Positions 1 through 46,853 of a DNA stretch of 46,853 nucleotides are shown in pieces. The position numbers and the translations under genes were made by a program. This DNA comes from Runella sp. (GTDB lineage: Bacteria; Bacteroidota; Bacteroidia; Cytophagales; Spirosomataceae). Each line of letters opens with the position of its first letter. Within the stretch, counting starts at the first letter, position 1. A model generated the notes under the pieces. It did not search any database, was not told where the DNA came from, and saw only the letters and a program-made list of their open reading frames with translations. The DNA is taken from NCBI RefSeq assembly GCF_027484545.1, contig NZ_JAIXST010000287.1, positions 1 to 46,853 on the forward strand. Direction: 5' to 3'.

Positions 1-68
1 GGCTTGGGCATTTTTTCCCATTCATCTAACTTGGAAAGTAGAATTTCTGTCGCTTTTTGTTTGTCCAT
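1..68 (-). CDS. N-terminal part of a short hypothetical protein, running off the window edge
   Basis: An ATG at 66-68 opens a frame of 22 codons with no stop before the window edge. It begins MDKQKATEILLSK and is rich in Lys, Glu and Leu. It starts 34 bp after the MerR-family gene on the same strand, so it may be the second gene of that operon. I do not recognise the family. If the sequence is a closed circle, the frame continues in register from 46853 down to a stop at 46760 and makes a protein of about 53 residues. That join is inference. Confidence 0.4.
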   Translation of the reverse strand, partial: MDKQKATEILLSKLDEWEKMPK

Positions 69-102
69 CGTTTTTTGTGGCTAATTTAGTATTGCTCTGC
101 AT

Positions 103-873
103 TTATTCGTACACCCCTGCAAAGTAGTTCATAGCTTTACTAAGGAAACTCGCATAAGCAGGTTGTGATTGACCATTTACCTGTGTATAACGCTCATCAT
201 CCACATACAACTGTCCCAATCCTGCATAAGCTTCCGCCTGTTTTTCAGCAGTGCCGTGCGTTCCCCAAAATTTGCGGATATTTTCGTAATGCCGCGCTAT
301 CTGCTCCTGTACTTTAGGGCTTGTGGGGTCTTCATTCATTATTGAAAACAGAGCGGTAGCAATTTCTTTTTGCTCGTCTTTCAATTGCTCAAAATGGGCT
401 TTGCTCAATTTCCGAAGGCTGTTTTCTGATTTTTCCATGGCATCGGCGCCCCATTTTTTCTCGGCCTCATTTCGGTAGGCTTCCCCTTGTTCTTTCGGAA
501 AACCCTCGTATAATTCTTCGTGACTTAACATGGTTTTTTCGTGTTTTAAGTAACCAATCGTTTTATCAATCGTTTCGAGCATGGTTTCGATTCGCTGCTG
601 CTTGGAGATAAGTGCCATTTTATGGCCTTCAAGCGCCTTGACAAGGTTGAATTCGACATTATCCAGTATTTCTCCAATTTCCTTTAGCGGCATATCAAGC
701 TCTCTGAAAAACAGAATTTGCTGAAGTCGCAGGAGTTCCTTTTCTCCATACATTCTGTACCTTGCTTCCGTTCGTAAAGAAGGTTTCAGCAGGCCTATTT
801 GGTCGTAGAGATGAAGTGTGCGTACACTTACTCCAGCCAATATTGCCAGTTTTTTCACCGAATACGCTGCCAT
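103..873 (-). CDS. MerR-family transcriptional regulator with a TipAS-type effector domain
   Basis: This 256-residue protein starts with a MerR winged helix (residues about 3-70, with YSVKKLAILAGVSVRTLHLYD and the REL-DMPLKEI segment), followed by a dimerisation helix (about 75-115). The C-terminal half (about 130-250) looks like the TipAS domain, which in TipAL, Mta and SkgA binds drugs or other small ligands. Such regulators twist a promoter with an overlong spacer and often control their own gene. Immediately upstream there is a fitting operator (912-929). The ligand cannot be read from the sequence. The short partial gene at 1-68 follows in the same direction. Confidence 0.88.
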   Translation of the reverse strand: MAAYSVKKLAILAGVSVRTLHLYDQIGLLKPSLRTEARYRMYGEKELLRLQQILFFRELDMPLKEIGEILDNVEFNLVKALEGHKMALISKQQRIETMLETIDKTIGYLKHEKTMLSHEELYEGFPKEQGEAYRNEAEKKWGADAMEKSENSLRKLSKAHFEQLKDEQKEIATALFSIMNEDPTSPKVQEQIARHYENIRKFWGTHGTAEKQAEAYAGLGQLYVDDERYTQVNGQSQPAYASFLSKAMNYFAGVYE

Positions 874-898
874 TTTTGCTGTTTTTGGATTGACAATG

Positions 899-931
899 CA
901 AATAAAGGGGATGACGTAAGGTTAGAGTCAA
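899..931 (-). promoter_or_regulatory. Probable autoregulated promoter and operator of the MerR-family gene
   Basis: Read on the minus strand, a TTGACT box (926-931) is followed by the imperfect dyad GACTCTAACCTTACGTCA (912-929) and then TTTATTTG (899-906), 26 bp before the MerR start. A GAC-CTAAC-GT-type dyad between the promoter boxes with a long spacer is typical of Mta/TipA-like MerR operators. The rest of the gap up to 1191 shows only the promoter at 1147-1154. Confidence 0.6.
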
Positions 932-1146
932 GTGTTTTTTGATAAATTTAAAACAACGCGAATTTTTCATTTAGAAAAAAAACATTCGTCAGTAATTACA
1001 TTCAATTCATAGGTAAAATGAATAAAAAACGCGGATACTTTAAAAGTAAATAAGGTTAAAGTGTTGAAAATGAGATGTAAAATCGACTAAGTGGTGTATG
1101 AAATGCAGCTGAAAAAATTAATAAAAATCTTCACCCGACTGGTTTG

Positions 1147-1154
1147 TATATTTG
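1147..1154 (+). promoter_or_regulatory. Bacteroidota-type -7 box for the BNR-propeller gene
   Basis: TATATTTG matches the Bacteroidota sigma-A -7 consensus TAnnTTTG and lies 37 bp before the ATG at 1192. No convincing -33 element is visible at the usual distance. Confidence 0.45.
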
Positions 1155-1191
1155 TAATTATAAAATTCAGCATCCCTAAAGCAACCATCTT

Positions 1192-2247
1192 ATGTTTATT
1201 AGAGTGTTTTTTGTGCTTCTCCTTAGCACCGCAATCGTTCAGGCCCAACAGGCTTTATTTCCAACAAAAGGCATTCAACCGGCTATTTGCGTGGGTGAAA
1301 ATGAATCCGTAGAAATGGTCTTTGGGAAAAGAAATGAATTCTATTACACTGCCTCGAATGATAAAGGAAAAACCTTCGCCTCGCCCGTACTCGTTGACAG
1401 CTTGCCGGGCTTGCATTTGGGGGTTTCGAGAGGGCCGCAGATTGCCTCCGGTTTGAACTCTACCGTGATTACTTCCATTGATAAACAAGGTAATTTGTAT
1501 GCTTCCATACTCAATCGTAAAACCAATAAATGGCAAAAACGACTTAAAATCAATGATGTAACTGATATTGCTAAAGAAGGTTTTAATGCCTTAACAAGCG
1601 ACGGAAAAAACACTTTTTTTGTAATTTGGCTGGATTTGAGGGAAGATAAACAAAACAAAATTTACAGAGCGTTTTCAAAAGATGGAGGCGTTACATGGAG
1701 TAAAAATAAACTCATTTATCGTTCCCCGGATTCGACCGTTTGTGAATGTTGTCAACCTTCGATTCTCATGAAAGACAACCAGATTTTTATCATGTTCAGA
1801 AACTGGATAGATGGCTCACGTGATATGTACGTAACCACTTCAAACGATAGTGGCAATACGTTTCAACCGGCCGAAAAAATGGGATTGGGAACTTGGAAAT
1901 TGAAAGCCTGCCCGATGGATGGCGGAGGAATCAGTGTTACTAAAAGCGGAGTATTGACTTCGGTCTTTCGTCGGGAAAACCAATTGTTTACTGCAAAACG
2001 TGGGGAAGCCGAACAGCTTCTCGCGTCGGGTAGAAATGCGTCCATTGCCACAAGTGACCAAACGGCCTTTATCACTTGGCAGGATCAGGGCCAAATTTGG
2101 CTGAGTCAAACCGGACAAGAACAACCGGTAAGTTTGGGAATGGGCAGGTATCCAAAAGTAATCATGCTCAATGACGGGGAAGCCCTTTGTGTTTGGGAAG
2201 AAAAAGAAACAATAAAAGGAATGATTTTGAGTGCAGGCAAAAAATAA
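1192..2247 (+). CDS. Secreted BNR/Asp-box beta-propeller protein (sialidase-like fold)
   Basis: The 351-residue product has a cleavable signal peptide (about residues 1-19, ending VQAQ). Three Asp boxes of the S-x-D-x-G-x-T-[W/F] type are visible: SNDKGKTF at 55-62, SKDGGVTW at 162-169 and SNDSGNTF at 217-224. These repeats mark six-bladed propellers of the sialidase/BNR superfamily. I do not see the arginine triad and Tyr/Glu pair needed to claim sialidase activity. A CECC cluster at 184-187 could bind metal or form disulfides. It is divergent from the MerR gene and followed by a beta-flower protein in the same direction. Substrate unknown. Confidence 0.7.
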   Translation: MFIRVFFVLLLSTAIVQAQQALFPTKGIQPAICVGENESVEMVFGKRNEFYYTASNDKGKTFASPVLVDSLPGLHLGVSRGPQIASGLNSTVITSIDKQGNLYASILNRKTNKWQKRLKINDVTDIAKEGFNALTSDGKNTFFVIWLDLREDKQNKIYRAFSKDGGVTWSKNKLIYRSPDSTVCECCQPSILMKDNQIFIMFRNWIDGSRDMYVTTSNDSGNTFQPAEKMGLGTWKLKACPMDGGGISVTKSGVLTSVFRRENQLFTAKRGEAEQLLASGRNASIATSDQTAFITWQDQGQIWLSQTGQEQPVSLGMGRYPKVIMLNDGEALCVWEEKETIKGMILSAGKK

Positions 2248-2383
2248 ACGGTCTTACTTCTTTGTCAAAAACTTTAAATACGTAATAAGAAAGGGGATTT
2301 ATGGCTTATTTTGCTGATTGTTATCATACCAAATGGATCGTTTTTCCGATACCTTCATTGAGGTAAAACTTAAAAACAATCCA

Positions 2384-2845
2384 ATGAAAACAATTAAATT
2401 ATTCCACATTGGGACATTCATGGCCCTTGTTAGTTTTGTATCAACACTTTCATTTGCTCAGGCAGATTACAAACACCCCATCCATATTGGCAAAGATGGA
2501 AACATCAAAGACAATAAAGGGGCAAGCGTAGGTATGGTAACCAAAGACCAAATTATCAAAGACCATCAGGGAAATAAAATCGCCTTTATGGACAAAGACG
2601 GCAATTTGGTTGACGCTAAAACGAATAAAAAAGTGGGTAAAATGGGGAAAGACGGAAAGACCTATTACAATATAAAAGGAGAGGTAGAATTCACGGTCAG
2701 AGATAACCCCGACGAAACGTGTGACATTGTAGATGCCAAAGGGAAAGTGGTTGGCAACGTACACGATAGTTTGAAAGGAATTGCCTGCGCCATCCATTGC
2801 TTTCACATGGATAAAAAAGTAGCGGGCACTCACATGAAACACTAA
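2384..2845 (+). CDS. Secreted 5-fold beta-flower protein
   Basis: I chose the ATG at 2384 because it begins a clear signal peptide (about 24 residues, ending SFAQA); a TTG 66 bp upstream would bury it. The mature part, about 130 residues, is made of short repeats of the form G-K-D-G-x-I/L-x-D (KDGNIKDNKGASVG, DKDGNLVDAKTNKKVG, KDGKTYYN), which correspond to the Bacteroidota beta-flower family. The C-terminus carries a pair of Cys and several His residues (CAIHCFHMDKK), which could bind metal. It is followed by a strong terminator. The biochemical role is unknown. Confidence 0.65.
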   Translation: MKTIKLFHIGTFMALVSFVSTLSFAQADYKHPIHIGKDGNIKDNKGASVGMVTKDQIIKDHQGNKIAFMDKDGNLVDAKTNKKVGKMGKDGKTYYNIKGEVEFTVRDNPDETCDIVDAKGKVVGNVHDSLKGIACAIHCFHMDKKVAGTHMKH

Positions 2846-2853
2846 TAGTAGCC

Positions 2854-2890
2854 GGGTGAGTTATGCAAAGTAACTCGCCCGAATTTTTTT
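2854..2890 (+). terminator. Rho-independent terminator after the beta-flower gene
   Basis: A 10-bp stem with one G-T pair (GGGTGAGTTA at 2854-2863 with TAACTCGCCC at 2871-2880), a 7-nt loop and a run of seven T form a standard intrinsic terminator for plus-strand transcription. It separates this gene from the convergent superoxide dismutase operon. Confidence 0.85.
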
Positions 2891-2912
2891 ATCCAAAAAT
2901 CAGTTGTAGTGG

Positions 2913-3539
2913 CTATTTGCTGATTTTTAAAGCCAACTCTAAACGCTCTGCGGCGTTGTCCCAATTAAGAAAGTTGAACAATTCATCCACAAAATCAGCT
3001 CGTTTATTCTTGTATTTTAAGTAGTAAGCGTGTTCCCACACATCAATGACCATCAGCGGCACTATGCCCCAAACGGTTAATTTTTCGTGATTTTCCACTT
3101 CCAACACGACCAGCCGATTACTCATCGGGTGAAAACCTAATAAGCCCCAACCGTTGCCGTCGACGTTTTTAGAGTGGTGTAACAACAGCATTTTGAGTTT
3201 ATCAAAACTGCCGAAATCCTTTTCAATTCGTTTCAATAATTCGCCTTTAGGGTCTGTCTTTTTGTTGCTAATATTTGTCCAAAAAATCGTGTGCAACACA
3301 TGGCTCGACAAATGAAGTGACAGTTTCTTAGACCAATAATCCACTCCTTCTAAATTGTTGGTTTCCAAGGCTTTTTTGATTAATCCCGTGGCTTTATTAG
3401 CCGTATTGACTGCTCCGCCGTGGTGAGCGGTATAGTGCAGTTTCAGTACATCGGCGGGCATAAAAGGCTCCAAAAATGTATCGGCATAAGGCAATGCTCC
3501 CAGTACAAAATTCCCCTGTTCGTCGGTCAATTTGTCCAT
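2913..3539 (-). CDS. Fe/Mn superoxide dismutase (intact catalytic part; leader out of frame)
   Basis: The 208-residue frame holds both SOD domains. The metal ligands are visible as H35, H80, D166 and H170, the last two within the family signature DVWEHAYY. It converts superoxide to hydrogen peroxide and oxygen. It is the last gene of the chromate operon; in known chr operons (chrBACF) chrC also encodes an SOD, which fits protection from superoxide made during chromate reduction. The natural start seems to be the ATG at 3635-3637, which encodes a Tat-like leader, but that leader is one base out of frame. If translation starts at the internal ATG at 3537-3539, the enzyme would stay in the cytoplasm. 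Confidence 0.92.
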   Translation of the reverse strand: MDKLTDEQGNFVLGALPYADTFLEPFMPADVLKLHYTAHHGGAVNTANKATGLIKKALETNNLEGVDYWSKKLSLHLSSHVLHTIFWTNISNKKTDPKGELLKRIEKDFGSFDKLKMLLLHHSKNVDGNGWGLLGFHPMSNRLVVLEVENHEKLTVWGIVPLMVIDVWEHAYYLKYKNKRADFVDELFNFLNWDNAAERLELALKISK

Positions 3540-3637
3540 GCCCGATTCGGCAAGCGAAGCACTGAATACGTCGTTGCCGGTCAGCGGGCTTGCTCCGGCA
3601 AAGAGCGATGTTTTTGCAGGAAGTCTTTGCGGTTCAT
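3540..3637 (-). other. Frameshifted signal-sequence segment of the superoxide dismutase
   Basis: From the ATG at 3635-3637 (6 bp after the DUF2490 stop) the reading starts MNRKDFLQK and ends early at a TGA. Adding one A to the A5 run (T5 on the plus strand, 3611-3615) restores one frame through a TSLFAGASPL hydrophobic segment straight into the SOD. The leader resembles a Tat signal (RKDFLQK). The cause may be a real deletion or a homopolymer sequencing error. Confidence 0.7.
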
Positions 3638-3641
3638 TGTG

Positions 3642-4391
3642 TTAATGTTTGTTTGCTTGTTTTCTAAAATCTAAGTTTTGGAAGAAAAACACCCGTATCG
3701 AATTTATGTTTTTGAATTTGTTACCTGCTGCAAGTTGCTGATAAACATTCATATAGCCTAATTGTAAATGGGCGTGGCTGTTGAAATTATATCCCAATCC
3801 CACAAAAAGACGGTTTTGCTCGAATACGTTATAGACATTGTTTTTCGAGAGGTTTATCATCACTTCATTATTCAGCAACGCTGAAACCGTTTTGGCAGCA
3901 ATGCCTTTTTTGCTCAATGGCACATTCAGAAAAAAATTGTAACGAATCCGCTCGTCGAAGCGGTAGCCTTCTGCCAGTTCGTTGTCGTTTTTTATTTTTC
4001 GTCGGAAACGTTCTTCCAATCGCACCCATTGCATCGTTTTGACTTTTCCGTATTTGTTGTGCAACTGTATTTGATGCCAAATTCGGTGTTCGGGCATTGA
4101 AACGTTGGTGTGACCTTCTTCGGGGAAGTGATTAATAAAAGCGTAGCCATTCGTAAACTTCAAGTCATCGTTGAAATAATACATCAAACCCAGTCGAATT
4201 ATGCCTTTTGAGGGTTCTTTGACGAAATGCTCGGTAGTACGAAAATGGAAATCGCCCCAAAGTCCCCATTTATCTGAAAGGCGGGTTTGATTGAAGTATC
4301 CTGCCCAAACTTGCTGTTCGTCGGTGGCTTGACGGGAGGTTTGGGCAAAAACAGTGCTTGTCAATAAGCAAAAAACAATGATTTTTTTCAT
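3642..4391 (-). CDS. DUF2490 outer-membrane beta-barrel protein
   Basis: This 249-residue protein has a short signal peptide (ending VFAQ). The rest shows alternating aromatic/polar strands typical of a small porin-like barrel (QQVWAGYFNQTRLSDKWGLWGDFHFR, then LRLEERFRRK-type strands), ending in the aromatic pair FF before QNLDFRK. It matches the Bacteroidota DUF2490 family, whose function is unknown. It sits between chrA and the SOD, 33 bp downstream of chrA and 4 bp before the SOD leader ATG, so it is probably co-transcribed. It may serve anion passage or envelope integrity, but that is only inference from context. Confidence 0.75.
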   Translation of the reverse strand: MKKIIVFCLLTSTVFAQTSRQATDEQQVWAGYFNQTRLSDKWGLWGDFHFRTTEHFVKEPSKGIIRLGLMYYFNDDLKFTNGYAFINHFPEEGHTNVSMPEHRIWHQIQLHNKYGKVKTMQWVRLEERFRRKIKNDNELAEGYRFDERIRYNFFLNVPLSKKGIAAKTVSALLNNEVMINLSKNNVYNVFEQNRLFVGLGYNFNSHAHLQLGYMNVYQQLAAGNKFKNINSIRVFFFQNLDFRKQANKH

Positions 4392-4424
4392 TTATTAGTA
4401 ATTGTTAACGGTATGGGTTTTACT

Positions 4425-5576
4425 TTATAATTTCAACAAATATCCGAGTAGTGCCGCTGCAATGATGATCTGCGGCTCTTTGATTTTTTTGACGTAAATC
4501 AAGGCCAACACTGCCGCTACGGTGATGAGTGCCGTCGGAATGTCAATGATGCTTTGCATAGCAATGACCAACACCGCCCCGCCCAACGCCCCGCCCACTG
4601 CCGCCGTGATGCCATCCACAAACGCTTTGATAAATTTGTTTTTAGCGATTTTTTGAAAATACGGAGCGGGTAAAATCGTGAAAAGATAGCAAGGCAAAAA
4701 AGTAGCCAAAGCCGCCACGCACGCTCCCCAAAAACCATTGACCAAATACCCAATAAAAGCGACCGTGATGACAACAGGCCCGGGCGTAATCATCGCCACC
4801 GCCACGGCGTCCAGAAACTGCTGCTCGTTAAGCCAGCCGTATTCCTGCACGACCCCGGCGTGTAAAAAGGGCACAATCGCCAAGCCGCTTCCAAACACAA
4901 AAGCCCCTGCTTTGGCAAAGAAAACGGCAATTTTTCACAACGTCGCCGATTCGTATTCCCAAAATCCTATTTGTAAGAATATCAATCCCTGGGCAGTATT
5001 TGTGGGTATTTTGGGCGGAGCTTTGACAAACATGTACAACAAACCTGCCGCCACAAAAAGCAACACCTGTTCTTGTTTGGTGATAAACGTAACAGCGCAA
5101 GCTGCTATAAAAAACAACCAAAGCAGCCAATTGGTTTTTAATGACGGAAGCGTAAATTTTCCGATGGATTTTTGGGTGAGTTTGTACGAACTCAGGGCAA
5201 TAATTCCAATCACCGCCGCCCCAATGCCGTAGAAAACCGCCTGCATCCACGGTAAACCGCCATATTGTTTGTAGGCAATGCCCAGCAAAAGCACCATCAG
5301 AAAGGAAGGAAGCACAAACGCAACCCCAGTCAGCGTTGCCCCCAAGATACCGTAATGCACGTAGCCCAAATAAATACTCAACTGGGCTGCCAAGGGCCCC
5401 GGGGCAAGTTGCGCCAATGCTAAACCGTTTTTGTATTCTTCTTCCGAAATCCATTGGCGTTTTTCCACCAAATCTTTGTGCATGTAACCCACCAACGCCA
5501 CAGGTCCGCCGAAGCCTGCATAACCGAGTTTCAGAAAGTAGAGTGTTATCTCTTTTAAAGAATATGTATCAGTCAT
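4425..5576 (-). pseudogene. chrA: Chromate transporter ChrA, interrupted by an in-frame TGA between its two halves
   Basis: The two halves of a long-chain (CHR family) chromate efflux protein lie in one frame. The N half (codons 1-213) has the family motif LKLGYAGFGGPVAL and several membrane helices. The C half contains FGSGLAIVPFLHAGVV and ITPGPVV. Only a TGA at 4935-4937 separates them. The codons after it read KIAVFFAKAGAFVFGSG, as expected for the start of the second half, so a GGA-to-TGA change explains the break. There is no frameshift. The C half also has an internal ATG at 4898, so two half-length proteins could be made. It follows the ChrB-AraC gene by 59 bp. Confidence 0.88.
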
Positions 5577-5635
5577 TGCTCTGTGTGGTTTTCAGGCAAA
5601 GTTTCACTAAACTGATTCTCCAAAATAGAACAGAA

Positions 5636-6499
5636 TTAACCTTTTGTATATACTTTACTTTTTTGCGCGTTTTTTCTGAAATCGGAAGGGTTTTCGCCCC
5701 TGATTTTTTTAAAAATACGCGTAAAGTGGCTTTGGTCAGAGAAACCCGTAAGGTACGCAATCTCGGTCAGGCTGTGATTTGAGGTTTCCAAAAGCTCAAT
5801 TGCTTTTTCAATTCGAAGCTTTCGGATGTATTCTCCGTAGCTTAGATTTTCAAAATATTTCGAGAATTCACGCGACAAATACGCAGGGTTGATGTCCAAT
5901 TCTTTGGAGACATCTTTCAAGCTTAACGCCAGATTGGTATCAATTTGATCTTGCAGAATTTCTTTCAGTTCCTTTGCCCAAGCCGGTGTTTTTCTGTTGG
6001 CCGTACCGGCAGAGGTCAGTACTTTTTGAAATACATTGACCAATAGATCTTCAAACGGACCCTGAATGTGTTTGACCGCCTGAAGGTAGGTAGCCCAACT
6101 GTACAACGCGTCGTAAATCACCATACCCTGAGCCAAAAGCGCGGCATCGTCGGTAAAATTATGGGCAAGGCCGGCCGAAATAGCCCAAAGCCCGGCCGAT
6201 TGAGCTGCAATTTCGTGTCGGTCCGTATCAGCGCCGCGTATTATCAGCGCCATCGTGTGAACGGCAGGGTCTTCAATACCATACTTTTCAATTAGACTAT
6301 CAAAGGTGCAGTTTTCGCCAAAATGCGACAGTTCTACATTAGGAATGTCAAAAGGAATGGCGTTCAATTGCTGCGCTTTTGGGATAACCTCATTGAATGG
6401 GACATAGAGAAATTCAGCTTCCTTATCAATGAATTTTTTAATGAGCCAAGGGCAGGCAATTCGGTCAATCTTGGGTTTTTCGCGTGTTATCCATTTCAT
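5636..6499 (-). CDS. ChrB-domain / AraC-type fusion regulator of chromate resistance
   Basis: The first half (about residues 1-145) is a ChrB C-terminal-type domain, starting MKWITREKPKIDRIACPWLI and containing RGADTDRHE. The second half (about 175-280) is an AraC-type double helix-turn-helix with LSLKDVSKELDINPAYLSREFSKYF and ITEIAYLTGFSDQSHFTRIFKK-type motifs (here SLTEIAYLTGF). ChrB proteins sense chromate and control chrA; joining that sensor to an AraC DNA-binding domain gives a one-protein chromate switch. It leads the operon with chrA, DUF2490 and SOD, and a good promoter lies in front. The conserved residues of both parts are present and the frame is intact. Confidence 0.85.
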   Translation of the reverse strand: MKWITREKPKIDRIACPWLIKKFIDKEAEFLYVPFNEVIPKAQQLNAIPFDIPNVELSHFGENCTFDSLIEKYGIEDPAVHTMALIIRGADTDRHEIAAQSAGLWAISAGLAHNFTDDAALLAQGMVIYDALYSWATYLQAVKHIQGPFEDLLVNVFQKVLTSAGTANRKTPAWAKELKEILQDQIDTNLALSLKDVSKELDINPAYLSREFSKYFENLSYGEYIRKLRIEKAIELLETSNHSLTEIAYLTGFSDQSHFTRIFKKIRGENPSDFRKNAQKSKVYTKG

Positions 6500-6527
6500 A
6501 CATCCGATGGCTTCTGAGAAGTTTTCG

Positions 6528-6559
6528 CAAAAATATTCGATTTAGGCAGTAAAGGTCAA
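6528..6559 (-). promoter_or_regulatory. Promoter of the chromate operon
   Basis: On the minus strand, TTGACC (with TTG at 6557-6559) is followed after 21 bp by TATTTTTG (6528-6535), a perfect TAnnTTTG -7 box. It lies 29 bp upstream of the ATG at 6499. Spacing and sequence fit the Bacteroidota -33/-7 promoter. Confidence 0.65.
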
Positions 6560-7120
6560 TAAAAATCTCAAATCACTGGTTTGAAACTGCTCACTCAATT
6601 CTTTGCAAAAAGAAGAAGAGAGAGTCATTTGGAGGAAATCCTTTAGTCTATTGATTGTTAGGGTATTAGACAGGCTTATATCTTTGAAAAAAGTAAAAAT
6701 ATAACAGATAAACTCACTTTTACTTTCAAAATGTATTTTGTATAACTTTAACAATAAAGTTTTGTAATAAACAAATTAAAAACCATTGAAAATTTAAAAA
6801 TCTACTCAGTACGTATTCTGTGTTATGTACTATAAATACGTCTACTTTAGCGTATTTTTTATAAAAAAAATTAAATATTTTGTTTGGTAATCTCAAAATG
6901 ACTTTCTAACATTGCAGCGTCAAACAACTCATATCAAAAAAGAATTTTTAGCTTAGTAACGATTTCGTACCCGAGACTTTACACTGAGTACAACTGCTGC
7001 CAGCCGATTTGTAAACCACCTGCAAAAAGTCTGAAATTCGAGTAAATGCTTTTATATAAAAATGAAGTAGTCCGGCATCTCGATTATAAACCATCCTACT
7101 GTTTAAATTGAATTAATTAC
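6560..7120. other. Long A+T-rich non-coding region
   Basis: No convincing gene is visible. A 70-codon frame on the minus strand (6542-6754) has no ribosome binding site, low-complexity composition and no family resemblance, so I do not call it. The stretch separates the chromate operon from the leader of the SusC gene. Confidence 0.5.
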
Positions 7121-7198
7121 TTAGCGCATAGCTTGGACAATCAACCGCAGAAGACGGTGGTTGTCGGGTGCGAATTTGATTGTTCAACTATGCGCTAA
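7121..7198. repeat. Large imperfect inverted repeat upstream of the SusC gene
   Basis: The arm at 7121-7144 (TTAGCGCATAG, then ACAATCAA) pairs with the arm at 7176-7198 (TTGATTGTTCAACTATGCG, then CTAA), with one bulged base and one mismatch. A smaller CAACC/GGTTG hairpin sits inside. It could be a structured RNA leader, a terminator-like barrier or a short mobile-element remnant. No target-site duplication is evident. Confidence 0.6.
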
Positions 7199-7247
7199 TA
7201 ATAATATATAATTTCTATGGATTAAAAACTTTAAATTGTTTAAAAAA

Positions 7248-7335
7248 CCGGCTCGGCGGCAACCGAACCGGCAAAGTTAAACCAAACAAAAGGCTCATTG
7301 GCAAATGATTAGGACAATCGTTGGAAGCGATTGTC
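7248..7335 (+). promoter_or_regulatory. Two hairpins in the likely 5' leader of the SusC mRNA
   Basis: CCGGCTCGG (from 7248) pairs with CCGAACCGG with one mismatch. GACAATCG (7313-7320) pairs perfectly with CGATTGTC (7328-7335) and is followed by a T-rich stretch about 36 bp before the start codon. The second hairpin could act as an attenuator. I recognise no known riboswitch class. Confidence 0.4.
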
Positions 7336-7371
7336 AGACACTTTATTTTTTAATTTAACCGGTACAAAGTA

Positions 7372-10300
7372 ATGAAAAAAAAACTACTCCTGTGGGGAAT
7401 AGTCATTTGGATTCCATTTTTCGCACAGTCGCAAAATACACCGACAATAAATGCTACGGTTTCGGGCAAAATAGTTGACCTGAAAACAAGAGAACCTTTG
7501 ATTGGAGCCGCCGTGCTCATCAAAGGCACCACCAACGGTTCAACGACCAATCCTGAAGGGGCTTTTTTGTTGAAAACAGGGCAAAAACTCCCTTTTACCT
7601 TAGTGGTCAGTTTCATTGGATACGAATCCAAAGAGATAATTGTGGAGAAAGATAATGTAGAAATTGCTCTTTCGCCCGACTCAAAACAATTGTCAGAAGT
7701 CGTGGTCGTGGGGTATGGCTCTTTGGAGCGCAAAAACCTCATCGGCTCCATTGCCAAAATTGACCCAAGCGAATCTAAAACCATTCAAGCGGGTAGCTTT
7801 GATGCCCAATTACAGGGAAAAGTATCGGGCGTACAAATTTCCTCCAGCACGGGTGTTCCCGGCGAAGTGGTTAATATTCGGGTTCGCGGTGCTACTTCCA
7901 TCAATGCCGACAATGACCCGTTGTACGTAGTGGATGGCGTTTTTATCAATAACAACAGCCTTCAAACCATCGGAACGGGTGGAAAAGCCACCTCCCCTAT
8001 TGCAGACTTGAACCCCAACGACATTGAAAGTATCGAAGTCCTGAAAGATGCCGAAGCTACGGCGTTGTATGGTTCACGAGGCGCCAACGGTGTTATTTTG
8101 ATTTCTACCAAACGGGGCAGTTTTGAACAAAAACCGAAGGTAAATTTCAACGCTTCTTACGGACAGGCCAAAGCCACCAAACTGTGGGAGTTGACCACCG
8201 GCCCTGAACACGCGCAGTTGGTCAATGAATGGTGGATCAACACGGGAAAAGATACCCCTTCGCTCAATCGGACAGCGGCCAATCGCCCCTTCCGCCCCGT
8301 TTCTGAAGGAGGAAGAGGATTGCCCGAAGAACAGCAAACCTACGACCGTTTGAGTGAGTTGTTCCGCACGGCAAAATTGTCTAACTACGACCTGTCATTG
8401 GCAGGCGGAACCAAAACGACCAAATACTACATCGGTGGCGGGTATAATAACCAGGAGGCCATCATCAAACCCATTAAATTTCAACGGGCCAGTTTCAAGG
8501 TTAACCTAGACCAGAAAGTAAACGATAAAATTCAGGTGGGTGTAAGTAATAGTTTCACTCGTACCTACCGCAACCAAGCCCGCGCCGGCGATGGCCCCGC
8601 AGGAGGATTGTTGCAGGCGGCGTTGCATACACCTACGTACCTTTCACCCGTCAATGAGCAGGGTGTATTGGTGGGTCGAGCAGGTTTTGACAACTTGACT
8701 TTGCTACTTGATAATTACAACGTCAATTCAACCAGTCTTCGCTACATCGGAAATTTATACACCGATATCGAGCTGTTGCCTAATCTGAAATTCAGAAGCA
8801 GTTGGGGAATTGATTACAACAATTATAACGAATCCGAATATTGGAACAACCTGTTGATTTCGGGAAGCCCCAATGGATTGGCTACGTCGTCCATTACGCA
8901 GTTTACGACTTGGCTCAACGAACAAACACTGACGTATCGTAAGAAAATCGGAACCCAACATTCCTTTGGTGTTTTGATTGGAAATACGCTGCAAAGCGAC
9001 CAACAAACCCGTACGTACGCAGAAGGACGCGGTTTTGCCAATAACCAATTTACTCAAATCTCCTCGGCAGCTACTACCGCCGGTACCCAAAGTTGGACAA
9101 AGAGCAATTTGGCTTCGTTCTTCGGAAAAGTGGATTACAACTATGCCGGTAAGTATTTGATTGATTTCAGCGTTCGCGCCGACGGTTCATCTCGGTTTGG
9201 AAACAATCGCCAATGGGGCTATTTCCCATCGGTAGGTGCCGGCTGGAGAATCAAACAGGAAAGCTTTTTGCGCGATGTCCAATGGCTGAGCGACCTCAAG
9301 ATTCGGAGTAGCGTAGGAATTACGGGAAATCAAAACGGCATCGGAAACTTTGCTTCACAAGGATTGTGGACAGGTGGGGCATCGTATCAGGGAAGTGCCG
9401 GGATTGCACCACAGCAGCTCGGAAACTCCGATTTGCAATGGGAGCGCACGCGTCAATTCAATGTCGGTTTGGATGCTTCGTTGGCAAATTCGCGCGTTTC
9501 GGTTGAACTGAATTACTACAACAAATATACTTCCAACGGTTTGTTGCAATTGGCCCTGCCTGCGGCCACCGGTTTCAGCGGCTACTGGTCAAATTCGGCT
9601 GAAATCAGCAACAAAGGGGTTGAGTTTGTGTTGAATACAGTCAATATTCGCAAAGGCGGTTTCAACTGGACAACGAGTTTTAACATAGCTCAAAACGTTA
9701 ATAAAATTGAAAAACTTCCCAATCCGCTGCGTTATGGAAGTCGTGATTTGATTTTGTTGCAACAAGGCACACCGCTCTATTCGTTTTGGGTGTACAAAGA
9801 ACTGGGCGTAAATCCCGAGACGGGAAATGTGGTTTACGAAGATGTCAACAAAGATGGTCAAATCACCGTTGCTGATCGTCAAATCTTCGGAAGTATCTGG
9901 CCAAAATTCTTTGGCGGTTTGACCAACAACTTTACCTACAAAGGCTTTGATGCCAATCTGTTTTTCTCCTTCCAATACGGAAACAAAATCTACAATCATA
10001 ACCGCTTCTTCGGCGAAGGCGGCGGTGCCCGCGATGCCGCTCGGGTCATTCTTGCCAGCAATAATGACCGTTGGCAAAAGCCCGGCGACATAACCGATAC
10101 GCCTCGCCCTGACGGGGTTAACGTAAATAACTACCGCGACGGAGGAAGTCGTTGGCTCGAAGACGGTTCCTTCTTACGCCTTCGCTCGCTCAATATAGGC
10201 TATACCCTTCCCAAAACAATTACGAAAAGAATTGGAGCAGAATCACTGCGGGTCTATGTATCAGGTACTAACTTATTCCTAATTACCAAGTACACGGGCC

Positions 10301-10407
10301 TTGATCCTGAATCAAGTGCGAGCAGCGATCAAAACCAGCAGGGAATTGATTTGGGTACGCCCCCCCAGCCTCGCGGTGTGCAGGTTGGAATTAATATCTC
10401 TTTGTAA
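7372..10407 (+). CDS. SusC/RagA-family TonB-dependent outer-membrane transporter
   Basis: The 1011-residue protein has a signal peptide (about 1-20). It continues with a carboxypeptidase-like regulatory domain (about 25-105, with GKIVDLKTREPLIGAAVLIKGT), the SusC-specific linker SEVVVVGYGS, a plug domain (about 120-230, with IRVRGATSIN, DPLYVVDGV and EVLKDAEATALYGSRGANGVILIST), and a 22-strand barrel to the C-terminus. SusC proteins import large substrates across the outer membrane using TonB energy, with SusD as a lid. SusD follows by 28 bp, then DoxX-like and Sox-like genes, which suggests the ligand is a sulfur-containing molecule; that last step is inference. Confidence 0.95.
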   Translation: MKKKLLLWGIVIWIPFFAQSQNTPTINATVSGKIVDLKTREPLIGAAVLIKGTTNGSTTNPEGAFLLKTGQKLPFTLVVSFIGYESKEIIVEKDNVEIALSPDSKQLSEVVVVGYGSLERKNLIGSIAKIDPSESKTIQAGSFDAQLQGKVSGVQISSSTGVPGEVVNIRVRGATSINADNDPLYVVDGVFINNNSLQTIGTGGKATSPIADLNPNDIESIEVLKDAEATALYGSRGANGVILISTKRGSFEQKPKVNFNASYGQAKATKLWELTTGPEHAQLVNEWWINTGKDTPSLNRTAANRPFRPVSEGGRGLPEEQQTYDRLSELFRTAKLSNYDLSLAGGTKTTKYYIGGGYNNQEAIIKPIKFQRASFKVNLDQKVNDKIQVGVSNSFTRTYRNQARAGDGPAGGLLQAALHTPTYLSPVNEQGVLVGRAGFDNLTLLLDNYNVNSTSLRYIGNLYTDIELLPNLKFRSSWGIDYNNYNESEYWNNLLISGSPNGLATSSITQFTTWLNEQTLTYRKKIGTQHSFGVLIGNTLQSDQQTRTYAEGRGFANNQFTQISSAATTAGTQSWTKSNLASFFGKVDYNYAGKYLIDFSVRADGSSRFGNNRQWGYFPSVGAGWRIKQESFLRDVQWLSDLKIRSSVGITGNQNGIGNFASQGLWTGGASYQGSAGIAPQQLGNSDLQWERTRQFNVGLDASLANSRVSVELNYYNKYTSNGLLQLALPAATGFSGYWSNSAEISNKGVEFVLNTVNIRKGGFNWTTSFNIAQNVNKIEKLPNPLRYGSRDLILLQQGTPLYSFWVYKELGVNPETGNVVYEDVNKDGQITVADRQIFGSIWPKFFGGLTNNFTYKGFDANLFFSFQYGNKIYNHNRFFGEGGGARDAARVILASNNDRWQKPGDITDTPRPDGVNVNNYRDGGSRWLEDGSFLRLRSLNIGYTLPKTITKRIGAESLRVYVSGTNLFLITKYTGLDPESSASSDQNQQGIDLGTPPQPRGVQVGINISL

Positions 10408-10435
10408 TTCAGTTGTTTACAAAAATCAAAAAGTA

Positions 10436-11779
10436 ATGAAACTTACAAATTATATACTGTCGGTATCTTTAGTAACGGTGCTGTCGAGTTGTGATAAATT
10501 TTTGGATGTAAAACCCAAAGAATCCATTTCAGACGCAGGTACGATTGTGGATAAGACCTCTGCCGAAACGGCCATCAGAGGAGTTTACAGCGGTTTAGCA
10601 AGCGGCGATTATTACGGAACCAGTTTCCAATCCATTGGATATTTGTCGGGTGATAATATTCAGTGGACGGGTTCACAATCGCAGGTGCAGGAGTTCATCA
10701 ATAAAAAAGTAAACGCCGACAATTCCACCATCAGTGCTGCTTGGATTGCGATTTACCGCACCATCAATCGCGCCAACAATGTGATTGCCAAAGTTGCCAC
10801 CGTGACCGACCCGCAATTGACGCAGGCACTCAAGGACCAGTACATTGGTGAGGCTTATTTTGTGAGAGCGTTGTCTTATTTTGATTTGGCCCGTACGTGG
10901 GGAGGCGTTCCGCTGATTACCAAACCCACTGTGAATCCGACTGATAATGTGGGAATTAAACGCAGCAGCCAGGCCGAAACTTACGCGCAGGTATTGAAAG
11001 ATTTGGAAGCCGCCGAGCCCCTTCTTACCAATACAGTCGATCGTTTTCGCGCCACCCGCAAAACCGTTTGGGCCTTGCGTTCGCGCTATCATTTGTACCA
11101 AAAAGAATGGGCAAAAGCCGAAGAATACGCCGATAAAGTTATTACGGATGCTACTAACTATAAATTGCTGAAACCTTTCAGCGCGTTTTTTGCCAACGAT
11201 GCCCGAGGTACAGCGGAGTCTATTTTTGAGATTTTTTACAACGGAACCACCGAAGTAAACAGTCACCGGGGACAATGGCAACCGCAAACCAACGGCGGAA
11301 CGCGCCAATGGGCACCCAATGATGCGTTGGTTGCCTTGCTGAACAATACCTCCATCGGTGGTACTCGCAGTGCATTGGTAGCCAAAGACAACCAAAATCG
11401 CTGGTACGGCAACCTCTATTATCGCAATCCTGCCTCCGACCCCTCCTACATACTTCGCACGGCAGAACTGTACCTGATTCGCGCCGAAGCGCGGGCTCAA
11501 CAGGATAAACTCACTACCGGTTTGGCTGATTTAAACCTCATCCGTGATCGCGCCGGTATTACGGCGAGTACGGCAGCAACGAAAGATGCACTCCTGTTAG
11601 CCATTGAAAATGAGCGCCGAGTAGAGTTTGCGCTGGAGCCGCACCGCTGGTATGACATTGTTCGCACGGGAAGGGCTGCTGCCGTTTTCAGCGTAACCGA
11701 CCCCAATCGCTTGCTGTTGCCCATTCCCGTTCAGCAACTTTTATCGGATAAGTCTTTAGAGCAAAATCCCGGTTATTAG
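10436..11779 (+). CDS. SusD/RagB-family outer-membrane lipoprotein
   Basis: I chose the ATG at 10436 because it starts a lipoprotein signal with the lipobox LSSC (Cys19) and is 28 bp after SusC; an upstream start would lie inside SusC. The 447-residue product has the SusD layout: an N-terminal TPR-like region (FLDVKPKESI, AIRGVY, IYRTINRANNVI, GEAYFVRALSYFDLARTWGGVPLI) and the C-terminal region with LRTAELYLIRAEARAQ, LNLIRDRAGI and ENERRVEFALEPHRWYDIVRTG. It caps the SusC pore and binds substrate at the cell surface. The substrate is not readable from sequence. Confidence 0.95.
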   Translation: MKLTNYILSVSLVTVLSSCDKFLDVKPKESISDAGTIVDKTSAETAIRGVYSGLASGDYYGTSFQSIGYLSGDNIQWTGSQSQVQEFINKKVNADNSTISAAWIAIYRTINRANNVIAKVATVTDPQLTQALKDQYIGEAYFVRALSYFDLARTWGGVPLITKPTVNPTDNVGIKRSSQAETYAQVLKDLEAAEPLLTNTVDRFRATRKTVWALRSRYHLYQKEWAKAEEYADKVITDATNYKLLKPFSAFFANDARGTAESIFEIFYNGTTEVNSHRGQWQPQTNGGTRQWAPNDALVALLNNTSIGGTRSALVAKDNQNRWYGNLYYRNPASDPSYILRTAELYLIRAEARAQQDKLTTGLADLNLIRDRAGITASTAATKDALLLAIENERRVEFALEPHRWYDIVRTGRAAAVFSVTDPNRLLLPIPVQQLLSDKSLEQNPGY

Positions 11780-11786
11780 GCGCTTC

Positions 11787-11819
11787 AGACTTGGAATGTT
11801 TCAAAAACATTCCAAGTCT
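11787..11819 (+). terminator. Perfect 15-bp hairpin between the SusD gene and the first DoxX gene
   Basis: AGACTTGGAATGTTT (11787-11801) and its exact reverse complement (11805-11819) enclose a 3-nt loop just after the SusD stop. No U-tract follows at once, so it may be an mRNA-stabilising or partly terminating intercistronic stem that lowers expression of the downstream genes relative to susCD. Confidence 0.5.
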
Positions 11820-11865
11820 AACCTTCCTCTAGTTTTTTGACGAATAAAACTCAAAACTTACGAAA

Positions 11866-13209
11866 ATGGCAAATCATCTAAACCTCGAAATTAATTCGGA
11901 CTGGACAAAAACCGAGAAATTACTATTTCGCTTCTTCTCGCTTTATTTCCTCATTCAGGTTCTGCCGCTTGACGGGCGATTTTTCAAAAACCTCTTTTCT
12001 ATCAATTGGTTGAGTATCTGCTACCGTGACCTATTTTATTTGTCACGGTACTCACCCTCTTTTGTGGGTAATGACAGTTTTATTAACTGGCTTATTGTGG
12101 CGATTATCGCCGGTATTGGAAGCGTGATTTGGACGTTGCGCGACAAAGAAGATACTGATTACGACAAGTTGTATTATTGGCTTCGGGTTGCGGTTCGGTA
12201 TCGTTTGGCGATTGGAGTCATTGCTTACGGATTTATCAAGTTGTTTCCCTTGCAGGCTCCGTTGCCTTCCATCAGTAATCTCAATACCAACTACGGGGAT
12301 TTTACGGCTTGGAAACTTTTCTCGTTGGGTTTGGAAGTTGTACCTAATTACCAATCTTTCTTGGGAGCGGTCGAAATTGTGGGAGGATTATTACTGCTCA
12401 ATCGCAAAACCGCCACGATTGGGACGTTGATCATCATTCCATTTACGGGCAACGTGTTCATTTCCAACATCGCTTACGAAGGAGGCGAATACGTGTATAG
12501 TTTTTACCTGATTACTCTTGCGCTGTTCATTTTTGCGTACGATGGTCTGCGGTTGTTTACGTTATTTTCCTTGGAACAGCCTGCCGTACCTAACCGCTTT
12601 CATCCTCTGTTTTCGGAAAAATGGCAGAAGGCTCGTTTGGCGCTCAAAACCGCTTTTGTTTTCTTTTTTGTGGTGCTATATGGGTATAAAACCTACGCCG
12701 GCTACAAAGAAGGCCCCTATCAGTTTCCTACCAAAGCGGGTTTACCCAAAACGGAAGGTGTTTACAATGTCAGTGAGTTTAAGGTCAATAATACCGTCGT
12801 TCCTTATTCCAAAACAGATTCTACCCGTTGGCAGGATGTAGTTTTTGAAAAATGGAACACAATCAGTATTCGCTCCAATCGTCCCGTTAAACTGGATTTA
12901 ACCAATACGGAAGAAATTCACGGAAACGACGCTGACCGTGATTATGAGTTTGCCGGTTCGCAGGGACGGCATTACTACAGCTACGAAGTAGATGCGGCAA
13001 AAAAGACGCTGTCGCTCAAAAATCGCAATGGTAACTACGCCGGCGAGACACTTAACTTAGACTTTACTCAACTTAATGATTCAACGATTGTGCTGAACGG
13101 AATCAACGAGCGCAAAGATTCCGTGTACGCTGTTTTGAACAAAATCAACAAGAAATACCTGACGTTTGAGGCTCAAAAAACGGGGCGTCGGCGTGGTCTA
13201 AAACTCTAA
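11866..13209 (+). CDS. DoxX-like integral membrane protein with a soluble C-terminal domain (first of two paralogues)
   Basis: This 447-residue protein has about six membrane segments (roughly 25-42, 65-85, 106-124, 166-200, 205-225, 258-276), then a soluble domain (about 285-447). The core motif YYWLRVAVRYR-x-IG-x-I-x-GFIKLFP resembles the DoxX/DoxD superfamily, whose DoxD member is part of archaeal thiosulfate:quinone oxidoreductase. The next gene is a paralogue sharing both halves (compare EGVYNVSEFKVNN with GNYNVTEFRLNN). It lies 86 bp after SusD and 27 bp before its paralogue, followed by sox-like genes. A role in passing electrons from a sulfur compound to quinone is plausible but unproven. 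Confidence 0.65.
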   Translation: MANHLNLEINSDWTKTEKLLFRFFSLYFLIQVLPLDGRFFKNLFSINWLSICYRDLFYLSRYSPSFVGNDSFINWLIVAIIAGIGSVIWTLRDKEDTDYDKLYYWLRVAVRYRLAIGVIAYGFIKLFPLQAPLPSISNLNTNYGDFTAWKLFSLGLEVVPNYQSFLGAVEIVGGLLLLNRKTATIGTLIIIPFTGNVFISNIAYEGGEYVYSFYLITLALFIFAYDGLRLFTLFSLEQPAVPNRFHPLFSEKWQKARLALKTAFVFFFVVLYGYKTYAGYKEGPYQFPTKAGLPKTEGVYNVSEFKVNNTVVPYSKTDSTRWQDVVFEKWNTISIRSNRPVKLDLTNTEEIHGNDADRDYEFAGSQGRHYYSYEVDAAKKTLSLKNRNGNYAGETLNLDFTQLNDSTIVLNGINERKDSVYAVLNKINKKYLTFEAQKTGRRRGLKL

Positions 13210-13236
13210 CTTCTACCTTCAAAAACGTTTCAGACA

Positions 13237-14928
13237 ATGGCTAAGGCATTAAGAATCACCTCCGAACAAATTGATTTAGGGCTGGGAGTAACGTCTCGTG
13301 TATCACAACCTAAATCTGTTGAACCTTTTCCCCAACACAACGAGCCAACACTCTCTCAGTCAACTTGGAAACCGTGGCAGAAAATCCTGTTCAGGATTGT
13401 GTTTGTCTTCTTTATGAGCATGTCGCCTCCCAATAATTTAGATTGGTACAAAGAGCTGTTCAACTTTGATTGGCTGCACCTGCATTACCGTGATTTATAC
13501 GATGTTGCACGGTTTGGTTCCGGATTGAATTTTTTCGGGAATACCATTTTCGGCAGCAATTTGAATGGCTATGCCGTTTGGATTATCACGCTGGTTTTTG
13601 CCATTGTAGGGGGACTGGCTTGGACTGCAATTGCCAATTTTCTTAAAAAAGATTGCTCCGAATACAACCTGTTGTATTACTGGCTAAAGGTCGTTGTTCG
13701 CTATCGTGCAGGGATTGGTATCATCGGCTTTGGATTTACCAAACTCACTCCAACGCAACTCCCCTACCCTTCCTGGGGCGTTTTGAATTCCAATTTTGGT
13801 GATTTGACTTTGCAAAAAATCTATTGGCTTTCCATCGGGATTGTGCCTTGGTATGAGGTATTTACGGGTGTGGTGGAAGTATTCGCCGGGGCTTTGCTGT
13901 TCTTTCGGGCTACTACATTTTGGGGTGCTATATTGCTGTTTGGTGCCTTGGCTGACATCGTGTATGTCAACTTTTCCTACGACGGCGGCGTACACGTGTA
14001 CAGCTCGTATTTTGTGCTGTTTTCGGCATTTTTGTTAGTAGATTATATTCCAAAACTGTACAATTTGTTGATTTTGGAGAAGCCGACGTTGCCTTTTACT
14101 TCCTACCCTGTATTTATCGAAGCTTGGCAACGGATTGCCCGTATTTCCCTTAAAACGGGTACAATTGTCCTTTTTTTACCCGTTTTTCTGTATTTGGCCG
14201 TTGTCAATTTTCTGTATGATCCGTACAAACAACCCGCGTTGAAGGGTATTTCTGAACTGCGCGGAAACTATAACGTGACGGAGTTTAGGCTAAACAATCA
14301 GGTCATTCCCTTTTCTCCTTTGGATTCTCTCCGTTGGCAACAGGCAACTTTTGAAAAATGGACTACGCTTACGTTTAAAGTCAACAAACCCGTCGAATTG
14401 GACTTGTCAAACGGCGGCGGGGCTTCCATGCGCGACATCAACCGGACGTTTGAATTAACGGGGGTCGCCGGCGGACAACGGGTATTTTATTACGAAGCCG
14501 ATACGGTCAACAAAGTCCTGTATTTGCAGGATAAAAATCGGGGAAATCGTCAGGAGGGACGTGAGTTTTTGGGAAACCGGAATGACTTTGGCGGTGATGG
14601 ACGCACCAATGCAGCTGCTAAAAAGAAGGGTGATAAACCCAAGGTTGATAACTGGATTCCTAAAGAAGCATTGGCTAATATTGGTCTGGAAGATTCAAAA
14701 ATTGAGCCAATTGCCCGTTCAACCCGTCGTACAAAGGGAATTGAGGCCGAAACGCGTCCCACCAAACGCAGTCGGATGATTCTGAAATATGACGTTGTAA
14801 ATGGAGGTGCGCGCGTGATTTTATCCGGAATCAACGAAAACAAAGATTCCATTCGAGTGGTCTTAGACCGCTATGACAAAAAATACGCGTTGTCGAGAAG
14901 TACGCTTGAAGCGGGGAAATACAATTAG
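13237..14928 (+). CDS. DoxX-like integral membrane protein with an enlarged soluble C-terminal domain (second paralogue)
   Basis: The 563-residue product repeats the plan of the preceding gene: a cytoplasmic N-terminus, membrane segments (first near 47-62, core near 150-170 with YYWLKVVVRYRAGIGIIGFGFTKL), and a C-terminal soluble domain from about 335. That domain carries an extra insertion of roughly 80-100 charged residues (about 435-525) that the shorter paralogue lacks. Tandem duplication with divergence is likely, and the two may form a heteromer. The spacing of 27 bp argues for one transcript. The next gene, a cytochrome c, is 99 bp downstream. Confidence 0.65.
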   Translation: MAKALRITSEQIDLGLGVTSRVSQPKSVEPFPQHNEPTLSQSTWKPWQKILFRIVFVFFMSMSPPNNLDWYKELFNFDWLHLHYRDLYDVARFGSGLNFFGNTIFGSNLNGYAVWIITLVFAIVGGLAWTAIANFLKKDCSEYNLLYYWLKVVVRYRAGIGIIGFGFTKLTPTQLPYPSWGVLNSNFGDLTLQKIYWLSIGIVPWYEVFTGVVEVFAGALLFFRATTFWGAILLFGALADIVYVNFSYDGGVHVYSSYFVLFSAFLLVDYIPKLYNLLILEKPTLPFTSYPVFIEAWQRIARISLKTGTIVLFLPVFLYLAVVNFLYDPYKQPALKGISELRGNYNVTEFRLNNQVIPFSPLDSLRWQQATFEKWTTLTFKVNKPVELDLSNGGGASMRDINRTFELTGVAGGQRVFYYEADTVNKVLYLQDKNRGNRQEGREFLGNRNDFGGDGRTNAAAKKKGDKPKVDNWIPKEALANIGLEDSKIEPIARSTRRTKGIEAETRPTKRSRMILKYDVVNGGARVILSGINENKDSIRVVLDRYDKKYALSRSTLEAGKYN

Positions 14929-15027
14929 TAGATTTTATTACCACACCATTTCTTTATAAACTTACTTTTTGTTCTTAAATTACCTATCCATTAACAAAAT
15001 AGAACGTTTTAGAAAAGTAAAATCAGA

Positions 15028-15693
15028 ATGCAAAAACCAATTGGAATTACATCAAAGTTGCTTTTTCAACTCCCAATCCTGATTTCAGTGTTGGGAGTTT
15101 TCTATGAAAAAAACTCGGGTACTGGTTCAGATACCCCCCCTTTATCCGCTTCTTTTTTTCAGCAATCCCTACCGCCCGTTAGTGGGTTCAACAGCTTTTC
15201 TGACACTACTCTCCTCCCCTCTTCTTTTGGTTTTGGGCGGCCGGCTACGCAAGCAGAGATTGATAAACTGGACATTGATGTTCGTCCCGATGGCAAAGGA
15301 TTACCGACCGGTTCGGGGATTTCATCTAGGGGGAAACTTATTTTCGATGCAAAATGCGTGGCTTGTCACGGAGCAGGCGGAATCGGTGGCCCCAATGGTT
15401 CTTTAGTCACAACTACTGCAGATGCCAAGGAAAAACGCCCGGAAAAAACGATTGGCAATTATTGGCCGTACGCTACGACGGTATTCGACTACATTCGTCG
15501 GGCTATGCCTTTCAATGCACCAGGTTCGTTGACCAACGAAGAAGTGTATCATTTGACAGCTTATCTGTTGAATGCCAATAAATTAATTGATGAGAAAACC
15601 GTAATTGATGCGAAGTCACTGCCCAAAGTAGTGATGCCCGCTCAAAAATTGTTTATACCTGACGACCGCAAAGGAGGACCCGAAGTAAAATGA
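15028..15693 (+). CDS. SoxD-like mono-haem cytochrome c, electron acceptor of the sulfite dehydrogenase
   Basis: This 221-residue protein has a hydrophobic N-terminal signal or anchor (about 10-26). A single class I haem site CVACH lies at 110-114, with a likely distal ligand M160 in RRAMPFNAPGSL. The segment GFGRPATQAEIDKLDIDVRPDGKGLPTGSG before the haem matches the SoxD consensus. Its stop overlaps the start of the SoxC-like gene by 4 bp (ATGA), so the two are translationally coupled, as expected for subunits of one enzyme. It would carry electrons from the molybdenum centre in the periplasm. Standard SoxD proteins are longer, so this is a short form. Confidence 0.85.
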   Translation: MQKPIGITSKLLFQLPILISVLGVFYEKNSGTGSDTPPLSASFFQQSLPPVSGFNSFSDTTLLPSSFGFGRPATQAEIDKLDIDVRPDGKGLPTGSGISSRGKLIFDAKCVACHGAGGIGGPNGSLVTTTADAKEKRPEKTIGNYWPYATTVFDYIRRAMPFNAPGSLTNEEVYHLTAYLLNANKLIDEKTVIDAKSLPKVVMPAQKLFIPDDRKGGPEVK

Positions 15694-16937
15694 AAAATAA
15701 ACTCATTCAGATAAGTCAGTTTACGGAGAAAATCTCCCGGCGTAAACTTCTCGGCGGTGCGGCTACCGCAGCCGTGGCCATTGTTCAAACGGCCAACGGA
15801 CAAACCATTCAAAAAGCAATCCCGCAGGCGGCTTTGGCCGATGATGACCCTACCAAAAAAATGGGCATTCCTCCGGGAGAAATCGGTACGCGCTCGTCAT
15901 TTGAAAAGTTAATTAAAGACCCTTCCGCCACCTCATCGCGGTCACCGTTGCAGGATATTTATGGAACGATTACGCCCTCTGATTTGCATTTTGAGCGAAA
16001 TCACGGCGGTGTTCCAGCCATTGATCCCAACAAACACGAATTGTTGATTCATGGGTTGGTTGAAAAACCGCTTATTTTTAAAGTGGCTGATTTAAAGCGC
16101 TTTCCATCGGTTTCGAGAATTGCATTTTTGGAATGTTCGGGCAATTTTCGTTCGGGCAAAGAAGCGCTGAGACCTCAGGACATCTGTGGCTTAACCAGTC
16201 AAAGTGAATGGACGGGTGTAAAACTGTCAACGATTTTCAGAGAAGCGGGTGTTAAACCCAACGCCACCTGGTTTTTGGCCGAAGGAGGCGATGCCACCGT
16301 GATGACGCGCAGCATTCCCGTCAAAAAAGGCTGGGACGATGCAATTCTGGCTTATGCCCAAAACGGAGAAGCGTTAAGACCCGAACAGGGCTATCCGGTA
16401 CGATTATTTTTACCCGGTTGGGAAGGAAATACGAGTGTGAAATGGCTGCGACGTTTGGAACTCTCTGACCAACCTTTCATGACCCGCGAAGAAACCTCCA
16501 AATATACCGAGGGAGTGAATGGAAAAGTCCGACAATTCAGTTTTGACATGGATGCGCGTTCTATCATCACTTATCCGTCCTACCCTCAGCACGTTGAAAA
16601 AGGGTGGATTGAGATTCGGGGCATTGCGTGGAGCGGTCGCGGTAAAGTAGTGAAAGTGGAAGTGAGTACCGATGCCGGAAAATCGTGGCATTCCGCCAAT
16701 TTGCAAGACCCCATTCTGGACAAAGCGCACACGGTTTTTCGACATTTGTGGCAATGGAAAGGCGAAGAAACCGAAATCCTGAGTCGAGTAACGGACGAAA
16801 CGGGCTACGTTCAGCCCACATTGAAACAATTGGTAGAAGCACGCGGAGAAACCGTAGGTTATCATTTCAATCCCATTACAGCTTGGCAAATCAAACGCGA
16901 CGGTTCGGTTTTGTTCAAGCCCGAAACTTTTCGATAA
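15690..16937 (+). CDS. soxC: SoxC-like periplasmic molybdenum sulfite dehydrogenase
   Basis: This 415-residue member of the sulfite oxidase family begins with a Tat signal (SRRKLLGGAATAAVA). It then has the molybdopterin domain with the molybdenum ligand C149 in AFLECSGNFRSG, the ERNHGG motif near residue 102, and GYPVRLFLPGWEGN-x-SVKWLRRLEL. A C-terminal Mo-co dimerisation domain follows (about 290-400, with GIAWSGRGKVVKVEVSTDAGKSW). SoxC works with SoxD to oxidise sulfane sulfur or sulfite. There is no soxXA, soxYZ or soxB here, so a full thiosulfate pathway is not encoded. It overlaps the cytochrome gene by 4 bp and is followed 53 bp later by an FAD oxidoreductase. Confidence 0.9.
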   Translation: MKNKLIQISQFTEKISRRKLLGGAATAAVAIVQTANGQTIQKAIPQAALADDDPTKKMGIPPGEIGTRSSFEKLIKDPSATSSRSPLQDIYGTITPSDLHFERNHGGVPAIDPNKHELLIHGLVEKPLIFKVADLKRFPSVSRIAFLECSGNFRSGKEALRPQDICGLTSQSEWTGVKLSTIFREAGVKPNATWFLAEGGDATVMTRSIPVKKGWDDAILAYAQNGEALRPEQGYPVRLFLPGWEGNTSVKWLRRLELSDQPFMTREETSKYTEGVNGKVRQFSFDMDARSIITYPSYPQHVEKGWIEIRGIAWSGRGKVVKVEVSTDAGKSWHSANLQDPILDKAHTVFRHLWQWKGEETEILSRVTDETGYVQPTLKQLVEARGETVGYHFNPITAWQIKRDGSVLFKPETFR

Positions 16938-16990
16938 TTTTGTTAAGGCTTTTGTAATTAATGCATTATTGTAAAAGTCTGATTGTAACT

Positions 16991-18417
16991 ATGAGCAAAA
17001 CAGAGTACGATGCCATCGTTGTAGGCTCAGGTCCCAACGGTCTGGCGGCGGCTATTACCCTGCAAAAGTCAGGTCTTCATGTACTGTTGGTGGAAGGCAA
17101 ATCTACCATCGGAGGAGGGTTACGAACGGCCGAATTGACTTTGCCCGGTTTTAAACATGATATTTGTTCGGCCATCCATCCCATGGCGGTGGCCTCTCCT
17201 TTTTTCAATTCCTTGCCCTTAGAAGAACACAGTTTGGAGTATATTCAGCCTCCCATTGCTTTAGCCCATCCTTACGATAACGGTACCTCTGCTATCCTGA
17301 CCCATTCCATCGAAGAAACAGCTTCGTTGTTGGGAATAGACAAAGAAAATTATCTTTCATTGATTGGTCCGATTAAGAAAAATTTTCACTCGCTGATTCC
17401 TGAAATTTTAGGCCCGTTGCACATTCCCAAAAGACCGATTGAACTGGCTCAATTTGGACTGAATGCCTTGCAGCCGGCCACTTGGATTTCCAAACGGTTT
17501 CGTACTTCCGTTGCCAAAGGTTTGTGGGCAGGGATGGCGGCTCACTCGATTTTGCCACTCAATAAACTGACCACTTCAGCGATTGGATTGGTACTTTTAG
17601 CGGCAGGGCATAGTAGAGGTTGGCCCATTCCGAAGGGTGGTTCTCAGCAGATTGCCAATGCTTTGGCGAGTTATTTTACCTCTCTTGGCGGAAAAATAGA
17701 AACCAGCTTCAATGTTGAATCGCTGGCGCAGTTGCCGTCTTCCAAAGCGGTGTTGTTTGATATTACGCCCCGACAATTGCCGGACATCGTTTTTCCTCCA
17801 TCTACAAATGGCAACTCGAAAAATACCGCTACGGGATGGGAGTTTTCAAGGTAGATTGGGTCATTGAAGGCGAAGTGCCTTTTACTTCTCCCAATTGTCG
17901 ACAAGCCGGAACTCTGCATTTGGGAAATACTTTTGAGGAAATAACTGCTGCTCAACAGACAACCTGGAACGGCCGTTCTCCCGAAAAACCGTTTGTATTA
18001 CTGGCGCAACAAAGCCTGTTTGATTCGACCCGTTCTCCAACAAAAGATAAAAATGTGGTTTGGGGTTATTGCCATGTACCCAACGGCTCCACCAAAGACA
18101 TGACGGAAGCCATTGAACGTCAGGTTGAACGATTTGCGCCCGGTTTTAGGGAACGGATTTTGGCCAAACATACGTTCAATACACTTCAACTGGAAGAGCA
18201 CAACCCTAATTACGTCGGCGGTGATATCAACGGAGGTGTCATTGATTTGGCACAATTGTATACCCGGCCGGCATTGAGGTGGTCACCGTATCGAACTTCG
18301 GCTAAGGGACTGTATATTTGCTCTTCTTCTACGCCACCGGGGAGCGGTGTTCACGGAATGTGCGGATACCATGCGGCAAAACGGGCACTGAAAGATATTT
18401 TTAACATCAAATTATAA
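16991..18417 (+). pseudogene. Phytoene-desaturase-like NAD(P)/FAD oxidoreductase, frameshifted
   Basis: From the ATG at 16991 the frame has a dinucleotide fold (AIVVGSGPNGLAAAI, then LLVEGKSTIGGG) and runs to a stop at 17854. The rest of the protein continues in another frame up to 18417, with YGMGVFKVDW, an AGTLHLG segment and the C-terminal FAD motif SSTPPGSGVHGMCGYHAAKRAL. The join lies near 17785-17810, where one missing base (or two extra) would give RFSSIYKWQLEKYRYG. The intact protein would be about 475 residues, normal for the CrtI/carotenoid-oxidoreductase-like group found in many Bacteroidota. Its link to the sulfite dehydrogenase is only positional. Confidence 0.85.
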
Positions 18418-18434
18418 CCAATTCCTTCATCAAC

Positions 18435-19361
18435 ATGAAAAAACGTATCTACTTTACACTTGCCTTATTTCTAAGTGCTTCCATTGGATTTTGCCAAACC
18501 CCAATCAGAATTAACGAAAAATCTCCAACCCGACACGGTCCTGAAAAAGGCTCCCTCATCATCATTGGCGGAGGAACGGTTACTCCCGAAATTTGGAGCA
18601 AATTTGTAGAATTAGCAGGTGGAAAAGACAAAGCCAAACTGGTGGTGGTAACGGCTGCGGCAGGTGATACGGCCGCTTTGGATAGGCCGGCGGTAGAATC
18701 TTTGAAAAAAAATACGGGTGTAGCTCAGGTAACCCTTCTGCACACCAAAAGCCTCAAAGAAGCTAATAGTGAGGCTTTTGTGGCACCGCTCCGCGAAGCG
18801 ACGGGCGTATTTTTTGTGGGCGGTCGTCAGTGGCGCATTGCTGATTCGTATTTGAATACCCTTACCCACCAAGCATTTCAAGAAGTGCTGGACCGTGGCG
18901 GGGTGATTGCCGGTTCGTCGGCGGGGGCCAGTATTCAAGGCTCTTTTCTATGGCGCGGAGATACCAAAGGTCCTCACATTTTGGTTGGTGATCATACCCA
19001 AGGACTGGGTTTTTTGAAAAATTCAGCCATTGACCAGCATTTGCTTCGCCGAAATCGGGAGTTTGATTTGGTGGAATTTATCAAACAATCCCCTGATTTA
19101 ATTGGAATTGGATTGGATGAATCTACCTCGGTGGTGGTTCAAAAAGACTCATTGGAAGTACTTGGGAAATCGTACGTTGCGATTTATGATTACAATACCA
19201 TTATTGGAAACGGTAATAAACATACGCTCAATAATCAGGAAGTAAATACAGCCTCCAATGGTCCGTTCTTCTTCCTGAGTAATGGTCAGAAATATGACCT
19301 TCGTAACCGTAAAGTGATTCAGGAAACACGTCGTCAATCCGTACAAACCGGGAATCGATAG
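18435..19361 (+). CDS. Secreted cyanophycinase-like serine peptidase (family S51)
   Basis: The 308-residue protein has a signal peptide (ending GFCQ at about 21). Its S51 fold starts with GSLIIIGGGTVTPEIW and contains the nucleophile elbow GSSAGA (Ser162) and FVGGRQWR. Cyanophycinases hydrolyse beta-Asp-Arg dipeptides from cyanophycin; secreted bacterial relatives can scavenge external polymer or act on other isoaspartyl peptides. It starts 17 bp after the FAD oxidoreductase and so may end that operon. It converges with dinB, with only 27 bp between the stops. Confidence 0.85.
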   Translation: MKKRIYFTLALFLSASIGFCQTPIRINEKSPTRHGPEKGSLIIIGGGTVTPEIWSKFVELAGGKDKAKLVVVTAAAGDTAALDRPAVESLKKNTGVAQVTLLHTKSLKEANSEAFVAPLREATGVFFVGGRQWRIADSYLNTLTHQAFQEVLDRGGVIAGSSAGASIQGSFLWRGDTKGPHILVGDHTQGLGFLKNSAIDQHLLRRNREFDLVEFIKQSPDLIGIGLDESTSVVVQKDSLEVLGKSYVAIYDYNTIIGNGNKHTLNNQEVNTASNGPFFFLSNGQKYDLRNRKVIQETRRQSVQTGNR

Positions 19362-19388
19362 GTTTTGAAAAGGGTAGGGGAGGAGCCT

Positions 19389-20456
19389 TTAAAAATTTAG
19401 GGTGAGTTGTTGTCCTTCGGTGGGGTGGCCATCTTCCAGATTGTGCAGCGAAACACCCAGCAGGCGGACAGGTTTTTCCAAAGGAAAATTTTCTTCCAGT
19501 AATTCAAACGTAATTTTTTCAAACAACACTTTTTCTCGAATCGGTAAAAAAGCGGAACGACTGCGAGTAATGGTTTGAAAATCGTTAAACTTGATTTTAA
19601 GCGTAACGGTGCGCCCGTATATTTGGGTACGGGTACACCATTTCCAAACGTCTTCAATGAGTGGGAGTATCCCTCTTTCCATTTCGGCCAACGTTTCCAA
19701 ATCCTGTTCAAACGTATTTTCGGAGCCAACAGATTTACGAATGCGGTCAGATTCTACGGGACGGTCATCTATGCCTCGGGCAATGTTGTAGTAATAGCTC
19801 CCTATTTTCCCAAAATGAGTGCGAAGAAAAACCTCAGTTTTCGATTTAAGGTCTTCGCCCGTCAGAATACCCATTTTGTTCATCTTTTCACTCGTGACTC
19901 GCCCTACTCCGTGAAATCGCTCTACGGGTAAAGTAGCTACAAAAGTTTCGCCTTCGTTGGGTTGAATGACATAAATTCCATTGGGTTTACGGAAATCAGA
20001 CGCCAATTTAGCCAGAAACTTGTTATACGATACCCCCGCTGAAGCCGTTAATTGCGTAGTTTCAAAAATGCGTTGTTTGATTTCGTGGGCGATGTGCGTG
20101 GCAGAGCGGATTCCTTTCAGATTTTCTGTTACGTCCAAATAGGCTTCATCCAAAGAAAGCGGTTCAATCAGAAGAGTATAGTCGGCAAAAATGCTTTTTA
20201 GTTGTTGAGAAACGTATTTGTAAGCTTCAAAACGAGGTTTTACAAACACCAAATGAGGACATTTACGGATGGCAATTTTAGAAGCCATGGCTGAACGAAC
20301 TCCGAATTTTCGCGCTTCATAACTTGCTGCCGCAACCACACCTCGGTCTGAACTTCCCCCTACGGCCACAGGCTTTCCACGCAGGTCTGGATTATCACGC
20401 TGCTCAATAGACGCATAAAAAGCGTCCATATCAATATGAATAATCTTTCGGTTCAT
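19389..20456 (-). CDS. dinB: DNA polymerase IV (Y-family translesion polymerase)
   Basis: I start at the ATG at 20456 (MNRKIIHIDMDAFYASIE); an upstream ATG in the frame adds 11 unlikely residues. The 355-residue product has catalytic D9 and the SLDEAYLD motif (D103, E104), the fingers (RGVVAAASYEARKFGVRSAM), helix-hairpin-helix motifs near FHGVGRVTSEKM, and a little-finger domain. The C-terminus ends QQLTLNF, consistent with a beta-clamp-binding peptide. It copies past damaged bases. Its promoter region carries a palindrome over the -7 box and is bracketed by two copies of a 25-bp palindrome near parB. Confidence 0.95.
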   Translation of the reverse strand: MNRKIIHIDMDAFYASIEQRDNPDLRGKPVAVGGSSDRGVVAAASYEARKFGVRSAMASKIAIRKCPHLVFVKPRFEAYKYVSQQLKSIFADYTLLIEPLSLDEAYLDVTENLKGIRSATHIAHEIKQRIFETTQLTASAGVSYNKFLAKLASDFRKPNGIYVIQPNEGETFVATLPVERFHGVGRVTSEKMNKMGILTGEDLKSKTEVFLRTHFGKIGSYYYNIARGIDDRPVESDRIRKSVGSENTFEQDLETLAEMERGILPLIEDVWKWCTRTQIYGRTVTLKIKFNDFQTITRSRSAFLPIREKVLFEKITFELLEENFPLEKPVRLLGVSLHNLEDGHPTEGQQLTLNF

Positions 20457-20469
20457 TTTGGAGAAAAAC

Positions 20470-20494
20470 CATAAGTGCAAGTTTTGCACTTATG
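20470..20494. repeat. Palindrome copy 1 (candidate ParB-binding site)
   Basis: CATAAGTGCAA, 3-nt spacer GTT, TTGCACTTATG: a perfect 11-bp inverted repeat 13 bp upstream of the dinB ATG. The same arms recur at 20604-20628. Two copies near parB make it a candidate centromere (parS-like) site, though it could also fold as a hairpin in the dinB leader. Confidence 0.6.
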
Positions 20495-20549
20495 TGATAA
20501 TCAATTTGTTTTCAGAAAGTTAACTCTATTTTTGTTTGAAAAACGAAAA

Positions 20550-20564
20550 GTTTGTACAAACGTA
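20550..20564 (-). promoter_or_regulatory. dinB -7 box overlapped by a 12-bp palindrome
   Basis: On the minus strand TACGTTTG (20557-20564) matches TAnnTTTG. It is overlapped by the perfect palindrome GTTTGTACAAAC (20550-20561), placed as an operator for a repressor would be. A damage-response repressor is a possible binder; I cannot name it. Confidence 0.5.
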
Positions 20565-20603
20565 GGCGGGCTGATTTTTCAACTCATTGTAAAAGAAAAA
20601 ATT

Positions 20604-20628
20604 CATAAGTGCAAAACTTGCACTTATG
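20604..20628. repeat. Palindrome copy 2 (candidate ParB-binding site)
   Basis: CATAAGTGCAA, spacer AAC, TTGCACTTATG. The palindrome extends to 14-bp arms at 20601-20631 (ATTC/GAAT added). It lies 25 bp downstream of the parB stop and is the reverse complement of copy 1. It has no T-run expected of an intrinsic terminator, which favours a protein-binding site. Confidence 0.6.
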
Positions 20629-20653
20629 AATTAAAGTGTTGATTTTCAGTAAA

Positions 20654-21496
20654 TTAAATATATTTTTTTAACTCTTTTACCTTTTGCACGATAACAGCGT
20701 AATCGCTTTTAGTGGACACATTAGTGACCAACCGGGCTATTTCTTTTTTCAGCTGTGCGCCTTCGTTTAAGAAGGGTGAAGGCAAGTTAGAAGCTGGTTC
20801 GGAGAGCACTTCAAGTGATTGAATGGAGCTGGCAGCAATGTCTTCTCTTTTGGCCAAATCCTGAACGGCAGTTCGACTCAAATTGGTAGCTCCTGCTAAA
20901 ACCTGTTGCTGCAATTCAGGGGCGAATTTGGAGACGCCTGCGGCAAAATTTCCGTCGTTTTTTATGGTTCGCTGACTTACCTGAAATTCATCCGCCAATT
21001 GTTTCGACAAATCAATACTGCTTGCTTCCCGGTCGTATTTTCCCTGCCCGCCTTTTTCGCGGTTGTATCTTAAACCTCTGAAATAAGACATTTGCTCGGG
21101 AGTTAGATTTCGCCGTCCCAATTGAAAGTCAATCATGTAATCTTTGACTTTCTCAATATCCTCAAATTTCAGAAGGGCAATCTTATAGTCGATGTTGTAC
21201 TGTTCACAAATTTTGTGGCGATTGTGGCCATCAATCAGTACGTACACCGTTTCCTCACCGTCTCCTAATCCTGCAATCTGATTTGTGGTTTCCCACACGG
21301 TCAGCGGGTCTTTACAGCCTTGTTTGAGTAAATTGGCTTCGAGGGTTTTGTATTCTTCGGCAGTTAGCGGGGTAATGAATTGTCGAAGTTCTTCACTGAT
21401 AATAATCTGTTTTTTGATTTTTTCGATTTCGGAAAACGAGGAGGTGGGGAGCTGCGAACTTACTTTTTTCATACCCGCCATAAAATCCTTTGCCAT
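20654..21496 (-). CDS. parB: ParB-family plasmid partition protein
   Basis: This 280-residue protein has a ParB/Srx N-terminal domain (about 38-125, with LIDGHNRHKICEQYNI and FQLGRRNLTPEQMSYFRG) and a central helix-turn-helix (about 155-210, with LADEFQVSQRTIKND and LSRTAVQDLA). The C-terminal Lys-rich part probably dimerises. ParB binds parS sites and loads ParA for DNA segregation. The gene begins 12 bp after parA stops, the usual arrangement for an operon. Two 25-bp palindromes lie just downstream and are the best candidates for its target. The protein is shorter than chromosomal ParB of many species and more like plasmid forms. Confidence 0.88.
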   Translation of the reverse strand: MAKDFMAGMKKVSSQLPTSSFSEIEKIKKQIIISEELRQFITPLTAEEYKTLEANLLKQGCKDPLTVWETTNQIAGLGDGEETVYVLIDGHNRHKICEQYNIDYKIALLKFEDIEKVKDYMIDFQLGRRNLTPEQMSYFRGLRYNREKGGQGKYDREASSIDLSKQLADEFQVSQRTIKNDGNFAAGVSKFAPELQQQVLAGATNLSRTAVQDLAKREDIAASSIQSLEVLSEPASNLPSPFLNEGAQLKKEIARLVTNVSTKSDYAVIVQKVKELKKYI

Positions 21497-21508
21497 ACTT
21501 TTTTGAAG

Positions 21509-22453
21509 TTAGAGGGTGATAAGTTCTTTTGCCAAGTCCAGATACTGATTTGCTGAAAGGGATTTGGGAGAATAATCAAACAAATCTTTTTTAGCGACTT
21601 GCGACTGTTTGATGGTCGTGGACATTTCGATTTGGGAGTCAAAAATCTTAAAATGTCCATACACTTCTCGAATGTGGTCAATCATGTTACGATGAATACT
21701 TTGCTTTTTGTGAACCATCGTAAAAAAGATACCGCGAACACGCAGGGAATAATTCAAATGTTCTCTGATTTCAAGAATGCGATTAAAAAGGTTTTCTACG
21801 CCGTGATACGCGGATGCTTCGGGCTGAATAGGGATGAGGCACTCGTGCGAAGCCACTAACGAACACGTAGTAAGCACATTAAGCGCCGGTGGACAGTCAA
21901 TAAGTATAAAATCGTAATTTTCAAGAAAGGGGGACAACTTATTGAAAAGCCTTTTTTCGCTGCCAATGGAATTAACCAGTTCTAACTCACGATACGCCAT
22001 TTGAATGTCGGAAGGGGAGAGGTGGAGCAAAGGCTCTATTTCCAAAATAGGAAGCGGCCGTTTGTCCAATAATGAATCAATGACCTGTTCTTCGGGCTGA
22101 TGAACCCCAAAACATTGCGATAAATTACCCTGCGAATCCATATCAATCATCAGTACCCGATTTCCGAGCAAACTAAGGGCTTTTCCCAAATTGATGGTAG
22201 ACGTGGTTTTTCCCACCCCGCCTTTGTGATTGACAATGGAAATCACCCGTGCTTTGCTGAATAGTTCCTCGGTAAACCCGTAATCTCGAAGTATCGGCAG
22301 TAACTTTGCCAAATGTTTTTCATTGAGTTTGATAAGTCCGCCCTGGGCTTTATACAGCGTTTTTGAAGGTAGTCCTGCTTCCTTTTCAATCTGAGAATGA
22401 TTGAGCGCAGGTTTCATTTGCAGGAAACGAAAAACTATTTCTTGTGTAATCAT
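21509..22453 (-). CDS. parA: ParA-family partition ATPase with N-terminal helix-turn-helix
   Basis: Residues about 1-60 form a helix-turn-helix-like region (HSQIEKEAGLPSKTLYKAQGG). From about 69 the ParA ATPase follows with the deviant Walker A KGGVGKT (77-83), MIDMDSQGNLS and ILIDCPPALN. ParA with an added DNA-binding domain is the type Ia plasmid form, in which ParA both moves plasmid DNA and represses its own operon. Two palindromes immediately upstream (22481-22496 and 22507-22534) are fitting operators. This gene pair is the main evidence for a plasmid origin of the window. It is 314 residues and intact. Confidence 0.9.
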   Translation of the reverse strand: MITQEIVFRFLQMKPALNHSQIEKEAGLPSKTLYKAQGGLIKLNEKHLAKLLPILRDYGFTEELFSKARVISIVNHKGGVGKTTSTINLGKALSLLGNRVLMIDMDSQGNLSQCFGVHQPEEQVIDSLLDKRPLPILEIEPLLHLSPSDIQMAYRELELVNSIGSEKRLFNKLSPFLENYDFILIDCPPALNVLTTCSLVASHECLIPIQPEASAYHGVENLFNRILEIREHLNYSLRVRGIFFTMVHKKQSIHRNMIDHIREVYGHFKIFDSQIEMSTTIKQSQVAKKDLFDYSPKSLSANQYLDLAKELITL

Positions 22454-22475
22454 CGAGGCTTAGATTTTAGCTCGA

Positions 22476-22534
22476 CAAAAATAGATACAAATCTATCATT
22501 ATTTAAATTTTTAGATAAACTTTTATCTAAAAAT
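22476..22534 (-). promoter_or_regulatory. parAB promoter with two palindromic operators
   Basis: The -7 box TATTTTTG (22476-22483, minus strand) lies 22 bp before the parA ATG. It is overlapped by ATAGAT-ACAA-ATCTAT (22481-22496). A second palindrome, ATTTTTAGATAA, 4-nt spacer, TTATCTAAAAAT, lies at 22507-22534. Both share TAGAT/ATCTA half-sites, as expected for autorepression by the ParA helix-turn-helix. Confidence 0.6.
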
Positions 22535-22881
22535 CATCGACTAAAAACGAATTGAAAGGGTAGGAGGGAGTGCAGTCTTTTGCGAGAGAATCAAATTTTA
22601 GGAGACCACGTAGCAGAGAAATAACTGCTGACACCTGCTGACAAAAAAAGGAGTAGGAAAGCAAAACCTTCCTACTCTCCTACATTCCTAAACCCTTAAC
22701 CTTAGAAAAATTTTTATCCATTATTCGTGTCTGTCTTTTTCGAGCCTGTTTTACTTCCCTGTTCAGGCAATGATTCAATACGTTTTTTATTACTATAACT
22801 TAACCTAAACGTAGTTGCTTCCTTTTTGTGTTTCTATAAGATGTCAGTCAAAAAACGAATTCGATTAATAAAAAGACATGA
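22535..22881. other. Non-coding gap between parA and a small membrane-protein gene
   Basis: It contains the terminator at 22643-22681 and a GCCTG/CAGGC hairpin near 22745-22769. A minus-strand stretch (about 22725-22838) reads as 38 open codons with a protein-like composition but has no start codon, so it could be a gene remnant. I see nothing else. Confidence 0.4.
22643..22681 (-). terminator. Intrinsic terminator for the small membrane-protein transcript
   Basis: On the minus strand a GC-containing stem (AGGAGAGTAGGAA with TTCCTACTCCT, two bulged bases) is followed directly by seven T. It would end transcription coming from the gene at 22882-23052. Confidence 0.65.
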
Positions 22882-23052
22882 CTATTTGATACGGTCTGCA
22901 TTAAACTTTAAACGGCGAAATAAATCGTTACGTTCTTGACTGTCAAGTCCTTTCAATGGATCAGATTGAGTAGTATGGGCCATATAGAACATGGCAGCAG
23001 ATACTGCTAAACCTACTAACCCTGTAATACTCACCAATATTAAAATTTCCAT
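22882..23052 (-). CDS. Small single-span membrane protein, 56 residues
   Basis: An ATG at 23050-23052 opens a 57-codon frame ending TAG at 22882. The product starts MEILILVSITGLVGLAVSAAMFY, a clear membrane helix, followed by a charged tail ending LFRRLKFNADRIK. I recognise no family. Support for a real gene comes from one of the five shared promoter modules 42 bp upstream (23094-23160) and a terminator downstream. Being under the same module as BON proteins and coiled-coil lipoproteins, it is probably an envelope-stress protein. Confidence 0.7.
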   Translation of the reverse strand: MEILILVSITGLVGLAVSAAMFYMAHTTQSDPLKGLDSQERNDLFRRLKFNADRIK

Positions 23053-23093
23053 GACTTATACTATTTTATATTTTTTGCTCAACTACCATGATA

Positions 23094-23160
23094 CAAAGAT
23101 GACTCTCTTTCCACTTAATTGTGTTACACATTTAACTCAAAGAATTACATCATTCCCACT
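23094..23160 (-). promoter_or_regulatory. Shared stress promoter module, copy 1
   Basis: Written on the plus strand: CAAA of the -7 box (23094-23097, minus-strand CATCTTTG), TTACAC at 23124 and TTACAT at 23145, exactly 21 bp apart, then CATTCCCAC as a degenerate form of the ATTCACACAT flank. It lies 42 bp upstream of the ATG at 23052. Confidence 0.65.
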
Positions 23161-23317
23161 TTTGCCAAATCAAAAATGAATAAAGCGATGAAATGATATA
23201 AACAAAACCCCATTGAGGCTGAACGCCAATGTTGACATTGACACGCGCCTGTGCTCCGGTAGTTTGTAAGAGATTCTTGTTTAGCAAGAGCATAACAACA
23301 AGAATCGATATTTTCAT
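23150..23317 (-). pseudogene. Truncated secreted/outer-membrane protein remnant
   Basis: From the ATG at 23315-23317 the frame gives a signal peptide (MKISILVVMLLLNKNLL), then RVNVNIGVQPQWG. This is the start of a common Bacteroidota secreted protein family in which QPxWGPVGYD is followed by a Tyr-rich domain. Here the sequence diverges right after QPQWG into an unrelated 17-residue tail. It looks like a 5' fragment of a deleted gene. The next gene upstream (lipoprotein) ends 13 bp away. Confidence 0.5.
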
Positions 23318-23330
23318 TTTACAATTGTAT

Positions 23331-23759
23331 TTAAAAATTATCGGTTGATAACACGACTTGGGTACCCGGAGATTGAGTACTCGGATCGTCTTCGGCGGTA
23401 ATAAATAGTTTGGTAGGTTTAAATGAAGATACTGACTCAAAAGACGCTTTTAATTGCCTTGACAGAATACCCGTTGAGCTTTTTATTTGCCCAATATTTT
23501 TAGTTATATCCTGATCGGTAACCATCCAAATTACGTACGTTTGTTTTGATGGCTGTAGTCGTTGGACTTCCGCTAAATCGAATAAGTGAATTTGAATAAC
23601 GTAGTTTTTATTTCTGTCATGATTTATATTTACATAACCTCGCGCTGCAGGAACGACGGGGGATGTTAAAAAGTTGATTTTTTTAGAACAGGACGCAAGT
23701 GATAATAGCACTAAAAGGGTTAGAACAGTCAGTATGTTATTTTTTAGTATTGTTTTCAT
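23331..23759 (-). CDS. Hypothetical lipoprotein, 142 residues
   Basis: The N-terminus is a lipoprotein signal with lipobox SLASC (Cys24), so the product is probably anchored in an envelope membrane. The mature part is about 118 residues with a beta-rich core (YVNINHDRNKNYVIQIHLFDLAEVQRLQP, TYVIWMVTDQD) and a Ser/Thr-rich C-terminus ending VVLSTDNF. The YVIWMVTD stretch recalls the extracytoplasmic domains of anti-sigma-K-like proteins, but similarity by eye is weak. A terminator (23811-23848) separates it from the next gene upstream. Function unknown. Confidence 0.7.
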   Translation of the reverse strand: MKTILKNNILTVLTLLVLLSLASCSKKINFLTSPVVPAARGYVNINHDRNKNYVIQIHLFDLAEVQRLQPSKQTYVIWMVTDQDITKNIGQIKSSTGILSRQLKASFESVSSFKPTKLFITAEDDPSTQSPGTQVVLSTDNF

Positions 23760-23810
23760 TGGTTAAGTTTTTAAATATTTTTTTTAATTTATTTGTGGAA
23801 AAAACTAAAC

Positions 23811-23848
23811 AAAAAAGCCATTTCACATTGCTACGAAATGGCTTTTTT
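23811..23848. terminator. Bidirectional-looking intrinsic terminator
   Basis: A perfect 14-bp stem (AAAAAAGCCATTTC with GAAATGGCTTTTTT) with a 10-nt loop and poly-A/poly-T flanks. It ends transcription of the outer-membrane barrel gene at 23911-24549 on the minus strand. Confidence 0.85.
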
Positions 23849-23910
23849 GTTTTTTAATCAGCTTCCATGCGAAGATTTGGCAGCCATTTTAAAGATTAAA
23901 CTTCGGCTTT

Positions 23911-24549
23911 TTAAAATCTGAATCCAACTGTCGCCTGTAACCAAGTGTTTTTGTAACGTGGAGTGGTAGAAGTTCCATTTCCGTTATTGTTCATACTGTC
24001 CCATCCCGCTCTGGCACCGATGACAAGATGGCTTACGTTGATATTGACACCGCCAATAAAGCATAATGTATTTTTACGGATATTCTCATTCTCAAACTCA
24101 TTCTCCTGCAGAATCGTCGTAGCTCCATTGGCAAACACATCTTTTTGTTTCAAAAGATACGAAAATTGAGGGCCGACTAAGAGCGTTAAAAAACTGACGG
24201 GTTTTATGGCAAGAAACAGGGGAACATCAATATAATTGGTGGTACGGGTAAAATCATAGGAGCTGCCCAGTATTGTACCAGTTGCCTGAAATCCTTTTTG
24301 AGAAAACAATACTTCGGGTTGGATACCCACGTATTTGCCAAGTGGAATACCCAGAAATACACCCGCAGCTAAACCAACTTTGGCATTTGCGTTAAATTGA
24401 TCTCCTTTTGAATCATAGACATTTGAGTAATTAATTCCTGCCTTAATTCCGACCTGAATCTTTTCCCGTCCATCATCCGAACTTCCCTGTGCGTGGCTAA
24501 TCGTGAAGGCTGATGCAATGATTAGCAGTAATAAAAGTAAATTTTTCAT
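23911..24549 (-). CDS. PorT-like outer-membrane beta-barrel protein (OMP_b-brl_2 type)
   Basis: The 212-residue product has a signal peptide (about 1-20, ending SHAQG). It carries the eight-stranded barrel pattern of the Bacteroidota porin family: VGIKAGINYSNVYD near the start, VGLAAGVFLGIPLGKYVGIQPEVLFSQKG in the middle, LFLAIKP, LLVGPQFSYLL and a C-terminal strand ending VGFRF with terminal Phe, the barrel-assembly signal. Such proteins are usually surface-exposed and of unknown function. It is a single-gene unit, with a strong terminator downstream. Confidence 0.85.
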   Translation of the reverse strand: MKNLLLLLLIIASAFTISHAQGSSDDGREKIQVGIKAGINYSNVYDSKGDQFNANAKVGLAAGVFLGIPLGKYVGIQPEVLFSQKGFQATGTILGSSYDFTRTTNYIDVPLFLAIKPVSFLTLLVGPQFSYLLKQKDVFANGATTILQENEFENENIRKNTLCFIGGVNINVSHLVIGARAGWDSMNNNGNGTSTTPRYKNTWLQATVGFRF

Positions 24550-24605
24550 TGTCTTGGTGGTTAATACTTTGTTTTCAATTTTATTTTAACTATTTGAAAT
24601 AGAGG

Positions 24606-25046
24606 CTAATTGGTATTTTTAACTACCAAATCTTTAAATGCTTTACCAAGCTCGTCCATATCGTGACTAAACTCCGTCTTGAACATTTTCCATCTTTCTT
24701 TTCCGTCTACTTTATAGTCATCCATTCTTAGTTTCATGTCGTTGTTCTTTTGCTTGAGTTCAGCAATTTTTTTCCGATAATCGACTTTAGCTTCTTCTTT
24801 TTCGTTTTCTATTTTAGTACTAAACTCCGTTATTTTTAAGTCGTTTTCCGCTATTTTTTCTGCTATTTCTTTCCGATAAGTGACTACCTCATCCAAGTAT
24901 TCTTTGTTCGCTTTATCTAAGTCCTCATTGGCTTTTGTTACATTATCCTGAGCCACTTTTACCTTTTGAGAGGGCTTCATGCAGCCTGTTAAAATTCCAC
25001 CTATTGTAAAGGCAAAGATTGTCAATGTTAAGATTGATTTTTTCAT
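24606..25046 (-). CDS. Coiled-coil lipoprotein (paralogue of the gene at 27055-27495)
   Basis: I use the ATG at 25046, which starts a lipoprotein signal with lipobox LTGC (Cys22); an earlier start adds about 39 residues out of context. The mature protein is almost wholly charged coiled coil (about 30-115), with the central repeat KEIAEKIAENDLKITEF. It ends with FKTEFSHDMDELGKAFKDLVVKN. The same C-terminal block occurs in the paralogue 2 kb away. A shared stress promoter module precedes it (25100-25167). The conserved C-terminal helix is a likely contact site for a partner or the cell wall; function unknown. Confidence 0.8.
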   Translation of the reverse strand: MKKSILTLTIFAFTIGGILTGCMKPSQKVKVAQDNVTKANEDLDKANKEYLDEVVTYRKEIAEKIAENDLKITEFSTKIENEKEEAKVDYRKKIAELKQKNNDMKLRMDDYKVDGKERWKMFKTEFSHDMDELGKAFKDLVVKNTN

Positions 25047-25099
25047 TTTTTTCTTTATTAATTTAAATTCAAGATTTAATGTGGTGCAGTACCTACATA

Positions 25100-25167
25100 C
25101 AAATTTTGCACTATTAAAACTGTAAAGTATTATACATTTATAAGGGATTTTTATACATGTCACACAT
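25100..25167 (-). promoter_or_regulatory. Shared stress promoter module, copy 2
   Basis: CAAA at 25100-25103 (minus-strand TTTG), TATACAT at 25131 and again at 25152 (exactly 21 bp apart), then CACACAT to 25167. It lies 54 bp upstream of the coiled-coil lipoprotein start. The hexamers vary more than in the other copies but the spacing is kept. Confidence 0.6.
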
Positions 25168-25210
25168 TTTTAAACGCCATTTTCCACAGAAATTAACGAT
25201 TAATTTTAGG

Positions 25211-25354
25211 TTAACCCATTGTCAAATACCCCAATAAATACGCAACTACCATTAAGTCAATTCCTACGAGAACGATTGAAAAAATAATAGTTTTTATATG
25301 TACTTTACGAGATGATTCCTCATCTTTGATACTTTCTTTTTCAATTTCTCTCAT
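25211..25354 (-). CDS. Small membrane protein, 47 residues
   Basis: An ATG at 25352-25354 opens a 48-codon frame ending TAA. The product has a charged N-terminus (MREIEKESIKDEESSRK), then one membrane helix (KTIIFSIVLVGIDLMVVAYLLGYL). A GTG 18 bp upstream (25370-25372) is an alternative start adding six residues. The KT-I-F-x-I-x-x-x-x-ID-x-x-x-x-AYLLG pattern is faintly like DUF2061 membrane proteins, but that is a weak resemblance. It lies between two stress genes on the same strand. Confidence 0.55.
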   Translation of the reverse strand: MREIEKESIKDEESSRKVHIKTIIFSIVLVGIDLMVVAYLLGYLTMG

Positions 25355-25504
25355 ACTATCTTTGTGTTTCACTCTATACTCAATTGTGAGTTGATCTAAG
25401 AATCATTCGTACTTGGAGAAAAAGTGTTTGTATTTGTTGAAATGAAGCCAATACCCGCAGTAACCGGTCATCAGTTGAAGAAAGATGCTTTTTACAGAAA
25501 AAAT

Positions 25505-25888
25505 CTAACGCATTGAAAAATAATCTCTTACGAAAGCGTGTTTTTGATTTTCCGTCATTTTATCAGATGGCTTCACTTTGATGATTATCTTATCAAAATG
25601 ATGATCAGCTTCCAAAATATTAGCCAGCTCAGTTTTGGCATTGGTAGGTCCAAAGAGCAGCACTTCTTCGTAATTTCTGATTACTTCACCCAATTTTTTG
25701 TAATATTCTGACTGCTGATGTTGCTCTTTATTATGCATCAGGTTTTCACTCTTACTTAGCGTAAACTCTTTTTCCTGATGATTAAATTTTGATTCAATAA
25801 TAGTAGTTTGAATGGGGTCGGGGGTAAGTTCCATTAAATGGGCGCTTTCCGAATCCATCCAAATGCCTATTTTTTTTGAGTTTGTCAT
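25505..25888 (-). CDS. Hypothetical protein, possibly related to bacterial eRF1-like/Pelota proteins
   Basis: The 127-residue cytoplasmic protein starts KKIGIWMDSESAHLMEL, with a central basic/Gln-rich linker. It then has a compact alpha/beta part: YYKKLGEVIRNYEEVLLFGPTNAKTELANIL, HFDKIIIKVKPSDKMTENQKHAFVRDYF. A strand-helix unit with (L/V)LFGPxxAKxEL followed by a Lys/Asp-rich strand resembles the third domain of eRF1-like proteins, some of which act at stalled or dormant ribosomes. That assignment is inference by eye. It stands alone between two stress genes. Confidence 0.6.
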   Translation of the reverse strand: MTNSKKIGIWMDSESAHLMELTPDPIQTTIIESKFNHQEKEFTLSKSENLMHNKEQHQQSEYYKKLGEVIRNYEEVLLFGPTNAKTELANILEADHHFDKIIIKVKPSDKMTENQKHAFVRDYFSMR

Positions 25889-25926
25889 GATTGTAATAAG
25901 TTTTCAATGATGTAAATAAGTCGTGT

Positions 25927-25956
25927 AAAGAAGGGAGAAATGCTCTCTCCTTCTTT
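25927..25956 (-). terminator. Hairpin downstream of the general stress protein gene
   Basis: AAAGAAGGGAGA pairs with TCTCTCCTTCTTT with a single bulge. The T-run on the minus strand is short and broken by C, so it is a weak terminator at best. Confidence 0.4.
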
Positions 25957-25983
25957 TATCAATCCACGAATACATAGTCCTTT

Positions 25984-26484
25984 TTAATACACAATTTTGT
26001 CGCCTACTCCCAAGGTTTCCTTGGCGGTTTCTATCTGTGCGGCTGTACCATGCGCTAAAAGTATGAATTTGCCGGCTTTAATGTCGGTTTCATATTCCAA
26101 AATACTGTCTTTCGGAACTCCTAAACTTACTAAAGCGGCCCCAAGCACACTCAGTCCCCCGACGGCTACCGCTCCTTCCAATGCTCCCACCAATGACGTC
26201 ACAAAAGGGCCTGCAATCAGTAAAGGCCCTATTCCAGGAATAAGAAAAAAGGCAGAACCAAACAGCAATCCCCACAGCCCGCCCCAGAAAGCTCCAATAC
26301 CACCCCATTTTTGCATTCGGTCGCCCATGTTGTAGTACCCAACTACATTCTCGTCGGTGTGGTAATCCTGCCCTACGATAGAAAGCTGTTTCATGTCATA
26401 ACCGCTTTTCTGTAATTCTCTGATTGCCATTTCTGCTTCTTCGTGCGTGTCGTAGAGCGCAACCATTGCATTTTCTTTGTCCAT
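25984..26484 (-). CDS. General stress protein (17M-like domain plus glycine-rich membrane segment)
   Basis: I use the ATG at 26484 (MDKENAMVALYDTHEEAE); the frame extends 28 codons further upstream into dps without support. The N-terminal part (about 1-55) is the YflT/17M heat-shock-like domain with ALYDTHEEAEMAIRELQKSGYDMKQLSIVGQDY. Next comes a Gly-rich hydrophobic region (about 65-135, GIGAFWGGLWGLLFGSAFFLIPGIGPLL), probably membrane-inserting. A small C-terminal domain ends GKFILLAHGTAAQIETAKETL. It follows dps by 56 bp on the same strand and probably belongs to its transcript. Confidence 0.8.
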   Translation of the reverse strand: MDKENAMVALYDTHEEAEMAIRELQKSGYDMKQLSIVGQDYHTDENVVGYYNMGDRMQKWGGIGAFWGGLWGLLFGSAFFLIPGIGPLLIAGPFVTSLVGALEGAVAVGGLSVLGAALVSLGVPKDSILEYETDIKAGKFILLAHGTAAQIETAKETLGVGDKIVY

Positions 26485-26540
26485 CGAATTTTTTTTAAGG
26501 TGTGTTTTTAAGTAACGATTGTATATATATGACGAAGAAA

Positions 26541-27065
26541 TCAGTTCAGGTATCTTCTCAATACCCAAGCAGTTGTCTCGTGTTGTTCAATGATTTTGGT
26601 CAGAAAATCGGTGGTGCCAGCGTCTTTATTTTTTTCGTTACATACCTCGATATCTTTCCTTAGTTGTACAATCACTGATTCATAATCGCCCAACAATTCT
26701 TTCATCATTTCTTTTTGGGTAGGATACTTACCGGGAGATTCTTTGATGGTGGACAGTTCGGCAAATTCTTGCATCGTACCTATTGTTTTACCTCCTAATT
26801 TATTAATTCTCTCCGCTACTAAATCAATGGTTTCTTCCAGTTCAGTGTACTGACTTTGAAATAATTTATGGAGCTCCATAAAACTTTCTCCCGATACATT
26901 CCAATGAAATTTTCTTGTTTTGACATACAAAGTCATTTCATTGGATAAAATCGCCGAAAGCAACGTAATGCTTTTATGAAGGTGCTTTTCTGTAATACCA
27001 ATTTCAGGTTTCATACTTCCGTTCGTTAATAGCGGCTCGGTGTTTGTTTTCAAGTTATTTGACAT
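26541..27065 (-). CDS. dps: Dps-family DNA-binding ferritin-like protein
   Basis: This 174-residue protein has the Dps ferroxidase region KFHWNVSGESFMELHKLFQSQY followed by ELEETIDLVAERI, and the C-terminal helix ending TAWVLRRYLN. Dps forms 12-mers that oxidise and store iron with hydrogen peroxide and shield DNA. The N-terminal 20 residues are polar and could bind DNA. Its start overlaps the end of the coiled-coil lipoprotein gene (27055) by 11 bp, so the two are translationally linked and share the module promoter at 27563-27630. Confidence 0.92.
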   Translation of the reverse strand: MSNNLKTNTEPLLTNGSMKPEIGITEKHLHKSITLLSAILSNEMTLYVKTRKFHWNVSGESFMELHKLFQSQYTELEETIDLVAERINKLGGKTIGTMQEFAELSTIKESPGKYPTQKEMMKELLGDYESVIVQLRKDIEVCNEKNKDAGTTDFLTKIIEQHETTAWVLRRYLN

Positions 27066-27495
27066 TTTTAACGGTTAAATCTTTAAAAGCTTGACCCAGT
27101 TCGTCCATATCATGATTGAACTCTGTTTTGAATGTTTCCCAATTTTCTTTTCCTTCAACTTTATAATCGTCCAGCTTCTTTTGCATATCATTATTTTTTT
27201 TCTCCAACTTATCTACTTGCTTTTGATAATCATCTTTGAATTCTTTCCTCTTAAATGCTATCTGGGTTTTAAACTCAGCGATTTTTTTATCATTTTCGGC
27301 GATTTTTTCAGCCGTTTCTTTTTTATAGTTTTCTACATCAATAAGGTATTCTTCCTTTGCTTCTTTCAAATCTACTTTGGCTTCCATCACCTCAATTTTA
27401 GCCTCATCTACTTTTTTTTCGGAGCTATTACAGCTTGTTACCAGTGAAAGAGCAATAAAGGCAAAGGCAGCCAATCCGATAATTGATTTTTTCAT
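27055..27495 (-). CDS. Coiled-coil lipoprotein (paralogue of the gene at 24606-25046)
   Basis: The 146-residue product has a lipoprotein signal with lipobox VTSC (Cys22). A long Lys/Glu coiled coil follows (about 27-115, with ETAEKIAENDKKIAEFKTQI) and the C-terminal block FKTEFNHDMDELGQAFKDLTVKN. The blocks EKIAEND, DYKV-GKE and FKTEF-HDMDELG are shared with the paralogue, so the ends are conserved while the coil drifts. It is the first gene of a unit with dps, behind promoter module copy 3. A lipoprotein coupled to Dps is unusual. Confidence 0.8.
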   Translation of the reverse strand: MKKSIIGLAAFAFIALSLVTSCNSSEKKVDEAKIEVMEAKVDLKEAKEEYLIDVENYKKETAEKIAENDKKIAEFKTQIAFKRKEFKDDYQKQVDKLEKKNNDMQKKLDDYKVEGKENWETFKTEFNHDMDELGQAFKDLTVKNVK

Positions 27496-27562
27496 TTCAG
27501 TTATTTTTATTGAATTAATAATTTGTTCTTTGCAAGTCCATCTTTTGAAATAACCTGCGTGA

Positions 27563-27630
27563 CAAAGGTGAGTTTTTTCACTTCAAAAATCATTACATAA
27601 TTACTTCAAAGAGTTACAACATTCACACAT
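27563..27630 (-). promoter_or_regulatory. Shared stress promoter module, copy 3
   Basis: CAAAGGTGAG at 27563 (minus-strand CACCTTTG as -7), TTACAT at 27593, TTACAA at 27614 (21 bp apart) and ATTCACACAT at 27621-27630. It lies 68 bp upstream of the lipoprotein-dps unit. Confidence 0.7.
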
Positions 27631-27645
27631 TTTGAAGCTTTGCAT

Positions 27646-28872
27646 TTACTCATACCTCAACGCATCAATTGGGTTCAACGCGGCAGCTTTTCGTGCCGGA
27701 TACCATCCAAAAAAAAGGCCGATGGCGGATGAAAACAAAAACGACAAAAGCACGGAAGAAATGGTGATGACGACGGGCCATCCGCCAAACTTTGCCACTA
27801 ATTGTGATGCCACTATTCCCAGTACGATTCCAAAGATTCCGCCTACAAAACTGATGACTATCGACTCTATCATAAACTGCGTCAAAATGTCTTTTCCTTT
27901 TGCTCCTATGGCCATGCGTATGCCTATTTCGTGGGTCCGCTCGGTAACCGATACCAGCATGATATTCATAATGCCGATTCCTCCCACCAAAAGCGAGATA
28001 CCGGCAATACTGGCGAGCAAAATGGTCATGACTTTAGAGATAGTCCCAAAAACTGTGCTGATTTCTGACTGCGTACGAACCGTAAAATCATTGTCGTCGG
28101 AGGGTGCGATCTTGTGTTTTTCGCGTAATAAAATCGAAATTTCATCGACCGCATCCACTACCTGACCCTCCGATTTTCCCGAAGCCAAAATACTGTTGAT
28201 GTACATGGAAGAAGACATCATCCGCTTTTGAACCGTCGAAAACGGCGCAATGATAATGTCATCCTGGTCTTGCCCAAAGGTATTTTGGCCCATTTTGGTA
28301 AGTACACCAATAATTTTTACGGGAATACTGTTAATCCGGATTGTTTCGCCAATTGGATTGTAATTTTCATCACCAAACAAATTTAACACCACCGTGAGAC
28401 CGACCAAACACACCTTGGCAGCAGTACGATCTTCATTGACCGTGAAGGTACTGCCTTGGGCAATCGTGAGCGAACGAATGGCCAGATAGTCGTTGGTAAC
28501 TCCCAAAATCGTAGTATTCCAATTTTGAGAGCCGTAAATGACCTGTGCTCTTTTTTGGTCAACGGGGGATACAAAATTGACCAAATCGCAATTGGCTTTA
28601 ATAGCATCCACATCTTCGATTCGAAGGGTCTTGTTGGAAGCAGCCCCCTGACTTACTCCTCCCGACATGTTATTGCCGGGATAAACCATGATGGAATTGG
28701 TGCCAAGGCTGGCAATGGAGGCTTTGATGTTTTGGTTGGAGCCTTCGCCAATGGCCAACATGGCTATCACCGAAGCTACGCCGATGATGATACCGAGCAT
28801 GATCAAAAAACTTCGGAGTTTATTCCGCATCAAGGAGCGAAAAGCTACTTTAAATAAGTTGAAGGTTCTCAT
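27646..28872 (-). CDS. MacB-type ABC transporter permease
   Basis: The 408-residue protein has an N-terminal membrane helix (about 18-40, LRSFLIMLGIIIGVASVIAMLAIGEGSN), a large periplasmic domain, and three C-terminal helices (about 275-400). The hallmark segments are GGIGIMNIMLVSVTERTHEIGIRMAIGAKG and FFGWYPARKAAALNPIDALRYE. In MacB the ATPase is fused to this part; here it is a separate gene overlapping by 4 bp (28869-28872). With the adaptor upstream it forms a tripartite exporter for peptides, lipoproteins or macrolide-like compounds. No TolC-like outer-membrane protein is encoded in the window. Confidence 0.92.
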   Translation of the reverse strand: MRTFNLFKVAFRSLMRNKLRSFLIMLGIIIGVASVIAMLAIGEGSNQNIKASIASLGTNSIMVYPGNNMSGGVSQGAASNKTLRIEDVDAIKANCDLVNFVSPVDQKRAQVIYGSQNWNTTILGVTNDYLAIRSLTIAQGSTFTVNEDRTAAKVCLVGLTVVLNLFGDENYNPIGETIRINSIPVKIIGVLTKMGQNTFGQDQDDIIIAPFSTVQKRMMSSSMYINSILASGKSEGQVVDAVDEISILLREKHKIAPSDDNDFTVRTQSEISTVFGTISKVMTILLASIAGISLLVGGIGIMNIMLVSVTERTHEIGIRMAIGAKGKDILTQFMIESIVISFVGGIFGIVLGIVASQLVAKFGGWPVVITISSVLLSFLFSSAIGLFFGWYPARKAAALNPIDALRYE

Positions 28873-29633
28873 GTAGTTGATTTTTCTTCCGAGAGTTGGG
28901 CGATGAGTTTCAATTCTTCGGTGGCATTTTTTCGCTCTTTTACCGCTTCGTTGGCAATGATTTTCCCGTCTTTGAAAACAATGTTGGTCTTGGCAAATTG
29001 AGCAATATCGGGTTCGTGCGTCACCATCACAATGGTAATTCCGGCGTCATTCAATTTCTGAAAAATCTGCATAATCTCGTAACTGGTGCGTGAATCAAGG
29101 TTGCCCGTAGGCTCATCAGCCATGATTACGATGGGGTCATTCACTAACGAGCGGGCAATGGCCACTCGCTGTTGCTGACCTCCCGACAACTCATTGGGCA
29201 TAGCATTGACGCGGTCACCCAATCCGACGGATTTGAGGGCATCGAGAGCTTTATCGCCGTAGTCTTTGGGTGAAATGGTGTTGTTGTAAAGCAGGGGTAA
29301 TTCCACATTTTCCAAGGCCGAAGTACGGGGTAAAATATTGAACGACTGAAAAACGAAACCGAGCTTTCGGTTTCGTAACTCTGCCAATTCATCCCTGCTT
29401 CGTCCAAGAACATCTATACCCTCCATTGTATACGTTCCAGCAGTTGGGTTATCGAGACAGCCCAGAATATTCATAAATGTAGATTTTCCCGAACCGCTCG
29501 CTCCCATGATGGCCAAAAATTCGCCTTTATCAATCGTAAGTGAAACATCACTAAGTGCGGGAACTTCGGTAGTGCCTGTTTTGTAGGTTTTTACCAAGTT
29601 TTTTACGGTAATCAGGTTTTCCGGGTTTTTCAT
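28869..29633 (-). CDS. MacB/LolD-type ABC transporter ATP-binding protein
   Basis: This 254-residue ATPase shows Walker [10 protein letters not shown], the Q-loop in [11 protein letters not shown], signature [15 protein letters not shown], Walker [13 protein letters not shown] and an H-switch in VTHEP. It is slightly longer than usual because of a charged C-terminal tail ([21 protein letters not shown]). The gene starts 1 bp after the unshifted end of the adaptor (TAA at 29635-29637) and overlaps the permease by 4 bp, so the three form one operon. Confidence 0.95.
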
Positions 29634-29717
29634 GTTATCTTTTTCTGCTCGGCATTTTCGGCATGAACGGACTCGAAGACTTTGTATCGGTGGGTGGTGA
29701 TTGATTGACGCCCGTGG

Positions 29718-30869
29718 CTACCAAACTTCCTTCCTGAATATATTTCCCTGAATTTCGGTAAAAGAGCCATCATTCAACCCCTTCGTTACCTGTACCGGAA
29801 AAACGTTTTTCTTTTTGATAAGCCATAGAAATCCCGTTGTTGCTTCCGATTCAACGATTTGCTGTTTTTTCAATTCGCTGTTGCTGCGCAACTTCTGTAA
29901 CCAATATTTTTTGGTAGAATCGGGCAGCAATTCAGACGCCTGAAGATACTCGGCCGAAGGCGTGAACGTGAAAGCGCCCGTGGCTACTTTCAACACATTG
30001 TTTCGTTCCTGAATAGAAATATTGGAATTGACCGTCAGGCCCAGTATCAGTTTCAACTCGGGGTTGGGCACTTCGATAATTACGACGTAATTCACCACGC
30101 TCGAAACCACCACCGGCTGATGCCTTATTTGAGTGACGGTACCCGCAAAAACATCCTTTGGGTAGGCATCCACCGTAAATTTGGCTTTTTGACCGAGTTT
30201 AAGTTGCCCAATATCAGCTTCATCCACATTGGCCTGCACTTGCATCTTTTTCAGGTTATTGACAATCGTAAACAGGACCGGACTGTTAAAACTTGCAATC
30301 ACCATGTTGCCTACCTGCACGTTTCTGGCAATAATCATTCCGCTGATGGGTGCCTTTACGGTACAATACCGAAGGTTAATCGAAGCTCGGTTGAGTTGAG
30401 CCTGAGCGGAGGTGATATTGCTTTTGGCCGTTTGATAAGCCGTGGAAGCCAACTCGTAATCGGCCTTTGATACCATTTTTTGGTCAAATAAAGTCCAGGC
30501 TCTATCCAATTCCCGTTTTGCCTGCACTACCGCCACTTTTGTTCTTTGTAAAGCGGCTGCCGCATCCAATTTGGCAGCCACGTACAGGGTAGTGTCCAGT
30601 ATGGCAATCACCTGCCCTTTTTTTACGACATCATTGAAGTCTGCCTTTATTTTCGCGTAGGTTCCCGAAACCTGAACCCCGACATCCACCGACGTATCGG
30701 CAGCCATGGTTCCGGTTGCGGTCACTAATACATTGACATCGCCTTTTTCGACGGATACGCTTCTCCAATAATAGACTTTGGCTTTATTTTGAAGTCGATA
30801 CCAGTAAATACCCGCCAAGGCAAGTACCACTGCCACGACGGATGAAATAAGTAGGATTTTCTTTTTCAT
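29718..30869 (-). CDS. MacA-type periplasmic adaptor, C-terminus altered by a frameshift
   Basis: The 383-residue frame has an N-terminal anchor (about 4-24), a lipoyl half-motif (TATGTMAADTSVDVGVQVSGT), a coiled-coil hairpin (about 100-160) and beta-barrel parts (GMIIARNVQVGNMV, VQANVDEADIGQLKLGQKAKFTVDAYP). It links the inner-membrane ABC exporter to an outer-membrane channel. The last residues FRKEVW come from a wrong frame. Removing two bases from the TATAT stretch near 29738-29743 restores GNIQEGSLVATG and a Pro/Ser-rich tail ending at TAA 29635-29637, directly before the ATPase. The main domains are intact, so function may survive. Confidence 0.85.
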   Translation of the reverse strand: MKKKILLISSVVAVVLALAGIYWYRLQNKAKVYYWRSVSVEKGDVNVLVTATGTMAADTSVDVGVQVSGTYAKIKADFNDVVKKGQVIAILDTTLYVAAKLDAAAALQRTKVAVVQAKRELDRAWTLFDQKMVSKADYELASTAYQTAKSNITSAQAQLNRASINLRYCTVKAPISGMIIARNVQVGNMVIASFNSPVLFTIVNNLKKMQVQANVDEADIGQLKLGQKAKFTVDAYPKDVFAGTVTQIRHQPVVVSSVVNYVVIIEVPNPELKLILGLTVNSNISIQERNNVLKVATGAFTFTPSAEYLQASELLPDSTKKYWLQKLRSNSELKKQQIVESEATTGFLWLIKKKNVFPVQVTKGLNDGSFTEIQGNIFRKEVW

Positions 30870-30941
30870 TATAGAAAATGGAAAAAACCTCTCAAGAGTT
30901 AAGACTTTTTGAGAAGTTTTAAGCGCAATACATAACGTTGA

Positions 30942-31526
30942 TTATATGAGTCTCGTAAAATAAGATACAGTACCATCCATACTCACCTGTACCACAATTT
31001 TCTTGTTTTCTTTTTTCAATTCTACAAAGTAATGATCGGCGTCTTCAAATCGTTTATTGAAAAAAATCATGTTGGAATTGACAGGACCATTGTCGTCATA
31101 TTCTATAATGTCGCCTACGGTATAACTTTTGTAATATTCATTGATGTATTTTTGGCCAATGGCAGGCAAATCCGAGAAGGTTTTAATCGTAGTGGTACCT
31201 ACCAATTTGGTATCATAATCGTAGAAGGCAGTTTGTATTTTTCCGTCCTTCATAAAAGTAGCTTCATCAAAATGGTCTGTTCTTTCCCACTGTGCATTTT
31301 GGGAAATGCCAAAGTCGCTCATCAGCTGTTTTTTGGATTGTTCACTTACCTCTTTTCCCGCCAATTCTCTCAACTCCATTTTAGCTTCGTGCTTTTCTAC
31401 ACTAAGCTCAGCTTCTTTTTTCTCAATTCGTGCAATGTCTTTTTTAATCGCCGCCTTTTCTGTTTGGGCGTTGATGGCTGTAACAAAAACAAGCATTGAA
31501 ACAGCAATTGAAAGTAACTTTTTCAT
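30942..31526 (-). CDS. Secreted hypothetical protein with PepSY-like domain
   Basis: The 194-residue protein has a signal peptide (ending INAQ at about 21), then a Lys/Glu helical region (about 24-60). The C-terminal part is beta-rich, with FGISQNAQWERTDHFDEATFMKDGKIQTAFYDYDTKLVGTT and a second unit IIEYDDNGPVNSNMIFFNKRFEDADHYFVELKK. This resembles Bacteroidota PepSY-like (putative beta-lactamase-inhibitor-like) periplasmic proteins; the match is by eye. It lies 72 bp upstream of the macA gene, so it could belong to that operon or have its own promoter. Confidence 0.65.
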   Translation of the reverse strand: MKKLLSIAVSMLVFVTAINAQTEKAAIKKDIARIEKKEAELSVEKHEAKMELRELAGKEVSEQSKKQLMSDFGISQNAQWERTDHFDEATFMKDGKIQTAFYDYDTKLVGTTTIKTFSDLPAIGQKYINEYYKSYTVGDIIEYDDNGPVNSNMIFFNKRFEDADHYFVELKKENKKIVVQVSMDGTVSYFTRLI

Positions 31527-31594
31527 ATTTTTATTTCTAATAAATGGTTTAAATCACTTGTCAAATTTGTGCACAGTGTGGTAGAAATGTTCAT

Positions 31595-31801
31595 CTATTT
31601 AGTTTTAATTGCTTTTTTGATTTTCTTATCTGTTTTCTTTACAATTTTTTTAATGGATTTTTTTACTACCTTCTCAATTTTATCCGTTAATTCATCTTTA
31701 TTCTCTTTGAGAACCTTATGCACTGCTTCTATCATTTTTTCTTTTAAAGATTTTGCTTCCGAAGGCTTTACCGTTACAGTTTTTACAACTTTCTTTTCCA
31801 T
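31595..31801 (-). CDS. Small lysine-rich protein, 68 residues
   Basis: Almost half of the residues are Lys or Glu/Asp. Residues 1-15 read MEKKVVKTVTVKPSE, followed by a helix (SLKEKMIEAVHKVLKENKDELTDKIEKV) and a very basic tail of KKSIKKIVKKTDKK type. The basic tail resembles nucleic-acid-binding tails of small histone-like proteins, but I see no known fold, so no function is claimed. Its position between the OYE gene and the PepSY-like gene, all on one strand, places it in the stress block. Confidence 0.6.
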   Translation of the reverse strand: MEKKVVKTVTVKPSEAKSLKEKMIEAVHKVLKENKDELTDKIEKVVKKSIKKIVKKTDKKIKKAIKTK

Positions 31802-31849
31802 GATTATTTTATTTAATTGTTAGGATAGGTTCTAATAGGATGCTGGTTT

Positions 31850-32959
31850 TTATTCAAGTTGAAGTACTAACTGTTCTTTGAAATTGGGGTAATCTGTATA
31901 GCCTTTTTCGTCAGCCGTATAGAATAATTCCGTTTTAAGATTTTGCGATAATTCCTGATTGTGTTCTAATCGTTCTACTAAATCAGGATTATTGATAAAT
32001 GGTCGGCCAAATCCGATAAGGTCACACAAGCCACTTTCAAGGTCGGCTTCTGCGCTGTCTTTGTCATAGCCCCCGCAAATAATAAGGGTGTTTTTAAAAT
32101 TGTGACGAATCAATTTTTTAATTTCAATAGGCACCGTGGGCGCACCCATGGCAGAATGGTCAACAAGATGGATATAAGCAATCCCCAATTTATTGAGTTC
32201 TTTTGAGAGGTAATCGTAGGTTGCATCAATTTCCGGATAATTGGGCATGTCGCCCGCCACGCCATAGGGAGATAAACGAATCCCTGTTTTATCTTTACCA
32301 ATGGCGGCTGCCACTGCGGTTGCCACTTCAATCACAAAGCGGCAACGATTTTCAATCGTGCCATCATACTTGTCGTGACGGACGTTGCTGGCAGGTGACA
32401 GGAATTCTTCGAGTAAATAGCCGTTTGCGCCGTGCAGTTCAACGCCATCGAATCCTGCTTCCATTGCATTTTTGGCAGCTGTTACATACTCGGCTTGAGT
32501 CGAAACAATGTCTTCAGTAGTCATTGCTTTGGGAGTAGGGTAGTCCTGCATTCCTTTGGCATCTGTCCACATCTGACCAGTTGCTTTTATAGCAGAAGGG
32601 GCTTCTATCTGCGTACCTTTTGGCATATTCAGAATGTGGCTTATTCTTCCCGTGTGCATCAGTTGCACAATTATTTTTCCACCGCTTTTGTGCACTGCTG
32701 ATGTTGTCTTTTTCCAACCGAGTAGTTGTGCTTCACTAAAAATGCCCGGAATACGGGCATAGCCCAATCCATTGGGAGAAGGTGAGGTGCCTTCGGTGAT
32801 AATTAAACCGGCCGTGGCTCGTTGTTGATAATAACTTGCCATTAAGTCATTGGGGATATTGTCGATAGCTCGGCATCGGGTCATAGGAGCCATCACAATA
32901 TGATTTTTTAGTTCTAAAGAACCGACTTTTGCAGCGGCAAATAATTTGTAGTTTTTCAT
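31850..32959 (-). CDS. Alkene reductase, old yellow enzyme family (first copy)
   Basis: The 369-residue TIM-barrel flavoprotein has the OYE hallmarks: N-terminal [13 protein letters not shown], the FMN/substrate region [30 protein letters not shown] and [16 protein letters not shown]. Such NemA-like enzymes use NADPH to reduce activated C=C bonds and nitro compounds and commonly answer electrophile stress. A close paralogue of 367 residues lies at 40128-41231, with long identical stretches, pointing to a duplication in the element. It follows the SOUL and aldehyde dehydrogenase genes on the same strand. Confidence 0.94.
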   Translation of the reverse strand: MKNYKLFAAAKVGSLELKNHIVMAPMTRCRAIDNIPNDLMASYYQQRATAGLIITEGTSPSPNGLGYARIPGIFSEAQLLGWKKTTSAVHKSGGKIIVQLMHTGRISHILNMPKGTQIEAPSAIKATGQMWTDAKGMQDYPTPKAMTTEDIVSTQAEYVTAAKNAMEAGFDGVELHGANGYLLEEFLSPASNVRHDKYDGTIENRCRFVIEVATAVAAAIGKDKTGIRLSPYGVAGDMPNYPEIDATYDYLSKELNKLGIAYIHLVDHSAMGAPTVPIEIKKLIRHNFKNTLIICGGYDKDSAEADLESGLCDLIGFGRPFINNPDLVERLEHNQELSQNLKTELFYTADEKGYTDYPNFKEQLVLQLE

Positions 32960-33110
32960 TTTATTTGTTTTTACACCGACTATTTAAGTTAAGTAATAAG
33001 ACAATTTTAATCACCGCTGCGGCGAACCGCGCAAAGCCGCTAAACCGTTGATAATAAGCACTGCTTCGGCCGTGAATTTTAAAACTATAGTGTATGCTTA
33101 CTTAAATGCT

Positions 33111-33710
33111 TTATTTTGAATCCCAATTAAGTGACACAATAATTTCATTTTTTCTTCCAATTAGTTGGTAGGGAGGATTGTATCCTAAATAGCGAAAATT
33201 CCCGTAGTAAGAAAGGTGATGTTCTTTCAGAGAACTTTCAAGCATTTCAGTGTACTTTTTTATATTCTCGTCTGAAGTAAATCCTCCAAATTGAATGGCA
33301 GCCACGTATTCGTCAGGCGTAGTTTTAATAGCTATATCTGAATTGTCAGGCCGTGGCAAATTGTCTTTATTGTAATTTGAAGGCATCACAAAACTCATAC
33401 TCGAAACCGAATCTCCGATATCCATGTGTACTGGAGAAGTCATGGCTATTTTCATTTTATCTTTATTTCCACCAAAAATGTAACTGGCTAATTTTGCGAA
33501 GCCTGAACTGCCCAGTTCTTTGTAGGTTTTGGCAGAAGACGTAATCATTGCCATCGTTGCGGAGGGATAGTGTCGAATTTCAAAATTTCCCTCCGTCCGA
33601 ATTACTTTGTAAGCCTGGGTTTCTGTTTTATTGACTGACATGGTGGCGTATATTTGAAAGGCAATGAATAAAACAAAAATGATGATTGTTAGTACGAGAA
33701 CAATTTTCAT
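33111..33710 (-). CDS. SOUL-family haem-binding protein
   Basis: The 199-residue product has an N-terminal membrane anchor (about 2-22, IVLVLTIIIFVLFIAFQIYA). The SOUL domain follows, with KTETQAYKVIRTEGNFEIRHYPSATMAMITSS at the start, KMKIAMTSPVHMD in the middle and PPYQLIGRKNEIIVSL at the end. These match the p22HBP/SOUL consensus (YEVRxYPxxxxA, IxMTxPV). Bacterial members bind haem or related tetrapyrroles; the physiological role is unsettled. It lies 14 bp after the succinate-semialdehyde dehydrogenase gene. Confidence 0.9.
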   Translation of the reverse strand: MKIVLVLTIIIFVLFIAFQIYATMSVNKTETQAYKVIRTEGNFEIRHYPSATMAMITSSAKTYKELGSSGFAKLASYIFGGNKDKMKIAMTSPVHMDIGDSVSSMSFVMPSNYNKDNLPRPDNSDIAIKTTPDEYVAAIQFGGFTSDENIKKYTEMLESSLKEHHLSYYGNFRYLGYNPPYQLIGRKNEIIVSLNWDSK

Positions 33711-33724
33711 GGTGGTTTTAACGA

Positions 33725-35107
33725 TTAAAAAGGGTCGCTTAATTCACTTATCCGGATTAGTTTTTTGTTTACAAATTCATCCAAACCTAGCTCCGCCATT
33801 TCACGTCCATAGCCCGAGCCTTTTGTGCCTCCAAATGGCAGATCGGCTTGCGTCCAAGTTGGGTGATTGATGAAAACCATTCCGGTGTCAATTTGATTAG
33901 CAATTCGTTTGCCTCTTTCAATGTCTTGCGTAAACACCGAACCGCCTAAACCAAAAGGAGAATCATTGGCCAGCGCAATGGCTTCCGCTTCATTTTTCAC
34001 TTTAAAGAAAAGCGCCACCGGGCCAAAAAATTCTTCGTAAAAAACGGGGTTTTCCGGTTTTACATCGGTTAGAATGGTGGCCTGCATATAAGCCCCTTCT
34101 CGGTCTACTCTTTTGCCTCCCAACAAAATTTTTGCACCACCATCCACCGCTCTCTTTACTTGGTCGGCTATTTTTACGGCTGCTGCTTCTGTGCAAAGCG
34201 GGCCTAAGTGAGTAGCGGCTTCCATAGGGTCGCCAACTACCAAATCGGCTAATTTATTTTTGAATTTTTCCAGAAATGTGTCTGCAATGCTTTCTACGGC
34301 GATGAAGCGTTTGGAAGCCACGCAACACTGACCGTTGTTATTGATTCTGCCGACAACTGCCCACTCCACGGCTTGGTCAATATCGGCATCTTCCAGAATA
34401 ATAAAGGCATCGCTGCCCCCCAATTCTAAAACGGACTTTTTTATATGCTTACCTGCTTCTGCGGCGACACTTGCCCCTGCGGTTTCGCTACCCGTAAGCG
34501 ATACTCCTTTGACCCTTTTGTCGGCTACCAATTCAGTGATCCTTTGGTGAGAAACCAAAAGATTGGTATAAAGTCCAAGCGGTGCTCCGGCTTCTGTAAA
34601 TAGTTCTTCAATGGCTATGGCACATTGCGGTACATTGGCAGCGTGTTTGATCAATACTGTATTTCCGATCATGAGGTTGGGTGCCGCAAAACGGGCTACC
34701 TGATAAAACGGAAAATTCCAGGGCTGGATACCAAGCAACACTCCAATGGGGCTGTATCGTATGAGTGCTTTTCCGTGAACTGGGTTTAATAGTTTGTCTG
34801 CTAAAAACCCCTCCGCATTTTTTGCGTAGTAATCAAATATTTCGGCACTTAACTTTATTTCCCCTTCAGCATGAGTTAACAGTTTGCCCATTTCTAACGT
34901 TATCATTTGGGCAAGTTCTTTTTTGTTTGCTCTGAGCAAACCAGCTACTTTATACAATAGCTGCGCTCGCAATTTATAGTCCGTTTTCTTCCATTCGTCA
35001 AATGCATCTGCTGCTTTTATTATCGCTTTATCAACCGCGACATCCGTCATTTCATCGAAAGATTTGACTACTTTATTGGTCGCGGGATTTGTTGTTTGAA
35101 ACGTCAT
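33725..35107 (-). CDS. gabD: NAD(P)-dependent succinate-semialdehyde dehydrogenase
   Basis: The 460-residue aldehyde dehydrogenase has the active-site Glu in VLELGGSDAF and the nucleophilic Cys in NNGQCCVASKRF (two adjacent Cys, the second in the usual position). The cofactor region PWNFPFYQVARFAAPNLMIGN is present, and the C-terminal FGGTKGSGYGREMAELGLDEF is typical of the SSADH-like group. It would oxidise succinate semialdehyde or other reactive aldehydes to acids. The neighbours (SOUL protein, OYE) fit a detoxification unit. The family is broad, so substrate is moderately sure only. Confidence 0.88.
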   Translation of the reverse strand: MTFQTTNPATNKVVKSFDEMTDVAVDKAIIKAADAFDEWKKTDYKLRAQLLYKVAGLLRANKKELAQMITLEMGKLLTHAEGEIKLSAEIFDYYAKNAEGFLADKLLNPVHGKALIRYSPIGVLLGIQPWNFPFYQVARFAAPNLMIGNTVLIKHAANVPQCAIAIEELFTEAGAPLGLYTNLLVSHQRITELVADKRVKGVSLTGSETAGASVAAEAGKHIKKSVLELGGSDAFIILEDADIDQAVEWAVVGRINNNGQCCVASKRFIAVESIADTFLEKFKNKLADLVVGDPMEAATHLGPLCTEAAAVKIADQVKRAVDGGAKILLGGKRVDREGAYMQATILTDVKPENPVFYEEFFGPVALFFKVKNEAEAIALANDSPFGLGGSVFTQDIERGKRIANQIDTGMVFINHPTWTQADLPFGGTKGSGYGREMAELGLDEFVNKKLIRISELSDPF

Positions 35108-35138
35108 AACTTTATTTTTGGAAAGGTTATTTTTTGAA

Positions 35139-35172
35139 TTTTTAAGCGGTGGGTTTCTCCATTGCTTAAAAA
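35139..35172 (-). terminator. Hairpin downstream of BON-domain gene 1
   Basis: TTTTTAAGC pairs with GCTTAAAAA, and the stem extends inward through GGTGG/CCATT with two G-T pairs around a 6-nt loop. No separate U-tract follows, so its terminator function is likely but not certain. Confidence 0.5.
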
Positions 35173-35179
35173 TTATTAA

Positions 35180-35848
35180 TTAACTAAAAGCATACTCATA
35201 ATCGACGGCCAATTCATTTTTTACGTGCCATATACCCAGAGTATCCCAAGCAATACGACCTGCTTCATCTTTTTGATACCAAGAATCAACCGTTCCTGTT
35301 AGAGTAACTGTTGTTGCAGACACTGATACATTAATATCACTGTTATCTACTGACCAACTTCTGCCGATAGCATCTTCAACATCCTTCTTTTCAATCACAT
35401 CGTGGCTTTCCGATTTGATTTTAATGTTGTTGGTTACTCCTTTAATACATGTCAGATAATTTACCGCACTTTTTGCCGCATCTTTTTGGTAGTTCCAAGG
35501 CAATTCACCTTCCAAAGTAACCCAGCCATCTTCCACTTTTACGGTTACTTTATCATTAGGAACCGACCAGTTATTTCTTAAACCCGTTAGCACTTCATTC
35601 GCAACTTCCGCATCAGTCTTTGACCATGATTTAGGAAGTTCCACTTCAATTTTTTCAACCAAAGCTTTTACTCCAATTACTTTTTTTGCAGCACTTTCTG
35701 CTTCTATTTTTTTTGCATAACTGTCCACCACACCGGTCAAAGAAACAACACCATCTTTGGCAGTAACTCCAATCTCTTCTGCATTCAACAACGGCTCCCA
35801 TTTGATGGCGTTTTGAACGTCTGTCTGCAGTTCCTGATTAGTTTTCAT
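35180..35848 (-). CDS. Triple BON-domain protein 1
   Basis: I start at the ATG at 35848 (MKTNQELQTDVQNAIKWEPLL); an upstream TTG-type extension has no support. The 222-residue product contains three BON domains (about 1-70, 78-148, 150-220), each with an x-V-xLxGxV unit: [45 protein letters not shown]. There is no signal peptide, so it is probably cytoplasmic despite the envelope link of BON domains. BON domains bind membranes or ligands; in this arrangement they are typical osmotic and stress-induced proteins. A paralogue lies 1.4 kb away, and both are behind the same promoter module. Confidence 0.88.
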   Translation of the reverse strand: MKTNQELQTDVQNAIKWEPLLNAEEIGVTAKDGVVSLTGVVDSYAKKIEAESAAKKVIGVKALVEKIEVELPKSWSKTDAEVANEVLTGLRNNWSVPNDKVTVKVEDGWVTLEGELPWNYQKDAAKSAVNYLTCIKGVTNNIKIKSESHDVIEKKDVEDAIGRSWSVDNSDINVSVSATTVTLTGTVDSWYQKDEAGRIAWDTLGIWHVKNELAVDYEYAFS

Positions 35849-35888
35849 TATACCTATTTTACATTGTGAATGAACTTTCACAACGGCA

Positions 35889-35956
35889 CAAAGGTGTGTA
35901 TTATACTCAGCTGAAACCTTACATTAGTATCAAAATAAATTACATGATTCACACAT
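35889..35956 (-). promoter_or_regulatory. Shared stress promoter module, copy 4
   Basis: CAAAGGTG at 35889 (minus-strand CACCTTTG), TTACAT at 35919 and at 35940 (exactly 21 bp apart) and ATTCACACAT to 35956. It lies 41 bp upstream of BON gene 1. The rest of the gap up to 36165 shows nothing recognisable. Confidence 0.75.
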
Positions 35957-36165
35957 TATTTCAGTTAAAATAGTTATGATCAAATTGGGTATTATAAGGG
36001 GAGCTTCGGCACCTAAAATAGTCGTTCAATAGTTAAGCTTGTTAACGAAAAAAAGGAGTAAACAATATCAAATTTTCATACCTATTAACGCGCTATTTAC
36101 CATATCATAAATAGTAAAAATTCAGATTAGGTCACCACTCTCACATCAAATTTTATTACAGCCCA

Positions 36166-36831
36166 TTACCAAACGGGTGCAATCTGTTGTTTTGAATTTG
36201 AAATTTCTATCATAATAGCATAAACGGATATACTGATGATGGATGAGAAAAAACACCAAACAGATAGAATATAGTGCTCATAAAATAGAGCTGTGATTAA
36301 ATAAGAAATCAAAACTGCTACGCCTAACATCCACATTCTTTTTATGTGTGAAAAAAACGGAGGAGCAATGGTTGCTAAAGCATATAACCCAATAACATAT
36401 ATTCGAAGCGACGCAGGATAATTTTGGATATAGGCAATGTGATGTCCGATTATTTTTGCCTGTATCTGATACGACAACAAGCAGTAGGCCAGGTAAAATC
36501 CAACTATGATACCCGCTCCTATCAGTATTTTTTGTACTTTTTTTCGAGTACTGTTTTTTTCAAGCAGTATTATGGCAACGGGAACCCACAGTGGCCAGAG
36601 AATTTGGGCAAAAAACAGGAAGGTATAGGTTGCAATTCTTTGCGTGGCAACATTGTCCAGATTTGGGAGTGTTACCCACAAAATGCCCTCCGCTACCTGT
36701 TGAACCGCAAAAATCAATGGGATACTCGCAAAAAGTAATTGGGAAGGTTTGTGTGCTTTTTTTATTGATACAACACCAATAACCGAAAGAACAACACCTG
36801 CCCCAAAACTCGCATTAGCCGAAAAGCACAT
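36166..36831 (-). CDS. DUF6629-type multi-pass membrane protein
   Basis: The 221-residue protein has about seven membrane helices and begins MCFSANASFGAGVVLSVIGVVSIKKA, the N-terminal signature of DUF6629-like proteins. It also has the conserved FAVQQVAEGILWV and FFAQILWPLWVPVAIILLE segments. The conserved Cys2, a Gln/Glu pair and Trp residues inside membrane segments are suggestive of a small-molecule or metal site, but nothing is known to me about function. It stands in the stress block, 46 bp downstream of a small single-span membrane protein gene, possibly with it in one transcript. Confidence 0.75.
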   Translation of the reverse strand: MCFSANASFGAGVVLSVIGVVSIKKAHKPSQLLFASIPLIFAVQQVAEGILWVTLPNLDNVATQRIATYTFLFFAQILWPLWVPVAIILLEKNSTRKKVQKILIGAGIIVGFYLAYCLLSYQIQAKIIGHHIAYIQNYPASLRIYVIGLYALATIAPPFFSHIKRMWMLGVAVLISYLITALFYEHYILSVWCFFSSIISISVYAIMIEISNSKQQIAPVW

Positions 36832-36877
36832 AAAGTTATTATTTGAAATGAATGAGAATAAGTTTAGCTGTAATGAA

Positions 36878-37171
36878 CTATTTATCAGTCTTTTTATTTT
36901 TTTTCAATAAAAGAGTTCGGGCAGAAGCACTGTCAATTAGTAAATTATTTACTGGGATTTTATTGATGTTTACCACCTGAACTTTTGCGGGCACTTTTTC
37001 TATTGCAATAAATTTATTTGACAGAAGTAATACTATTGAAATTAAAATGGCTATAGTGGTTAGGCTAACTCCGTTGGTATATCTCTTATTTCCTTTTTCA
37101 GTAATTTTCACATTCTTACTGTAAGAATTCGTATTTGCTTCTATTTCGTAAAGCAAAATTTCCTTATACAT
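36878..37171 (-). CDS. Hypothetical single-span membrane protein, 97 residues
   Basis: A polar N-terminus (MYKEILLYEIEANTNSYSKN) is followed by one membrane helix (about 36-52, LTTIAILISIVLLLSN) and a basic C-terminal region ending LLLKKNKKTDK. I recognise no family. The frame is intact, has an upstream A-rich region, and lies on the strand of all its neighbours. It precedes the DUF6629 gene by 46 bp. Confidence 0.55.
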   Translation of the reverse strand: MYKEILLYEIEANTNSYSKNVKITEKGNKRYTNGVSLTTIAILISIVLLLSNKFIAIEKVPAKVQVVNINKIPVNNLLIDSASARTLLLKKNKKTDK

Positions 37172-37263
37172 TTTTATTTTGTCATGTATCTATCACCGCC
37201 TGTTTGACTAAAAAAGAGCTATTCTTTAATCATAATTACTACTTTCAAAAGTTAATTTTTACG

Positions 37264-37288
37264 TTAAAAAGGGGAAAAAATCCCCCTT
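37264..37288 (-). terminator. Intrinsic terminator after BON-domain gene 2
   Basis: On the minus strand AAGGGG and CCCCTT form a stem around a T-rich loop, followed directly by further T. It lies 7 bp after the BON gene 2 stop. Confidence 0.7.
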
Positions 37289-37294
37289 ACCAGG

Positions 37295-37969
37295 CTAATT
37301 TACCAAGACATAATCATAATCGATTACTAATTCGTTATCGACTGTCCAAACCCCGGGTGCATTCCAGGCAATTCGTCCGGCTTCCTCTTTCTGGTACCAT
37401 GAATTAACGATGCCGGTTAAAGTTACGTTATGAGCTAACACTTTCACGTGAATATCTTCGTCGTTAATTGACCAGTTCCGTTTTAAACCATTCTCGATGT
37501 CATGTTTTTCAATCTCATCGTTGGTTTCGGATTTAATAGTGATGTAGTTTGATACGCCCGTTACGCCCAACAATTTTTTTACGGCATTTTTGGCCGCTTC
37601 TTTTTGATAATTCCAATGAAGCTCTCCTTCGAGCGTTACCCACCCTTTTTCAACTTTTACTTTTATTTTGTCGGCGGGAATTTCCCAATTCCATTTAAAC
37701 GCATTGATGACTTCATTGGCAATGTTGTTATCATCTTTTTTAGCCAACGTATTGTCAAATCTAACTTTAATCTCTTCGACTACTACTTTGACTCCTGCCA
37801 CATTTTTAGCGGCCTCTTCCGCTTCTGATTTCTTGGAATAACTGTTCACATTTCCCGTCAATGTAACAATACCGTCTTTCACCGAAACTCCAATTTCTGC
37901 AGCATTTAATAATGACTCCCATTTAAGGGCATTCTGTACATCTTTTTGTAATTCTTCGTTAGTTTTCAT
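37295..37969 (-). CDS. Triple BON-domain protein 2
   Basis: The ATG at 37969 ([21 protein letters not shown]) aligns with the start of the paralogue at 35848, which supports it over an upstream start. The 224-residue product has three BON domains with [30 protein letters not shown] and [14 protein letters not shown]. The order of domains and many residues are shared with BON protein 1, so a tandem duplication with later insertion of three genes is likely. No signal peptide. It has promoter module copy 5 upstream and a terminator downstream, hence is a one-gene unit. Confidence 0.88.
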
Positions 37970-38006
37970 AGTAACTATTTTTAGTTGTGAAAGATTTTCC
38001 ACGGGG

Positions 38007-38073
38007 CAAAGATGAGACTTTTAAGCGCTGAAATGTTACATCATTATTATAAATGGTTACATTATTCACACAT
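38007..38073 (-). promoter_or_regulatory. Shared stress promoter module, copy 5
   Basis: CAAAGATGAG at 38007 (minus-strand CATCTTTG), TTACAT at 38036 and at 38057 (21 bp apart) and ATTCACACAT at 38064-38073. It lies 38 bp upstream of BON gene 2. This is one of the two cleanest copies. Confidence 0.75.
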
Positions 38074-38188
38074 CAAGAATGCTTATTAGCGCTATTCATA
38101 TTGATTATAAAGATAGCTACTGCGACTTGAATACATTTCAGAAAAGGAGGGCTTCTATTTTGATGGTTGCCTAATAAACGTATGTTGT

Positions 38189-38214
38189 ATTTCGTTATCA
38201 TTTAACAACGAAAT
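38189..38214 (+). promoter_or_regulatory. Inverted repeat before the phosphoglycerate mutase gene
   Basis: ATTTCGTT and AACGAAAT form a perfect 8-bp inverted repeat with a 10-nt spacer, 24 bp upstream of the ATG at 38239. It could be an operator; no binder can be named. Confidence 0.4.
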
Positions 38215-38238
38215 TAATTCCTCATAGAAAAATAAAGG

Positions 38239-38844
38239 ATGGCATTATTGACACTAATCAGGCATGGACAGTCTACCTATAATTTAGAAAACCGTTTTAC
38301 GGGAAATACAGACGTAGAGCTCACTCCTTTGGGAGAAGAAGAGGCCAAGCAGGCAGGTAAAAAACTAACGAATTTTACCTTTGCTATTGCTTATACTTCC
38401 ATGCTTAAAAGAGCACAAAAAACGTTGGAAATTATTTTAGAAGAAATGAAGCAAACTACCATTCCCATTGTCAAAATTGCGGCCTTTGACGAAAGAAAGT
38501 ATGGCAGTTTACAAGGACTTAATAAAGCGGAAACCGCCTTGAAATACGGTGACGCACAGGTAGAGATTTGGAGAAGAAGTTATGACGTACGTCCGCCCGA
38601 AGGGGAAAGTTTAAAAGACACTTTTAACAGAGCTGTTCCTTATTATAAGCAGGAAATTGAGCCCAAATTAAAAGCGGGACAGAATATTTTGATAGTAGCC
38701 CACGGCAATAGCCTGAGAGCTTTGATGATGTATTTGGAAAATATCAGCCCGCAGGCCATTTCAGAAGTAAATATAGCGACGGGTTTGCCGAGGTTATATA
38801 CATTTGATAATGAACTGAAATTGCTCAATGTACATTATTTATAA
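38239..38844 (+). CDS. gpmA: 2,3-bisphosphoglycerate-dependent phosphoglycerate mutase
   Basis: This 201-residue histidine-phosphatase-fold protein has the catalytic LIRHGQSTYNLENRFTGNTDVELTPLG segment, the second Arg in TSMLKRAQKTLEI, DERKYGSLQGLNK (Glu proton donor region), RSYDVRPPEGESL and the second catalytic His in ILIVAHGNSLRALMMYLE. It interconverts 3- and 2-phosphoglycerate in glycolysis. It is about 30 residues shorter than enterobacterial GpmA at the C-terminus, as in many Bacteroidota forms. It is the only plus-strand gene in the block and converges with the gene at 38847 with 2 bp between stops. Confidence 0.9.
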   Translation: MALLTLIRHGQSTYNLENRFTGNTDVELTPLGEEEAKQAGKKLTNFTFAIAYTSMLKRAQKTLEIILEEMKQTTIPIVKIAAFDERKYGSLQGLNKAETALKYGDAQVEIWRRSYDVRPPEGESLKDTFNRAVPYYKQEIEPKLKAGQNILIVAHGNSLRALMMYLENISPQAISEVNIATGLPRLYTFDNELKLLNVHYL

Positions 38845-38846
38845 CC

Positions 38847-39197
38847 TTACAAATCAGCCAATTTCCACAACCAGCGGGCTAATTTTTCGTTTAAGGAGGG
38901 TAATTGCATAACCATTAAATTGAACCCTTTTTTACTCATGCACCAATCAATACAGATGGTATTAAGGTCGGCGTCATACACGTATATTTTTTTGAAATGG
39001 TGCCTGCTGTTAATGCCCGCTAATTTGCAGATTTGAATTGATTTTTGCAGGGCATCCAGTATGTTTTCCTGAGTGACATCTCCCGAAAATATCAAATGAC
39101 GAAGTGAGTATCGTCGTCGGGCGTTATAAAAGGCATCTTCAAATTCACCTATGGAAAGTTGAAATTCAGTAGAGGAATAAAGGCTTATCGTATCCAT
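38847..39197 (-). CDS. Hypothetical protein at the end of the J-protein operon
   Basis: The 116-residue soluble protein has no recognised domain. Features: MDTISLYSSTEFQLSIGEF at the start, a basic patch NARRRYSLRHLIF, a helix (TQENILDALQKSIQICKLAG), a beta hairpin (KKIYVYDADLNTICIDWCMSKKGFNLMVMQLP) and a C-terminal Trp-rich helix (ARWLWKLADL). It begins 17 bp after the CbpA-like gene ends, so it is probably the last gene of that operon. Function unknown. Confidence 0.65.
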   Translation of the reverse strand: MDTISLYSSTEFQLSIGEFEDAFYNARRRYSLRHLIFSGDVTQENILDALQKSIQICKLAGINSRHHFKKIYVYDADLNTICIDWCMSKKGFNLMVMQLPSLNEKLARWLWKLADL

Positions 39198-39214
39198 TTT
39201 TGTACCATTTATAA

Positions 39215-40126
39215 TTACACCGTCGCTTTCAATTGTTCAAACAACTCTCTTTGTATATCGGTCAGTTGAGCAGGAATTTGTACCTGCAATACAATGGTAA
39301 AATTTCCAAAATCATTCGCTTTGTCATACACGGGCATTCCTTTCCCTTTTAGGCGAATGAGTTTGCCGTTTTGAGTTCCTTCCGCAATTTTTACCTTTAC
39401 CTGTCCCGATAACGTATTAACTAAAATGTCTCCGCCTAAAACTGCGGTATATAAATCTATAGCATACACCATTGATAAATCATCTCCTTTGCGAACCAAT
39501 TGCGGATGCGGTTTAACTTTTATTCGAATCAGTAAATCGCCGCGATTCTCTTCGCTGCTTCCTTTGGCTCCTTTGTTTTTTATACGCAGCAATTGGTCCG
39601 TGTAAGAGCCGGGTTTAACCGCAATTCGAAACTTCTCGTTTTCTACCTGAATGGTGCGATTCGTACCCTGATACGCTTCTTCGAGGGTGATTTCCATTTC
39701 AGTTTCATAATCTCCCCCTTTTCTGCTTTGAGAACCTCCTTTTCCTCTTGCATTACCGGCAAAAAATTGTTCGAAAAAATCAGAAAAATCCGCCTGCCCT
39801 CTATTCCCAAACGGGCCGTTGCCCCCCTCTTCGTAATAATACGGCCCTCCCGAAGCTCCTCCGAATGGATTTCCACCTTTGGACGCACCGTTTTGCTCAT
39901 ATTGCTGCCAATTTTCCCCTAACTCATCGTATTTTTTTCGCTTCTCGGGATTACTCAATACCTCGTTGGCTTGGTTGGCGAGCTTAAAGGTTTCCTCAGC
40001 TTCTTTATTACCGGGATTTTTATCAGGATGATACTTAACGGCCAATACCCTGAATGCTTTTTTGATTTCGTCCTGCGTGGCCTTTTTATCAACTCCCAGT
40101 ACCTTATAGTAATCTTTATACTCCAC
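39215..40126 (-). CDS. cbpA: CbpA/DnaJ-type J-domain co-chaperone
   Basis: The 303-residue protein has an N-terminal J domain (about 4-70, with the HPD motif in [16 protein letters not shown]), a Gly-rich linker (about 85-130) and two C-terminal substrate-binding domains (about 135-300, with [22 protein letters not shown] and [15 protein letters not shown]). There is no zinc-finger domain, so it is a class B J protein like CbpA rather than DnaJ. It stimulates Hsp70 under stress. It starts 1 bp after the old yellow enzyme gene stops. Confidence 0.9.
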
Positions 40127-40127
40127 G

Positions 40128-41231
40128 CTATTGGCTGATTAATTGGGCTTTATGAGACGGATAATCCGTATAGCCATTTTCGTCGGCCGAATAAAAGAAG
40201 TCCATTTTGAGGTCTTCTGATAAAACCCAATTGTTTTCTTCCCGTTCCACAAAGTCGGGATTATTGATAAACGGTCGTCCAAAAGCGATGAGGTCAGCTA
40301 ATCCACTTTCAATATCCGTTTCGGCTCGCTCCTTATCATACCCCCCCGAAAGGATAATCGTATTTTCAAAATTGTGACCTATCAGCGTTTTTATTTCCAT
40401 GGGCACCATCGGCGCTCCCATCGCTGAGTGGTCCACGAGGTGAATATAGGCAATATCCAATTTGTTCAGTTCCTTAGACAGGTAGTCATACGTGGCATGG
40501 ATGGTTGGATAATGTGGCATGTCGCTTGCGGTACCGTAAGGGGATAAACGAATTCCTGTTTTTTCTTTTCCAATGGCGTTGGCAACGGCCGCTACTGTTT
40601 CAATCACAAAGCGGCAACGGTTTTCGGTATTCCCTCCGTAATTATCATCGCGGATATTGCTTACTGGCGACAAAAACTCTTCCAGCAGGTAGCCGTTGGC
40701 TCCGTGCAGTTCTACGCCGTCAAATCCTGCCTTGATTGCATTTTCAGCGGCCGTTGCAAATTCGGCGATTGTATTTAAAATATCCGCGTTGGTCATTGCC
40801 AAAGGCACTGGAAAGTCCTGTAGTCTTTCTGCATCCGTCCACATCTGTCCGCTCGCCTGTACGGCCGACGGCGCCATTACCTGCGCTCCTTCGGGCATGT
40901 TAAGCGCATGACTTATTCTGCCGGTATGCATCAACTGAACAAAAATTTTCCCGCCTTTTGCATGTACTGCCGAGGTAGTCATTTTCCATCCTTCCACTTG
41001 TTGTTGAGTAAATATCCCGGGAATTCGGGCATAGCCTAATCCATTGGGTGATGGAGATGTACCTTCAGTAATGATTAATCCCGCACTGGCACGCTGTGCA
41101 TAATAGGTGGCCATGAGGGCATTGGCGACATTATCAATCGCTCGGCATCGGGTCATGGGAGCCATCACCATCCGATTTTGCAACACTAAATCTCCAATTT
41201 TGGTAGAAGTAAACAATTTATAGTCTGTCAT
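40128..41231 (-). CDS. Alkene reductase, old yellow enzyme family (second copy)
   Basis: This 367-residue enzyme parallels the copy at 31850-32959 along its whole length. It shares the segments [51 protein letters not shown] and [14 protein letters not shown]. It is expected to bind FMN and reduce electrophilic alkenes with NADPH. It lies in a run of one-strand genes: ldhA-like, CurA-like reductase, OYE, CbpA-like and a hypothetical gene, with gaps of 71, 32, 1 and 17 bp. The pairing with another alkene reductase (CurA-like) suggests defence against reactive enals. Confidence 0.94.
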
Positions 41232-41263
41232 GTAGTTGCGGCTGTTTTTCAGCCTGTCTAATT

Positions 41264-42262
41264 TTATGCTTTCACGATCATTTTTCCGGTATTTTCACCT
41301 TTAAACAGTCCCAACAAGGCAGTAGGTAATTGGTCAAAACCGTGAACAATTGTTTCCGTATATTTCAATTTTCCTATTTTTATCCATTCTGCCAAGTGGT
41401 GAATGCCTTCGGGATAGTCACTTTGATAATTGCCAACAATAAAACCTTGTATCATGACACTTTTTGACACAAACAGCGATTGCAGACGAGGCCCCATGGC
41501 CACCTTTTCATTGTTGTATAGGGAAATTTGTCCGCATAATGCAATGCGGGCATGATTGTTTAAATTATAAATTACGGCGTCGGAGATTTCGCCACCCACA
41601 TTATCAAAATAAATATCTACGCCGTGGGGACATGCATCGGCAATGGCTTTTCTGATATCGGTTGTCGTTTTGTAATTGATAGCTTCGTCAAACCCAAATT
41701 CTTCTTTCAGCAAGCTTAGTTTTTCATCCGACCCAGCAATACCAATAACTCGGCAACCCAGTATTTTTGCAATCTGACCCACCACCATGCCGACAGCTCC
41801 CGCAGCCCCCGACACGACTACCGTTTCTCCAGCTTTGGGCTTGCAAATGCGTACCAATCCGAAATAAGCCGTAAGACCGGGCATTCCTAAAATGCCCAAA
41901 TAATAGCTGGGCGGCGCAATTGTGGCATCAATTTTTTGGATGGTTCGTTCAGAAGCAATGAATTCTTTACGCCAGGGCAGCAGCCCCACCACTAAGTCGC
42001 CGGTCTTAAAGTTGTCTGATTTACTCTCCACTACCGTGGCAACTACGCCTCCAGTAATGGGGTGGTCAATGTGGAAGGATTGAACATACGATTTTGCGTC
42101 GTTCATTCGGCCACGCATATACGGGTCAACGGAATAATACAGCCCTTTTAAGGCTACTTCGCCAGGTTTTACTTCGGCCAGCTCCGCATTTTCAGTTCTG
42201 AAATTAGCTAAAGTGGGGGTGCCCTGAGGTCTTGAGGCAAGCACAATTTGTTGAGTAGTCAT
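41264..42262 (-). CDS. curA: CurA/prostaglandin-reductase-like NADPH-dependent oxidoreductase
   Basis: I start at the ATG at 42262 (MTTQQIVLASRPQGTPTL). The 332-residue medium-chain dehydrogenase has no zinc ligands. It shows the family opening (PGEVALKGLYYSVDPYMRGRMND), the NADPH loop SGAAGAVGMVVGQIAK, and FDNVGGEISDAVI. CurA-type enzymes reduce alpha,beta-unsaturated carbonyls. It is in an operon-like row with an OYE and a D-lactate dehydrogenase-like gene. Start codon context has an A-rich upstream region. Confidence 0.9.
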   Translation of the reverse strand: MTTQQIVLASRPQGTPTLANFRTENAELAEVKPGEVALKGLYYSVDPYMRGRMNDAKSYVQSFHIDHPITGGVVATVVESKSDNFKTGDLVVGLLPWRKEFIASERTIQKIDATIAPPSYYLGILGMPGLTAYFGLVRICKPKAGETVVVSGAAGAVGMVVGQIAKILGCRVIGIAGSDEKLSLLKEEFGFDEAINYKTTTDIRKAIADACPHGVDIYFDNVGGEISDAVIYNLNNHARIALCGQISLYNNEKVAMGPRLQSLFVSKSVMIQGFIVGNYQSDYPEGIHHLAEWIKIGKLKYTETIVHGFDQLPTALLGLFKGENTGKMIVKA

Positions 42263-42333
42263 TCTTTTCTTGGTTAAGATAATAAAAGCCAAAAGCGTTC
42301 TGCCAATAAGCAAGTGAATTTTTTCAACTAAAG

Positions 42334-43338
42334 TTAGTTGATTTTCTCCATTGTTACTTCATTTTCCAACGGCAATCCGCTCTCAAAATCTGAAAAGTTC
42401 TTTAGGGTCGTTAGCGCAATTTGGTCTAACGCTTCTTTTGTAAAAAAGCCTTGGTGGGGCGTAATCAATACATTAGGAAAAGACATCAGCCTTTCGATGA
42501 GGTCATCCTGAACAATACTTTCTGACAAATCTTTAAAGAATAATTTTTCTTCGCCTTCATACACGTCAATTCCTAAATAGCCCAATGTCTCGCTTTTTAA
42601 GGCATCAATGGCGTCCGAAGTTTTGATAATAGCACCCCTGCCCGTATTAATAAGCATGGCTTCTTTTTTCATTTTAGAAAAGGCAGTGCGATCGAAAAGG
42701 TGTTTCGTAGTAGGAGTGAGGGGGCAATGAATGGAAATAATATCCGAAGTATGCAGGAGCTCATCAAATGACTTGTATTCAACCCCTTTCCCTTTCAAAG
42801 CGTCAGATTCTTTAATATCACAGGCAATGACTTTACAGCCAAAGCCCTGCATGATGGCACAAAAAGCTCTTCCGATTTTTCCCGTTCCTACCACTCCCAC
42901 GGTTTTCCCAAAAAGATTAAAACCCATCAGGTTTTCTAAAGAAAAATTATTGTCTCGTACTCGCTGGTAGGCTTTATGGGTTTTCCTGTTCAAAGTCAAA
43001 ATAAGAGCGGTGGCGTGTTCTGCAATGGCCTGCGGCGAATACGCTGGCACTCTCATTACTTTAATATGATAGTCGGCGGCGGCGGCAATGTCTACATTAT
43101 CAAAACCGGCACTGCGGAGATCAATGAGCTTTATGCCGTTTTCCGACAATTTTTTGACGGTTTCTCGGTCTATTATATCCGTTAATAACACACAAACCAC
43201 CTCAAACCCTACGGCTAAATTTGTGGTCTGTGCATTCAATGAAACATCAAAATAGGTAAGACTGTGTTTACCATCCGTGTTAAATTTATCCAAATATTCC
43301 TGTTCGTAATATTTGGTACTGAATATAGCTGCTTTCAT
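42334..43338 (-). CDS. ldhA: D-lactate dehydrogenase-like 2-hydroxyacid dehydrogenase
   Basis: The 334-residue protein has the NAD fold VGVVGTGKIGRAFC followed by an acidic residue (ACDI), the substrate Arg in DLRSAGFDN, catalytic Arg/Glu region LINTGRGAIIKT and YLGIDVYEGEEKLFF, and the catalytic His in LITPHQGFFT. These match fermentative D-lactate dehydrogenase: pyruvate plus NADH to D-lactate. It is the first gene of the five-gene row ending at 38847. No convincing promoter box stands out just upstream. Confidence 0.9.
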   Translation of the reverse strand: MKAAIFSTKYYEQEYLDKFNTDGKHSLTYFDVSLNAQTTNLAVGFEVVCVLLTDIIDRETVKKLSENGIKLIDLRSAGFDNVDIAAAADYHIKVMRVPAYSPQAIAEHATALILTLNRKTHKAYQRVRDNNFSLENLMGFNLFGKTVGVVGTGKIGRAFCAIMQGFGCKVIACDIKESDALKGKGVEYKSFDELLHTSDIISIHCPLTPTTKHLFDRTAFSKMKKEAMLINTGRGAIIKTSDAIDALKSETLGYLGIDVYEGEEKLFFKDLSESIVQDDLIERLMSFPNVLITPHQGFFTKEALDQIALTTLKNFSDFESGLPLENEVTMEKIN

Positions 43339-43363
43339 ATTTTTTAGGCGCTTCCGCAGACCT

Positions 43364-43734
43364 TTACTTTCTTATAAATCGTTTTTTCATGTTCTCAAAA
43401 AATACCTCTCTGTTTTTTTTAAACACTTCCCGCAGCCGCCTTCTTGCTACTTTCACTTCACTTCCATCCGTCATTAAAATGCAAAGTTTTGTCCTACGAA
43501 ATCGCACAATAAAGTTGCGATTAACAAAATGGCTCTCTTGTGTATACGTAAGAATTCGGGCGGTAAACAGGCCTCGTACAAACTGAGGGTTTTAGAAGAA
43601 AGGTGCTGCGTTCCGTCTGTGAGAATGAAGAGGGTGTAGTTTCCATCACCGGTCAAACGCAGTACCTCATGCCACAGAAATGGCAATTTATACTTATTTG
43701 CATAAAAGCGGGTGGAGCAAAATGAGTGGTTCAT
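43364..43734 (-). pseudogene. Single-domain LytTR DNA-binding regulator, frameshifted
   Basis: From the ATG at 43732-43734 the frame reads through most of a LytTR domain (LPFLWHEVLRLTGDGNYTLFILTDG, LSSKTLSLYEACLPPEFLRIHKRAIL) and ends early at 43474. One missing base near 43525 would continue it as VNRNFIVRFRRTKLCILMTDGSEVKVARRRLREVF and end at TAA 43364-43366. Joined, it is a compact LytTR regulator without receiver domain, as common in Cytophagales. LytTR proteins bind direct repeats about 21 bp apart, the same spacing as in the five promoter modules here. Confidence 0.75.
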
Positions 43735-43765
43735 CGTCGGCAAGGGTAAAGAAATCAGTATAGCA

Positions 43766-44098
43766 TCAATCCCCTTTATCTTCTTCCAAATCGTTATGAT
43801 TATCTCCGCCTAAACTGTAATAGTTGTTCTCTTCATCTTCACTTCCAACACTTTCCTGTTGGTTATCCAATTCGGAGCCCGGCACGTCCAAATCACTGCC
43901 CATGGGGTCTTCGCTGAAATCTTTTTCGTTTCTGGTGCCTTCCGGTTCATTGGCTACTTTCAAGTGCGAAATATCCTCAGGGTCAATATCTTCTTCTTTT
44001 TTGAACTGCCGGTAAATATCTTCATCGGGAGGGTATAATGGATAGTCCGGCAAGTTTTTCGCTTCTTTGCTTTCGGTCTCCTGACCTTGCCGATTCAT
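43766..44098 (-). CDS. Conserved acidic hypothetical protein
   Basis: I use the ATG at 44098 (MNRQGQETESKEAKNLP), leaving a product of 110 residues; a start seven codons upstream is possible. The sequence is strongly acidic and largely disordered: LPDYPLYPPDEDIYRQFKKEEDIDPEDIS, then KDFSEDPMGSDLDVPGSELD and GSEDEENNYYSLGGDNHNDLEED. I recognise this composition and order from stress-region proteins of other Bacteroidota, always hypothetical. No fold or enzyme motif is visible. It lies directly upstream of the LytTR gene. Confidence 0.7.
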   Translation of the reverse strand: MNRQGQETESKEAKNLPDYPLYPPDEDIYRQFKKEEDIDPEDISHLKVANEPEGTRNEKDFSEDPMGSDLDVPGSELDNQQESVGSEDEENNYYSLGGDNHNDLEEDKGD

Positions 44099-44174
44099 TT
44101 TAACAAGTCTTTTTCTCATCTGAATTAATTAATAGGTTCTGTAAGCGTTATACTGGGCCGATAAAAGCAATGGA

Positions 44175-44465
44175 TTAATTCCATTGTCCCCTTACCCAAT
44201 ACTGACCGCGTCGGTTGGTGTTCCAATGCCCCTGTCGATAAGAACGGCCATTTCTTGGCTTTGCCCAAGAGCCGTTTCGTTGATTATAGGTGCGTGATTG
44301 ACGGTTCCACACCCAGTCTCCATCTCTCCAAACATGCGCATCACTTGGACGTTGCGGTCTGTCAAAATTGCGGGAAGACGGCTGATCTCTCACATAAGCG
44401 GGGGCGCAAGCGTCAACGAATGAGACAAATGCGGCCAATACAATCAAAAAAACGAGTTTTTTCAT
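44175..44465 (-). CDS. Secreted YxW/WxxG-repeat protein
   Basis: I use the ATG at 44465 (MKKLVFLIVLAAFVSFVDACAP), which starts a signal peptide; the lipobox-like VDAC may lipidate Cys20, though A at -1 and D at -2 are unusual. The mature part (about 75 residues) is rich in Arg, Trp and Gly and built of W-x-x-G-x-W repeats (VWRDGDWVWNRQ, NGSWAKPRNG, GHWNTNRRGQYWVRGQWN). Such YXWGXW-like repeats are typical of small envelope proteins in Bacteroidota. It is immediately downstream of UspA. Confidence 0.7.
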   Translation of the reverse strand: MKKLVFLIVLAAFVSFVDACAPAYVRDQPSSRNFDRPQRPSDAHVWRDGDWVWNRQSRTYNQRNGSWAKPRNGRSYRQGHWNTNRRGQYWVRGQWN

Positions 44466-44499
44466 GGTCTTTATTTTTAACTTTTTCTTCCCTAAATCA

Positions 44500-44967
44500 T
44501 CATTGATTTTTAGTAGGAATGACATAAAGCGGTATCAACGTTTGGTGCAAGACCTGTTCGGTCACGCTTCCCATCACAATGGATTCCAACCATTTTTGGC
44601 TATGAGAGCCTAAGACAATAACGTCTACTTTGGAATCTTTAGCGGCTTCCAAAATAGAATCCGCTACGTCCCCTTCGATTATTAGCGTTTGAATGGTTTC
44701 ATCCCCTAAATGTTGTTTTGATTTATCCAGAAATTCCTGCGTTGATTTTTTAAGTTCGACCATAACATCGGGTTGAATAAAACCCGCATCAATATAGCCG
44801 TCAAAACCCATGATGGAAGAATAAGTAGCTGATGTATAATACATCGGATCTACGAGCACGTGTATCAAAGTAACTTCGGCACCGATAGATTTAGCTAAGG
44901 AATAACCGGCTTCCGCTACTTTTTGAGCAGTTGGATTGTAATCCAACGCGATCAATACTTTTTTCAT
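44500..44967 (-). CDS. Universal stress protein (UspA family)
   Basis: The 155-residue protein begins KKVLIALDYNPTAQKVAEAGYSLAKSIGAEVTLIHVLVDP and ends with the ATP-binding motif in VIVLGSHSQKWLESIVMGSVTEQVL (G-x2-S/G-x9-GS), so it is likely an ATP-binding Usp. Usp proteins promote survival in starvation or oxidative stress. It is preceded by the SHOCT protein gene and followed by the secreted repeat protein gene, all on one strand. Confidence 0.92.
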   Translation of the reverse strand: MKKVLIALDYNPTAQKVAEAGYSLAKSIGAEVTLIHVLVDPMYYTSATYSSIMGFDGYIDAGFIQPDVMVELKKSTQEFLDKSKQHLGDETIQTLIIEGDVADSILEAAKDSKVDVIVLGSHSQKWLESIVMGSVTEQVLHQTLIPLYVIPTKNQ

Positions 44968-45018
44968 TTTTATAGATGTTTTTTGTTATTACGGGGATAT
45001 ACGTATTTCCCTAAAATT

Positions 45019-45240
45019 TTAATCTATTTTCAACTGTTTTTTCTTGTCCTGATATTCCTGCGCGGAGATTTGGCCAGAAACAAATCGCCTCTGTAATATA
45101 TTCAGCGGCGAATCCCTTCGGGTACGTTCACCTGGGATGCCATAAGGAACTGCGAAAATCCAAAAAAGTAAAGCTATCCAAGCTATCCAAGCTATCCACC
45201 AAATTAGGTTCATTCCTGCATAATAATTTTCATAGAACAT
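45019..45240 (-). CDS. Small membrane protein with SHOCT domain
   Basis: This 73-residue protein has an N-terminal membrane helix (about 10-31) and a C-terminal SHOCT motif (SPLNILQRRFVSGQISAQEYQDKKKQL), the short helical domain for oligomerisation. The membrane part contains WIAWIAWIA, encoded by three exact copies of the 9-bp unit at 45172-45198. SHOCT proteins of this type are common near stress genes. The role here is not known. Confidence 0.8.
   Translation of the reverse strand: MFYENYYAGMNLIWWIAWIAWIALLFWIFAVPYGIPGERTRRDSPLNILQRRFVSGQISAQEYQDKKKQLKID
45172..45198. repeat. Triple 9-bp tandem repeat inside the SHOCT gene
   Basis: AGCTATCCA occurs three times in a row. It encodes W-I-A on the minus strand, within the membrane helix. 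The unit is a multiple of three, so length change would keep the frame. Confidence 0.85.
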
Positions 45241-45295
45241 ATTTTCAATATTTTAAATGTGAATGGATTAGTAAAATATAAGTAGTACTTAATTG

Positions 45296-45544
45296 TCAGC
45301 AAACAGGCCGTGATTTTGTTACTGTTTCTTCTGAATTTTTGGGTATTTCAGTATGCAGGTATGGGAATTCATATAGCCTATCTTCATTTTTTGTCTTAAA
45401 ATAAGAAGGATAAATTTCACTTGCTTTGGGTTTACTAATCTCCGGTACATTATCCTTAGATTTAGTAAAATTATAGCCAATAAGCAAAATCAAAGAAGTA
45501 ACCTGTAAGGCAAATGAAAAGCCTTCTGCCGTAAATAGTTTCAT
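45296..45544 (-). CDS. Hypothetical membrane-anchored protein, 82 residues
   Basis: The N-terminus has one hydrophobic helix (about 9-26, FSFALQVTSLILLIGYNF), followed by a polar, probably extracytoplasmic tail with several Tyr and Pro (IYPSYFKTKNEDRLYEFPYLHTEIP) and a C-terminal Cys. No family recognised. The reading frame is intact and in line with its neighbours on the minus strand, and the start codon has an A-rich upstream stretch. Confidence 0.5.
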   Translation of the reverse strand: MKLFTAEGFSFALQVTSLILLIGYNFTKSKDNVPEISKPKASEIYPSYFKTKNEDRLYEFPYLHTEIPKNSEETVTKSRPVC

Positions 45545-45618
45545 TTTTTTAATTTAATTCTGAATTTTCAAAGACATCATTTTGAAAATAATTTAGGAGA
45601 AAAGAATCATCATTTGAT

Positions 45619-46527
45619 TTATTCCATGAGTTGATTTCTGAAAGTAAGTGGGAATGACAGGTAAAAGGTAGTAGCAAGACCTTCTTCAGTTTCAAACCAA
45701 ATAGCACCGCCGGCGTGCTCTACCCCCCGTTTGGCAACGGCTAACCCCAAGCCTGTACCACCTTCCTTTGTGCTGAAATTTGGGAAAAATACTTTCGAGC
45801 GAATAGCCTCCGGAATGCCATCTCCATTGTCTTGAATTTCGATATAAACATTATTATCATCAATACGCAGACGTACCGTTATTTTAGGAAATCGGCCCTC
45901 TGGAACAGATTGGATTCCGTTGATAATCAGGTTGGTGATAATACCTCAAATGAGTTTTCGGTCTCCTAAGATATTGACTTTTTTTACTTCGAAATCGCGA
46001 TTAACGATGACTTTTGGATCATCTGCGTACAAATCAGCCGCTTTTTTAAGGACAGACACAATTTCAAACAATTCCTCCTTAGGTAGAGGCATGTTAGCAA
46101 AACTTGCAAAAGAGGTTGAAATGTCACTTAGGTTATCAATTTGTTCAATAAGAGAATCAAAGGTTTGGCGAATACGATCACTTTGAGGCAAATCGTAGGG
46201 TAAATCACGAAGTATGGTACGCTGCAATTGCTGAATAGTCAGTTTCATGGGCGTTAGTGGATTTTTTATGTCGTGAGCTACCTGTTTAGCCATTTCTCGC
46301 CATGCCGACCTTTTTTCGTTTTGGGCAAGTTCTGCCTTACTTTCATCCAACCTTGTCAGCATTTCATTAAAGGCTGTTACTACATCCCCTATTTCATCAT
46401 CTGATTTCCACTCGACGGGCTCATTAAGATGGTTTAGGTTGATTGTAGTAAATTTGCGGGACATGATCCGCAGCAGAATAGTCAGAAGATTGGAGGCCCA
46501 ATAAGAGTTGGGTGTATTGTCGTTCAT
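45619..46527 (-). pseudogene. NtrY-like sensor histidine kinase remnant: N-terminus missing, in-frame TGA in the ATPase domain
   Basis: Starting at the ATG at 46525-46527, the frame begins inside a HAMP domain (NEPVEWKSDDEIGDVVTAFNEMLTRL), then the phospho-acceptor region (SAWREMAKQVAHDIKNPLTPMKLTIQQLQ, His in VAHDIKNP). It reaches a TGA at 45946-45948. The frame continues without shift through GIITNLIINGIQSVP (N box), DNGDGIP (G1), FFPNFSTKEGGTGLGLAVAKR (F and G2 boxes) to TAA 45619-45621. The sensor part and membrane segments are absent upstream. The TGA sits where Trp or Arg would be expected. A non-functional relic is most likely. Confidence 0.85.
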
Positions 46528-46759
46528 TATCACATACAGAATAGAATAAACATTACCAAGTTAACTAACGAATGTTTTGTCGTACTTTTTGTATTTATTT
46601 AGCTTTTACCAAGAACACGTTGTACTTATGATTTATGATGTAGTACTTTTGGCATTGTTGAATATCTATAACGCTAAAGTAAATATAAAAAATGGTAGTT
46701 CTTAGAAAATTATTACGGACTACACCCGCACTCGGTTAACCCCTAACTCCGCCAAGAAA
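46528..46759. other. Short non-coding stretch upstream of the kinase remnant
   Basis: The HAMP domain begins abruptly just inside 46527, and I find no missing sensor-domain codons in this region in any frame. No inverted-repeat ends typical of an insertion sequence are evident. Confidence 0.4.
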
Positions 46760-46853
46760 TTACGTAATAGCTACTTGGAGTTTAGAGAGTAGTTTTTGGG
46801 TTTGGTTGGTTATGGGCTCAAGCACCCAATTGCCATTGATTCTTACTTTTCTA
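46760..46853 (-). CDS. C-terminal end of a short protein running off the window edge
   Basis: The minus strand is open from 46853 down to a TAA at 46760-46762, giving 30 codons beginning RKVRINGNWVLEPITNQ and ending LQVAIT. The composition is protein-like. The fragment could be the tail of a transposase beyond the window. Alternatively, if the replicon is a circle ending here, it joins in register with the frame at 68-1 as one protein of about 53 residues. I cannot decide between these. Confidence 0.4.
   Translation of the reverse strand, partial: RKVRINGNWVLEPITNQTQKLLSKLQVAIT

Follow-up and report, generated by a model that had tools for sequence, protein, structure and literature searches.

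A recurrent promoter module of stress-type genes in Runella and other Bacteroidota and its likely AraC-family regulator

Introduction

The general stress regulons of sigma-B in Bacillus and sigma-S in E. coli comprise, among other gene types, Dps, BON, CsbD, YtxH and YflT proteins. At araI1-I2 in E. coli, AraC occupies 17-bp half-sites arranged as a direct repeat 21 bp apart, with the proximal half-site beside the polymerase element, and the half-sites of AraC/XylS-family proteins are in general direct repeats of about 21 bp with the proximal copy near position -35/-33. LytTR proteins such as AgrA and ComE bind upstream of the promoter to direct repeats with a phase of about two helical turns; a two-turn spacing of direct repeats is the arrangement of AraC as well. 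In the part of the open-access PMC full-text literature covered by our searches, no general stress regulator was found described for Bacteroidota.

Here we analyze a 46,853-nucleotide stretch of Runella sp. DNA (contig NZ_JAIXST010000287.1; the window), for which an earlier note had described five genes sharing a promoter module. The system resembles AraC at araI1-I2 in the AraC-type DNA-binding domain of its likely regulator, in the layout of the half-sites and in the position of the proximal site by the upstream element of the polymerase. It differs in that the predicted N-domain of this regulator is copper-chaperone-like, whereas that of E. coli AraC is a sugar-binding cupin, in that many genes are targets, and in that the operator lies partly inside the last codons of the regulator's own gene at several loci. 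With the sigma-B and sigma-S regulons it shares the five gene types named above, but its promoters retain a primary-sigma-type -7 box, and an AraC-type activator is proposed here in place of an alternative sigma factor. It resembles AgrA and ComE in the two-turn direct repeats upstream of the promoter, but no LytTR gene is tied to the module.

Five promoter modules in the window

The bases of the plus strand contain five pairs of TTACAT-like elements, each pair exactly 21 bp apart, with a ATTCACACAT-like flank at all five pairs and the CAAA of a -7 box starting 29-31 bp ahead of the first element, as the earlier note had it. The genes are on the minus strand, and the consensus in their sense is ATGTGTGAATnATGTAAC-N15-TGTAAC, followed after 24-26 bp by a TTTG -7 box. 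The unit is bigger than previously described: the flank forms part of a half-site of 17-18 bp, and dps is followed by a gene with a YflT stress-protein domain (see below).

The modules were searched for with a profile, R1, built from 78 modules that all stem from other genomes. A2/R1 comprises 78 of 213 modules, namely 40 of the 138 exact ones and 38 of the 75 with one to three mismatches; rows with a clear -7 box were selected visually, and the -7 box of the profile is therefore partly built in. The conserved -7 box at a fixed distance was apparent also before any rows had been selected. Without filters, R1 placed the five modules as the top five matches of the window, all on the minus strand: 27561-27633 (56.7 bits, E = 9.1e-17), 23089-23163 (E = 1.2e-14), 35884-35958 (E = 2.8e-14), 38004-38074 (E = 3.6e-14) and, as a weak match, 25097-25170 (14.7 bits, E = 0.0012), with the sixth-best match at E = 0.18. 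Scored with an ungapped weight matrix made of these rows, the five modules reached 64.5, 60.4, 54.2, 24.0 and 15.4, and the sixth place in the window -26.1. All five modules exceeded the highest score obtained in 200 dinucleotide shuffles (-4.8). The window has four TTACA pairs at a period of 21 bp, compared to a mean of 0.125 and no more than 2 in the 200 shuffles, and at most one pair at any other period between 8 and 40 bp. The module at 25.1 kb is clearly degenerate, and its genome-wide E value misses 0.05. The five common promoter modules are thus real.

Open reading frames were called mechanically throughout, and all features below are on the minus strand. Operator 1, two half-sites in 21-bp phase at 23124..23161, has the -7 box CATCTTTG at 23094-23101 and precedes a gene for a 56-aa protein that, judged by its sequence, is probably a membrane protein (22882..23052). 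Operator 2 (25131..25168, degenerate; -7 box TTTG at 25100-25103) lies before a coiled-coil lipoprotein-like gene of 146 aa (24606..25046), and operator 3 (27593..27630; -7 box CACCTTTG at 27563-27570) before another of the same length (27055..27495). Proteins looking like the latter, when compared by eye, also stand first behind modules at other loci. The 3' end of this gene is overlapped by a gene for a ferritin-like Dps protein (26541..27065; PF00210, E = 7.4e-33), which is followed by one for a YflT-domain stress protein (25984..26568; PF11181, E = 3.1e-10). The YflT reading frame opens at TTG, and its start is probably further in. Two BON-domain genes stand behind operator 4 (35919..35956; -7 box CACCTTTG at 35889-35896; gene 35180..35848, PF04972, E = 3.4e-42) and operator 5 (38036..38073; -7 box CATCTTTG at 38007-38014; gene 37295..37969, PF04972, E = 3.8e-48). 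Among the gene identities proposed earlier, Pfam bears out the two BON proteins and Dps; a Pfam scan gave no match for the 56-aa protein or for either of the coiled-coil proteins, and the labels "membrane protein" and "lipoprotein" are readings of the sequence.

Target genes and distribution of the module

The modules recur beyond the window. A search of the host genome returned 17 R1 matches at E ≤ 0.05, consisting of four of the five modules in the window and 13 others, three of which are weak (on contigs C192, C236 and C294; 20-27 bits). The genes behind these other modules encode a Bestrophin-like protein, a PLP decarboxylase, a rubrerythrin, small proteins, a PepSY-like protein (Pfam score below the threshold), a protein that looks cupin-like by eye but has no Pfam match, and a DUF2383 protein, whose reading frame starts ~300 nt further on. 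On contig C131 the contig end is reached before any gene can be read. On C133 and C236 the R1 match is restricted to model positions 12-76, and these sites precede a DUF3347 protein and a copper-type P-ATPase.

In an exact-pattern scan with one genome per species, at least 118 module stretches were found. Of 80 listed titles, 79 name Bacteroidota taxa and one an uncultured bacterium; this suggests that the module is restricted to Bacteroidota, among the matches listed. A Runella rosea plasmid carries two modules between an AraC gene and a divergent gene annotated as ice-binding; R. rosea has a further AraC copy on the chromosome. Plasmids can thus harbour the pair of module and AraC, which agrees with its patchy spread: by pattern, modules were present in 2 of 12 congeners.

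The weight matrix detected 195 modules scoring >25 in 109 of the 118 listed loci, and the start codon of the downstream gene was located at a median of 33 nt past the 78-bp module (186 distinct downstream ORFs). By sequence clustering, the commonest first genes behind the modules form a 15-member group with ice-binding-like proteins among them, followed by CsbD-like proteins (11), coiled-coil lipoproteins of the type in the window (11), MlaE permeases (11), cupins (10) and OmpA-like proteins (9). Pfam searches on 133 of the 186 ORFs yielded, among the matches listed (25 of 56 families), MlaE (9), cupin (7), OmpA (6), CsbD (6), beta-barrel (6), ice-binding (5), ferritin-like (2), YtxH (2) and manganese catalase (1). 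Because several of these families are members of sigma-B or sigma-S regulons elsewhere, we call the target set "general-stress-type"; by gene content, its members are the stress-type targets expected of a general stress regulon. The five stress-type genes of the window have a single promoter switch in common, which is found again in many related bacteria. The same kinds of genes stand behind modules in other genomes and no description of such a regulon was found in the literature, which agrees with the earlier suggestion of an undescribed common stress-type regulon; the accompanying proposal of LytTR recognition found no support (see below).

An AraC-family clade linked to the module

Gene neighbourhood, co-occurrence and the anatomy of the site make it likely that the controller is not a LytTR protein but an AraC-family protein of ~186 aa with a copper-chaperone-like N-domain. 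In the host, the uninterrupted AraC gene lies outside the window (G000:C261:5769-6326), and the other copy (C229) contains an internal stop. Relatives of this gene were identified with a profile, A1, of 16 rows from AraC genes beside modules. When the ORFs of the 118 listed loci were clustered, no DNA-binding family other than the ~186-aa AraC protein recurred in the 45 clusters listed, a mixture of kinases and receivers aside. AraC genes (≥172 bits) were found in 23 of the 118 listed module loci (0.87 Mb); the other 95 loci, which count against the link, carry no such gene inside the fetched stretch.

Among 59 relatives, AraC at ≥283 bits was present in 9 of 9 genomes with modules (≤1 mismatch) and in 1 of 50 genomes without them (Fisher p = 8e-10), a cut-off that, like the 35 bits used below, was chosen post hoc with the lists already in view. 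The tenth AraC genome, G006, has weaker R1 matches beside its AraC. Across 296 genomes of the phylum, AraC occurred in 12 of 17 genomes with an R1 match ≥35 bits and in 10 of 279 others (Fisher p = 4.5e-12), a link looser than in the 59 relatives but strong. As judged by the pattern with one mismatch, 10 of 17 module-bearing genomes belong to the 22 with AraC and seven are without it, four of which (G255, G265, G282, G330) are single pattern matches. Some of these pattern matches resemble coding matches (TGT..TGT codons for CxxC), and R1 was used besides the pattern because some matches were single or coding-like. On the opposing side, 10 of the 22 AraC genomes lack an R1 match ≥35 bits.

The AraC genes are also linked to the modules by position. 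For 15 of the 80 wider-family AraC genes in the relatives, a module on the same strand falls between -30 and +100 nt of the 3' end, compared to ~0.003 expected from random placing (123 R1 matches, to ~E 0.009, and 80 A1 matches after dropping two fragmentary ones); four of the 15 score ≥283 bits. A module is located within 5 kb of 10 of the 12 AraC genes ≥283 bits. One more genome of the phylum sample, G269, is not among the 22 with AraC, but its module adjoins the 3' end of an AraC gene scoring 240 bits. At L105, L116, L121 and L137 the end of the ATGTGTGA box coincides with the stop codon of AraC. Among 43 AraC genes of the host and its kin, six have a matrix site at the same offset, with mostly low scores (13 to 46), and in five of these the box terminates in a stop codon as judged by eye. 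Modules upstream of AraC itself occur at three loci (L118, L155, L187).

The protein has the C-terminal DNA-binding domain with two HTH motifs that characterizes the AraC/XylS family: HTH_18 was detected in all 16 A1 rows and in the host copy, and Pfam HMA in 1 of the 16. Its predicted structure (mean pLDDT 88.4, pTM 0.64) gave 16 matches to AraC-family structures at E ≤ 0.001, and the predicted N-domain is ferredoxin-like and resembles copper chaperones (Foldseek E 0.03-0.09, TM 0.62-0.65 over the target). At the putative metal site, which in HMA metal-binding domains is MxCxxC, the clade members of the host and most of its kin read MVSxRC, and paralogues outside the clade retain the MVCxRC type. 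Many Bacteroidales members of the clade also read MVCxRC and keep both cysteines, so the loss of the cysteine is not universal. In the tree, all 28 module-linked rows fall, together with nine rows that have weaker sites nearby, into one clade of 37 (support 100/99), a clustering that is partly built in because rows were labelled module-linked according to their bit score and their presence in A1. A short site resembling the module is also located at the 3' end of five paralogues that fall outside the clade.

Alternative controllers

A LytTR-type regulator binding the two TTACAT repeats, be it the product of 43364-43734 or of another LytTR gene of the host, is very improbable. The 21-bp direct repeats also fit the LytTR mode, and the host holds 46-47 LytTR domains plus the LytTR fragment in the window; two-turn direct repeats are AraC-type as well, and the AraC subfamily fits. 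The gene at 43364-43734, to which the earlier note had linked the regulon, is interrupted: its longest open piece matches LytTR positions 10-57 of 98 with 20.3 bits (cut-off 22.6), and the remainder continues, by eye, in another frame. Neither neighbourhood nor co-occurrence supports control by this gene. We rejected LytTR as the regulator, as a LytTR protein is encoded in 1 of the 118 listed module loci and as genomes with and without modules are not discriminated: LytTR genes are present in 55 of the 59 genomes, comprising all 9 that have modules and 46 of the 50 that lack them. The LytTR profile recovered 30 of 30 LytTR loci of the host, although these were its training set.

It is unlikely that a two-component system with a hybrid kinase and receiver is the direct controller, with AraC as a mere fellow target or neighbour. 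AraC can be a target, as modules precede it at the three loci mentioned above, and the largest neighbour cluster, which spans 33 listed module loci, consists of kinase/receiver genes, one of which lies closely downstream of AraC in 7 of 23 loci. In this cluster, however, many kinases and receivers are mixed by chaining, and at 16 of the 23 AraC loci such a gene is lacking in the 3.5 kb downstream, for which reasons the cluster was rejected as the regulator. Furthermore, more distant AraC paralogues have in the same place a site that resembles the module but differs in its 5' part (model positions 12-76), as if AraC and site changed jointly. Similarly unlikely is a second AraC-type or other regulator, common to all module genomes, that binds the site while the clade binds some modules. 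Four genomes (G069, G074, G247, G330) with R1 matches ≥44 bits, in which no AraC of the clade was found, speak for it and against control by the clade; their best AraC-profile scores were 147 bits in G069, 154 in G074, none in G247 and 198 in G330. The module cluster of G069 contains an ordinary 298-aa AraC gene, but this was seen in one genome only, and it is the ~186-aa clade that recurs among the 45 clusters listed, apart from the kinase/receiver mixture.

Proposed mechanism

The module is thus probably the operator-promoter of a stress-type regulon under a short AraC/XylS-family activator with an HMA-fold N-domain. The operator would consist of a pair of AraC half-sites repeated directly with a period of 21 bp, an arrangement with the proximal copy near -35/-33 that was seen in the 195 modules and in the window. 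The putative distal half-site is strong (ATGTGTGAATnATGTAAC, with two boxes about one helical turn apart); in the proximal one it is mainly the TGTAAC box that is conserved, the first box being weak. From the end of the proximal box to the TTTG of the -7 box there are 24-26 bp, and the proximal box would adjoin the place of the -33 element. By analogy with AraC at araI1-I2, two AraC monomers on one face of the DNA would recruit RNA polymerase with the primary sigma factor. We infer that AraC binds the module, that it activates rather than represses, and that a signal is sensed by the N-domain or a partner; the kinase/receiver gene may be one input to AraC. In the literature retrieved by our searches, nothing relevant was found on HMA-AraC regulators or on AraC half-sites with 21-bp spacing, and no paper was found in the open-access PMC full texts searched for the motif strings of the module. 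The recruited polymerase would act at a -7 box of the TAnnTTTG type, as given in the main texts of PMC9723704 and PMC7366714, from which the term "AraC" is absent.

Implications

Tentatively, the AraC clade may be the general stress regulator of many Bacteroidota, widespread and partly plasmid-borne, which would have arisen from copper-linked HMA-AraC proteins by changes in metal site and operator and would direct the primary-sigma polymerase to gene types of the sigma-B and sigma-S regulons. Now that the operator is defined, the regulator clade named and the targets listed, the gap of a described general stress regulator in Bacteroidota can be tested directly, and the operator profile lends itself to annotating regulons of this type across many genomes. 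How a metal sensor may have turned into a stress regulator is hinted at by the sister AraC genes that lie next to copper-type genes.

Besides the intact stress-clade gene, which encodes a ~186-aa AraC-family protein with a copper-chaperone-like N-domain, the host genome (G000) carries a second copy of this gene on contig C229 (20619-21176; locus L298). This copy contains one internal TGA, and its 3' end is overlapped by a module. The window itself harbors an ordinary AraC-family ORF of 287 aa (5636-6499), which was matched by A1, the profile built from 16 module-adjacent AraC genes, with an E value of 9.9e-12, far below the stress clade. The LytTR gene of the window (43364-43743) is interrupted: its open piece matches LytTR positions 10-57 of 98, and the remainder, as judged by eye, continues in another frame.

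Two further window genes have look-alikes, recognized by eye, at modules elsewhere. The gene for a 117-aa protein (43766-44119) resembles one located immediately after a module in locus L094; no module was detected upstream of the window gene when the window was scanned with the module profile R1. A DUF6629 protein is encoded at 36166-36831, between the two BON genes (35180..35848 and 37295..37969, both on the minus strand), and its look-alike lies close to modules in genome G069 (L365). Genome G069, which lacks a stress-clade AraC, also contains a module cluster that includes an ordinary 298-aa AraC gene (L364, 10932-13685).

On the Runella rosea plasmid NZ_CP030852.1 (L369), AraC and a divergently oriented ice-binding gene are separated by two modules. 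In seven loci (L118, L130, L155, L164, L182, L187, and L112), AraC has a kinase or receiver gene close downstream, which possibly provides input to AraC.

In the host locus pair L301/L302, from contigs C133 and C236, a CxxC-type AraC paralogue has at its 3' end a short module-like site that precedes a DUF3347 gene (C133:46603-47233), and a similar site (C236:5196-5260) precedes a copper-type P-ATPase. Together, the paralogue and both sites perhaps constitute a sister copper regulon.
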